Shown: positions 1 through 64,000 of the stretch, one piece after another | Position numbering within the stretch: the first letter of the stretch is position 1 | How the letters are laid out: the number at the start of each line of letters is the position of its first letter | Source: Muricea muricata | Lineage: Eukaryota > Cnidaria > Anthozoa > Malacalcyonacea > Plexauridae | Length of the DNA: 64,000 nt | Reading direction: 5' to 3' | NCBI GenBank assembly: GCA_963855995.1 | Contig: OY979724.1 | Span: 13,763,032 to 13,827,031, forward strand | Program-made: the position numbers and the translations under genes | Notes under the pieces: generated by a model | Seen by the model: the letters and a program-made list of their open reading frames with translations, nothing else | Told to the model about the DNA's origin: nothing | Databases searched by the model: none

Positions 1-2374
1 ATTTTTACCCATTAAAATATAAATTTGTGTTCAATCATTCGTGTTTGTCATTATTTGACTTTGTAATGTTGGTTAAACATAAGGAGATTGAGGTGACTTT
101 GCCAGAAACAAAAACATCCATTATTATACTAAAATTTCAATATATGTAGCAATTAAAACTAACCACAGGAAATATATTTCTACTTTTTAATTGAAATGTT
201 TCTGTTATATGCACTATATCATATTTTTGATAAAAAATTACAACACCTATGTTATTTCCTGGTTTACTATCTCAATCATCTTTTGTTTAAGCTGGCTTTG
301 AGTGTTCATTTGAAAGTTTGGAAAGTTCATTTGAAAATCACAATAGTTCTCAATGTTATATTGGACCCTTTAAAGTTAAAAAAATACTTTGTAATATTTT
401 ATACTACTGGTAATTTATCTTAGATACAGACTTTGTGATTTTGTACTAGAATGTTGACTTTCAAACTTTAAGATGAACTACTTATTAAGGACAAAATAAG
501 CTAGCATATTGTCTTTTGTTTACAAAGTGGAACTTGTTTGGAATTGAGATGAACTGATGCAGTTGTTCTTTAACTTTATCAATTAATTAATTACATATCT
601 TAAATGAAAAAGAAAACCACAACTTGCCAAATAAATTCTGTGGGCTCTTTTTATTAGCAAAGAAAAGATGTGGCGGATGTAAGAATTTAAGAGTAAAAAA
701 GTTTCCTTGGACTAAAAAAATTGACAGTATGCCAGATTTTCTAGATAAACAAGCAGTACAGATGTTGGCCAATAATAAGTATAAGTAACTACAATTTTTA
801 ATTTTAAAAGTTTTCTATTGATGCCTGGATACAGTAAATACTTTACCAGAGTTCTTCGTATTGCATCGACTTGAAAAAGTTTTAAGTCACATGAAGCTTT
901 TAGTTGATACTATGCAATTTCAAATTTTACAGACTTCTTAATTAACATGCCAAATTTACCTTGTTGAACATAAGGTCTTTCCTGAGAAAAAGTAAAACTG
1001 TCTGGCATTATATGGAGTAGAATAATTTAAATTAGTTTGAGACTTTGATTTGATAACAATTTTGATTTGTACTGTTTACAATACAAGTGACCGGGTTGTA
1101 TCGGATATACAAACCCAAGCTGAAGGCGAGATATCTGACATACACAGATGCGAATGTTGTAAATGGCTTGTGAAACTCGTCAATTTTATACATCAGATCT
1201 ATAGCAAAGTGATTTTGAAAATACCGATTCTGTAAGATGAGAAAATGATTTCTTTTGTGTTTCCTGTATGATTTATTACTTTATAAGTTTCTTAATTAAA
1301 ATTACAACATATTGCCTACTGGAACTTTTTATATTGTTTGGTTGTGGTGAATTTGTATTTTGGCAATTGAAATATTTCTGAATTTGTATGTGCATTTCCT
1401 TTGCTTCAGTTCAAGTTTACATTTCAAATATTCCACTTTGTAATACTTGCGTGGTAATAATAATATAAGAAAACAGGTTTACATGGCTCTTGAATATAGT
1501 CTTTTCAACAAGTAAGTAAAGATGAATTTATACTTCAAAGAGATATGTTCCTAACCTGACAATGGTACCTTCCAAAAAGACTAAATTTAAATTGATTCTT
1601 CGAATAAATTTTTTACTTTTCAATCCAAGATCAATCTAAGTTATGTATTTCTACTTTTATTTTGGTCTCTTTAACACTGAAACTATCAATTGTATATAAA
1701 GCAACTTCACTATCGAGTGACTTCATTAGTTGCTGGGCAAAGCCAAAGCATTGATTTTTCGGCTGTTTTCAATGAAAAATAGAATTTTGCCCAAAGTTAT
1801 CTCAAATAAATTATCACAATTTGAACAAAAAGCTTCTGTTCTTGTGCCCACCAGAAAAATGAGATGTCTGAGACTTTCTTTGTATTTTTTTGCGAAAAAT
1901 AGATCGCATGCACTGTTATGCAAAGAAAAGTGTAAGAGATTGGTTTCTGAAAAATGTCGTGCTACACACAATATTCTAAAAATGCTTGGTTTTTATTCTA
2001 TGTATTTTTGAATTTTTTGTTAAAAGAAATAAAGGTAGCAATGTTTAGTGCATTTCACATTGTCAGGTTAGAAACGCAATAAGAAAAATGTGGCTCCGAA
2101 CATTACAGCTTGGTCAATTTGGAATTTATAAAAAAATCGTTTCTTCGTTGTTTTTCGACGTTTTGAAGGGTTGTTTCGAGTACAAAAAAGTATTTTTAGG
2201 AAGAATTATGTGCCCACGTTACATGTCTCAAAGCCATCAAAATTCGTTGGTAATTCGTGCATGTATTTTTTCTGACTTATAAAAGCACAATTGATTAAAA
2301 ATAATATTTTTCTTTTGACAAAAATACCTTTCTTCTGTGAGGCTGGCTGTATTTGAAAAAGCGTTGGTCAACGC

Positions 2375-2446
2375 TCCGCCAAAACTCGTGGGTTTTCTCC
2401 GGGTACTCCGGTTCTTCCCACTGGGAGAGTTGACAGGGTAGTTACA
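2375..2446 (+). repeat. SINE core-like fragment (arm A)
   Basis: The stretch contains a GTGGGTTTTCTCCGGGTACT core followed by a GGGAGAGTTGACAGGGT-type segment. From memory this resembles a core found in several invertebrate tRNA-derived SINEs; no tRNA-like head is visible here. The mirror copy lies at about 21,902-21,972. Confidence 0.5.
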
Positions 2447-2921
2447 TATGGTTATAAAAATGTGACTAACTTTTGAAAACCTTTCTACTTAGACTTGTTA
2501 GCCTTCTCGTCATCTCTATCAGTTGCATGTTTTGAGCCACATGTTTTTCTTTGTAATTGTGAAACAACTCGTTATATGCTGGGTAAACCTTTGCAAAACT
2601 CTCAAAATTTATCACTTCAAGTTGTTTCATTGTTATAATATATTTTGAAGTATAAACATTTACTTACGTTGAAAAGACCCAAGTTTTTTAGGACTTTGTT
2701 CATTCACTTGTGTTATTGTTCTCTCTGCCATGTTCTGTTTTCTTCTGTTGTTATTTTAATAAGTACAATGTGTGGTAGTTAATCTCTTTTTATTGTTATT
2801 CAAATTGTATGTAATCTTTACAAATTTTTTCAATAAATTGTTTACAAAATTTACTTGTGACCCCTTTTTAATTAAAAATTCAATTCCCATGGGAATTGAG
2901 AAATTGAATAAAAAAAATCCC

Positions 2922-3040
2922 CCTACCCCGGCCAGCTCCCCAAGTGCCACTTCCACCTAAGTAGAAGTACTTATACATGTAGTACAAGTACTTCTACTTA
3001 TTCACGGTGGAAGTAGCACTCGGAGAACTGGCCGGGGTAG
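2922..3040. repeat. Fold-back element (arm A)
   Basis: Outer inverted repeats begin CTACCCCGGCCAG and end CTGGCCGGGGTAG. The inner arms AAGTAGAAGTACTT and AAGTACTTCTACTT surround a short loop. The mirror copy is at about 21,306-21,424. No coding capacity. Confidence 0.75.
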
Positions 3041-3211
3041 CCGGCAAAGAGAAGACCAACTTTGCAAGTGCTAATACAATTGCTAAGTTGATCTTCCCTA
3101 GAGAGCAGCCGCGCGTACCTAACAAATTAAAACAACAAACGTTAGTGACTTAAGTACTTAGCATGCAAATTTGATTCCCAAAGCCAAAATGTCAAGTGCC
3201 CCCCGCTGATC

Positions 3212-3367
3212 CTACCAACTGCCTACCTGCCTCAGTTCTAAGCTGTCTTCCTCAGTTCTAAGCTCCTGCATTCCATTCGTTACCTTCACTTTCCTCACCA
3301 TCGCACAGTCACTCACAGCTGATAAACCCGCATGCACCACCACCACCACCCCGACTGCCACCCAATT
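3212..3367 (-). pseudogene. Decayed terminal exon of a membrane protein (arm A)
   Basis: On the minus strand this reads NWVAVGVVVVVHAG, then ...CAMVRKVKVTNGMQEL and a stop. It matches the better-preserved exon at 37,410-37,547. In the arm copies the acceptor dinucleotide is lost (TTTTCG instead of TTCCAG) and an Asp falls inside the hydrophobic stretch. Most differences from the 37.4-kb copy change the amino acid. It reads as a non-functional relic of a transmembrane helix plus short cytosolic tail. The family was not recognised. Confidence 0.45.
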
Positions 3368-3878
3368 TCGAAAATTAAAAGAGTTAAAATTTCGGTAAAG
3401 TATGCATTTTAAATGCAATTTATTTGGATATTTTAGATCAAACGTAAACAGAAAAAGCTCGTACATAAAAACAGGTGAGAATTCTATTTAAAATTTGCTT
3501 GCAAAATATAAAACCTAATTCGCATTTTTCTTAGTTAATAGTATAGATCAATTTAGTTGATGTTGAAACCTACTCTTAACTGTTTTGTTAGAAGTGACGA
3601 CAGATTTTGGTTTTTAAGCATACTTTCAAAAATTTTAATTCCTTTAATAAACCTAATCCCATGCAACTTACACACGGCGCACACCCTCGCAGTCCATACA
3701 TTTAGCTAATAAATTACGTTATAAACAAAAAAGCAAAATAAAAAGATAAATTACGTTATCTCTAGCTACTTAAACCCACTTAGACTGAGTTTTTGATTGA
3801 ATTTTCAAACGTAAAACCTTAGCTGAATGGGCATGGGCTTTTCGTTGTGTTAACTGTTCCGGAGTAAATATAAACCTG

Positions 3879-4118
3879 GGGCCGGTTGTATCAAAGGCGT
3901 TTAGCTTAAACGGTGGATAAGTGAAATTTAAAAATCAGTTTTACACCTAGTACGGAACCGAAATTATGAGTTGAAATAGAATAAATATTTAGTTTTATAT
4001 ATAATTGTTCTTCTCAGGTCAAATAACTTCAGCTGGTTTGTTTATACAACATGGAAACGTGTTTCATATTTTTGACTTATCCACCGTTTAAGCTAAACGC
4101 CTTTGATACAACCGGCCC
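3879..4118. mobile_element. MITE with GGGCCGGTTG terminal inverted repeats (arm A)
   Basis: The terminal repeats are about 44 bp. They begin GGGCCGGTTGTATCAAAGG and contain TTAAACGGTGGATAAGT. CTG flanks both ends, giving a likely 3-bp target duplication. The interior is short and non-coding. The related locus near 36.48-36.92 kb carries a different insertion at the equivalent point. Mirror copy: 20,231-20,470. Confidence 0.85.
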
Positions 4119-4622
4119 CTGATACTTACCAAAGTCCAAGGCTGGGTCAAATAAGCATGAGAATTAGGCAAAAATAAAAAGCAATTGAAACTCAACAGAT
4201 CCACTAAAGTTGTTTTTTTTTTTGGCAACTTATATCCTTAAGTGTAGATGACATGCAATTTTTAATGCCGTAATTCTCACACTTATTTAACCGAAACGCC
4301 TTCATTTGCATGGTACCTCGCAGCTGCTCTCAAACCACCTTCGTAATTTGCTTTAGTGTACACAAACAATGACTTCATTGTTCCTGCTTACCAAAACAAA
4401 TCTGAAAGCACCAAGATACTTATCATATTAATAATCAAAGAGGATTCGCATTATGCAGTAATTACCATAAACAGACGCATCACCATTGAAACAAAGCATG
4501 CCGTATTCCCATGGGAATTTAAAATGCACAAAAAAATATAATGATCCTACTGATTTGCATGGATGTATGAACCAAATTAGCTAAGAAACAAAGAAATGAT
4601 ATATTCCCTTGGGAATTTAATG

Positions 4623-4850
4623 TAGCAAAAAGATGGCGGTTGTTGATTTTACCAGAATGCCTTGCGGTCTGAAATCGTTTAAAAACTTAAGGTAAATTAA
4701 CCTCGTTTGAGGAACAGACAGATAGGTTATTTTGTCACTTGTGTTAAAATTCCGTCCATTAGCTTATCTTAAATATCATTTCACTGGTATTCTTGATTGA
4801 TACCCGCATTAAATTCTGGTAAAATCGACATGCCACCATCTGTTTTGCTA
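4623..4850. mobile_element. MITE with TAGCAAAA...GATGG termini (arm A)
   Basis: The terminal inverted repeats are imperfect and about 40 bp, running from TAGCAAAAAGATGGCGG to TTTTACCAGAATGC. A diverged third copy lies at 25,199-25,433, and the mirror copy is at 19,499-19,726. Non-coding. Confidence 0.75.
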
Positions 4851-5754
4851 CGGTGAATTGGAATACAAGTCACATTTTCTCGCTTTTTAACCAGAGAACA
4901 CATTCTTTAAAGGTAGAACGACGGAATTGATCGTTTGCAATCGACGCCATCTTTGTTGACGTTTGAAACACATGGCAACCACAAAGTATCTATTCATTAT
5001 ATCTGATCCTATCGAGCCATACATCTTTAAAGTATCATTCATAATACGCTAAAACTAACGATGAAATAGTAAATTGACACAAGTGTTTCGCTGTAAACAG
5101 CTGAAGTAATCTGCAGAGTCAACCAAGATGGCGCCCAATCACACGAAATGACGTCATGTGCAAACCAAGAATAGTGACAAAATGCATCAACTATAATTTA
5201 GTGGCATTATTACGAAACTTATTTTTGTAAAACGTTCAATCCTACATGTTATTTTGTTTTGTTTTTAGAAATATCCAAATCCAAATGTTAGAGACGAAAT
5301 TTCCAGGCGTTAAGGTATTGTTTCTTTAAAAAATATTGTCGACATTTACCATATTTTTACCTGTTTTTTGACTCGAAAATTGACTGCCAAACTCCTAGAT
5401 ATTCTATTTAATTATTTTGTTGAATGTATTTGATATCAATGTTATTTCAATCCAATTTTTTTCACTTAATTTGCTGTCTTTTCTTTTTCATTAACGAGAA
5501 ATATCTATTAAATCCTCTTTGATCCCTCAATAATAAGTATCTTGTTTTCTACTAACTTGCTCATTACCACTACTTTCTATTACAATGTCGTGTCTTCTTA
5601 TTCTTGTGGATTGTTGTTTTGTGGGTCTTGCCGTCCAGGATCGTTCATTCTTTTCTCTTCTTGTGCGTTTTTTTCACATCTCATCACCCTTTGCAATAGT
5701 AGAAAGAATTAAGTCATGAGATGATAGTTACGAATAATTTATAAACTATAACAT

Positions 5755-5876
5755 GATAAGTTTCTTGTACGTTTGCATGGTGAATACAATATACTTATTA
5801 AGCTTTGTGGAAACACCACGTAAATTTATTATTGCAATAATAAATTTACGTGGTGTTTCCACAAAGCTTAATAAGT
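5755..5876. mobile_element. Short Penelope-like fold-back insertion with 12-bp TSD (arm A)
   Basis: The inverted halves, with TAAGCTTTGTGGAAACACC at their outer ends, meet directly at TTATTGCAATAA. The insertion is flanked by the 12-bp direct repeat AAACTATAACAT (5,743-5,754 and 5,877-5,888). It is a deleted version of the element at 33,901-34,424, which carries hammerhead-like motifs in the interior that is missing here. The mirror copy is at about 18,473-18,594. Confidence 0.8.
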
Positions 5877-5896
5877 AAACTATAACATATTAAGCA

Positions 5897-6038
5897 CTTA
5901 TTTGATGAGGTTTTTGTGATATGCGAAATGATCAATGTCGAGGTAAGAGTTATCAGCCGAGCCGAAGGCGAGTCAGATAACTCTTACCAAGACATTGATA
6001 ATTTTGCATATCACAAAAACCGAATCCGATAATTGCTT
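5897..6038. repeat. Fold-back element with GCCGAAGGCGAG centre (arm A)
   Basis: Arms of about 55 bp (GATATGCGAAATGATCAATG paired with CATTGATAATTTTGCATATC, and GGTAAGAGTTATC paired with GATAACTCTTACC) flank a centre reading GCCGAGCCGAAGGCGAG. Mirror at about 18,311-18,452. Non-coding. Confidence 0.7.
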
Positions 6039-6258
6039 TATTATAAATTGTAAGTCTTTTTCCTCGAGCAATTGACGAATTTCGCCTTCGGAAGAGCTTA
6101 AAAAGCAAGATGCCATAACATGAAACAGAAAATATCGAAAAAATGTTGTTGCCATGCCAACCATTGATGCCAACGAATACCGCATACTGTAATAATCTGC
6201 ACCGTAGGCTCAACATGCAGATAACTCAGTTATCTGCTAGCAGATAACTGAGCCATAG

Positions 6259-6471
6259 AATAAGAATACATAGAAGGGCCACTCGCGTCGGAGCCTTTGG
6301 AGTTTTTGAAGCCGCGCATGTCGCATTACGCACGTTATTAGCATTTTCTCAGCCAGTCAATTACATTTTCTGGCCAATAGGAATGCTGAACTGGCTGGTG
6401 GCAGCCAGTAAACTGCATAAACATAGTGTGACATGTTGCACTGCTGAGTGGCCCTTCTATGTATTCTTATT
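6259..6471. mobile_element. MITE with 26-bp TIRs (arm A)
   Basis: Perfect 26-bp terminal inverted repeats start AATAAGAATACATAGAAGGG. The element sits inside a larger palindromic tract rich in CAGATAACTGAG, at about 6,190-6,500. No coding capacity. Mirror: 17,878-18,090. Confidence 0.85.
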
Positions 6472-6572
6472 GTATGACTGAGTTATCTGCAGATTGTGTG
6501 ATAGTCGCATTTATCTGCATACAACTGACCAATCACAACGCATAAAACAACTGCAATGTATAGTAATTAACA

Positions 6573-6676
6573 CTTATTGACTGAGACCGAGGGAAACAGT
6601 ATGTTTTGTGGACCAGAGACTGTCGATGTCGAGGGTCCACAAAACATACTGCTTTCCCGAGGTCTCAGTCAATAAG
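6573..6676. repeat. Hairpin with CTTATTGACTGAGACC arms (arm A)
   Basis: Near-complete 104-bp inverted repeat. The left arm CTTATTGACTGAGACC continues to TATGTTTTGTGGACC, and the right arm is its complement with a few changes. It directly abuts the MITE at 6,677. Mirror at 17,673-17,776. Confidence 0.8.
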
Positions 6677-6935
6677 TATTTTATTATATACTGAGTGCCA
6701 AAAGAGAAGAAAAGTACCACAAATCAATCAAACATGTGTAAAAAGGATTACCTTTTACCTGACATGGCTACGTGAGGCTTTGTGGATTTGTTGTCTACCG
6801 GTGAATAAAAGTAATGTCCACCGCTTAGCTACGTTGCCAGGGAGACAATAGAATTTCTCCACTATCACGTGATACGTTCTTAACCAGTAAGAAACAGGAA
6901 TAAATGAACTTTGACACTCAGTATATTATAAAATA
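6677..6935. mobile_element. MITE with TATTTTATTATATACTGAGT termini (arm A)
   Basis: Terminal inverted repeats of about 21 bp (TATTTTATTATATACTGAGT at the left, its complement with one change at the right). It is adjacent to the hairpin at 6,573-6,676. Interior non-coding. Mirror at about 17,414-17,672. Confidence 0.75.
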
Positions 6936-8687
6936 GTATTAATTAGGCCGGCCAAATTATTGTGTAAGCTGTTAATATGAAATTTTTTTGTTAAAATCTC
7001 GAGAATCATTAATAAATCGTGAGCAAAACACAAAAGAAAATCATAGCCGTGAAGGAGTCTTTATTTCTCACACGCACACAACTTGCAGCTACCCTAATTT
7101 ATGAATTTAGATTAAAATATCTCGAGAATTAAACAACACGTAAGGAATGTGTAAATTCTTAAAGCTCTTTCGAACAATAAAAATTAATATCTCGCACTAA
7201 TCTCTCTCAAAAGCTCTCTCAAATTTATTGCCGATATCTCTTTGAGAATTACTGTGCACGTGAAATGTAACTTATATCAAAACTAGCTTACTTCAAGCTG
7301 TTTGGGAATCAAGATTTTACGTGTCAACGAGATCAAATATGAATCTAAGATGGCAGACAGCGCATTAAATTTCTATCTTTACGACCAACTCCCCAACGAA
7401 AGGCTTTAATTCGCTCGAAAGTCGAATTTTGTTTTTTTTTATTGTTTCAGGTAGTGAAAGATCCTGTGTGCTTTTTACAGTACTACCGACACTAGCAACG
7501 TTAGTGCGAGATGTTAATTTTTATTGAAACAAAAGCTGAACTGCTAAAAAAATGGAAACGACAAGATAAAATAAAAAAACTTACTTTCACTCTATCTTTG
7601 GATCTTCTTGGCTTCGGTTGTTCTCGTTTCATCATGCTGTTTATGGTTTCATCTGGTTGGCGCACTCTCTTCATGGAGCATCAAGGCGGTCCAGTAGGTA
7701 ACTAGCTCACTCGTGTCCAGTCAACCAACATAAAATAAGGAGAAAATTAATGTTACAAAATATTTTAGAATATAGGACACTAAGCTTTAATTGAATTGAC
7801 TTTAACAAACCGTACATTGTGATAGTATTTGCATCTTAACATCTGATGGAGACGGCTTGTGATTTACTTCTTATGTCGATATGAATTCTTTCCCATCTTG
7901 TTGCGTCATTAGTTGATGGTTGTTGTATTCACTTTTTACTTGGCATTCTTTGAAAAAAAAATTACGATGTTCAGAAAACTGTTTACAAGATAAGCAAAGA
8001 AAACTACGTTCACAAGCATTAGAGAGGACTAAGTAATTATAATAGGCGTGACAGGTCACAGAGGTTAGTCGACGAAGAAACTCATGGACAAATTCCCGGC
8101 ATGATGATACCCCGATAGCAAGAAATACAGCAAGTGTAGAACGTGTACGTGTGAGCTTAAACTGTATGTATGCAACTCCAAGAAAAGCGCAACACAAAAT
8201 GGCGGAATTTAAAGACATTTCTGGTGTCATTTCCAGTTCCCTAACTTTCGCGGACAAATATATTTATATATTTTTCTCAAATTTTTTTGAAGTAAATCTA
8301 GATGGATTTTGTGAATAAACAAATTAAAAAAAGTATTGCCCACGTTAGGAAACTAGAACGGGCGCCCAAGAATGCCCACAATTTCTCCAATCTGGATTAT
8401 ATTTATTGATTGCGCAAATGACTGATAAAAAATAAGAGAGTAATAAAATACCAAATGGTTTCCTCTTCAAGATAGTGTCATACATGCGCGCGGCATTTCG
8501 GGATATTTGGGAAAACTCGTGTTGAAGTTGAACCTAAGGCAACATGCCAAGTACATGGATGACGCTATCCTGCTCAGGAAACTATTTAGTAATTGTCTTA
8601 CAAAATGATGACAGTGAAACACAAGTCAACGCCACGGCATTTAAATTTCTCGTGTAGGATTGTTTGATCCTGCACAGTAATAGCCAA

Positions 8688-8850
8688 GTGGCGCAATCGT
8701 CAGAGCAAACGCCTATCACATGTGAGGTCGTGGGTTCAATCCTTACTTCAGACTCGTGACACCCATGTGAGGAGTTAGTCAGTCGTGGGTTTATCCCGGG
8801 TACTCCGGTTTGCGAATGTTGACTGGATGGTTAAAATTGTAAAATATCAG
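8688..8850 (+). mobile_element. tRNA-derived SINE (arm A)
   Basis: The head is tRNA-like, with an A-box-like TGGCGCAATCGTCAGAGC and, about 35 bp later, a B-box GGTTCAATCC, as in RNA polymerase III promoters. The body contains CGTGGGTTTATCCCGGGTAC, related to the core at 2,375. Arm B (about 15,507-15,661) carries an 8-bp deletion in the body. There is no intact tRNA cloverleaf, so this is a SINE and not a tRNA gene. Confidence 0.65.
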
Positions 8851-10577
8851 TAATCACCGGAACACGGGTACTTAACTAAACTGCTGACGATGAGGCGGAA
8901 CTCATAATGAATTAATGAAATGTGTTTCACTGTAGTTATCATATAATGTAATTGCCAAGCTGAATGAATAATTCTCCAGTAACTACGTCATATGAATAAT
9001 TTACAATTATGAGAGTAGTGGGGGGGGGGGCAGCATAAAGATTGAAGTAGTGTCAAGGAAGGGGTACTACCCTCACGGGTACTAGGCGAAGAAGTAGAGT
9101 AAACAGGAGGAAGAAAATTAAATTGGAGTAAATAAGGGGGATTGGGGTAAAGAAGGGGAGAAGCAGGATAAAGAAACCAGTGGAAGGGGGTGCTATCCTG
9201 GAAGGAGTACCCGGGAAAGAAGAGGGTGAACAGGAGGAAAAGTAGATTGGAGTACAGAAAGGGGAAATTAAACGGATCAGGAAATTCAAACTTGCAATTC
9301 AAATGAAAGGCAGCTCATTGGTCATGTAAACACTCGTTAAATCATGGTTCTCGCTTGCCTTTAGCTTGGAATCATCTTTGAATTTGAACTGAAAGTCTGA
9401 ATTTGCATGTTTCTTGTATAGAGTGCAGTGTATCAGAACAGAAGAGGTTTTGAAGAAAAAGAAAGAAAGAATAAAAGTAAGTTAAAATTTGTAAAGAATA
9501 ATGAAGAAACTATTGGTACAGCACTTGATACATGATGATAATCATCATTATAAACTCTCTATTAATCCGGGGGGGGGGTATAATAGAGAATTTGCAATGA
9601 TAGTAAGTATATTGTAATATTTGGGTTTTTACCACTAAATCCTCTTGAAAGTTCTTTTTGGCTGTGGCTTCTCTCATCACAGTTGTCTGTGCTTGTCTTG
9701 CAAAATCTCTGGAATATCTATAACGTGAAGGTCAATATTTAAGATTAGAAAAATAGAAACCGTAAAATAGAAAGAAATTTAAATCGTGGCGAATACTTTT
9801 TACGGTCTTGCTGGCATGACAAAAAGAGAGTATAGATTTATAAGATCATGTTGATTTATCCTTTATCTGAACTATATTTAACTTAGATTTTAAAATAAAT
9901 TTCACCCTGGTAAGCAGACCGAATGGGTTTTCAAACAAGATAACATTTAATGACTAAAACGTGCACAGAATAGTTAGAGAATGCTTACATGTCGAATAAA
10001 AATCCAATACTTTTAATGTCCAACTACACAATAGCGATTTTCGTTGCATTTCTAGACTGGAGAAGAAGACGACGCCATTTTGATTTTGATTTCTCCCGAC
10101 AACGGCAGATTTGTCTTCGCAATTTTTTTCCATTTCTTCGTCGTTTTAGCTCCAATTTGCTCGTTGTGTTTCTTTCGTACCTTCCTCGCCATTTCCGTAC
10201 AATCAATGGACATTTATACTCAAGATTAAGACTGTATTGAGACTTTCAAAATGTTCGTCAGGAGACATAAAAATCGAAGCTTCTTCTTCGGGTTGCAGAA
10301 GCAAATGACGTCAGACGACCTTTGTCCGCCAGCAAATACCCGTATGTATAACATTCAATGATCTTTTTAGGAAGCTGAAAATCAGTTTTTATTGCGCGAA
10401 CGAAATGTTTTTGCCATTATTTCTTACTCAGGTCTTTGTTCTACTACTTTACTTCCAGTTTAGTTAGGTAACTTGATAAAAGAAACGCCTGTAAGGGACA
10501 ATTTTGCATTTTTTTTTATTTCGATGCTGATGAAGAAGAGAAGACTCGTTAGAGCTTTCATTGGCAAATATCTTTCC

Positions 10578-10645
10578 CTCCGTGGCCGAGAGGTAAAGAC
10601 AACTGTCTTGACTTCGATTTTGGGTGGATCGAGGACCGGTCCAGT
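10578..10645 (+). repeat. Possible tRNA-like SINE head (arm A)
   Basis: TGGCCGAGAGGTAAAGAC resembles a Ser/Leu-type tRNA A-box. The downstream B-box is poor. Overlapping it, 10,617-10,701 is an inverted repeat (TTTTGGGTGGATCGAGGACC against its complement with changes). Mirror at about 13,708-13,775. Weak call. Confidence 0.3.
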
Positions 10646-10850
10646 TCAACTGAGTTTGGTAAGAATTTAATTCTGATCGGTGCTCGATCCACCCAAAACT
10701 GAATTCAAAGCTGGGCGTGGAGTGCAGGAAAACACTAGGCAGTACCGCGAGGCCAAGGAGGCAAACGTTATTTTCCTAGTGTTGTTAACTAATATTTAAG
10801 CAAATTTCATTAACTTGACTGTTGGGGACAGACCTGTAGGGTTGGTGCAT

Positions 10851-10997
10851 TGAAGACTTCTCGTCGTTATTTCCCTTCGTTCAAGAAGACAAGTTGTCTT
10901 CATCGAGAAATAACGACGAAAAGACTTCAAGACACCACTAAACCACTACACTTTAAAGCTACAGTGTAGTGGTTTAGCTAGCTAAACCACTACACTG
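10851..10997. repeat. Double hairpin near the palindrome centre (arm A)
   Basis: Two adjacent inverted repeats. At 10,851-10,929, TGAAGACTTCTCGTCGTTAT pairs with its complement. At 10,935-10,997, CTAAACCACTACACT alternates with AGTGTAGTGGTTTAG three times. Mirror at 13,356-13,502. No coding capacity. Confidence 0.7.
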
Positions 10998-11902
10998 TGC
11001 CAATAATATATGGCTGACTTCTTCCTAACGCTTACGGTACGACCATGGATGCGCAAAGATGCGCAAACACATTAAAGCCTTGAAAGCAAGTGTTTTCTTT
11101 TAGGAAAGAATCAAGGACGACAACGCTTACTAAATCAAAGCCGTCTAGTCATGTTTTAAGTACTTCAGCTATGTTTAACGATCTTTTACCAGATCTTTGC
11201 AAGAGGAAAAGTAAAATTTTGCATCATTATTATTAACTTTCCGTCAGTCGTTTCTTTCTTGATCGAGCATTATATGCCATTGTGTTCAGTGTCCTTGATA
11301 TAGGAGCCATATACTTATGGCCTTGGGTTTAATTCCCAAACACTGAATGGCAGTGTTTTGCTCTTCCAATGAGATAACAAGATGGCACTGTAGAACGCGT
11401 GGTTTTATATAAGCTACGAGCGTCAAGATATCCTTGATAGGTAACTATTGATCCTACAATGGACACTTATGTTCACTGCCAATAGGAACGTTTCCAACTC
11501 ACAGCTTGTACATAATGGATTTTATAGGTTGTGTCACAAGGAAACTGCAGTTCGGTCGTAAAATCAACTTGTTTTCAAGGTTGCCGGGTTTTAAACATTA
11601 CTGACACTGTTAATGTTGTAGCTCGGAATTGTAAAACAACGGCGGCAATGCAGTTTTCTTGTGCCATAACCTGTAAAATGGGTGGTTTTATCATTTATAT
11701 AAGCTACGACCGCCAAGCTTTATCCTTGATAGGAAACAATTGATCCCACCAACGACATTTGTATTCTCTACCGATAGGAACGTTTGAGACTTACAGCTTG
11801 TACATAACGCATTTTATCGGTGAGTCGTAAAACCAACCTGTTACTGCTCAGCAAACTACCAGTTCCCTCGATCAACGATAGTCGATAAAGCTTGGCGCTC
11901 GT

Positions 11903-12477
11903 AGGTTGTGTAAAACCAAGCATTTTACAGGTTATAGCCAGGTTAGCAGTATCTGCAATGTTTCAAAGCAACCACGAATAGAAACTGACAGCCAACGTTC
12001 TGAGTTAAGGTTTGTAGAATATACTACATGATTAGTTACAGCATGACCAGGCATATAGTAAATAACGCATTGCCATCTTGTTCCAAAGTTATCTTATTAC
12101 TTGAAAGAGCTGAAGACTGCCATGCAGTGTTTGGGAATCAAACCCAAGGCCATAAATACATGACTCCTATATCAAGGACACTGAACACAATGACATATAA
12201 AGCTCGATCAAGAAAGAAACGACCGACGGAAAGTCAATAGTATATGCAAACTTCGACTTTCCTTCTTGCAAAGGCCTGGTCATAAAAGATTGTTAAACAT
12301 AGCTGAGCAACTTAAAACATGCCTACACAGTTTTGATTTAATAAGCGTTATCGTCTTTGACTCTTTCCCGAAAGAAGACATATTCTTTACAGGCTGTACA
12401 GTGTTTGCGCATCTATGCTTCATGCCTTCTTGAAAAGACCTCGCCATAAAAGATCGTTTAACTTAGCTGAACAACTC
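11903..12477. repeat. Asymmetric loop between the palindrome arms
   Basis: Arm homology stops at about 11,902 and 12,478. The loop is not unique DNA. Positions about 12,068-12,420 are a diverged direct copy of arm-B sequence at about 12,968-13,302 and therefore an inverted copy of about 11,050-11,385 in arm A. Within the loop, 12,265-12,310 resembles 12,427-12,475. Near the loop inside arm A, about 11,404-11,560 and 11,685-11,840 are also diverged direct repeats. The centre therefore looks like an old tandem array in which one unit was left unpaired. No coding sequence was recognised. Confidence 0.85.
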
Positions 12478-15400
12478 GAGCGCCAAGCTTCATCGACTAT
12501 CGTTGATCGAGGGAAATGGTAGTTTGCTGAGCAGTAACAGGTTGGTTTTACGACTCACCGATAAAATGCGTTATGTACAAGCTGTAAGTCTCAAACGTTC
12601 CCATCGGTAGAGAATACAAATGTCGTTGGTGGGATCAATTCTTTCCTATCAAGGATAAAGCTTGGCGGTCGTAGCTTATATGGTTATGGCACAAGAAAAC
12701 TGCATTGCCGCCGTTGTTTTACAATTCCGAGCTACAACATTAACAGTGTCAGTAATGTTTAAAACCCGGCAACCTTGAAAACAAGTTGATTTTACGACCG
12801 AACTGCAGTTTCCTTGTGACACAACCTATAAAATCCATTATGTACAAGCTGTGAGTTGGAAACGTTCCTATTGGCAGTGAACATAAGTGTCCATTGTAGG
12901 ATCAATAGTTACCTATCAAGGATATCTTGACGCTCGTAGCTTATATAAAACCACGCGTTCTACAGTGCCATCTTGTTATCTCATTGGAAGAGCAAAACAC
13001 TGCCATTCAGTGTTTGGGAATTAAACCCAAGGCCATAAGTATATGGCTCCTATATCAAGGACACTGAACACAATGGCATATAATGCTCGATCAAGAAAGA
13101 AACGACTGACGGAAAGTTAATAATAATGATGCAAAATTTTACTTTTCCTCTTGCAAAGATCTGGTAAAAGATCGTTAAACATAGCTGAAGTACTTAAAAC
13201 ATGACTAGACGGCTTTGATTTAGTAAGCGTTGTCGTCCTTGATTCTTTCCTAAAAGAAAACACTTGCTTTCAAGGCTTTAATGTGTTTGCGCATCTTTGC
13301 GCATCCATGGTCGTACCGTAAGCGTTAGGAAGAAGTCAGCCATATATTATTGGCACAGTGTAGTAGTTTAGCTAGCTAAACCACTACACTGTAGCTTTAA
13401 AGTGTAGTGGTTTAGTGGTGTCTTGAAGTCTTTTCGTCGTTATTTCTCGATGAAGACAACTTGTCTTCTTGAACGAAGGGAAATAACGACGAGAAGTCTT
13501 CAATGCACCAACCCTACAGGTCTGTCCCCAACAGTCAAGTTAATGAAATTTGCTTAAATATTAGTTAACAACACTAGGAAAATAACGTTTGCCTCCTTGG
13601 CCTCGCGGTACTGCCTAGTGTTTTCCTGCACTCCACGCCCAGCTTTGAATTCAGTTTTGGGTGGATCGAGCACCGATCAGAATTAAATTCTTACCAAACT
13701 CAGTTGAACTGGACCGGTCCTCGATCCACCCAAAATCGAAGTCAAGACAGTTGTCTTTACCTCTCGGCCACGGAGGGAAAGATATTTGCCAATGAAAGCT
13801 CTAACGAGTCTTCTCTTCTTCATCAGCATCGAAATAAAAAAAAATGCAAAATTGTCCCTTACAGGCGTTTCTTTTATCAAGTTACCTAACTAAACTGGAA
13901 GTAAAGTAGTAGAACAAAGACCTGAGTAAGAAATAATGGCAAAAACATTTCGTTCGCGCAATAAAAACTGATTTTCAGCTTCCTAAAAAGATCATTGAAT
14001 GTTATACATACGGGTATTTGCTGGCGGACAAAGGTCGTCTGACGTCATTTGCTTCTGCAACCCGAAGAAGAAGCTTCGATTTTTATGTCTCCTGACGAAC
14101 ATTTTGAAAGTCTCAATACAGTCTTAATCTTGAGTATAAATGTCCATTGATTGTACGGAAATGGCGAGGAAGGTACGAAAGAAACACAACGAGCAAATTG
14201 GAGCTAAAACGACGAAGAAATGGAAAAAAATTGCGAAGACAAATCTGCCGTTGTCGGGAGAAATCAAAATCAAAATGGCGTCGTCTTCTTCTCCAGTCTA
14301 GAAATGCAACGAAAATCGCTATTGTGTAGTTGGACATTAAAAGTATTGGATTTTTATTCGACATGTAAGCATTCTCTAACTATTCTGTGCACGTTTTAGT
14401 CATTAAATGTTATCTTGTTTGAAAACCCATTCGGTCTGCTTACCAGGGTGAAATTTATTTTAAAATCTAAGTTAAATATAGTTCAGATAAAGGATAAATC
14501 AACATGATCTTATAAATCTATACTCTCTTTTTGTCATGCCAGCAAGACCGTAAAAAGTATTCGCCACGATTTAAATTTCTTTCTATTTTACGGTTTCTAT
14601 TTTTCTAATCTTAAATATTGACCTTCACGTTATAGATATTCCAGAGATTTTGCAAGACAAGCACAGACAACTGTGATGAGAGAAGCCACAGCCAAAAAGA
14701 ACTTTCAAGAGGATTTAGTGGTAAAAACCCAAATATTACAATATACTTACTATCATTGCAAATTCTCTATTATACCCCCCCCCCCGGATTAATAGAGAGT
14801 TTATAATGATGATTATCATCATGTATCAAGTGCTGTACCAATAGTTTCTTCATTATTCTTTACAAATTTTAACTTACTTTTATTCTTTCTTTCTTTTTCT
14901 TCAAAACCTCTTCTGTTCTGATACACTGCACTCTATACAAGAAACATGCAAATTCAGACTTTCAGTTCAAATTCAAAGATGATTCCAAGCTAAAGGCAAG
15001 CGAGAACCATGATTTAACGAGTGTTTACATGACCAATGAGCTGCCTTTCATTTGAATTGCAAGTTTGAATTTCCTGATCCGTTTAATTTCCCCTTTCTGT
15101 ACTCCAATCTACTTTTCCTCCTGTTCACCCTCTTCTTTCCCGGGTACTCCTTCCAGGATAGCACCCCCTTCCACTGGTTTCTTTATCCTGCTTCTCCCCT
15201 TCTTTACCCCAATCCCCCTTATTTACTCCAATTTAATTTTCTTCCTCCTGTTTACTCTACTTCTTCGCCTAGTACCCGTGAGGGTAGTACCCCTTCCTTG
15301 ACACTACTTCAATCTTTATGCTGCCCCCCCCCCCCCCACTACTCTCATAATTGTAAATTATTCATATGACGTAGTTACTGGAGAATTATTCATTCAGCTT

Positions 15401-18400
15401 GGCAATTACATTATATGATAACTACAGTGAAACACATTTCATTAATTCATTATGAGTTCCGCCTCATCGTCAGCAGTTTAGTTAAGTACCCGTGTTCCGG
15501 TGATTACTGATATTTTACAATTTTAACCATCCAGTCAACATTCGAGTACCCGGGATAAACCCACGACTGACTAACTCCTCACATGGGTGTCACGAGTCTG
15601 AAGTAAGGATTGAACCCACGACCTCACATGTGATAGGCGTTTGCTCTGACGATTGCGCCACTTGGCTATTACTGTGCAGGATCAAACAATCCTACACGAG
15701 AAATTTAAATGCCGTGGCGTTGACTTGTGTTTCACTGTCATCATTTTGTAAGACAATTACTAAATAGTTTCCTGAGCAGGATAGCGTCATCCATGTACTT
15801 GGCATGTTGCCTTAGGTTCAACTTCAACACGAGTTTTCCCAAATATCCCGAAATGCCGCGCGCATGTATGACACTATCTTGAAGAGGAAACCATTTGGTA
15901 TTTTATTACTCTCTTATTTTTTATCAGTCATTTGCGCAATCAATAAATATAATCCAGATTGGAGAAATTGTGGGCATTCTTGGGCGCCCGTTCTAGTTTC
16001 CTAACGTGGGCAATACTTTTTTTAATTTGTTTATTCACAAAATCCATCTAGATTTACTTCAAAAAAATTTGAGAAAAATATATGAAATATATTTGTCCGC
16101 GAAAGTTAGGGAACTGGAAATGACACCAGAAATGTCTTTAAATTCCGCCATTTTGTGTTGCGCTTTTCTTGGAGTTGCATACATACAGTTTAAGCTCACA
16201 CGTACACGTTCTACACTTGCTGTATTTCTTGCTATCGGGGTATCATCATGCCGGGAATTTGTCCATGAGTTTCTTCGTCGACTAACCTCTGTGACCTGTC
16301 ACGCCTATTATAATTACTTAGTCCTCTCTAATGCTTGTGAACGTAGTTTTCTTTGCTTATCTTGTAAACAGTTTTCTGAACATCGTAATTTTTTTTTCAA
16401 AGAATGCCAAGTAAAAAGTGAATACAACAACCATCAACTATGACGCAACAAGATGGGAAAGAATTCATATCGACATAAGAAGTAAATCACAAGCCGTCTC
16501 CATCAGATGTTAAGATGCAAATACTATCACAATGTACGGTTTGTTAAAGTCAATTCAATTAAAGCTTAGTGTCCTATATTCTAAAATATTTTGTAACATT
16601 AATTTTCTCCTTATTTTATGTTGGTTGACTGGACACGAGTGAGCTAGTTACCTACTGGACCGCCTTGATGCTCCATGAAGAGAGTGCGCCAACCAGATGA
16701 AACCATAAACAGCATGATGAAACGAGAACAACCGAAGCCAAGAAGATCCAAAGATAGAGTGAAAGTAAGTTTTTTTATTTTATCTTGTCGTTTCCATTTT
16801 TTTAGCAGTTCAGCTTTTGTTTCAATAAAAATTAACATCTCGCACTAACGTTGCTAGTGTCGGTAGTACTGTAAAAAGCACACAGGATCTTTCACTACCT
16901 GAAACAATAAAAAAAAACAAAATTCGACTTTCGAGCGAATTAAAGCCTTTCGTTGGGGAGTTGGTCGTAAAGATAGAAATTTAATGCGCTGTCTGCCATC
17001 TTAGATTCATATTTGATCTCGTTGACACGTAAAATCTTGATTCCCAAACAGCTTGAAGTAAGCTAGTTTTGATATAAGTTACATTTCACGTGCACAGTAA
17101 TTCTCAAAGAGATATCGGCAATAAATTTGAGAGAGCTTTTGAGAGAGATTAGTGCGAGATATTAATTTTTATTGTTCGAAAGAGCTTTAAGAATTTACAC
17201 ATTCCTTACGTGTTGTTTAATTCTCGAGATATTTTAATCTAAATTCATAAATTAGGGTAGCTGCAAGTTGTGTGCGTGTGAGAAATAAAGACTCCTTCAC
17301 GGCTATGATTTTCTTTTGTGTTTTGCTCACGATTTATTAATGATTCTCGAGATTTTAACAAAAAAATTTCATATTAACAGCTTACACAATAATTTGGCCG
17401 GCCTAATTAATACTATTTTATAATATACTGAGTGTCAAAGTTCATTTATTCCTGTTTCTTACTGGTTAAGAACGTATCACGTGATAGTGGAGAAATTCTA
17501 TTGTCTCCCTGGCAACGTAGCTAAGCGGTGGACATTACTTTTATTCACCGGTAGACAACAAATCCACAAAGCCTCACGTAGCCATGTCAGGTAAAAGGTA
17601 ATCCTTTTTACACATGTTTGATTGATTTGTGGTACTTTTCTTCTCTTTTGGCACTCAGTATATAATAAAATACTTATTGACTGAGACCTCGGGAAAGCAG
17701 TATGTTTTGTGGACCCTCGACATCGACAGTCTCTGGTCCACAAAACATACTGTTTCCCTCGGTCTCAGTCAATAAGTGTTAATTACTATACATTGCAGTT
17801 GTTTTATGCGTTGTGATTGGTCAGTTGTATGCAGATAAATGCGACTATCACACAATCTGCAGATAACTCAGTCATACAATAAGAATACATAGAAGGGCCA
17901 CTCAGCAGTGCAACATGTCACACTATGTTTATGCAGTTTACTGGCTGCCACCAGCCAGTTCAGCATTCCTATTGGCCAGAAAATGTAATTGACTGGCTGA
18001 GAAAATGCTAATAACGTGCGTAATGCGACATGCGCGGCTTCAAAAACTCCAAAGGCTCCGACGCGAGTGGCCCTTCTATGTATTCTTATTCTATGGCTCA
18101 GTTATCTGCTAGCAGATAACTGAGTTATCTGCATGTTGAGCCTACGGTGCAGATTATTACAGTATGCGGTATTCGTTGGCATCAATGGTTGGCATGGCAA
18201 CAACATTTTTTCGATATTTTCTGTTTCATGTTATGGCATCTTGCTTTTTAAGCTCTTCCGAAGGCGAAATTCGTCAATTGCTCGAGGAAAAAGACTTACA
18301 ATTTATAATAAAGCAATTATCGGATTCGGTTTTTGTGATATGCAAAATTATCAATGTCTTGGTAAGAGTTATCTGACTCGCCTTCGGCTCGGCTGATAAC

Positions 18401-20230
18401 TCTTACCTCGACATTGATCATTTCGCATATCACAAAAACCTCATCAAATAAGTGCTTAATATGTTATAGTTTACTTATTAAGCTTTGTGGAAACACCACG
18501 TAAATTTATTATTGCAATAATAAATTTACGTGGTGTTTCCACAAAGCTTAATAAGTATATTGTATTCACCATGCAAACGTACAAGAAACTTATCATGTTA
18601 TAGTTTATAAATTATTCGTAACTATCATCTCATGACTTAATTCTTTCTACTATTGCAAAGGGTGATGAGATGTGAAAAAAACGCACAAGAAGAGAAAAGA
18701 ATGAACGATCCTGGACGGCAAGACCCACAAAACAACAATCCACAAGAATAAGAAGACACGACATTGTAATAGAAAGTAGTGGTAATGTGCAAGTTAGTAG
18801 AAAACAAGATACTTATTATTGAGGGATCAAAGAGGATTTAATAGATATTTCTCGTTAATGAAAAAGAAAAGACAGCAAATTAAGTGAAAAAAATTGGATT
18901 GAAATAACATTGATATCAAATACATTCAACAAAATAATTAAATAGAATATCTAGGAGTTTGGCAGTCAATTTTCGAGTCAAAAAACAGGTAAAAATATGG
19001 TAAATGTCGACAATATTTTTTAAAGAAACAATACCTTAACGCCTGGAAATTTCGTCTCTAACATTTGGATTTGGATATTTCTAAAAACAAAACAAAATAA
19101 CATGTAGGATTGAACGTTTTACAAAAATAAGTTTCGTAATAATGCCACTAAATTATAGTTGATGCATTTTGTCACTATTCTTGGTTTGCACATGACGTCA
19201 TTTCGTGTGATTGGGCGCCATCTTGGTTGACTCTGCAGATTACTTCAGCTGTTTACAGCGAAACACTTGTGTCAATTTACTATTTCATCGTTAGTTTTAG
19301 CGTATTATGAATGATACTTTAAAGATGTATGGCTCGATAGGATCAGATATAATGAATAGATACTTTGTGGTTGCCATGTGTTTCAAACGTCAACAAAGAT
19401 GGCGTCGATTGCAAACGATCAATTCCGTCGTTCTACCTTTAAAGAATGTGTTCTCTGGTTAAAAAGCGAGAAAATGTGACTTGTATTCCAATTCACCGTA
19501 GCAAAACAGATGGTGGCATGTCGATTTTACCAGAATTTAATGCGGGTATCAATCAAGAATACCAGTGAAATGATATTTAAGATAAGCTAATGGACGGAAT
19601 TTTAACACAAGTGACAAAATAACCTATCTGTCTGTTCCTCAAACGAGGTTAATTTACCTTAAGTTTTTAAACGATTTCAGACCGCAAGGCATTCTGGTAA
19701 AATCAACAACCGCCATCTTTTTGCTACATTAAATTCCCAAGGGAATATATCATTTCTTTGTTTCTTAGCTAATTTGGTTCATACATCCATGCAAATCAGT
19801 AGGATCATTATATTTTTTTGTGCATTTTAAATTCCCATGGGAATACGGCATGCTTTGTTTCAATGGTGATGCGTCTGTTTATGGTAATTACTGCATAATG
19901 CGAATCCTCTTTGATTATTAATATGATAAGTATCTTGGTGCTTTCAGATTTGTTTTGGTAAGCAGGAACAATGAAGTCATTGTTTGTGTACACTAAAGCA
20001 AATTACGAAGGTGGTTTGAGAGCAGCTGCGAGGTACCATGCAAATGAAGGCGTTTCGGTTAAATAAGTGTGAGAATTACGGCATTAAAAATTGCATGTCA
20101 TCTACACTTAAGGATATAAGTTGCCAAAAAAAAAAACAACTTTAATGGATCTGTTGAGTTTCAATTGCTTTTTATTTTTGCCTAATTCTCATGCTTATTT
20201 GACCCAGCCTTGGACTTTGGTAAGTATCAG

Positions 20231-20470
20231 GGGCCGGTTGTATCAAAGGCGTTTAGCTTAAACGGTGGATAAGTCAAAAATATGAAACACGTTTCCATGT
20301 TGTATAAACAAACCAGCTGAAGTTATTTGACCTGAGAAGAACAATTATATATAAAACTAAATATTTATTCTATTTCAACTCATAATTTCGGTTCCGTACT
20401 AGGTGTAAAACTGATTTTTAAATTTCACTTATCCACCGTTTAAGCTAAACGCCTTTGATACAACCGGCCC
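20231..20470. mobile_element. MITE with GGGCCGGTTG terminal inverted repeats (arm B)
   Basis: Mirror of 3,879-4,118, flanked by CAG on both sides. The outer sequence (GGTAAGTATCAG to the left, CAGGTTTATATTTAC to the right) aligns with 36,475-36,486 and 36,916-36,931, which supports the boundaries. Confidence 0.85.
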
Positions 20471-20981
20471 CAGGTTTATATTTACTCCGGAACAGTTAAC
20501 ACAACGAAAAGCCCATGCCCATTCAGCTAAGGTTTTACGTTTGAAAATTCAATCAAAAACTCAGTCTAAGTGGGTTTAAGTAGCTAGAGATAACGTAATT
20601 TATCTTTTTATTTTGCTTTTTTGTTTATAACGTAATTTATTAGCTAAATGTATGGACTGCGAGGGTGTGCGCCGTGTGTAAGTTGCATGGGATTAGGTTT
20701 ATTAAAGGAATTAAAATTTTTGAAAGTATGCTTAAAAACCAAAATCTGTCGTCACTTCTAACAAAACAGTTAAGAGTAGGTTTCAACATCAACTAAATTG
20801 ATCTATACTATTAACTAAGAAAAATGCGAATTAGGTTTTATATTTTGCAAGCAAATTTTAAATAGAATTCTCACCTGTTTTTATGTACGAGCTTTTTCTG
20901 TTTACGTTTGATCTAAAATATCCAAATAAATTGCATTTAAAATGCATACTTTACCGAAATTTTAACTCTTTTAATTTTCGA

Positions 20982-21134
20982 AATTGGGTGGCAGTCGGGG
21001 TGGTGGTGGTGCATGCGGGTTTATCAGCTGTGAGTGACTGTGCGATGGTGAGGAAAGTGAAGGTAACGAATGGAATGCAGGAGCTTAGAACTGAGGAAGA
21101 CAGCTTAGAACTGAGGCAGGTAGGCAGTTGGTAG
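20982..21134 (+). pseudogene. Decayed terminal exon of a membrane protein (arm B)
   Basis: Mirror copy of 3,212-3,367, with one fewer Val codon in the GTG run. The same acceptor loss and the same Asp in the hydrophobic stretch are present, so the decay predates the palindrome. It is weakly open through to a TAG. No evidence of expression can be seen. Confidence 0.45.
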
Positions 21135-24100
21135 GATCAGCGGGGGGCACTTGACATTTTGGCTTTGGGAATCAAATTTGCATGCTAAGTACTTAAGTCA
21201 CTAACGTTTGTTGTTTTAATTTGTTAGGTACGCGCGGCTGCTCTCTAGGGAAGATCAACTTAGCAATTGTATTAGCACTTGCAAAGTTGGTCTTCTCTTT
21301 GCCGGCTACCCCGGCCAGTTCTCCGAGTGCTACTTCCACCGTGAATAAGTAGAAGTACTTGTACTACATGTATAAGTACTTCTACTTAGGTGGAAGTGGC
21401 ACTTGGGGAGCTGGCCGGGGTAGGGGGATTTTTTTTATTCAATTTCTCAATTCCCATGGGAATTGAATTTTTAATTAAAAAGGGGTCACAAGTAAATTTT
21501 GTAAACAATTTATTGAAAAAATTTGTAAAGATTACATACAATTTGAATAACAATAAAAAGAGATTAACTACCACACATTGTACTTATTAAAATAACAACA
21601 GAAGAAAACAGAACATGGCAGAGAGAACAATAACACAAGTGAATGAACAAAGTCCTAAAAAACTTGGGTCTTTTCAACGTAAGTAAATGTTTATACTTCA
21701 AAATATATTATAACAATGAAACAACTTGAAGTGATAAATTTTGAGAGTTTTGCAAAGGTTTACCCAGCATATAACGAGTTGTTTCACAATTACAAAGAAA
21801 AACATGTGGCTCAAAACATGCAACTGATAGAGATGACGAGAAGGCTTAACAAGTCTAAGTAGAAAGGTTTTCAAAAGTTAGTCACATTTTTATAACCATA
21901 TGTAACTACCCTGTCAACTCTCCCAGTGGGAAGAACCGGAGTACCCGGAGAAAACCCACGAGTTTTGGCGGAGCGTTGACCAACGCTTTTTCAAATACAG
22001 CCAGCCTCACAGAAGAAAGGTATTTTTGTCAAAAGAAAAATATTATTTTTAATCAATTGTGCTTTTATAAGTCAGAAAAAATACATGCACGAATTACCAA
22101 CGAATTTTGATGGCTTTGAGACATGTAACGTGGGCACATAATTCTTCCTAAAAATACTTTTTTGTACTCGAAACAACCCTTCAAAACGTCGAAAAACAAC
22201 GAAGAAACGATTTTTTTTATAAATTCCAAATTGACCAAGCTGTAATGTTCGGAGCCACATTTTTCTTATTGCGTTTCTAACCTGACAATGTGAAATGCAC
22301 TAAACATTGCTACCTTTATTTCTTTTAACAAAAAATTCAAAAATACATAGAATAAAAACCAAGCATTTTTAGAATATTGTGTGTAGCACGACATTTTTCA
22401 GAAACCAATCTCTTACACTTTTCTTTGCATAACAGTGCATGCGATCTATTTTTCGCAAAAAAATACAAAGAAAGTCTCAGACATCTCATTTTTCTGGTGG
22501 GCACAAGAACAGAAGCTTTTTGTTCAAATTGTGATAATTTATTTGAGATAACTTTGGGCAAAATTCTATTTTTCATTGAAAACAGCCGAAAAATCAATGC
22601 TTTGGCTTTGCCCAGCAACTAATGAAGTCACTCGATAGTGAAGTTGCTTTATATACAATTGATAGTTTCAGTGTTAAAGAGACCAAAATAAAAGTAGAAA
22701 TACATAACTTAGATTGATCTTGGATTGAAAAGTAAAAAATTTATTCGAAGAATCAATTTAAATTTAGTCTTTTTGGAAGGTACCATTGTCAGGTTAGGAA
22801 CATATCTCTTTGAAGTATAAATTCATCTTTACTTACTTGTTGAAAAGACTATATTCAAGAGCCATGTAAACCTGTTTTCTTATATTATTATTACCACGCA
22901 AGTATTACAAAGTGGAATATTTGAAATGTAAACTTGAACTGAAGCAAAGGAAATGCACATACAAATTCAGAAATATTTCAATTGCCAAAATACAAATTCA
23001 CCACAACCAAACAATATAAAAAGTTCCAGTAGGCAATATGTTGTAATTTTAATTAAGAAACTTATAAAGTAATAAATCATACAGGAAACACAAAAGAAAT
23101 CATTTTCTCATCTTACAGAATCGGTATTTTCAAAATCACTTTGCTATAGATCTGATGTATAAAATTGACGAGTTTCACAAGCCATTTACAACATTCGCAT
23201 CTGTGTATGTCAGATATCTCGCCTTCAGCTTGGGTTTGTATATCCGATACAACCCGGTCACTTGTATTGTAAATAGTACAAATCAAAATTGTTATCAAAT
23301 CAAAGTCTCAAACTAATTTAAATTATTCTACTCCATATAATGCCAGACAGTTTTACTTTTTCTCAGGAAAGACCTTATGTTCAACAAGGTAAATTTGGCA
23401 TGTTAATTAAGAAGTCTGTAAAATTTGAAATTGCATAGTATCAACTAAAAGCTTCATGTGACTTAAAACTTTTTCAAGTCGATGTAATACGAAGAACTCT
23501 GGTAAAGTATTTACTGTATCCAGGCATCAATAGAAAATTTTTAAAATTAAAAATTGTAGTTACTTATACTTATTATTGGCCAACATCTGTACTGCTTGTT
23601 TATCTAGAAAATCTGGCATACTGTCAATTTTTTTAGTCCAAGGAAACTTTTTTACTCTTAAATTCTTACATCCGCCACATCTTTTCTTTGCTAATAAAAA
23701 GAGCCCACAGAATTTATTTGGCAAGTTGTGGTTTTCTTTTTCATTTAAGATATGTAATTAATTAATTGATAAAGTTAAAGAACAACTGCATCAGTTCATC
23801 TCAATTCCAAACAAGTTCCACTTTGTAAACAAAAGACAATATGCTAGCTTATTTTGTCCTTAATAAGTCGTTCATCTTAAAGTTTGAAAGTCAACATTCT
23901 AGTACAAAATCACAAAGTCTGTATCTAAGATAAATTACCAGTAGTATAAAATATTACAAAGTATTTTTTTAACTTTAAAGGGTCCAATATAACATTGAGA
24001 ACTATTGTGATTTTCAAATGAACTTTCCAAACTTTCAAATGAACACTCAAAGCCAGCTTAAACAAAAGATGATTGAGATAGTAAACCAGGAAATAACATA

Positions 24101-24348
24101 GGTGTTGTAATTTTTTATCAAAAATATGATATAGTGCATATAACAGAAACATTTCAATTAAAAAGTAGAAATATATTTCCTGTGGTTAGTTTTAATTGCT
24201 ACATATATTGAAATTTTAGTATAATAATGGATGTTTTTGTTTCTGGCAAAGTCACCTCAATCTCCTTGTGTTTAACCAACATTACAAAGTCAAATAATGA
24301 CAAACACGAATGATTAAACACAAATTTATATTTTAATGGGTAAAAATA

Positions 24349-25076
24349 AATATGTCCAAATTAGTATAATCATGCATATAGGTCTAGTAGGGTACCAATT
24401 TTTAGAAACAGAATTGTGTTGTTTAGAGGCATAACATATAAAATTGCTAGATTTGATATTTCAGTTTTTTAAGAAAGCCTTTTGTATGTGTTTTCATGAA
24501 CTCTTGGGCCATAATTCAATTGATTTGAACCAAATAAGATTCTAACTTTCTTTTAAAACACAGTTCATCATTATTTGACTTTTTCTAAGATTAAAATGCT
24601 TCTGGAGCACATGAGATTCCACGGTATGTGTACCCACAAAATAATCGTCAAATTAGGTGAGAATGAAACCGTCATGTCCAAAATTATACTGTCCCAAATT
24701 GTCCCATATTCAATATTGTACATGCAATATTCCAATACCTTTAACAATTTCATTTTTCATAATCTGCCAGTTGTTGAGAGGAGGTTAAGCATTTTGTCGA
24801 TCTACAAACAAATTTCAAAGAATTCTATTGAAGATAGATAACTGAAATGGTAAACAAACTGCAAAAGATAACAATGCAAGTGGTTGTGTAAAAACTAAAG
24901 ACCACGTAAAGTCGGCCATTCTGTACAGTGTTTGGATTTGACAGTTTGAATTTTAATTGCCTCAAGAAAAGTCTAAAAGGCATTAAAAACATAACATTCC
25001 TTGTTCTTTTTTAACCTCCCCGACCTTGCACGACTCCCACATCCTGCTCCGTCTCCTCCTATCCACCTCCCACCCT
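24349..25076. other. Unassigned flank of the palindrome
   Basis: A+T-rich sequence immediately outside arm B. Its open frames are short and unlike any family I know. I see no gene, RNA or repeat boundary here except the arm edge at 24,348. Confidence 0.5.
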
Positions 25077-25077
25077 C

Positions 25078-25592
25078 AAGGCCCTGTCACACGGTGCAAT
25101 TTTTCTTGCACTTGTAACTAACTGCTCCGTCTCCTTCTCTATCCACCTCTTACCCTTAAGGCCCTGTCACACGGTGCACTTTTCCTTGCATTCACCGTAG
25201 CAAAAAAGATGGCGACATGTCGATTTTACCAGAATGCATTGCAGGTATCAAGAAAGAATACGTGGGAAAAGATGACAAGAAACAAAGCTACTGGATTGAA
25301 ATTTTAACACAAGTGTGAAAATAACCTATTGTCTTCTGTCTGTTCTTCAAAAGACGTTAATTTGCCTTTTTAAACAATTTCAGACTGCCATGCACTCTGG
25401 TAAAATCGACATTTGCCATCTTTTTTGCTACAGGGAAAATCTACTCTTAAGTAAATTTGTGACAAATGTTTGGTACGTTAAAAAACCCCAGCAAACTGTG
25501 ATGGAAACTTGCATTTGCCAATTTTACATCTCCCAATAGTAGAATTGCATTTCAAGTTGCAAGAAAAATTGCATTGTGACAGGACCTTTATT
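25078..25592. mobile_element. MITE with CCCTGTCACACGGTGCA termini, with nested element
   Basis: The left end AAGGCCCTGTCACACGGTGC is duplicated at about 25,158 by a roughly 80-bp tandem repeat that includes CTGCTCCGTCTCC. The right end reads TTGCAAGAAAAATTGCA then GTGACAGGACCTTTA. The 25,199-25,433 interior is a copy of the TAGCAAAA...GATGG MITE of the arms, so this is a transposon inside a transposon. The right part matches the intact copy at 63,283-63,471 in reverse orientation. Confidence 0.75.
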
Positions 25593-26227
25593 CTCCAGTG
25601 TTCCCGCCAACCTGCTCCCACCATTAGATGGAAAGTCCTTTTTTCACTACATTTTAGTAATTAGGCTACCCCCCTCCTCTCACAAGTCTGTAATCGCCTG
25701 ACGAAATCAATTGGTCGACAGTCCAAGGCATGTTTTGTAATCGAAATTCACAAAATTAAAATTAAATTGCCTTTTTTCAATAAATTTGAACCAGAACCAA
25801 CTCTATACATAGAACTGTCTCAGCATACTTTCTTCGACAATCTCAACAATTCAAGACCTCATTCAGTTTCTATAGCGGATTTCATGGTATTATTATCGAA
25901 CCAACTTCAACTGAAAACGGTAGCCTTAATCTTACATGCGACCATAGCCATGCTTGGAAAGCACAAACTTACAATACTCGAAAATTGTACTTATTTCCAG
26001 TCTGATCTCTCAAAAATCGATCTCTATGCACAATCTAAGTACTTTGCTACAAATAATGATAGAAAATAAAGCATATTACCTTAAAACAAAGTTAGGATGC
26101 ATGAAAATTTAGAGGACTTTCAAGGAGCAAAATCTTCGAGCTAGAGAAAAATTTTGAAAAAATAGTATTCGGAAAATCTTCGAGCAGCGTCGGAAACCGA
26201 CGAATTCCGAGGAACGCCGAAACTACC

Positions 26228-26790
26228 ACTCACAGAAACTTTACCTTAGTTAACTAACGTAACTTTAGTCTACCACTAAGGTAGACTAGAGTTACGTTAG
26301 TTAACTAAGGTAGAGTCACAGTAACTTTACCTTAGTTAACTAACGTAACTCTAGTCTACCACTATCACAGACTAGAGTTACCTTAGTCAACTAAGGTAAC
26401 TCTAGTATACTAACTATAGTAAACTAGAGTTACCTTCTGAGCATGTCAATACACAATACACAATACACATTGGGGTCGGGGGCGGTTTGTGGGCGTACAA
26501 TCAACTTTAAGTACCTACATTGCACTATTTATGTAGAGGTAAGTCTACTAAATATAAATAGTACAATGTGGTTACTTAAAGTTAAACCTACTCCCACCAC
26601 CGCCCCCGACCTTAGTGGCAGACTAGAGTTACGTTAGTTAACTAAGGTAGAGTCACGGTAACTTTACCTTCGTTAACTAACGTAACTCTAGTCTACCACT
26701 AAGGAAGACTAGAGTTACCTTAGTCAACTAAGGTAACTCTAGTATACTAAATATAATAGACTAGAGTTACCTTCTGAGCATATCATATAG
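26228..26790. repeat. Cluster of nested palindromes
   Basis: Two blocks (about 26,228-26,448 and 26,612-26,790) are built from the words TTAGTTAACTAACGTAAC and CTCTAGTCTACC and their complements. Each block is itself palindromic, and the two are direct copies of each other. Between them, 26,473-26,612 is another inverted repeat with GGTCGGGGGCGG and CCGCCCCCGACC at its outer ends and TACAATCAACTTTAAGTA with its complement inside. No reading frame of note. Strong cruciform potential on either strand. Confidence 0.9.
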
Positions 26791-26904
26791 ACTTACGTAC
26801 CTAATGGTAACCGTAAGTACCACTATTATTTTAAATTTAGTATACTTACCTCTGCCAACTATACTAAGTATATTTGATGCATATCAGTTGGTGCACATAT
26901 CTAT

Positions 26905-26975
26905 ATGGCTCCAGGAATTGAACCTGGAAACCTAATTAGGTCCACTCTAATTAGGCACCCTCCAGGGCCTTTTTT
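26905..26975 (-). repeat. tRNA-like T-arm, probable SINE fragment
   Basis: On the minus strand CCAGGTTCAATTCCTGG makes a perfect 5-bp stem with a 7-base loop and contains the B-box GGTTCAATTCC. The upstream part lacks a matching acceptor strand and a proper anticodon arm (CCTAATTAG occurs twice instead). It is therefore not a tRNA gene. Confidence 0.4.
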
Positions 26976-27014
26976 AGGCCAGTAGAATAATGCCTGTTAC
27001 AAATAGCCATGTCA

Positions 27015-27055
27015 TCTACTGAAGATGACATGTAATACTTGTCGAAACGTATAGA
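27015..27055 (+). ncRNA. Hammerhead-like motif in a Penelope-like terminus
   Basis: Order on the plus strand: TCTA, CTGAAGA core (27,019-27,025), one extra T, stem II GACA...TGTC, GAAA, two-base stem III (C-G, A-U), cleavage-type nucleotide A, then TAGA complementary to the first TCTA. It continues into TTGTGTTTTATAAAAATACT, which recurs at 29,770-29,810 and 49,145-49,170. The extra base between core and stem II is unlike the textbook ribozyme, so activity is uncertain. Confidence 0.45.
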
Positions 27056-27159
27056 ATAAAATGTTGACAATTTACGGAGTTTCAATTATTTTGTGTTTTA
27101 TAAAAATACTATATGGCTGTGATGAGATCAGGTTTCAGTTGGCGTATTGGAAGTGATTC

Positions 27160-27615
27160 TTTGAAAAATAATAAAGACCAGTGGGTCAGTTCCATCAATC
27201 ACAGTTACCAAAGAGAAAATCGGCTAAATTACATGTTGTCTTAGTGTGGAGTTGGTTCCACATGGGTTTTGATATGGATAAAATCTGCACATGATAAACT
27301 GTGGTTATGAACTTCAGCACTGTCATTTAATGAGTGTCCGTTTATCCTACTGAAGATCAACCCGTCTTTCCAATGTATCTCGCTTGTATCTTGGTCTTCA
27401 ATGTATCTTGATCTTATGTAGGACACTCATTAAATGACAGTTCTGAAGTTCGTAACCACGTTTCATCATGTATAGATTTTAACCATATCAAAACCCTTGT
27501 GGAACTAACTCCACATCAAGACAACAAAACAAGGTATTTATCCGATTTTCTCCTAAGTAACTGTAAAATAATTGATAGATCTGACTACTGGTCATTATTG
27601 TCCAAATAATCACTT
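27160..27615. repeat. Imperfect inverted repeat
   Basis: Roughly 27,160-27,350 and 27,415-27,615 are inverted copies at moderate identity. Shared words include GTCATTTAATGAGTGTCC and GGGTTTTGATATGG. A CTACTGAAGATC word similar to the hammerhead core lies in the centre. Probably the body of the same Penelope-like family. No protein domain recognised. Confidence 0.6.
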
Positions 27616-27773
27616 GAACACGCAGACTGAAACTTAATCTCAATCACGGAACCAAGCTTCCAAAGAACTAATAATATTTAAGTAATGACCGTATATATAG
27701 TTGCTCTCATATTTCTTCACTTGTATATATACCTATGATATGTAATAATTTGATTCATTCGTCAAGATGACTA

Positions 27774-29718
27774 CACTGCGACCCACGATACTAGTTTTAT
27801 AAGATATTTATGCCATACGTATTCAAAATGAGCATTGCTATTCATTAAAACTTACGAACATCAAAACAAAGTTGTGAGAAGATCTTTACGATGTTGATAT
27901 TTGGTGTTAGTCACATGGCTGAAAATATATGGCGTTGTTCCATATTTCAGTTGGACCACGCTATTAGTTTTAAAAATATGATAACACGATAAGACGTCGT
28001 TTTTAACTTAATTGGAAGTGGAAACGACATTCTTTAACCAAAAACAGCATAGGTAACAACAAGAGAATGTTTTAGTTAGAAAATAAACGAACTTGGTGTC
28101 ATAGTAGAAGGATTTTTCAAAGATTACGTGTAACGGCGGAAAAGAGGGATTCTGGACTTCTAAAAATCAACATTTTGAGGAAGTTTGCTTTGCCATATAT
28201 CTTTAAAACTGGTAATGATGGATTCCTGGTAAGCAATAATAATTCTAAAAGTACCTCCACTCGCGTCGTGGAATAAACGTTTGGAACTGGATTGCAGGGT
28301 TGGAAAAAATATTTTCCTTTCTGGGACCATAGATCCGATATAAAAATATTTCTGCAAAACTGAAATTGCTTGTGCAAAAAAAAAACAATCAGTTTTAGGC
28401 GCTATATAGCCAAATAAAATTAATTTTTGATAATCGTTCGAAAATGTTTTATACAATTATATTAGCTCTCTATCTCTCATGATCAACCTGTCTAATTATA
28501 TGAGAGATGTTAAGATGATTTTGCCTGATGTTTCCAATACAGAATTTCATCATGTAAATTTTCTCCTTACATTGCACTAGCAGAAACTTTCTGCATTCAA
28601 CTGATGCAGAAACTAGTACAGTACAATGTAAAATATTGTCAGGAAACTCGTGTACAAATCCATTTTTCATCAAAATTTGTTTCACCTAAAATATTTTATA
28701 AATGTGAACTTGAAATATTTTCTGGGAACCCCAAAATTTTCTGGGAGGTCCGATACATTTTCCACCCCTGCTGGATTGAAGCAAAAAAAATGCTTGAGAG
28801 CACAACAAGTTGAGACCAACATGATAATGCCCTAATGCTGGGAAAAGGAACTTCTGCTGAATGATTTTAGGGACCTGCCAAAGAAGTGATAGAGCGATCA
28901 TTTAGATCCGTTTTATTAGCAACCAACATGTCTTCATATGTGCCTAAATGTGCAAAAGAGACATCTGATTCCTATTTCCGCTGTTTACTCGTTTACTTTA
29001 CCACTTTTTTGTTGACTTCTTAGCCTCGTCTGTTACATACTATCATTGAATATCAATAATCTAACCCATGCATGCATTTTCCAAGCTTTATCATGCTGAT
29101 TTCGTCTGCCCGTCAAAAGGACAAACTTCCGTTGTGCTCTCAAGTATTTTTTGCCTCAATCCAGTTCCAAACGTTCATTCCACAACACGAGTGGAGGTAC
29201 TTTTAGAATTATTATTGCTTACCAGGAATCCATCATTGCTAGTTTTGAAGATAATGGCAAAGCAAACTTTCTCAAAATGTTGATGGACGTTGATCATGTT
29301 AATTTACGCATGCCTCCCATTCTTATCCATTTTAGAAGTCCAGAATCCCTTTTTCCGCCGTTCCACGTATTCTTTGAAAAATCCTTCAACTATGACACCA
29401 ATTTCGTTTATTTTCTAACTAAGACATTCTCTTGTTGTTGCCTATGCTGTTTTTGGTTAAAGAATGTCCGTTTCCACTTCCAATTAAGTGAAAAACGTCT
29501 TATCGTGTTATCATATTTTTAAAACTAATAGCGTGGTCCGCCTGAAATATGGAACAGCGTTATATTTTTTCAGTCATGTGACTAACATCAAATATCAACA
29601 TCGTAAAGATCTTCTCACAACTTTGTTTTGATGTTCGTAAGTTTTAATGAATAGTAATGCTCATTTTGAATACGTACGGCATAGATATCGTATAAAACTA
29701 ATATCGTGGGTCGCAGTG
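27774..29718. mobile_element. 1.95-kb element with ~0.5-kb terminal inverted repeats
   Basis: The ends read CACTGCGACCCACGATA and its complement, flanked by TA on both sides. The inverted repeats extend roughly 0.5 kb inward (27,774-28,300 and 29,152-29,718) with visible divergence, and the right arm has about 50 bp extra near 29,283-29,333. The interior (28,300-29,150) contains a small hairpin at about 28,570-28,630 and no transposase I can recognise, so this looks non-autonomous. It split an older Penelope-like terminus: AAGATGAC lies just left of it and GTCGAAACGT just right. Confidence 0.85.
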
Positions 29719-29914
29719 TATAATTTAGTCGAAACGTAGAACAAACAATTCAATCATGTTTACTGTTTTTAGAATTGCTATTGTTTTGTATTTTATAAAA
29801 ATACTCAGTGCCTCTGGAAATAACAAAACACCGACTCGTGACAGAACAAAACATAGCAGAAAATAAAGTAATGTACCAGCCATGTTTTTGTGCGCTTTTG
29901 ACTGCAACTACTGG

Positions 29915-30560
29915 CATTGAGACAAAAGCTGAGCTGACGGAGAAAATGGAAACGACAAAATAAAATCAACGAACTTACTTTTTTGGATCGTCGTGACTTC
30001 GTTGGTCTCGTTTTTTCATGCTGTTTATGGTTTCATCTGCTTGGCATTCTCTGTTCACACAACATCACGCTGGTGCAGTACGTAACAAGCTCACTCATAT
30101 CCAGTCAACCATCATAAAATAAGGAGAAATTAATGTTACAAACATCTGATGAACACAGCTATACTGACTCGCTTCTTAGGTCGGTATTACGACGTTTAGA
30201 AAAGTGTTTATAAGATAAGCAAAGAAAACTACGTTGAGCCCCGAACAGACGAGCAAGTTTTCCTTGACAAGTTTTATTTGCTCGTGTGTACGCGAAAAAA
30301 TGACAATTTTTCGTTGACAAGGAGCCTGGTTTAAAAGCTAGTCGTACCAGCTTTTCAGCAAGAAAACTTGCTCGTGTGTACGTGCAAAAAGGAACACTTG
30401 AGAGGGGAATTGTTTGTTTACGTACTTTTAAAATCCTCCTAAATGTTGTCAAGAAAAAATATTGTAAAATTTCGCGAACAAGGACAACTTGTCAAGGAAA
30501 ACTTGCTCGTCTGTACGGGGCTTTAGAGAGGACCAGGTAATTATTTCATAGATAATCACT
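29915..30560 (+). repeat. Diverged third copy of arm sequence 7,530-8,060
   Basis: Blocks such as CTGTTTATGGTTTCATCTG, CCAGTCAACCATCATAAAAT and AAGATAAGCAAAGAAAACTA align in order and orientation with arm A at about 7,530-8,040. Substitutions are plentiful, so this copy is much older than the palindrome. It is interrupted by the MITE at 30,237-30,523. Confidence 0.75.
30237..30523. mobile_element. MITE with GAGCCCCGAACAGACGAGC termini
   Basis: Terminal inverted repeats of about 37 bp (GAGCCCCGAACAGACGAGCA, then AGTTTTCCTTGACAAGTT, and the complement with one change). It is inserted in sequence that is uninterrupted in arm A (about 8,013-8,025), which defines its ends. Inner repeats of the same CTTGCTCGT word suggest an internal duplication. 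Non-coding. Confidence 0.8.
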
Positions 30561-33500
30561 AGGGCGAACGGCATTATTCGATATATTGCATAAATCTTGT
30601 ACGCATGTTCTAGGACAGCTTGGTGGAATATGCGTGTTCTGCACATGAGTTTTTCTAGGATTAAATACCGAAAGCAATATGGGAACTAAGTTTCTAGGAT
30701 TTAAAGGATTTTAGGTTTTTCTAGGATTAAATACCGAACACGCCTGGCATTTTGCACGCGAAAACGATCATTCGAAGTGAGACAATTTTTTTCGCAACCG
30801 CGCGTATAATTTTGGAGCCTGGTAGGGAATTTAATTATTGAAAAATTCCTTAAATTCGTCAAGCTATTTCTGCTGCGCGTTTTCCTTGGTGGGTATTTGA
30901 GGGCAATAGGGAGGAAGAGGGTTTCTCGAGGATTAAAATGATACCAATATCGCCATGGTTACGCGCAATGTTTTTCCATTGCAAAGCTTCTTCTTCGAGG
31001 CATTTTGCGCAATGGCGTATTTTTGTTCGAAGTTGTTAAAATGTGACAACTTCGGCTTGTATAGGTTCCTTCGTTCAGGCTTCTTTTCATTTAATTTTTG
31101 GTTCCTATAGAAGTTCAGACATGTGTTAAAGTTCGTATGTTTTTTGTTTTTTAAAAAATGTGGTATAAAGGATCAAATTGTTCCTTTATAAAAGGCGAGA
31201 ACCTGTGATATCCGAAGTTTTTGAGTATACGCGAAAGAAAACAAGGTTCGACACGTTAGCGGTTGAAGACAACGGCCAAAAGCAAAAAATGCAACTCAAA
31301 AGCCTGATGGATCGGACTAGAAGGTAGGAAACCTGTTATAGACTTTGTGTTTAGTTGTGATCGCGTTTCTGATTCATACTTTGCACTGTTTCAAATTTTG
31401 TATATATCAACTTAACCACCATGATGCAACAAGAACTCACGCTTATTTTTGTCATTTTGTGATGATCAATTATAAAGTGCCTATGTTTGTTTACAGTTTT
31501 GCAAATATACTATCCCAGATTTAATATTGTGTTTTATATATTGCTCATTTATTCACTCATGTTTATTAATGCACTACACTAAGTTAGCCCAAATGGCCAA
31601 GGTCAGTACTCATTAAAAAGTTCTTGCACACAAGTACTTAATGAACACCTACAAAGCAACTTGAAAAGCCATGTAGTACCAGTATATGAATATGCTTGCC
31701 GACTGCTGGTAGTAATGTTTACGGCTTAAACATTTTGCACTAGTCACTAGTCAAGCAATAATTGTAGTTTGAAGAAGTCCCAACCCAAAGCAATGAATTT
31801 TTTAAAAATTGGTACTTGATTATTGCCTGGGAGAAAATGATACTTGATGATGACCTGAGAGGGTTAATGTTGTCAATAGTGATTGGTATGGGCTAGTATA
31901 TATAGTCAATATAGTACACTTGTTTTGACACAACCCTACATAAATCACCTTTTCATATTCATTATGCAGGGGCCCTAAGGATACCAGCCTTTGTGCTAAT
32001 TGAGTTACCATGCTAAAAAAGTTTTCTATCCATCTTGCAATTAAGGCTGCCTTAATGCCTGATGAGATGGTATAAAGTATATTTGACTTCAACTATGCTT
32101 GCACCATCAAGTGTTGTTGTTTTGTATGTCATTATTTATAAACAAATCATGCATTACATTGCTATTAATAGGTGTCACCTTACCAACTAATATTCAAGAG
32201 GAATTGTAACTGCAAACTACATCCCAAATATATAATAGAGTTTGGCATTAGTAGTGCAGACATTGTTGACATGTTCAAAAAACAATTTTAATTGCTGATC
32301 ATGAACATTGATATGGCTATTGGTATATCTGCCTTGTCTTCTTCAACTATCGAGTTGAATCAAACCTCAAAAACAGGATGGATATATTGATAGGTTTTTT
32401 TACATATTAGCATATCAAATATATGCTATCAATATTCATGATCAGACCAAACTGACATTGTGCTTGTGTTCTTCAGATTATCTCCACATGCCGATATCAG
32501 CTACCCAGACTTTAGGGCAAGCTTTGTGTAGTCTTCACCCAAGCATATTTTTGGTAGTAAATGGTATTGTAATGCCTACCTTGTTATTTTAGGTTCAAAT
32601 AAAGTTGATTTGTCACAGGAAGATCAAGGTCTTGCACATGAGTGGGTTAATTGGACTGTATACATGTGTTAATATATTGCATTAGTTCAGGTCCAACTTT
32701 TATTTACCTAGTGTAACCATCTAGCAACAAACTCCCTTTGGCAAGTAAAATTGGCATCATAATAGGTATACTACAGTACACCTGTTCCCACTATTTTCTA
32801 CACATAATGAATTTATTATAGACAGTTAACTTTAATTGTCAAGGGAAGACCATGGTACCATCAAGAGCCCCCCAAAAAATATAACAATAAAAGAAAATAT
32901 ATTCAGTAATTTTAATTTTACAAAAATTATAACCACTATGTAAATATTTACATCAATAAACTATAATAAAATTTTCTACATACATTTGTTCCTGCTGACA
33001 ATGGTTGGGGTGGTAGGATAATTTTTAAAAGCTTAGAATACATAAGGAATGCTAAGAACCAGAATTACATATTAGCTTGGTCCCCGACCCTTGTTGTGAC
33101 AAACAGAAATTAAGCGAGTGAGGTTGTAATCCCATTCACTCAGGTTTACGTTCCCTACAACCCTTTTTTTGCTTTACATAATTTGATAGAAATTTCATCT
33201 TTGGCTAGTGTAATTTACACTACAATTTTAATACCCTAATTAACAAAGCATCACTGCATCAGTTGTTGGATGACCAAACTGTTGAAAACTACATATCGAG
33301 AATGTCTTGTTGTACACATCTATTTTCTAAAATCTTTGTGCCTTATTGTCTGAATGCCCTTTAAGGCAATTATGGACAAATATTGTTTACAAATTCATAC
33401 ATGTAATTTCAATTTGGTTTTATGTCTTCAAAGCATTTTATAGCAAGAAATTTGTTTTCACAGTTTCTTGTCATGACTTCCCGACACATAAACCTTGTAA

Positions 33501-33888
33501 ACAACACATTTCCGTTTGTATACCGTAGCTTGACAAGCAGACTTGCCAATATTCGCAAATATTCACTGCAACTGTCCAACTCACTTCAGTTTAATGCAAT
33601 CGAACCAGCCTTTACCAAAAGCAAAACGTTTCGTAGCACAATGTCCAGGTTAGATTCTTGCACAAGCATCCCTCAAAAACTTAAATCTCCTCATTTTCCC
33701 CACCAGTTTTGCTTCTTGTTGTCCTTATTGTGATTTGTGTAAATAAAAATTTGTCCGCCATTCTGCATCAATGATGTTGTGTACTTCGTGTAAGATAACT
33801 ATATCGAATACTTTTTGTGGAACAACCGCTGTATTTGAATACAGGCGAAATGATCGATTTTGCATGCAAAATGCCAGGCGTGGAAAGC
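30561..33888. other. Gene-poor stretch
   Basis: No gene is supported. About 30,655-30,790 shares GCAATATGGGAACTAAG and the words CGCCTGGCATTTTGCA with 33,850-33,900 (partly inverted), so it holds old repeat copies. About 31,966-32,010 shares GCAGGGGCC and GATACCAG with the LINE-like 3' end at 39,050. An ATG at 31,289 is followed by a splice-like AGAAG/GTAGG, but no downstream exon was found. The rest is A+T-rich and featureless to me. Confidence 0.5.
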
Positions 33889-33971
33889 AATATGGGAACT
33901 AAGTTTCTTGTACGTTTGCATGGTGAATACAATATACTTATTAAGCTTTGTGGAAACACCACGTAAATTTA

Positions 33972-34021
33972 TTATTGCAGAGCTTTCGATCCGTAAGCTC
34001 GGATCTTCATCAGTGCTATAA
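33972..34021 (-). ncRNA. Hammerhead-like motif, left terminal repeat
   Basis: Minus-strand counterpart of the motif at 34,337-34,386, with the same CTGATGA core, GATCC/GGATC stem II and GAAAGC. Confidence 0.45.
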
Positions 34022-34336
34022 TAATATGACTATTTGAATTCACACGCCCCTTTTTATACATAAAGTGTCGTGATTGTATGCTCGCGTGATTTAAAAGTTA
34101 ATTAAACGATCAAATCAGCTACGTCATTTCTAACGTAGCGAAATGGTTCTAATTAACCAGCATGCGTGCGCAAAGAAGAAAGAGAAATTTAATTTTGCAC
34201 AGTAAAGAGAGCGCGCCACGTACTGTCTAGTGGCTTACCCTCTTGATCTATCGTACTATGTTTTTCAATTTCAACACGAAACAATCACGACACTTTATGT
34301 ATAAAAAGGAGCGTGCGAATTCAAATAGTCATATCA

Positions 34337-34386
34337 TTATAGCACTGATGAAGATCCGAGCTTACGGATCGAAAGCTCTGCAATAA
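34337..34386 (+). ncRNA. Hammerhead-like motif, right terminal repeat
   Basis: TTATAGCA (stem I 5' strand), CTGATGA core (34,345-34,351), one extra A, stem II GATCC/GGATC with loop GAGCTTAC, GAAA, a minimal stem III (G-C and A-U), C at the cleavage position, then TGCAATAA, which pairs with 7 of 8 stem-I bases. The order matches hammerhead architecture. The inserted A before stem II is the single departure. Confidence 0.5.
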
Positions 34387-34624
34387 TAAATTTACGTGGT
34401 GTTTCCACAAAGCTTAATAAGTATAATATGGGAACTATTGTGGTATAAATTCGAAGGCTTAAGTTGAAGTCACTAACAAAGCTAGCTTATTATTGAAGAC
34501 ATTTATTAAAAAAACAACGAGGAAGAATAACTTGACATTCTAATTCCCGGGGAATGTACTACATCTTTCTATCTTACAGGTAATTTGATTCATACATGAA
34601 TGAAAATCAGTAGGATTCATTATA

Positions 34625-34998
34625 CAGGGTGTATAAAAAAAAGGAATCGAATTTCGGAGTGCTCTGACGCATAAATTATTCAATCTACAGAGAATATTCT
34701 GTTACAATCACAAAGACTAGGCATTTAGCTATCAACCGTGACCATTTTTTGTGAAATGTGAAGAAAAATTGACCAAATACGAATCAAATGAAAATAACCA
34801 ATCGAAATTTTCACCTTTGAGCATTTTTAAGGCAGCGAGAAACAACCTGGCTAATAAGATGTATTTAATTAATAACTATCTAAGATAAAATTTGTCAATT
34901 TTAATTCCAAAATGGGATTAAATTTCAATAGATTTCTAATAAATTCCCATGCAACGGTTAAATGCGAGATTTCGACCAGCAATATTTTGATCACCCTA
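34625..34998. mobile_element. CAGGGTGTATAAAA-type MITE, partial
   Basis: The left end CAGGGTGTATAAAAAAAAGG and the following TCGGAGTGCTCTGACGC match the terminal region of the element at 35,201-35,738. The right end is less clear (GATCACCCTATAAGGGGTG near 34,990-35,010). Non-coding. Confidence 0.6.
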
Positions 34999-35200
34999 TA
35001 AGGGGTGTACCAAAACCCCACAAACTATTGAGAATGAACTCTTGGTAGAATTTCAATGCCTGGCACCAACTTAAACCTACGAGTTCATAAATCATTTACT
35101 AAATATTTGTCAAGTAGATATGCATAACGAAGCGTTTGGGTAATGTGTCTGTTCATGGTAGGACTGTACAATGAGAAACCTCATTGATTATTAATATATA

Positions 35201-35738
35201 CAGGGTGTATAAAAATAAAGGCAATCGTACTTTGTAGTGCTTCATGGCGCTCAATATTTAACGTAGAAAATAATTCGTTCACAGTTCGAATGACCAGGCA
35301 TTTAACTTTTAAATGACACCGTTTTTGTAAAATTTAAAGAAAAATTGAGTAAATACGAAGGAGATAAAAATTGTCGATCGAAATCGAATTTTTTCTCTGC
35401 CGGGAATTTATCGAAAATCTGTTGAAATTTAATCCGATTTGGGAATAAAAATTGACACATTTTAGCCTAGGAAAGGAAAATTAATGCATCTTATTAATGA
35501 CGTTTATTATTGTTTCCCCGTGACAGATTCTTTTGTTCAGAGTTGAAAATATGTAATTTCGACGGGTTACTTTCATTTGATTCGTATTTGCTCAATTTTC
35601 CACCAAATTTCACGAAAATGGTGACAATCGAAAGCTAGAAGCCTTGCCCGTCCGACTGGGAAAGAATTATTTCCGTAGATAAAACAATAAATGCGTCAGA
35701 GCACTCCAAAGTTTGATTACCATTTTTTATACACCCTG
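35201..35738. mobile_element. 538-bp TIR element with CAGGGTGTATAAAA ends
   Basis: Starts CAGGGTGTATAAAAATAAAG and ends with the complementary CACCCTG. The inner part of both ends contains TTTG(G)AGTGCT. The uninterrupted homologous site in arm B (ATTATTAATATGATAAGTATC near 19,916-19,936) confirms an insertion. Target duplication is ambiguous (TATA or CATA at the two sides). No transposase. Confidence 0.85.
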
Positions 35739-36712
35739 CATATCAGTGATCTTAGTGCTTTCAAACTCGTACAATTTGAACAATTACGTCATTGTGTGTG
35801 CGCACTAGAGCCGGTGCGATGTGAACAAAGCAAGTTGTATTCCCATGGGAATTAAAAATAAGCAAATAAGACAGGGCGTAGAGACAAAAAAGCAAAGCAT
35901 TAAAAATGATCTATTGTTGGAATTTCAATAGCCTGGCACTGTGAAGAGTGGGAAATATTGATAGAGTGCATATATTAAATATTTCATTCATTAGCTTTAC
36001 GAACCTATGCAGTATACGAGCTTAGTACCCCACTTACACGGTACCGATATAAAAAATTAGATGGTTTAAGGAAGAGTGTAGCTTTTAAATTTATGGTAAT
36101 ATTACAGAATTTAATAACTACAAAATTCTTTTCATTTAAACTGTTTCCAAAACGCTAGGAAACGACTTTGTTTGCAGACAGTCTAAGGACCCGTTTACAC
36201 AGTACCGGACCGCGTGGTCAGGACATCGGATTCAGGCAGTTTGCGGTCATACTGTCTCTTACCACTTTTCTGTGATTAGCTGTTATTACATTCTGTGATA
36301 TAATCATAAATTTACAAGCCACACTCGTCTTCAAATTATCAATTTGATATCGCGATCAAGTACAAGAATTGCAGAAAAGTTTTACAATTTGAACTACATA
36401 GAGTAGCTATACCAACTATATGACAAAAAATTGCACATCAACTACAGTTTACATTGCCCAGCCTCAGACCTTGGTAGTAAGTATCAGCAGAAGCAGATTA
36501 GCTTGACCCTGGTCAAGATTCAAGAAAAATTTCCCAGCAGTTCGTTTGGAAGATTAGAAATATTTCTTCAGAAATCTTGTCTGGATCAATAGAAGTTTTG
36601 GTTTGTAAAGTTTTGAAAGAAATGGACATGTAGAAACACAGAAACTAAAACAATGGGTTAAACTTTAACCCAGGATTAGTGCTAACCCAGCTTTGAACAA
36701 CTGGCCCCAGAT

Positions 36713-36915
36713 CAGTGGCGGATCCAGGGTAAGCCAAAATAAATTATAGCAGCTCAATTTTAAATTCAAAATAACTTTATAACAATGTAATAGGTTATGA
36801 ATTTCAAAAGAATGAAATCTAACCAATGAAGTTGCTTTGAAGGTATTTTAAAATGTAAATATATCCTAGAATGAGCTGTGGTAATTTATTTTGACTTACA
36901 CTAGATCCGCCACTG
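36713..36915. mobile_element. MITE with CAGTGGCGGATC termini
   Basis: The ends CAGTGGCGGATCCAG and CTAGATCCGCCACTG are inverted repeats of about 16 bp around a non-coding A+T-rich interior. It lies next to a remnant reading AACAACTGGCCCCAG, similar to the end of the GGGCCGGTTG MITE of the arms. The sequence class resembles hAT-like MITEs; that assignment is from memory. Confidence 0.7.
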
Positions 36916-37409
36916 CAGGTTTATATTTACTTCCAAAACGAAAAGCCCATTCGATTTAGCTATAAAGACTATAAAGGTTTTAAGTGTAAAAACTCAATCA
37001 AATACTCCAAATCAAATTGAGTTTAGCTAGAGATGACATAATTTATCTTTTATTTTACTTTTTTATTTATAACATACTTTACTGGCTCAAAGTATTCCCT
37101 GCACAGGTGTGCCCAGTGTGCTGGGGTTAGGCTTATTAGAGGAATTAAAATTTTCTAGATTTATTGTCACTTCTAACAAAACAGCTAAGAGAAGTGTGAA
37201 AATCAATTAAATTTGTCTATTGTCTAAAATGCAAATTAGGTTTTCTATATTTTGCAAGTAAATTAACTACAATTCTCACCTGTTTTTATATACATACAAC
37301 CTTCAACGTTTTTACACATTGGACCTTTTTCTGTTTGATCTAAAATATCCAAATAAATTACATTTAAAAATATGTACTTTACCAAAACTTTCATTCTTTT
37401 AATTTCCAG

Positions 37410-37547
37410 AACTGGATGGCAGTTGGGGTGGTGGTGGTCGTGCATGCGGGTTTATTAGCTGTGGGTGTCTGTGCAATGGTGAGGAAAGTGAGGGTAATGA
37501 ATGGAATGCAGGAGCTTGGGACTGAGGAAGACACAGGCAGTTTGTAG
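37410..37547 (+). pseudogene. Terminal exon of a single-pass membrane protein, orphan
   Basis: After a good acceptor (TTTAATTTCCAG) an open 45-codon frame reads NWMAVGVVVVVHAG, then LLAVGVCAMVRKVRV and ...QELGTEED to TAG. It has one hydrophobic helix, a basic stop-transfer stretch (RKVR) and an acidic tail, like a type-I membrane protein C-terminus. I found no upstream exon, so it may be an orphan duplicate or a real last exon of an unseen gene. Two decayed copies lie in the palindrome arms (3,212-3,367 and 20,982-21,134). Confidence 0.4.
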
Positions 37548-38292
37548 GATCAGTGGGGGGGGGGAGAGGAAAATTAACGTCTGATGAAGATTTCAAGGAG
37601 TGAACGTTTGATGATTTTTTAAAAAAATATCATTTGTAAAGACTTCTGGAGCACACAACTGGCCAATGGCCATTTAGTATGTTCAGTAGTTTTTTGTAAA
37701 TTATTACTCATTACTTGAACTATTAATTCAAATCATGAATTTTACTTCTTGAAATCTTTATCAAACAACAATTCTGTAAGAATCAATCCCACTCTTCTCA
37801 TTTTACAATCAAAATCTTTGCAATAGTGATTTATATGCAGTTAAATGCAATTTAACTAAGTTAACAACAAAGAGTGAAGTAATGGTGCGGCAGTAATTAT
37901 GGTCAGTGATATTTAACACACTAGCATGCGTAATGCGTGTGACAAACGTAAAGCAGCGGTTGTCAATGTTTTGAGCGTGCGTGAACAAATAGGCATGCGT
38001 TGTTTGGAAATATTTCGAGGCCAAGGTTATCAAAGCAGAAAGGTGGTTTCTTTTTGGTTTGTTTTTTTTTTATCCACTGACCCAGTCAGCCATTAACTGA
38101 CCTGGTCAGTGTGACGGGGGGGGGGGGGCTTGGGCCTGGTGTGGGGGCTCATGGCTAGGTTGGGGGGAACTGCAAGCCATGAGAGTGGTATGTTTATCTG
38201 GGGGCTGGCTTTGGAAGTGGAAGCCCCCGGATGACCCAGGCACCCATTACCCACAAGTGATGCAGTTGTTAATATCAAAACGTCCAGTTGAA

Positions 38293-38608
38293 AGGGATTC
38301 ACAGCAGTTAAATCATCAAAAAAGCCCAAAAACCTGTTATTTGTGATACAATTCCTGATGTTTTTGCCCCGGTTGACGACACCATCTTGAGTCTATCATA
38401 CATGCAATGCCAGTTATGTGTTGGCAATCTAACCTATTATATCGATGCCTTGTACAGAGGGGGAACTTATATACAGGGCGATTGTTACAATAAAGTTGGT
38501 GGCTTCGCCAGTACTTGCTCATTCAACATCCACTCCTCAAAACAGTGGCTATATCAGACATTAAAATTTGATGAACAAGAACAGGTCAGTGGCACATTTC
38601 CCTATTAG
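38293..38608 (+). other. Unassigned open frame
   Basis: An open frame reads IPDVFAPVDDTILSLS, then CQLCVGNLTYYIDALY and GGTYIQGDCYNKVGG, ending near a possible donor at about 38,585. Composition is protein-like (Cys, Tyr and Gly spread evenly), but no family was recognised. It has no convincing start codon or acceptor and lies beside a fold-back element. It could be a transposon-protein remnant. Upstream, 37,620-38,290 shows only a G-run near 38,110 and no gene. Confidence 0.25.
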
Positions 38609-38630
38609 ACAATTGAATCCGGACAATCAA

Positions 38631-38925
38631 TTAGCACAGCTGGAAAGAGCATTCTACATTTCAAACAATTGGGAAGTTTAGTTGCAAAATATTGTAAAAT
38701 GTGGAAAATATAGTCCTGTAAAGTTTGCGAATTTCATATACTTCTGTATTATGCACAGAAAAGCGTTACCACTATGTGGAAATGTGGTAACGCTTTTTCC
38801 TGCGTAATATAAAAGTACACAAAATTCGCAAACTTTACATTGCTATATTTTCGATATTTTTCAATATTTTGCAACCAAACTTCACAATTTCACTAAATTT
38901 AGGAAGCTCTTTCCAACTGTGCTAA
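38631..38925. mobile_element. Fold-back MITE, TTAGCACAGCTGGAAAGAGC ends
   Basis: The terminal repeats TTAGCACAGCTGGAAAGAGC and their complement (one change) continue inward. AAAGTTTGCGAATTT pairs with AAATTCGCAAACTTT, and AAAAGCGTTACCAC pairs with GTGGTAACGCTTTT at the centre. Almost the whole 295 bp can fold as one hairpin. Confidence 0.85.
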
Positions 38926-39049
38926 AATTGTTTTCAAATTTAAACGTTTGTCTGATTGGGGAATGGCCCTTTGGACAAGTGAAAGCTCTGATTGGCCATA
39001 AGCTAAGTGCATGGTTCACAGACAATTGGTGCTTTTCATGTGACATGAA

Positions 39050-39152
39050 CATCATTGTAGACCTGCTGGTGGGCAATTGCAGGGGCCCCATTGATACCAG
39101 TGTTGTTACACTTAAGGGGCTACCCTGTTGAAATAAAATTCTATCTATCTAT
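39050..39152 (+). mobile_element. LINE-like 3' end fragment
   Basis: GCAGGGGCCCCATTGATACC is followed by GGGGCTACCCTGTTGAAATAA and a TCTA repeat tail (TCTATCTATCTATA). A 3' end closing in short tandem repeats is typical of CR1/L2-like non-LTR retrotransposons. No coding part remains. Confidence 0.5.
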
Positions 39153-39937
39153 AATTTGAACTACCGAAGCTTGTCAGAGTAAATAATGTATGGATTTCTT
39201 TTTTACCACCAGCAAAGGACTATGTGAAAGCCACCAATAGAAATATATATGTACTAAATATGTACTAACAAATAGAAAAATAAAGATAGAAATTTGAAAG
39301 TTGCTGTCTCAAATAATAACTAGAACAACGTTTAATTATAGTTGACTTTTCTTCAAAAAACAAAATTATCCCTACAATTAATTGTCCTGACCCAAACAGC
39401 TTCGATATTGCAGAGCTGGTGGGAGAAATATACAAATTCAAATAAAAGGTAAGACGACATTCATTTATATTTACCTGCTAACAGTTTTCCTCCAAAAGGC
39501 AGCGTCGATGAAATAACACCAGTTAAGGTCCAGCTTAGCCTTTAAACAACCATAAAAAAGCCAATCACCGAAATAAAAAAACACAAAAGTTATTTAGAAG
39601 TGAACTGCAGAGCGACCATACACCCGATTGGCACGTTTGACGTCGACTGGCAGCCGGAAATTTTGTCCCCGATTGCTCGGCTGCCTTGCTTCCCCCTCTC
39701 TCCCCCCTTCCCTCACCCCCTCCCCTCCCCCGAAAAACCTGATCGCAAGTTAGGGGAGAGGTAACCCCCCTAACGTTGTACCTAACCTGAATGAATGAAT
39801 GTACACAGATTGTATCAGATAATAACATGTTGTATACTATAGAAGATTACTACATGTATAATCATAGGTATAATCCAGCATTTACTTAATACAGCTACAA
39901 GTTGTTGTGTTGGGTATATTTCAAGCATTGTTTCAAA
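39153..39937. promoter_or_regulatory. Upstream region of MBOAT7
   Basis: Gene-free stretch before the MBOAT7 start. It includes a pyrimidine- and C-rich block on the plus strand (39,680-39,745) and GACGTCGACTGGC near 39,640. No TATA box stands out. The transcription start cannot be placed from sequence. Confidence 0.35.
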
Positions 39938-42472
39938 ATGTCTCGAGAAGATCTGGTGTACCTGTTGCTATTGGTTGCTTCTATACCTTATGGCCATCTT
40001 GTCAAGATCTCTGGTTCACCTGCCAGAAAGCAATTCCTTGCATTAATTGCGGGTCTACTCATGATTGTGTCCACTGCGGGTCTGGCCGGAATCCCACATT
40101 CATTTTGTACGATTCTGGGTACTTTTTTAATTCTCAAAATCCTTGGTCCTAGGTATGTATCAATATATATGTAGCAAATTTTTACAAATTTTGAAAAATC
40201 ATTTTAAAATTGTGTTCCTATGAGAATAAGAAACAAGCTAGGATTGTCAGGTGAGATTTCTGAAATGCCACTTCATACTGGTTTGGTAGGACCCAGAAAA
40301 ATTGGGATAAAATATTTGAATGTAGGAATTATGTATGCTTCATTAGGTATTATCTGACCTACCAGCCTGCTTGGTATATGTTACTATATTTGACCATAAT
40401 ACATACTTTGTACATATAGGTAAAAAAGGGAATATGTCCAAACTACACATGGAGAAAATTTTGCCTGCTACAGCTCGACACATTGTGTAGTTTGGATGCA
40501 TGACTTAATAATTAGTGAGAGTGAACAAATGACATTATGGACTTTGCATACAACGTAATATGAATTGTCATGAATACAGAAATTGTTTGTCTCACTTGGG
40601 TGAACATCCTGCCAGACACTGACCTAACCCTAAATGTACTTTGAACTCTTTGTCAACATGCTTATCTTCCTTTCACTCTTATCTTCTTTAATGCTTATCT
40701 AAACACATGTGTTTTAAAGTAAGCCCCATGTGCTTGATTCTGATAATCCTTAGAAAATGTTGAATAATTCATCTTAATTTCAAATCCCTGGTATTCATTT
40801 TATATTTAGATATGGCCCATGGTCAGCATTTGTTTATGTATTTGGTTATTTGCTTTTCTTTCGAACATGTCATTGGTTTGGTCTGCGTAAGCCACCGGCA
40901 CATTCAAATGCGGTGCAACTGTTAGTTACATTAAGGGTAAGTTCACACGCCAGCATCCCATAGGTGTCAACATAACAAGTTGTATCAATTCCCAACCTTT
41001 ATTAGCTCTAAACATACATCATATTTTTGAATTTTAGATGTGTACCATTGCTTTTGAAGGTTTTCAGCTCAACTGTGAGAAGCGTGCAGCCAAACTAGAA
41101 GATATCACCAATACATCACAACTTCAAATATCACTTTATGATATATTCAGTTATGGTTACTGTTACTGTGGGCTTATGACTGGCCCTTACTATAGGTTCA
41201 CAACATATGTTGATATGTTGCACCAAAAAATACCAATTCCATCCTTTGATGTTGGACTACAAAGACTTAAATATCTGCCTTTCCTAGCCGCAGTATATTT
41301 ACCACTAAATATGTACTTTCCTATAAATCACATTACAAGCTCAGAGTTTATAAATCACGAATGGGGTGTTATATATCGTGTTGCATATATGGTACCTTTA
41401 TTCACATGGTTTCGTTGGAGGTTCTATATTGGATGGCTGTTGGCAGAGAGCAGTTGTATTTCGTTAGCCTTGGGTGCGTATCCAGAAGAATGCAGGTCTC
41501 AACCTGGACAAGGACCAACTGTTGAACCAAATGAAAATGAATCAAAGATGGAAAATCAAAAATATGAGTATGATGCTTAGTGCACAAAGCGCACATCCCC
41601 CAATTCACCCACAAGCTAATCTGGCAAGGCTTTAGTTCTCGTTGTACATACATGTAGCATTGAGTAATCAAAACACCTTAAACAGATTCAGTTCCATCCA
41701 CAGGATAATCGGTGCATGACCCAAGACCGACCCTAGCCTGCAATGATGAGTTTAGCATAACTTAATTATGGTACCTATCAGTCTGTGACCCATGTTTCCC
41801 AGATGGTGCCCATCTTACACAATTGTTTTGTTTCCTTAGTTTTGAGACAATCCACAATATCAAAATATGGGACGTAGAGTTTGCACCAACCTTGCACAAA
41901 ACAACAAAGACATGGAACATGACAGTCCAATGGTGGCTCGTTAAATACTTCTACACGAAATTTCCATCGAAAAAATACAGGTAAATGCCTTTTACTCATG
42001 CTGTTTATCAAAGCTTATTGTCTTTTAAACACAGATGTTCTCGAACTCAGAGACTTATTCGGTACTGGTACCTAGAAAAGCTGAACTTTGCTTATTTTTT
42101 AGAATGTGGGCAACATTCTTCTTCAGTGCATTCTGGCATGGAGTACTACCTGGCTATTACCTCACATTTATGAGTGTTCCCATGGTCATAGCTGCTCAAT
42201 CTTTGATGGAGAATTTAATCCAACCCTCTCCAAAATGGAAAACAGTTTATGATTGGATAAATTGGTTTATGCTTTATCGCTCCTTTGAATATCTAAGTGT
42301 GGCATTCATCTTATTGGACATTGAAGCAATTATAAAAACGTGGATACTAATGTGCTTTTATAATCATATTTTGATTATTTTCTGCATAGTTTTGCCATTA
42401 GTTTTAACAAGAAGTTCATCAGCTGAACACAAGTCTAAGACAATGTCAGAAAATAGTAAAAAAGACTCTTAA
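39938..42472 (+). CDS. MBOAT7: Lysophosphatidylinositol acyltransferase (MBOAT7/LPIAT1 ortholog)
   Basis: Five coding exons: 39,938-40,152, 40,810-40,936, 41,038-41,567, 41,840-41,980, 42,103-42,472, with GT-AG introns and all phases consistent. The 460-aa product is close to human MBOAT7 (472). Multipass membrane O-acyltransferase that transfers polyunsaturated acyl chains, mainly arachidonoyl in animals, to lysophosphatidylinositol at endomembranes. Diagnostic stretches: start MSREDLVYLL, NAVQLLVTLR, YCYCGLMTGPYYRF, KYDFETIHNI across the exon 3-4 junction, WNMTVQWWL with the conserved Asn (residue 317), and FFSAFWHGVLPGYY with the catalytic His (residue 350). The start ATG aligns with the human start. 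The 3' end faces the KCTD gene, with about 570 bp between stops. Confidence 0.95.
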
Positions 42473-42556
42473 AGTAGAACAGAAACTAAAGTGTTTGTGT
42501 TCATGTTATGTTATTTGGGCTGATTAAAACTTTTAAGATTTTAGACTTTATTGTGA

Positions 42557-42562
42557 AATAAA
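42557..42562 (+). terminator. Candidate poly(A) signal of MBOAT7
   Basis: AATAAA 85 bp after the stop codon, in an A+T-rich 3' region. No other hexamer lies closer. Confidence 0.6.
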
Positions 42563-43044
42563 ATTGTAATGTTAAACGACTATCTATATTTTACACAGTA
42601 CTTGATAGTCAGTCACTATATTTTTATAGAAGGGTTAATCTGAACAAGCGAGCAAGCCACGTTTATTTTTAGCCATAGGGAAATCTTCCTGTATAGATGA
42701 CCGTCTTGCTTGTAACAGATATCCTTCTCTGATGTGTCTACCGGTACTATGAACGTTTAACAATATTCAACCTTTAACATTACATTGATGATTGAAGTTT
42801 GCAAGTTGATATCTTTAAATTAAAGGCATTTTCGAGACAATTGTTAATGATTTAGTGCCTTCTTACAGCTGGATGCTGTGTTCCCAGAATGATATAAAAC
42901 TTGTTTTTTACATCATTCTGACTGTTTAGCTACAGACCTGTACAATACAAATTATTCCTGTTAAGCTGACCAGCAGCAAAATTACATGAGAAAAGGCATC
43001 ATTACACCAGCTTAATGTTGGCAGACTTGTCAGCATACAATACA

Positions 43045-44557
43045 TTACATTCTTGAACCTCGTTCTTGCAGAGCCTACAGTGGGGAAAAAACATGTTAAA
43101 CCAAAACAGTAAAAAAAACAAAGAATTGTGAACTGATTTCAGATGACAACACTGTATAATAACCAGCCTGTTTCCCCTCTACTGTTTCCCCCTCTAATTA
43201 CATAAAATAAGGCCAGTAAACTGATAATCTCAATATAATTTGCCTGGTTTACCCAAACTGAAAATTTCTCGGAAGAATGAACAGCTCTTTACCTTCGCTC
43301 TCTCACTTTGTGCTGAGGCTCCCTGTTCCTCGGAGTCTGTGATATCCCTCGATACAACACAGAGAAACTCAGCCTGATCCTCAGCCCCATATTGATAATT
43401 ACTACCAACACTAATTAACTGTTCAAATCTCCAACCATCAGGTAACGATGAGACCATCTGTGTTAGTTCATCTTCGTGATATTGAATAACTCTGTATACA
43501 TGCTTTGTCGACGTCTTCTGAATGTAAAACAAAAATTTTGAAAAATGTTGAGGCAGTAAATAGAGAAGGGCTCTGCGGTCAACGGCTATGTCTACACAGT
43601 ACCCAACATATTTGGGACTCACCAAAATGCATCTTTTATACACACTATTGTACAAAAAACTCAGAAAGTCTCGAATTAATCCAATTCTAAGGTTAAAATT
43701 CTTGTGTAAATGGAAGGCCAAAACTGGTTCAAACTTGTTTGGCATCATGTAAATATGGCCCTGAGGTGTTTGGGTGCTTGCCAGCTGGGGGAAAGGGAGT
43801 TCTTACCTGATTCTTTTGATGATGGTGTTTAATTCTATCTTTTAATAACTGAATAAGTGCTGCAATATTATAAAATTCTGCTTCTTCTAAAACACCTACA
43901 AATAAACACAATGAACAATGATATATTTCAAGTAAATATGTACTTAGACAAAAAAAACCAGTCATTAATAATCAGCATAGAAAACAATTGGATTCCAATC
44001 ACTGGTTTGTGATTGGACAATGCTATTCTAACACTTGTACTATATTTAGCCATGATGAAATAGAATAGGACTTAGTTTAATAACGACTGAAATGCTTTAT
44101 GTGGTAATACTACTTTGAGCTCCAGCTTGTACTTCAAGTACTCCTGTTCAAAGTATGTATTTATAAAGCTATTCAAGATAACAGGTGTTACAAGAAATGG
44201 CAGTACCTTCATCTGATAGTCCTGCATCTATGATCAATTTACCATGCCTAAGATAATTTAAAATTGGTCCAAAATATTTCGGGTCTCTATCAATCATATA
44301 TGCACCTTGTTCATCCTGAAGAACGAAGAAAACACATTTCTAATTGCATTAAAATTGCAACATTGAGACATTGCAACATATTCTACACTCACTTTATCCG
44401 TCGGTAACTCAGGATCCTCCATGATGAGCCGTGCTAGGAATGACTTTGGATCTCTAGATAGTGTCGTCTTTGTAGTCAAGAAATGTGTGCCTCCTACATT
44501 TAGTTTGATCCAACTTTTCGAGCAAATCTTGCCTTCTTCTTGATTTGAAGCCGCCAT
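43045..44557 (-). CDS. KCTD5: BTB/POZ domain protein, KCTD2/5/17 ortholog
   Basis: Five exons, minus strand in transcript order: 44,393-44,557, 44,207-44,315, 43,807-43,895, 43,293-43,517, 43,045-43,074; 205 aa. The BTB/T1 domain begins at about residue 16 ([11 protein letters not shown]) and runs through [31 protein letters not shown] and [13 protein letters not shown] to about residue 110. The family C-terminal domain follows ([44 protein letters not shown]). The last exon encodes only ALQERGSRM and the stop, identical in type to vertebrate KCTD2/5/17 tails. These proteins form pentamers and act as substrate adaptors for cullin-3 ubiquitin ligases; KCTD5 also modulates G-beta-gamma signalling. 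A single pre-duplication member is likely. It diverges from the SOCS gene. Confidence 0.95.
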
Positions 44558-45549
44558 ATTTGGGGTTTACCCGCAAGAAGACGCTACACCCGAACGCCGC
44601 CCGTGTATTCTAGGTACAGATGGTACAGACCTCATGCAACAGCACTGTGCAACAGTAACAGTAACAAAACTGGATTATTGTGTGCAGATAATCTTCATGA
44701 GAGCCACAAATCAATGTTGCTGTAAGAGTGTTCAATCTTAAAATTATTGTACCAAAAAAAATGATTGGGATTATCACGGTTAGGGTGGGGTTTTGGCCAG
44801 TGTTCATTTTATATGCATGAAATGACAATTCCAATAGTATTGGAATTATCAAATGTTGTACCCAATAATTTCATGCCCCCCCCCAGCCCTGCGGTCGGCC
44901 TCTCAAACTCGCCACACTCCACTCGTGAATCCTATGACGAGCAACCGACATCGATATCTGCTTAAATATTGATAAATAATTTGAATATACGTGCTATTCC
45001 CGTGGGAGTTATGAATAACAATTCTTACATTTTTTCAGAAATTCTACTCAAACTCTTGCTTTATTTGACTAATGAAATTTTGTTTAACAACGATATGAAT
45101 GGCCGGATAATAGGTTAACTTTACCAAGCTTCGTTTTCACTATCAAATTCTCAGTGTGATCACATATATTCGATACAATTACAAGGAATTAATTTATCTT
45201 TTATCTTAATTCAACGTGGTCAACCACTTCCGCTGTCCGCTCCCTATTGACGTGAATTGGATAGAAAAATGTGGCCAATGTTCAATAAAGGAAGAATTTA
45301 TGCTGACTCACTCGTATTTTGCGAGAAAGCAACAAGCGTGCTGACATAGATTTCGTATTTCACGTGACATCAAACAATTGCTGTAGAGATTAAGTACTTG
45401 GAATCAGTCGCAATTTCTGGGAAGTCGGATTACGGGGAAAATTTGTGCAGTTTCAGTTGCGGTTATAGAGAAAGACTTTTCTCGGGAAACAATTAGTTTT
45501 AGTCTCATGCTGTAGAAGAAAAGATCTGAAAATACGCTCCACGAAGAAA
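44558..45549. promoter_or_regulatory. Shared upstream region of KCTD5-like and SOCS genes
   Basis: The two genes start 992 bp apart on opposite strands, so their promoters must share this interval. It holds a C-run near 44,877, one TTCCCGTGGGA word near 45,000 related to the palindromic ATTCCCATGGGAAT word seen in the arms, and STAT-like sites close to the SOCS start. No coding sequence. Confidence 0.5.
45415..45423 (+). promoter_or_regulatory. Candidate STAT (GAS) site
   Basis: TTCTGGGAA fits the STAT consensus TTCN3GAA exactly and lies 127 bp before the SOCS start codon. A second site, TTCTCGGGAA (45,479-45,488), fits the TTCN4GAA variant. In vertebrates CISH and SOCS1-3 are feedback targets of STATs through such sites. 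Function here is inferred. Confidence 0.5.
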
Positions 45550-48478
45550 ATGGTTTGTCAAGATATTTCGCCGCCCGCTTTGAATCGTAACAGCAGCAGA
45601 CGTATAGAATATACAGGTATAAAACACATGTCCCTTTATTCTTCTATATTATCTACCATAATAAGGCTGACTTCGCTCAAATAGACATCTCGACATATAA
45701 CTCGCCAAAAATATTATATGGTACATACAATTGGTGCAACAATTTCTAAACTGAAGTAATTGGTAAATTTATGAAAGCACATTAGCCACAGACTAAACAG
45801 GTCAGCGTAAATATTACAGGTCAGCCTTACGAAGTTTCATAATATAATGGCGAGGAGCGAGCCATAAGAGCTTCTGTAAGGGAAGCAAATTATAGAATAA
45901 CTTAATTTGATATGATTACATAATATTACAGCTTAAAATCTTAATAATCTTTTGTCAGCTCCATATTTCACTCGGAGACATATATTATTTTATATAGATT
46001 TATAAACGTATTTAATGAACAGACGTGTATATTTTGAAGTGCTTTACCAAAATGTCCTGTGATAGGAAGTAAAGAAATGTTTATTCCCGCTGAAGGCCTT
46101 GAAAGAAATCTTTCATAAATTTCGTCAAATAAAAGGTTCTTTTTTCAAGACGTAAGACGTTTTCGTACCGACAAAAATGTGAAACACGAAACCTATTTTT
46201 ATTGAAGCACGAAACCTATTTTTAATTTTTAATTTTCGCTCTGGGGCTTGTTTCAATTTGCTCTTTTCTCATTTAAAACGTTTGTGGTTTGAAAACACTA
46301 CAGTTTTGAGAGTTATCTCGTATTCAAGAAAATTCTTAGTATTTCTGCAACGTAGCACGAGCTTGGACTAAATTGGTCGACCACACGCTGATCTGTGTAA
46401 TATGCGGTTCCGCACGCCTCTGTGCTTCTGGGAAAACCCCCAACGAAGAGCATCTATCAGTGTCATCAGAATTTATTCTGACTTAACACGAAGAGAAATA
46501 AAAATCATTCTGATATAAGAATGCTGGGGCAAATATAAGTTTCATTGTAATTTCTGATCTACAGTATTCTACATACACGTGATGATGTTCAATCATTGAA
46601 TTTCGTCAGCAGAAATGAAAGGAAGACGAAAAACTGCATGACGCATTGTTTATTGTTGTGCTTTCAATTTTTAAACTTGACCTTCTGCTTGCAAAGTACA
46701 TTCCAGAGACATTCCTAAGACTGAACATTGAGAATAGGAAACTCTCAGAAATATCATGTTTTAATTTTCTGGGAATTAACACAATCATCAGATATATTCG
46801 CAATCCATATCTGATTACAGCATTTCCTGAGCAGGAAGATGACGTAAGACAAATACATTTCCTCTATTGCTATCCACATCATACCGATAATAATCAATCG
46901 AAGACTTCGCTTTAGACGTAGTCTTAAATACGGAAAAATGCAATTAATCTAAAGCTGAAGCGCAGACAGTTAAAGACTCTTTATAAAAATCTATGGGTCA
47001 CAGAGCTGTCATGACGACAAGCGCAAATTACCAAGAATCATAAGAATTACTTTCAATTTGCGTGCATGAACCAAAAAGAATTCAAGGAAATGTAGTCTTA
47101 TAACAGTTGGTATTTTGTCATTATGCTCAGTTTACCGTTAAACGCATGAGAGGTCGCAACTACATCACGTTTAATACAGTCCAGCATCACGAGACACAGC
47201 TCCTGCTGCGTTCGAAACAGCACTGGTATTTGTAAGATGGTTTTTAGTACGTCGAAACACTTATGCTTAGAGCCACTACGACTGCCGGACAATATAGCGT
47301 GTTTTTCACAAGATGATGGAGGCAAGTTTAAATGCTAGTTATTTACGATGTGTGTTCATGGATGGCAATAAATCTTTAAATTACGTCATATGGAACTGGA
47401 ACATTCGTTGCATGGCCGAATATCAGATTGTCTATACAATATCTGGTTTTCATTTATCATTGCTGTCGTGAATAGATACAAACTAATGTAAAAGATTATC
47501 AAACACAGATCTACAGTTACTGTAATGACTGATTTGAATACAACTCACAAAACATACGATAGATCTAGACTCTATAGCATCGTCAAAAATGACTCCGCCA
47601 CGACTGTAACGACTTTAAATGGAAACCAGACATGAAAGTGTAGACTGTTGCTCAACAAAGACATCTCTCAGTAGCTTTCTCTTTCTCTTTCGAAAGCAAA
47701 ATAAAGAAATACCGAACAAATGACTTGCCTCTAAAGTGGCAAATGAGAAATAAAACGAAATGGCGGGATCGCGTCCACCAAACAATTATAGTTTGTTTTT
47801 TGTGGTTCAACACCAGTAAACTAGAAGAGAAGATATTTCAACGTATAGTAATATTATACTCGAATATTATGACTCAAAAATGTTCTTTTATCTTTAGGTG
47901 GGAAAAGGAAGGATTCAAAGAATTTCGTGTACTATTCTCGGCTACCTAGCCATGAATGCATCAGTGCAATGTTTCAAGTATCAATGGAAAGGCTGGAAAC
48001 CACGGGCTGGTATTGGGGACGCATTGATATGAGTGAAGCAATGTCAGTTCTAGAACATGCTGATGTTGGAACGTTTTTATTACGAGACAGTTCTGACTCG
48101 AGATATTATTTCTCACTTTCTGTGAGACTTCAGAGCAACATCCTAAACATTCGAGTGTTATTTTCCCAAGGAAAATTCATGTTTGACTGCTTCGAAACGA
48201 AGATGAATGAGGTACCAAAGTTCGACTGCGTCGTGAAATTGATCGTCTACTATGTATCGATCACTCAAGACAAGCGAGAAAAGCGAAAAGTAATGGCAAA
48301 ATCCGATGGGGGAGAGTCTGAAATAAGACTTAAGAAACCACTGTTTAATAAAGTCCCAACATTACAACATCTGTGTCGTCGGCTAGTGAACAGGACGTTT
48401 ACGAAAGAGGAACAATCACAATTTTCATTACCAAACCCATTAGAGAAATATATGAGGAACTATCCGTACTCAATATAA
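45550..48478 (+). CDS. SOCS: Suppressor of cytokine signalling, CISH/SOCS1-3 class
   Basis: Two coding exons, 45,550-45,616 and 47,898-48,478, joined in frame (codon split G/GT); 215 aa. The first exon encodes 22 residues starting MVCQDISPPAL. The SH2 domain spans about residues 59-150: GWYWGRIDMSEA, then GTFLLRDSSDSRYYFSLSVR with the phosphotyrosine-binding Arg85, then VPKFDCVVKLIVYYV. The SOCS box is about 177-215: TLQHLCRRLVNR with the elongin-binding Leu-Cys, then LPNPL resembling a Cul5-type LPxP motif. These proteins bind phosphotyrosines of receptors or JAKs and recruit an elongin-cullin-5 ubiquitin ligase. The RDSSDSRYYFSLSVR and PKFDCVVKL words look closest to SOCS3, the rest to SOCS1/2. 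The 2.3-kb intron holds no gene I recognise. Confidence 0.92.
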
Positions 48479-48685
48479 TATATAAACTAACGTGATACCT
48501 TAACAAATTACCATGAACACTAAGTACAACAGCTCGCTTACTGTTAGAATACACTAGAGTACTGAAAATTAGTTGATTAGTAATCGTCAATAATTAGTAA
48601 TTTAATAAATTAGTAATCATATAGGATAACCGCTCTCAATCGGGAAAACACATGGTAATGAATCGGACATTTAAAGATATTTCTA

Positions 48686-48691
48686 AATAAA
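48686..48691 (+). terminator. Candidate poly(A) signal of SOCS
   Basis: AATAAA 208 bp after the stop. A second hexamer lies at 48,928-48,933, at the outer edge of the fold-back element between SOCS and CLEC16A. Confidence 0.45.
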
Positions 48692-49067
48692 CGAATTATA
48701 TGATCTATGTTAAATTATTATATATTCATATTTATTTGTGTAAATAGAGATTGTAAAATAAACACACAGAATAACTTGTATACCGACTGCTTCAATGCTA
48801 ATGCCCCGGTTTCGTCAACTCCCGCTCAACCACATTCTGTAGACACACTTATGTTGCAGTATTTTTCGGTACTGAAGTGTTCCGATAGTTCTTTGTATAA
48901 AAAACATTTTATGTGCGTTGTATGAATAATAAAACACAAAACTATTGATACTCCGTAAATTGTCAACATTTTTATTTTAAACGTTTCGACATGTAATACA
49001 AGTTATCTTCAGTAGAATAACTGTTAATTTTATTATTAATAAAAAAATGTAATTGAAAAATTAACAC

Positions 49068-49116
49068 TTATTCTACTGAAGATGACTTGTATTACATGTC
49101 GAAACGTTTAGAATAA
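49068..49116 (+). ncRNA. Hammerhead-like motif between SOCS and CLEC16A
   Basis: Stem I is a perfect 8-bp pairing (TTATTCTA with TAGAATAA). The CTGAAGA core is at 49,076-49,082, followed by one extra T, a GAC/GTC stem II, GAAA, minimal stem III (C-G, A-U) and U at the cleavage position. The left arm carries a mutated counterpart on the minus strand (about 48,975-49,020). The extra base before stem II recurs in all copies here. Confidence 0.5.
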
Positions 49117-49154
49117 AAATGTTGACAATTTACGGAGTGTCAATAGTTTTGTGT

Positions 49155-49160
49155 TTTATT
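49155..49160 (-). terminator. Candidate poly(A) signal of CLEC16A
   Basis: AATAAA on the minus strand, 69 bp after the CLEC16A stop and inside the terminal repeat of the fold-back element. I saw no minus-strand hexamer between it and the stop. Confidence 0.5.
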
Positions 49161-49228
49161 AAAATACTCTATGGCAGTCGAATAAATATTACACATTTCT
49201 CTATCTAATTTATGTCTCCAGGAGAAAG

Positions 49229-52200
49229 TCAATCATTGCCTTGTAATAACAAGGCGGGTTCTGACATGGAATTGCTTCGACTCAAATCTGAAACCCTCCA
49301 TTCTACAATATGAAATTCTGAATTCCCAACACGTCGCTGCCCTCTAGGAGTTGCTGGCGCTGACTGATGTTTCCTATCAGATAAGTCCTTCTCAGAAGGT
49401 TCCGAAGAAGTTACCTCATTCCAAGAATGTATGTCAAGAACATCCGAAGCAAGTTCAATTACGTCATCACTTTCTGGAGTTTTCCGCTGGTCAGATATAT
49501 CAAGGACGCTAGCTAGAGCACGAGCTTGATCTCCAGAGGTTTGGGACGGGTTTAAACAAGACTCAGGAGCGGCCATACGATGGTCCTCCATGGGAGTCTC
49601 CACTGACAACTCAGTGTCCGCAGGCTCATCCACTGTTCCCTCCTGTGATAGTGAAGTATCCTCAGAAATATCAAGACTAACATCCGATACAGCAACAGCT
49701 CCCCCCGGACGACTTCTGAAACCTTGTGGACTGGTAATACTTGGTTGAGAGAAAGAAGGAGGGGTCATGGAAAAGAACTGCGGAGCTGGACTAGCACTGA
49801 CTGGCAGTTCCAACAGTTGAGCGATACGTTGCAGTTTAATATGACGTAATGAAATGCACCTGCGGTGCAGGCGTTGCTTGGCAGACATACAGCGGACATA
49901 ATCATCAAACATAAACTTGGCAGTCATCAAAGGTCTGCGTGGACCACGCGTGGACCTCGCGAAGGGTTGATGGATCGTTATGAAGAGCGAACGACTATCA
50001 TATTTGTCTGGAGATACTTCCACATCCTAACCACAAGAAAATACATGTTACTACTCTGAGAATTTAATATTTGTAGCCATTCTTGGGAGCGCAAATAGTG
50101 ACCTTTTGAGAATACCCAAAGAAATTTCAGACTAACTTAAAACGGGATCCACAGTGGGGTGGAAGAATGGAACTTATGTTATACAATTAAACTGTACTGA
50201 CCTGCAGCAAGGCAACAAACTTAACAACTCCCCAGCCTAGTCTTGTTGTATCAGGTTCAACCAGGATAAACTGAGCTTCATCGATCACCAGGAAACGTCG
50301 CAATGTCCTAAAGAATTGCATGAAAAATTATTAAATATGTCGCCTCTCTTCAGTCTTGTGCTAATAAAGCTCGCAACTACATCACGGAATGAGACCATTT
50401 TATAGTTCTATTATATTTCACTTCAGTACAAAAAGAAACACAGAGTTCGCGCAATTGCAGACTCGACATATTAACAATACGCGGTTCCAACAAAACTAAA
50501 ATATTACAATCTACCTCAAACGATATAAACACATTTCGAGCTCTCGAACGAAGACCCTTCGTAAGTCCGCTTTCCACTTCAACCGTATCCTAGCGAAACG
50601 AAGTGTATTCTATTGTGTCCACAACATTAGTCCTGTCTGTGTGCTGACGAAACAGTAAAATACGGTATATTTCGCTACGATGCGGTTAAATGGAAAACAG
50701 GCTTTATTATATATATATGTGGCCGAAAGTTTTTCGATGGCAAAAAATCTTGTTTGGAGCATTTTGGCGGCCTTTCTTGGCCATACGTACAATACATAAA
50801 CTTGGATAAAGTTTTTTAAGGCTATCAGCTCATATGCGACTCGAGTTCGTAGAATAACTGTTAATTATTGTATAGCGACTATAAGGTCGAATTCTGTTTC
50901 CAGGTAGTGAAAATCCTAGGTTTTCATGATTGTGCTTTTGAATGCAATACCGAGAGTGGTAAGATTAGTTGCAGATACAATCTATACAATCATACCTATT
51001 ATCATCAACGACAGTACACGATATAAGGTCGCTGTTATCTACAAAAATACAAGTCCACGACAATGTTAGATTATATCTAAATACTGACACTGTTTAGAAA
51101 CGACATTTTCACGTACTTAAATCAAGAACTTCATTTTCCTTGACAGAATATTCAACCTTTGAGAGTGGCAGCTGACGTTCTGGCTCCCTTCTGACTGTCA
51201 GACTTAATTCCCTCACCATAAGAAACACACGAACTGTCTGCAAGAAACGGGAGACAAACGTTCACGCTTGTCAAAGCGAAACAGGTTTTGAAAGGTTCTG
51301 GATGGACCCGGGGGGGGGGGGGGTATAGAGATTACGAGTAAAGTAGGATTGTCTTATTATCCTTATCTGCAGCTGAGAGGTAAATAAACGCAGTCAACCT
51401 GATCCAGATGATTTTTAAGGACGTATTTGCATGCCAGCCACTCTACGATTCAAATCTGATCACCGAACACAGTTATAGCAGAAGTATAAGTTTGATCTCG
51501 TTTACAGAAAAACGGAATCAAACTTGAACCGTAAGAGTTTCAGGGTAATTCCAAAACAACCAGCTTACCAAGGTGTACCTTGCCACATCACATCCCTTAG
51601 CTCTCAACTGCGAAGTTAGTAAGTGCGATTAGTACCGAACTCTTACCCTCTGAGTATGTTCGACTTCACCGCACGCCAGACGTTTGGAAAACTCGATGCC
51701 CGTAAGAGGAGTAGCGGTGACCGGGAGAAGCAACGAGGCATCCATCATAAGACGTTCCACATTCAATGGCTTCACCTGAAGAAACCGTAGGAAAAGTTAG
51801 AAGCAAGGTGATCAAAATATAAGAAAAAACACACTCCGAAGAACAACATCTTGTAAACTCAAGATATGAGGTATAAACAACAGGACAACAGTTTTGCGGT
51901 GATATTTCGATTCTATTTTAAAGTCATTTTCAAAGTAATTGTCACTGTCAATCTTTTCTGGTTTGACAATGACTTTGAAATAGAGTCGAAATATCACCGC
52001 AAAATTGTTGTCTTGTTGTTAATAGCTCATATCTTGAGTTCACAAGATGTTGTTTTTCGGAGTATGTTTTTTTCTTATATTTCATTAAATCGTCTGCTGG
52101 TAAAGTGATCAAGATCTCACGCTAGAACAATCAAGATCTCTAAGCGAATCATTCCGGGCCAATCATGACATGAAAATCTTGCAACCGACACTTCACAATA

Positions 52201-55200
52201 GCGCAAAAGGAGAATTCAAATATATCACCTTCATTTGACGATACTCTGCCTCAAACATGTCCAAAAATATATCATCGCCCTAAAGGAACATTTTCAAGAA
52301 ATGAAAAGACAATGAAACATTCGGATCGTTGGATCGTGACTGAATAAGATAGAGTCGTACAGCACCTTGTAGTAATTACGAAGTTCCAACGTGCAAGCTT
52401 CACGAACATTCTAGAGGAAAAGTCACTAAAGTCAATTTCCACGCAAAACTTAAGAAAATACGTTGCTCGTACAGCACCTCAAGCATGGCCAAATGAAGAT
52501 CTTTGAGGACTGATTGGCCAGGATAACCATTGTAAACAAGCTGTTTGAGTAAAATCACGCTCAGTTGTAGAGTGACCAGGCGAACTTTATTGACTAAAAA
52601 AAACAAAACATATATGAATATGGAGCGAATGGGATATAGAGAATAATACATGGGTGCGCGAAAGTGAGAAATATCATATTCAACACTCGAAATAAATCTG
52701 GTATTTCTCCAAGCACCCATGTATTTTTCTGTTTATTATATAAACCACAGGTTTTCCACCAATATAAAATGTCCAGAAGCTATGATTGTGATTGCTTGAA
52801 AAGCGATAATTTTCCCATGTGAAATTATCATAATCTCACATACGAGATTATCAGTTTTATTAGTGCCCAAAATATTTATAAAACAATGTACTTTATGTAA
52901 TAAAAACCATAAACTTTTGCAATGAAATAGTTCCCCTACCATGTTTGGACGCTTGTTCCATGATTCTAATCAAAGCTTCGATAAGGTCATCATTATAATC
53001 CTGTGATTGCTGGAGGAATAAATGCACCGCGTTTATGAAAAGTTACAAAGTTTAAAACAAGTAATGAATGACCACAAACCTGGCCTGGAAAAACACCGAT
53101 TGATCTTAAAAGATCAGGATCTACCCCTAAAAAAACAAGAGACAACATTGGATGCATATCGCTGTAGTAGTGTTCTGAAAAACTGATTAATAAATGAGGA
53201 TGAGAGTTGATGACATTTGGCAGTCACGCAACCTTGGTTTTTCTCAACAAGTATTTTATTGGAGTCAAAACAGTCAAAACGCTCATTTCTTTATTTCTTC
53301 AGCGTGAAGCTTTTAAACTGTCCCTTGTGACAATTCGTGCAAACTCTTATCAAACCAGGTCTTAATGTAATCTGTTTCAGTTTGGCTTGGAAACTCAATA
53401 AAAAACGTTACCAAAGATCTGACTACCCAGTTATTAAGTGACTTGGAACGCTTGTTCGACCTGTTTTTGGCCGTTAATAGAGCTGATAGAGTTTACTGGT
53501 TATAGGTAGACAGATTAGCACAGTCACATGACAACAGAAGGCAAGATTAATATCCGGCAATTTCTCACCCTGGTTTTTGATCAGAGAATGAAACAAACAA
53601 AGGGTAAACAACGCTTGACGATCGTCATTACTACAATCCAACGACTTGATTAAAGTTTGGAAATATATCCTGCAAGAATGAACGTTGTTGTCACAAAACA
53701 AACACTAGAGATCCTCTAAAATGAACACAGATCATTAAGAAACGTTATAAAAACAAGAGTACCTGTTCGGTTTGAACTCTGAAGAGCGTACAAGAAGACT
53801 CTAGATAGGAAACAATGAATTCAAATGTGAGGAGAAAGAGACGATACTGATATTAAACATTGGAGAGGCACATCAAGAGATCTTCATACCTTTGGAAGAG
53901 GAGGAGCAACATTAGAAATCTTCACGTTATTTGGAATGGCAGATTCCTCCGTCGTAAAGCCTTTAATACGAAAATAAAAGACTGATAAAGAGAATGAAAA
54001 TGAAGCATCGCAATTCGTGAAGAAGACAAATGTAAAAAGACAATATGAAGAGACAATGAATCGTTGTGATTGATTCGTTTCTAAAATGACCTTTAAGTTC
54101 ATTGGATGTTTCTTTAGTTAACATCAGGCCATCGCCATCATCATCATCGCCAGTCACCTGACCAAGTGGCGTGTCAGTCATTGAAACTTCACGCGAGTAA
54201 CTTAAAGCACCTGAAAAAAACCAAACAAAAAATAAGATACCCAAGCCTGCCCAACAAACAAACAAAATGAATGAAGTATTTCCACATCAAATACATATTT
54301 CAACTTTACCCCTCGGCGACTCACGACCAGTGACGTCATGTTCGGCATTGCTGACGTCACTTTCAGTCAGGCTTACGTCATTTTCGGCACTGCTGACGTC
54401 ATTTTCAGTGACGTTGCTGGTTCCAGTTTCTTCCCGACGTGCTTTCTGTCTTGCCTCGTCGGGTCGCCATTTTTTCTCTTGACTATTATTACCTTTTGAA
54501 GAAGAGAAAATTTTGAGACCGCTAAATCAGTTAAACCCCGCTTACTCCGCACCTCAGAGTAAACCTTTCGATGTATGGAATAGTAGTAAGTGATCGTAAT
54601 CTAGGACAAACCTTTGGTATAAAATTTCGAGTTTGCGACGTGTCTTGATCGCTGTCTAGCGAGATCATTCAATCTGTTTGTGATCGTGTAGCCTTCGTTA
54701 TTGACACCACAAGCCAGCAATGTTTGCTCAAGACTGTCTTCTGGTGGCGCAAATGATCGCACGCCATTTGGAGATCCATGCTACACGTAGAAACAAAATC
54801 ATTTCATGTTTGATGCATTATCACACCATCAATGGGTCGTGTTGTAGCGGATATACGACAAACCGAGCCAAAGGCGAGTGTTGTTTTCCTCACACAACAC
54901 GGACGCGAATTTTTGTCATATGCATGTGTGGCTATTTCCATAGTTGATGAATGATGTTTGAGTACCTTGCGTGAGCTAACTGGTGAGTGAGTTGGTGAGT
55001 CAGTTCTGTCAATTTCGTCTCCATGTAATATACAATCAGTCAAAGTTGAAACCAAGGGAGGATGCTTGATAATCAGAAATATCTAAACAAGAATACGGTC
55101 CAGGTTAATATTACTGAACACGAAAGTAGTACATTAATTAACAATTAGATTACGTGCTCGAGATTTCTATGCGGTTTCTATGCAGTGATAAGCCCAAATC

Positions 55201-58200
55201 AACTATCAACGCATAGAAATTGAGAGCGAGTAATCTCATTTTTTCAGTAGAATCTGAAAAAAATAATTAATTTTTAGGTCATTTTGCAAAAAAAAACAAT
55301 TACAAATTGTCTTTGAATTAAAAAATATACCAGAAAAATTATTATTTTGCTACTCGCTATCTAGCAAGCGGTAGATAGCAGGTACAGTAGCCAATCAAAT
55401 TACAGCATTTGCAATTGTATGATTCTAGTATGATTCTATGGTTCAACAGTAACACTATGGTTCAACAGTAAAGTAAAGACAAACCTGTGAGAGAAGATAC
55501 AAAGCAAAAAGCTTGCCTACGCGAGGTTTATTCTCCTAAAAACACATTGATATACATCAGACAAGACTGAGAAAAAACAACATACAGTTCTACCATCCTT
55601 TCAAAGATGAGAAAAGAGAAAGCAAACCTGTACATTGTGGTCGGTGACCAGGGAATAAAGATACAGTGGAATAATTAGTCTATCCAGTAAGCATTCAGTC
55701 AAGATTTCATTCAGTTCCACAATATTCAAACACAAGATGTCATTGATGTAATGAATATGATCGAGATGGTCAGCAACAAGATCTTTCAAACGTTCACAGT
55801 GCAAGTGACTGGAAGAGAAATATCATGGTGAAATAATCAATAATAATTTTTTCTTCTTTTTTGAATCAGAACTCATTGGTGTGCTCTGTATATACAGCTG
55901 TGGCAAATGCAATGAAATATTATGTAATACTCTAAATTAAGTAATAATACAATGTGCTAACATCCAATAATTAATTGTAATTATTACTTATTGTAAATAT
56001 TTCAAGAGTTTTGATTGGTTAATAGCTGTCTGTGTAATTGTTATATCTGCTAGGTAGTTGCCCAAATTTGGGGTTGAAAATAGATATATGACATTATGAG
56101 TCAATTCGTTGTATATTGAAAAACAATGTAACACGATATGACATCATGCTAACTTATGCAGGTTTTGTCAATAGTGGGAAAATGCAAATGGCTTCCTCAA
56201 AGGAAAGGTTCGCTGACCTTTTAATAAATGATAAAACAATTATTGAATTCGGTTGTCGCAGGATATGAGGAAGTACTAAGGCGTTGGTTTGTGTTATCTG
56301 CCAAAGCCGGAGGCCTCTGCTTTAATAATTTCTCATATCCTGCTCAACCTGATTCAATAATTCTTTAATATTAGTTGACAAATAGTGGCCTCAATTAGTT
56401 GTACAACTACAAGCTACACACATTGGCACTTTAATAAAGTTATAACTATTATTATCACTCATATGTATCTACAATGTCTGCCACAGGTAATGTAAATTTC
56501 ACATACTCAGCCTCCTCCACAGAACATGTTTCCAATTCTATAGCATGATTTCCAATGTACCAGATAAGGTTGCAAAAATATGCATCTGCAGTTTTGTTCA
56601 CAATAAAACTTAACATTGCTCTGTCACTGACTAGAAATTAAAACAAATATTCCTGATCATGAATTCATACTAGATACCATATTGCAGAAACTAGCTAAAC
56701 CTACCTCGAAAGACATTCAGCGTTAATGTACGGACAGCAATACGAACCATGTTTTCTTTGTGGTCAAAAAATTTCAATGCTTCCGTATAAAGAGCAAAAT
56801 CACTCTTTCTCTGAACAAAAAGGCAATATATTAGTCAATTTGTTTGCCTTGATTCCTGCTCAAGTTAAGAAATGAACAAATACTTTAAAGGAGTATACCT
56901 CGTTGAAGAAGAAATTGATAACGTGGAGATTAAGCTTCAAGGACAAAGTTTTTAGAAAAGAAATGTAGTAAGCCAAAATCTAAACAAACAAATTCATTTC
57001 ACCTTATTCGATCTCACTACATGCTTTGCAACAAAAAGGTAACAGATGAATTGGGATCTGACTAGATATGTTTTGAAAGGGAAATACCTCTTCATTTGTG
57101 AAGTCAAACTTGTAAATGATGATTGAGTTGACATGATTGTTGGATAATAAATAATCTAGAAATAATTTTTAAAGATTGAGGTTAATTATCAAATGAATGG
57201 TTTGAAATCATACATGCAATGATGCCCTCGTTCAGCCATAAATCAGAGTAATAGAGCACCAGTCTCAGGGAATAAAACAACAATTACAGACGGTGCTATA
57301 TTTGTGTACCTCACAAAAGAGTGCGAAGCCATAGTGTTACATTAACAGCACTCTAAATTCTAAAACTTACATAGTGATGTCTCATGACGGATATTTTCAA
57401 AAAGAATATTCAATGTTTGCAATAGTTGAACGCACACATATGTCCCAGGCTTCTGATTCAAGATTTTCAGGAAAAATAGAAGCATGTTCTTTTCCAAGAA
57501 AAAACTACAAATCAAAATTAGATACCATTTCACTACAATTTTTCACATTACAAAGTATGTTTTTTCTTATCTATAATTTCCTTCCAAAACCATAAATTCC
57601 TGTCACAATAACATACTCAAACACTGTGCTGTCGTTTTGATCTCCCCAGATGAGAATCTCAGCAATAGATCGAAGCGTTTCCACCAATAACGAACGATTT
57701 TGGTCAGTGACAACTGCATTTTTTGTGAGGATATAATGATGATACCTGTTGATAAAAGTGTACCAGAATTAGCACATACAAATATATTCATTAATGTACC
57801 ATTCTCAGATGGTTGGAAAGCTTCAATTGAATGGATTTAACGATGCACCAGTCGTGGGGGGGGGGAGTCGCACATTCGTTTTGACTAGGAAGCTGACAAG
57901 TGGATAGCTAACAATTCAAGATATTTCCAAGGGCAAATTTTTACAACCTTAACCCCTCTGTGATATTTCTTTGCAGGAGGAAACTGGAGTACCATGAATT
58001 GAAGTGAAGCGATGAACCTGGACATGTCCTGATTGTGCTCAGCAACTTTTTCCTTTTTTAGCAAGCTTTGTCAGTCTTCCTAGACTCAAAACTTTACAGT
58101 AGGAAACATTTACATGTGATAGATAATCCTGCAACCTTCCTTCAACTCCTTCCCCCTTCACAGGAAATTCAACTGACTTTTAGCCAAAGTCCCGAGATAC

Positions 58201-58702
58201 AAGATTGTACTGTGCGCCTGATATCTAAGGCACACAATTTTGATTTCTTCTCTATATTTTCTTTTAATTTCCAGTCTGGGCCGAAATTTGTTTTTATCCC
58301 ATTTATTTTGTAATAGCGGATTCTTTGCTAACCCCTCCCATCAAGAAACAGGTCTGCATTCAGTGAACAAATCTATTTGTTGAGGGGCTCTGATCTGATA
58401 TTAGAAGGTACAATAATAATGAAAAGGTGAGCATAAAACAATCTTCTGAATGCGAGTTTAATTAGAAAAACTTTACGTAAGTTGTAAGTAGTAAGTTGTG
58501 TCACATATACAAAACATTGTTTGGGATAAATACCAAAACACTAAATATTTGTACTTCCAAGTGACGTGTCGATCTCGTGACCATGTCAACACGACTTTCA
58601 TACAAATGAAATTTAAGACCCTTACCGCAGCTGTTCTAGTGAATGAGCTTTTTTAGGTTTCCAAATAACTTCTGTCCACCAATTCCTCTGTCGTTGAAAC
58701 AT
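49229..58702 (-). CDS. CLEC16A: CLEC16A ortholog (Ema/GOP-1 family endosomal protein)
   Basis: Twenty-six exons, 1,091 aa (human 1,053). Transcript order: 58,626-58,702; 57,617-57,745; 57,371-57,504; 57,088-57,155; 56,899-56,979; 56,705-56,810; 56,507-56,630; 55,628-55,808; 55,485-55,535; 54,966-55,082; 54,612-54,780; 54,310-54,492; 54,091-54,210; 53,890-53,960; 53,763-53,800; 53,569-53,669; 53,080-53,126; 52,940-53,009; 52,478-52,593; 52,366-52,410; 52,229-52,279; 51,647-51,775; 51,117-51,237; 50,996-51,038; 50,202-50,307; 49,229-50,026. The N-terminal FPL region includes [20 protein letters not shown] and [15 protein letters not shown]; later marks are [35 protein letters not shown] and [14 protein letters not shown]. 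The human start aligns with MFQRQRNWW. Family role: endosomal trafficking, mitophagy and autophagy with RNF41/USP8 in mammals, Rab2 activation in nematodes. The tail after about residue 900 is Ser/Glu-rich and unconserved. Confidence 0.95.
51820..52075. mobile_element. Fold-back MITE in a CLEC16A intron
   Basis: Inverted repeats of about 110 bp: AACATCTTGTAAACTCAAGA against its complement, GCGGTGATATTTCGA against TCGAAATATCACCGC. They surround a short centre at about 51,935-51,965. The element lies entirely between the exons at 51,647-51,775 and 52,229-52,279. Non-coding. Confidence 0.75.
54331..54415. repeat. 21-bp-period CRE-like repeat inside a CLEC16A exon
   Basis: TGACGTCA occurs at 54,331, 54,352 and 54,394, with a one-base variant TTACGTCA at 54,373, so four units are spaced exactly 21 bp. 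A partial TGACGTTG follows at 54,409. In the CLEC16A frame this encodes heptads [21 protein letters not shown] and HDVTGRE, in the variable acidic linker with no counterpart in human CLEC16A. Confidence 0.9.
56231..56366. mobile_element. Fold-back MITE in a CLEC16A intron
   Basis: AATTATTGAATTCGGTTG and GCAGGATATGAG at the left pair with CTCATATCCTGC and CTGATTCAATAATT at the right. The centre reads GCCAAAGCCGGAGGC. It resembles the GCCGAAGGCGAG-centred fold-back at 5,897-6,038. It lies in the intron between the exons at 55,628-55,808 and 56,507-56,630. Confidence 0.65.
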
Positions 58703-59446
58703 AACACAAGTATGCTACAAAACCATGCGCTTTTAGCGAGCGCAATATTGATTAGGAGACATCTTTTCTGAATTAAAATTTCGAACGTTAAATTCAATCT
58801 GAAAAAGAAGCCATTTTGAATAGAATTTTAATAGTCGTTACCAGGCCACTTAAGAGAAATGTCATTAGGAAAGTGGTCAGAATAAAGTATATGGTAACCA
58901 CTGATGGTAACTTTATGGTTAATTTCCATTTACAATTACCATATAACTAGGACTTGAGGAAGAATACAGTAGAGCATCTTTTCATAACTAGATCAATTCT
59001 TTGGCTGGGAATCGGTTTCATGTGAACTGAAACACACAAGCAATTGGCGCATATTTATTTATTTGCTCACCACTTAAATTTGGTAAACTTGCGCCTTGAA
59101 AATATGATCTCCTAAGAATTGGCCATTAAGTTTTCAGCTGCCATTTTTGCAACTTTTGCTGGATGTGGTAACCTGATGACCCATCTGCCGGGACACACCC
59201 CTCTCCCTCCCTCCACCACCACCCAACTCCTTGTCCCCAGGGCCAATTCCTTTTTGTCATTGGGAAGGCAGGCCCAGGGCCAGAAATGGCCCTGGCACCA
59301 GGTGGTCACCTGACCTTAAAACACCCAGCCAATGACAAAAAGGGAAATGGCCCTTGGGACGAGGTTGTCCACCACCCTTAACATAGATTTAATTCATAAA
59401 CAAAGCCATATTTTAAAATATATTTATTGAATTAAAAAACTACACA
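58703..59446. promoter_or_regulatory. PMM-CLEC16A intergenic region
   Basis: About 740 bp between the PMM stop and the CLEC16A start, both on the minus strand, so it holds the PMM 3' end and the CLEC16A promoter. A GGCCCTGG-type word recurs in both orientations at about 59,240-59,360, suggesting a degraded fold-back. The pyrimidine-rich run near 59,198 is not coding as far as I can tell. Confidence 0.4.
59423..59428 (-). terminator. Candidate poly(A) signal of PMM
   Basis: AATAAA on the minus strand, 19 bp beyond the PMM stop codon. Confidence 0.5.
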
Positions 59447-61441
59447 TCATTGCTGGCTAAAGCTTCCATTATTTACAAGTTCATCTAAAATTTTTCTAGT
59501 CTCTGAAGGATTTGTGACAGAATGACCAATTGTTCTTTCATCCACAAATATCTCGTGGTCATTTCCACCCTACAAAATATATAAATACAAACTGATAATT
59601 AAACTCTAATAGTATAACTAACCACACAATGGGTCATTCTAACCCACCTGCAGAGGAAATTTCTGCCATCCATCAAGGGGGGAGGGGGGTTGTTGCCAAT
59701 TTCTTCTGGGGTTGTGGGGGATTTTTTCAGTAACAACCAATTATAAATCTACACCAGTTAATGCTTTGCACCAGGGAGGGTGTAATCAGGCAAATCCAAT
59801 AGATTGAACAACTAGAGAAAATGTTCCAAAAATGTCAAATCTGGGGGGTGGGGTGGAGGATGCCCCCCTTACTTCCTAGTCCTCTACGAAATAATTGCTT
59901 CAAAATGATGCCTATATCTCACCTCCCATGTTTTATCACCAAAGAAATGAATTTGTTTGTAGCCTTCACTTTCGACATGTTTCAGACAATATGTCTTATC
60001 CCAACCAACGGGAAATACATCAAAACTTATTTGTCCTCCAATAGAAAACTTCAAATTATAATCAGCGAACTCCTTTCTCAAGACATCCACAAAATCTCTT
60101 CTTATGTTATGAATCTAAGCAAAAAATGCATACATTTCAGCAAATGTTTTTTTCAAAAAATAAATCAATCTATCAATAAAGATGACATAATTACCTTATC
60201 ATATTTTTCAAACTCATCTCGTTCTTGTTGAGAGCAATTGCGTCCAATGGGAGAAATGTTGATCAATCCACTACGAAACTCTACAAATGTTCCTCTACAA
60301 AAATATAAAGCTCGTGATTAATTAATGAACATTGAAAAATTTACTCACCCTGGATACTCACCGTTTCACAGGTATGATAAGTTCAGACAAGTATTTTAGA
60401 ACAAAATTGATAAATTTTTGGATTTTTTCTTCACCCAGGAATGACTTTATATTCTATTAATTAAAAAATGCATATTAGTATTGTTTCTGTGTCGACTCTT
60501 TGCAAGAAAAAGTTAAAAATCGGAAAAAGACAATGAATGACAAACCTGAGTAGAGTGATAAACTCCATGCTTGTACGCAACCAGGCCATTTTCAGGAAAC
60601 AAGTAGTCATACTGCTTGTAAACTAAAATAAAACATCAGAAAATTACTAAATAAATCTGTTCATAAAACACTGCTAGTGCTAGAAGATGATATAGGCAGG
60701 GAGTGTATCAAGACTGGCATTGGGGGTGCAAGGGGGTCCTCTATATTTTTACTGTTTTCAAAGCAGAGTTTAAGCAGTTGAGGTATTATTTGGTCTTACC
60801 ATCTCCCCCACCAAGCTGCTCTTGAGCTTTAGAGTAATCAGATCCACCAACCATTCCGATATCAACCTTGTTGCGAAGTTGACATAAAAATTCCTTCATA
60901 TCATTTGTGATCACCTATAAGTGATTCAAAATTCATCTTAACAGAAGTTCCTAGAAATCAATTAAAACTCCGCCACTTCCCACCACAATGGCTAAATACT
61001 CATTTTGATGGGCCAAATATTTATTTTCATGACTAAATATTCATTTTTATTGAATAAATCAAAACGATAGTAAAAACATCAAAAAAATCTGCCCTTAACA
61101 TGCTTGGGTCCAGAAACAATGGATTCACAGCTGAACTTGATTGTTTTGAAATTCCAGGTCAATGTCATCTTTGATTTGGATGCACTGATTTCTGATGCAA
61201 GCAAATTTATAATAAGACCTGTCCTGGTGGTAACCGTAAAGTCAAATTTGAACTTCTCCCATACAAAGCAAACAATTGTGACAACCATTCATTTGAACAA
61301 ATCTCTGATATTTCCTACGTCAATTAACGAACACTCAAACATTTTTTAAAAAGAAAACAGCATAAAATTTACCTGTCGTGGACGCGTCACGGTCCCATCA
61401 ACATCAAAGAGACATAAAATTTCTTTCCTTTCCCGCGACAT
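59447..61441 (-). CDS. PMM2: Phosphomannomutase (PMM1/PMM2 ortholog)
   Basis: Seven exons: 61,373-61,441, 60,800-60,914, 60,546-60,622, 60,362-60,453, 60,195-60,294, 59,923-60,114, 59,447-59,569; 255 aa (human PMM2 246). Cytosolic HAD-superfamily enzyme converting mannose-6-phosphate to mannose-1-phosphate for GDP-mannose, dolichol glycans and GPI anchors. Visible signatures: [11 protein letters not shown] with nucleophile Asp13 and acid/base Asp15, [59 protein letters not shown] in the cap, [17 protein letters not shown] near the end. The single gene stands for the pre-duplication ancestor of PMM1 and PMM2. Only 265 bp separate its start from the WDR13 stop, so its promoter must be compact. 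Confidence 0.95.
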
Positions 61442-61706
61442 TTTCACACAACAAGCACAACAAAACAAACTACGTTCAAACAAAGTTTACATGCCACGTT
61501 GTCACGTAAATTTTTATCTAATCTTGAAAATTCTATTTTACAATTTTTATGTTGTTTAGAAACTAAATGTTTCCATTTTTGATACAAATTTCCTTACATA
61601 AGTTACCAAAATGAAAGGTAGGCATATTGAGTGGAAGCACGCATGTACCGTCACTTGCATGGAATTATGAACAGTGTCAGATGGTTAATTTTCATCAAAC
61701 TTTTCA

Positions 61707-63712
<2,006 letters not shown>

Positions 63713-63777
63713 CTGTCTGATTGATTGTCAAGGTGAGGAACGTGAAAAATATGAACCAATGTTTGTGGTGCTAGTCT

Positions 63778-63826
63778 CACGTGGTTTAGCGCTATATTCA
63801 CACGTGACCACGACCTTTGACACGTG
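63778..63826. promoter_or_regulatory. Cluster of three CACGTG E-boxes
   Basis: CACGTG occurs at 63,778, 63,801 and 63,821, interleaved with two CGACCTTTG words (63,811 and 63,839). It lies just upstream of the WDR13 exon at 63,657-63,712, within an intron or near an internal promoter. Regulatory function is a guess. Confidence 0.3.
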
Positions 63827-64000
63827 ACCGTGAACCTACGACCTTTGTCAACTGAACTTTGCATGGATACAGTCTCAGAGTAACAGAATAAAAACAGCAC
63901 AATGCATGAAAATAACTATAGAAACATTTACAAACTTAAGGAGAATTTTTCAAGGCATGAAGTTTCTTCAGCAAGGATACAACAATCATATTGTTATTCA

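Follow-up and report, generated by a model that had tools for sequence, protein, structure and literature searches.

Canonical Helitrons carry TC at the 5′ end and CTRR at the 3′ end and insert between A and T, and gene-capturing Helitrons of maize reach 39 kb. Read-through capture has been documented for Helraiser, in which one terminator is bypassed and the next serves as the stop. Helentron-associated elements are recognized by subterminal inverted repeats of 11–15 bp near both termini, a short inverted repeat that overlaps or adjoins the 5′ subterminal repeat, a stem-loop that follows the 3′ subterminal repeat near the terminus, insertion at TT with no target-site duplication, and, in some copies, tandem repeats between the modules; autonomous Helentrons encode a Rep/helicase (plus endonuclease) protein and have the same termini. 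In mite HINEs, the subterminal repeat lies 2–4 nt from the 5′ end and 38–60 bp from the 3′ end. These accounts and the comparisons below draw on passages of PMC12870357, PMC6218980, PMC3907307, PMC5490193, PMC8981503, PMC4067079, PMC4778049, PMC7492417 and PMC6431247. The locus considered here lies in a 64,000-nucleotide stretch of the Muricea muricata genome (the window).

As a preliminary description had noted, the window contains a near-perfect palindrome: self-BLAST pairs positions 1–11671 with 24347–12682 at 99.76% identity, and the inner 213 bp of the arms are 97.2% identical. Within the window, the arms span 1–11902 and 12478–24347 and are separated by a 575-bp loop. The 24-kb extent given at that time was too small, as its outer limits were imposed by the window and not by the DNA; flanking DNA carries the arms of this copy (P1) to −1882 and 26230, giving full arms of ~13.8 kb each (Table 1). 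The 5′ end of the element, TTACTCCGCCTGCC..., is found at −2487 (C9:13760544). Longer copies carry a 3′ HINE that P1 lacks beyond arm B1, and the MITE-like cluster situated there may be either host sequence or a truncation scar.

Table 1. Coordinates of the P1 palindrome and of element insertions. Positions refer to the window unless a contig is named; 0 is the base immediately left of window base 1.
Feature	Position	Strand	Remark
Left palindrome arm A1	1..11902	+	extends left to −1882
Loop, 575 bp	11903..12477	+	present at centre only
Fold-back junction	12477..12478	.	our own reading of the sequence
Right palindrome arm B1	12478..26230	-	inverted copy of A1; P1 end at 26230
R repeat in arm A1	11053..11369	+	
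R repeat in loop	12101..12418	-	
R repeat, arm B1 copy	12984..13300		
Short palindromic (MITE-like) repeat cluster	26230..26976	.	just outside arm B1
Insertion locus of element	C5:15726817-15756311		
Insertion locus of element	C5:8998687-9028895		
Insertion locus of element	C7:14038490-14067257		

By our reading, arm A1 continues into the loop as unbroken S-R repeat sequence, and on the other side a truncated R-type repeat abuts the inverted arm. An inverted microhomology (GTTGT/ACAAC) lies 2–3 bases from the fold-back junction. The R repeat of the loop is inverted relative to that of arm A1 and 84% identical to it; the R1/R2 inverted repeats were considered as the fold-back site and rejected, given that the junction falls outside both. 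Within the window, the arms differ by 13 substitutions (nine transitions and four transversions), a count that omits three further mismatches at the loop edge, and by the 8-bp, 25-bp, 3-bp and homopolymer indels reported previously. The substitutions are unevenly spread, with six in the outer 1.1 kb, three in the middle 10.6 kb and four in the inner 207 bp (Fisher p = 5e-8 for edges vs middle, with zones picked post hoc). We agree with the earlier view that the arms are two copies of DNA and not one molecule read twice. The arms were also said to lack an intact gene, and 10 arm and loop frames gave only sub-threshold Pfam matches at the curated cut-off; no transposase was found, and one arm frame returned three matches, without names, from a protein collection. 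A search of the window for tRNAs and Rfam families at curated thresholds returned none.

The palindrome belongs to a family of about 260 copies across the genome that are near-identical wherever sampled. In the 453-Mb assembly, a 37-mer from the loop has 262 exact matches (143 + 119) and one from the arm has 519 (260 + 259), roughly twice the loop count; the reversed control 37-mers for loop and arm each have none. Among the arm matches listed, 94 of 100 fall in +/− pairs ~10.26 kb apart (9480–10447 bp). The 681-bp centre is present at full length and 100% identity (rounded) at all 40 places scored, which were drawn from 1640 first-look candidates. Probes ~12 kb from the centre match the arm within 0.8 kb of the predicted position in 29 of 30 cases across 15 other copies, comprising 20/20 in 10 copies chosen from the 40 and 9/10 in five copies chosen from the loop matches. 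Full-length reading covered two copies, P1 and P2. A single window cannot reveal such a dispersed family, which is absent from the preliminary description.

The 5′ end was read at 10 ends in eight copies, with outside sequence that varies between copies, and the 3′ end in three of these eight. The three copies with both ends measure 29495, 30209 and 28768 bp. The dispersal of ~260 copies, together with defined ends in those read, points to a mobile element and not merely to a local inverted duplication. Its termini are TTACTCC... and ...CTTGTT. The former was initially read, from its hairpin, as the 3′ end; that assignment was reversed in the light of the published HINE architecture. Subterminal inverted repeats of 12 bp lie 2 nt from the 5′ end (ACTCCGCCTGCC) and, in reverse-complement form, 24 nt inside the 3′ terminus. 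Beside the 5′ repeat is a nested inverted repeat, ACTCCGCCT ... AGGCGGAGT, whose fold was computed, and the 3′ repeat is followed by a stem-loop (ACGCCT-TAGC-AGGCGT) 6 nt from the end. A tandem array of 12.1 copies of a 31-bp unit lies between the modules in L034, and its sequence recurs in L057, L061 and L065. None of the three copies with both ends has a target duplication of at least 3 bp; one of them is situated inside a T/A run, and TT stands at the element ends.

In 5′ to 3′ order, a full copy would begin with a HINE 5′ module of ~540 bp, made up of the subterminal repeat and the nested inverted repeat. A short linker would follow, then one arm, the 575-bp loop, the other arm in inverted orientation and finally a complete HINE. 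The terminal HINE, a block of ~1.9 kb assembled from parts of different copies, would have its own 5′ module, the 31-bp tandem array and the 3′ stem-loop end. The sequence at the predicted outer limits is mixed. Five of eight 3-kb stretches hold the outer end of the arm; L034 and L036 have HINE sequence in its place, and L029 has neither. Among ten 501-bp stretches, five contain the 5′ end and three the HINE array, in L059 a 5′ module sits internally and abuts the arm, and L060 has none of these.

A second copy, P2, lies 177 kb from P1 on contig C9. The two share flanking DNA, in a D segment (99.7%) and an E segment, so one copying step was segmental; the left side of P2 carries deletions. A four-arm comparison yields 21 interior sites that are alike within each palindrome and different between them, and a simulation without conversion yields none; differences that distinguish one arm from the other in P1 and P2 alike occur only near the edges. 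In this single pair, the arms show 18 and 16 differences within palindromes vs 31–39 between them. Thus, arm-to-arm gene conversion, proposed earlier from the high identity as an alternative to a recent origin, is supported by the P1–P2 pair, with a computed conversion:mutation ratio of ~4700. The loop is found in both orientations relative to the element ends.

We consider it probable (about 0.7) that a giant non-autonomous element of the Helentron/HINE type has this palindrome as its body, and that the element arose by read-through capture of a fold-back palindrome and was then amplified. One fold-back replication event would have created the palindrome, and all 40 scored centres span the same junction, which argues that it was made once. 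A HINE that had lost its 3′ terminator may then have read through the palindrome to the terminator of the next HINE, and a putative Helentron protein encoded elsewhere could have amplified the chimera. Within each copy, the arms would undergo gene conversion and an occasional crossover that flips the loop, and P1 itself would have lost its 3′ HINE. Several observations count against this model, among them the mixed sequence at the predicted outer limits. In the copies at C8:11.77 Mb and C4:3.57 Mb, each end carries a 5′ module and a 3′ end is lacking. The model also does not predict the extra inverted repeat (99.2% identity, 1.9 kb or more) outside the arm at C8:12.885 Mb, nor the ~170 bp of flank mirrored at C8:11.77 Mb. 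Replication and single-strand intermediates are regarded as poor at handling very long palindromes, and copying one of 28 kb by way of a single-stranded intermediate ought to be difficult.

An origin in the library or assembly has published precedents: genomic foldbacks in ~0.55–0.6% of ONT reads and, in one Arabidopsis data set, palindromes from whole-genome amplification in 40–50% of reads. Of the eight indels that occur in a single arm, six fall in arm B1 of P1 and none in any P2 arm (a tally that omits the truncation on the left of P2 and the gap at the loop edge), so some may be consensus errors. It had been suggested that base 1 might be a contig start, but the window sits 13.76 Mb into the 14.3-Mb contig C9, neither end of which has a telomere array within 2 kb. 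With this placement and the reading of both flanks, a fold-back read at a contig end and a head-to-head join of haplotypes were dropped. Foldback artefacts lack an independent flank and are symmetric about their midpoint, whereas each P1 arm has its own flank, the two flanks are unlike, and the sequence contains no N. The identical loop at 262 places, the ~2:1 ratio of arm to loop and the edge differences that mark one arm in both P1 and P2 likewise speak against an artefact, amplification chimeras included, which would be a very unlikely source. Local fold-back duplication, spread as segmental duplications and without transposition, was entertained after P2 was found and abandoned as the sole explanation once dispersed centres had been scored. 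It accounts for the shared flanks of P1 and P2, and the single novel junction with a spacer matches the fold-back mechanism published for human inverted duplications. Such a history is likely for the first palindrome and for the P1–P2 pair; as the sole explanation it is largely refuted by loop matches on many contigs and by the like ends and differing flanks of the eight copies with ends read, and overall we regard it as improbable.

It is possible but unlikely that the palindrome is another kind of mobile element, at whose ends HINE modules landed separately; it might be a DNA transposon of the foldback or long-TIR class, or belong to an unfamiliar type. The two copies flanked by 5′ modules on both sides fit this idea, as does HINE-like module sequence elsewhere, beside P1 at ~75% and as a second module at ~90%. 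However, copies diverge exactly at the HINE 5′ end (eight copies) and at the HINE 3′ end (three copies), and target duplications of 3 bp or more are lacking in all three copies that can be scored; cut-and-paste elements usually have a target duplication, in some of only 2 bp. The palindrome could instead be part of transposition itself, as in a hairpin-protected rolling-circle transposon, which we think quite unlikely. The single strand set free by rolling-circle replication would fold back on itself as a hairpin, with a duplex of 13.8 kb and a loop of 575 nt, that shields it, and with each transposition mismatch repair could rewrite one arm to match its partner. If true, this would jointly account for the high copy number, the near-identical arms and both loop orientations.

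Should the capture model hold, it would mean that palindromes of great length can be carried and multiplied by rolling-circle elements. If all copies are full length, the family totals ~7.6 Mb, ~1.7% of the genome. Some 260 palindromes of one family would constitute a very large natural set outside sex chromosomes in which to study stability, conversion between arms and loop inversion, and such loci could also give rise to double-stranded RNA, assembly errors and rearrangements. The openly licensed literature yielded no description of a dispersed long palindrome with rolling-circle ends, and the apparent novelty of the combination rests on that result.

The ends of the element differ from those of canonical Helitrons and resemble those published for HINE, DINE-1 and Cg_HINE: both subterminal repeats, the adjoining 5′ inverted repeat, the 3′ stem-loop and the tandem array in some copies are all present. 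Two differences stand out. The 3′ subterminal repeat is closer to the end than in mite HINEs (24 nt vs 38–60), which counts against the model, and at ~29 kb the element is mainly a near-perfect palindrome, an insert with no counterpart in the HINE passages drawn on. Its size and proposed terminator-bypass route recall the large Helitrons of maize and Helraiser, but the cargo is palindromic, near-identical wherever sampled and without a recognized domain in the frames tested. TIR and foldback transposons have arm-end termini and a target duplication, whereas the two termini differ in the three copies with both ends; in the C8:11.77 Mb and C4:3.57 Mb copies, by contrast, the two sides end alike. 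Teratorn is similarly giant; it has long inverted repeats, and an inversion distinguishes its two subtypes, but nothing like the piggyBac-like transposase, 18-bp TIRs or herpesvirus relation reported in the Teratorn passages was seen here. Primate sex-chromosome palindromes share long arms of >99% identity, a spacer and conversion between arms, and the implied conversion:mutation ratio for primate X palindromes (~4200) is close to ours. Unlike these, the present family is dispersed and high-copy and has transposon-like ends.

The palindrome in the window, P1, is present as the preliminary description had it: self-comparison of the window paired the left arm (A1) with the right arm (B1) at 99.76% identity, with the same indels, and given this length a chance origin of the match is not an issue. 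Besides the indels, base-by-base comparison gave 13 substitutions (nine transitions and four transversions, a count that leaves out three mismatches at the loop edge). Six lie within 1.1 kb at the outer edge, three in the 10.6 kb between the edges and four within 207 bp at the inner edge, the inner 213 bp of the arms being 97.2% identical. The preliminary description had feared an artefact should the contig start at base 1. With 60 kb of left flank added, however, both arms extend further, the sequence is free of N and the flanks beyond the two arms are unlike each other, which excludes a contig-end artefact; P1 is real, and an artefact is very unlikely.

Positions of P1, P2 and neighboring features in window numbering, where 0 immediately precedes base 1 (genome position = 13763031 + x), unless a contig is named
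Feature	Position	Remarks
Window	C9:13763032-13827031	contig C9, 14,285,854 bases
P1 arm pairing in window	1-11671 with 24347-12682
P1 arm limits	-1882 and 26230	with added flank
P2, second palindrome	175487-203381	inverted relative to P1; found within a contiguous 324-kb sequence
D segment	-7227 to -4190	has a directly oriented copy beside P2, 99.7%
Perfect 86-bp palindrome	5792-5877, 18472-18557	in both P1 arms
Inverted repeat, 145 bp	33933-34425	97.9%; related to the 86-bp palindrome
Further inverted repeat pair	27772-29720	395 bp at 93.7%, longer at 86%
Relatives of this pair	166-168 kb, 206-208 kb
SOCS-type gene and CLEC16A C-terminal exon	47873-50026	+ and - strand, adjoining
Gene-rich left flank	-60000 to -10000	stretches L002-L006
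Satellite-like array	C9 ~14.0174-14.0209 Mb (L026 ~363-3880)	period ~126-127 bp, partly inverted

The window also holds split, animal-type genes. Their MBOAT, BTB_2, SH2 and CLEC16A_C domains score above cut-offs; a SOCS box falls slightly short of its own. The adjacency of the SOCS-type gene (SH2 and this SOCS box) to CLEC16A may be an old linkage, as SOCS1 lies next to CLEC16A in human as well. In the left flank, inspection of the frames by eye suggests an ENTH protein of the epsin type, DNA polymerase lambda and COQ7.

The palindrome is a dispersed mobile family in this assembly (453,007,491 bases, 74 contigs). A search with the 681-bp center returned 1640 candidates, and the 40 of these that were scored, spread over contigs C4-C11, all matched at full length and 100% (rounded). 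Exact genome matches numbered 262 for a loop 37-mer (143 + 119) and 519 for an arm 37-mer (260 + 259), with none for either reversed control. Among 100 listed arm places, 94 paired as +/- at spacings of 9480-10447 bp, with a median of 10,260; six had no partner, one of them because the list stopped there. Probes placed ~12 kb out on both sides of 10 copies chosen from the 40 matched arm in 20 of 20 cases (98.3-100%), as did nine of 10 for five copies chosen from the loop list. The tenth (C4:995902) matched arm at another place and orientation, which suggests that it belongs to the next copy, centered ~20 kb from the first; the centers C4:984236 and C4:1004113 are just 20 kb apart in opposite orientation, and these copies apparently overlap or nest. 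Matches displaced by up to ~780 bp from prediction indicate indels in the arms. By extrapolation, and if every copy were full length, the family would account for 1.7% of the genome (~7.6 Mb).

The first end of the element, TTACTCCGCCTGCCGTAGGCGAGGCGGAG..., was seen at 10 ends from eight copies, P1 among these, with unlike sequence beyond it; in P2 it takes a variant form whose hairpin is partly missing. The second end, ...GGCAGGCGGAGTGAACGCCTTAGCAGGCGTCTTGTT, was read in three of eight copies, again with unlike flanks. The copies with both ends read measure 29,495, 30,209 and 28,768 bp, and none of the three shows a target duplication of at least 3 bp. The second-end side carries a 31-bp tandem array and a second first-end module (~90% identical) whose end adjoins the arm at -1428 in stretch L059. 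Pieced together from different copies, the second-end side resembles an entire HINE-like element (HINE, non-autonomous Helentron-associated element) of ~1.9 kb; the opposite side is a 5' module by itself. The loop has one orientation with respect to the ends in P1 (as in P2), C7:14.05 and C6:14.80 Mb; in C5:15.74, C5:9.01, C7:10.99 and C8:10.795 Mb it has the opposite one, the side in the last copy being called from HINE alone. Flipping could occur by crossover between arms or through a hairpin intermediate.

P2 matches P1 at 99.6% over 29,256 bp, inverted, and 620 of 621 bases around the loop are identical in that orientation. Its left side has deletions, and its flank there is common with the left side of P1 despite the inverted core. 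Alignment of all four arms (A1, B1, and A2 and B2 of P2) gave 49 variable sites: 22 private to a single arm, three of abba pattern (-1039, -1000, -580), three of abab pattern (11737, 11776, 11862; a 25-bp indel at 11696 is of the same type) and 21, from 18 to 9898, at which A1=B1 but unlike A2=B2. Differences number 18 and 16 within the two palindromes and 31-39 between them. Because inner differences and the junction are common to both, the palindrome predates the P1-P2 split, and the 21 interior sites therefore require arm-to-arm homogenization, bearing out the gene conversion suggested earlier. A toy simulation whose parameters were picked to fit the data produced 0 such sites when conversion was absent; a single conversion per site since the split yielded an average of 12, and three to 20 conversions yielded 21-26. 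For the arm interior, where d = 0.042%, the relation c = 2 mu/d, which gives the primate X value when applied there, puts conversion at ~4700 times mutation. Of the eight indels confined to a single arm, six fall in B1 and none in the P2 arms (leaving out the P2-left truncation and a loop-edge gap), so some reported P1 arm indels may be consensus error.

By our reading of the sequence, A1 runs into the loop as uninterrupted repeat, the loop-B1 join falls at a cut repeat of the R type found in arms and loop, and a GTTGT/ACAAC inverted microhomology lies near that junction. The palindrome may have been made by a single fold-back event with spacer; human inverted duplications described in PMC3907307 have the same anatomy as the P1 center.

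Putative Helentron-type mobility of the family is well supported by structure (probability roughly 0.7). Several observations do not fit this reading, among them the left side of P2 and mixed results at the outer ends. Three of eight 3-kb stretches at predicted outer limits (L029, L034, L036) lacked an arm end, two of these holding HINE sequence instead, and one of 10 501-bp stretches (L060) had neither end nor HINE. In two copies 5' modules flank both sides, and in one ~170 bp of identical flank is mirrored past the element. At L029/L030 (C8 ~12.87 and 12.90 Mb) an inverted repeat with 99.2% identity and a length of 1.9 kb or more, with no match in the C9 stretch, lies outside the arms; at this locus the palindrome seems to continue into its own flanks, and break-induced extension is a possible reading. 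The mixed results at the outer ends, with the spacing of the 3' subterminal repeat, slightly lower the weight of Helentron-type mobility and raise that of another kind of mobile element, which is still rather unlikely. For a Helentron-type family, the HINE-palindrome chimera would be the expected product of read-through past a missing terminator, as shown for Helraiser (PMC4778049) and reviewed in PMC6431247. The end architecture is like that of HINE/DINE-1 and Cg_HINE in PMC4067079 and PMC7492417, except that the 3' subterminal repeat lies 24 nt from the end here and 38-60 in mite families.
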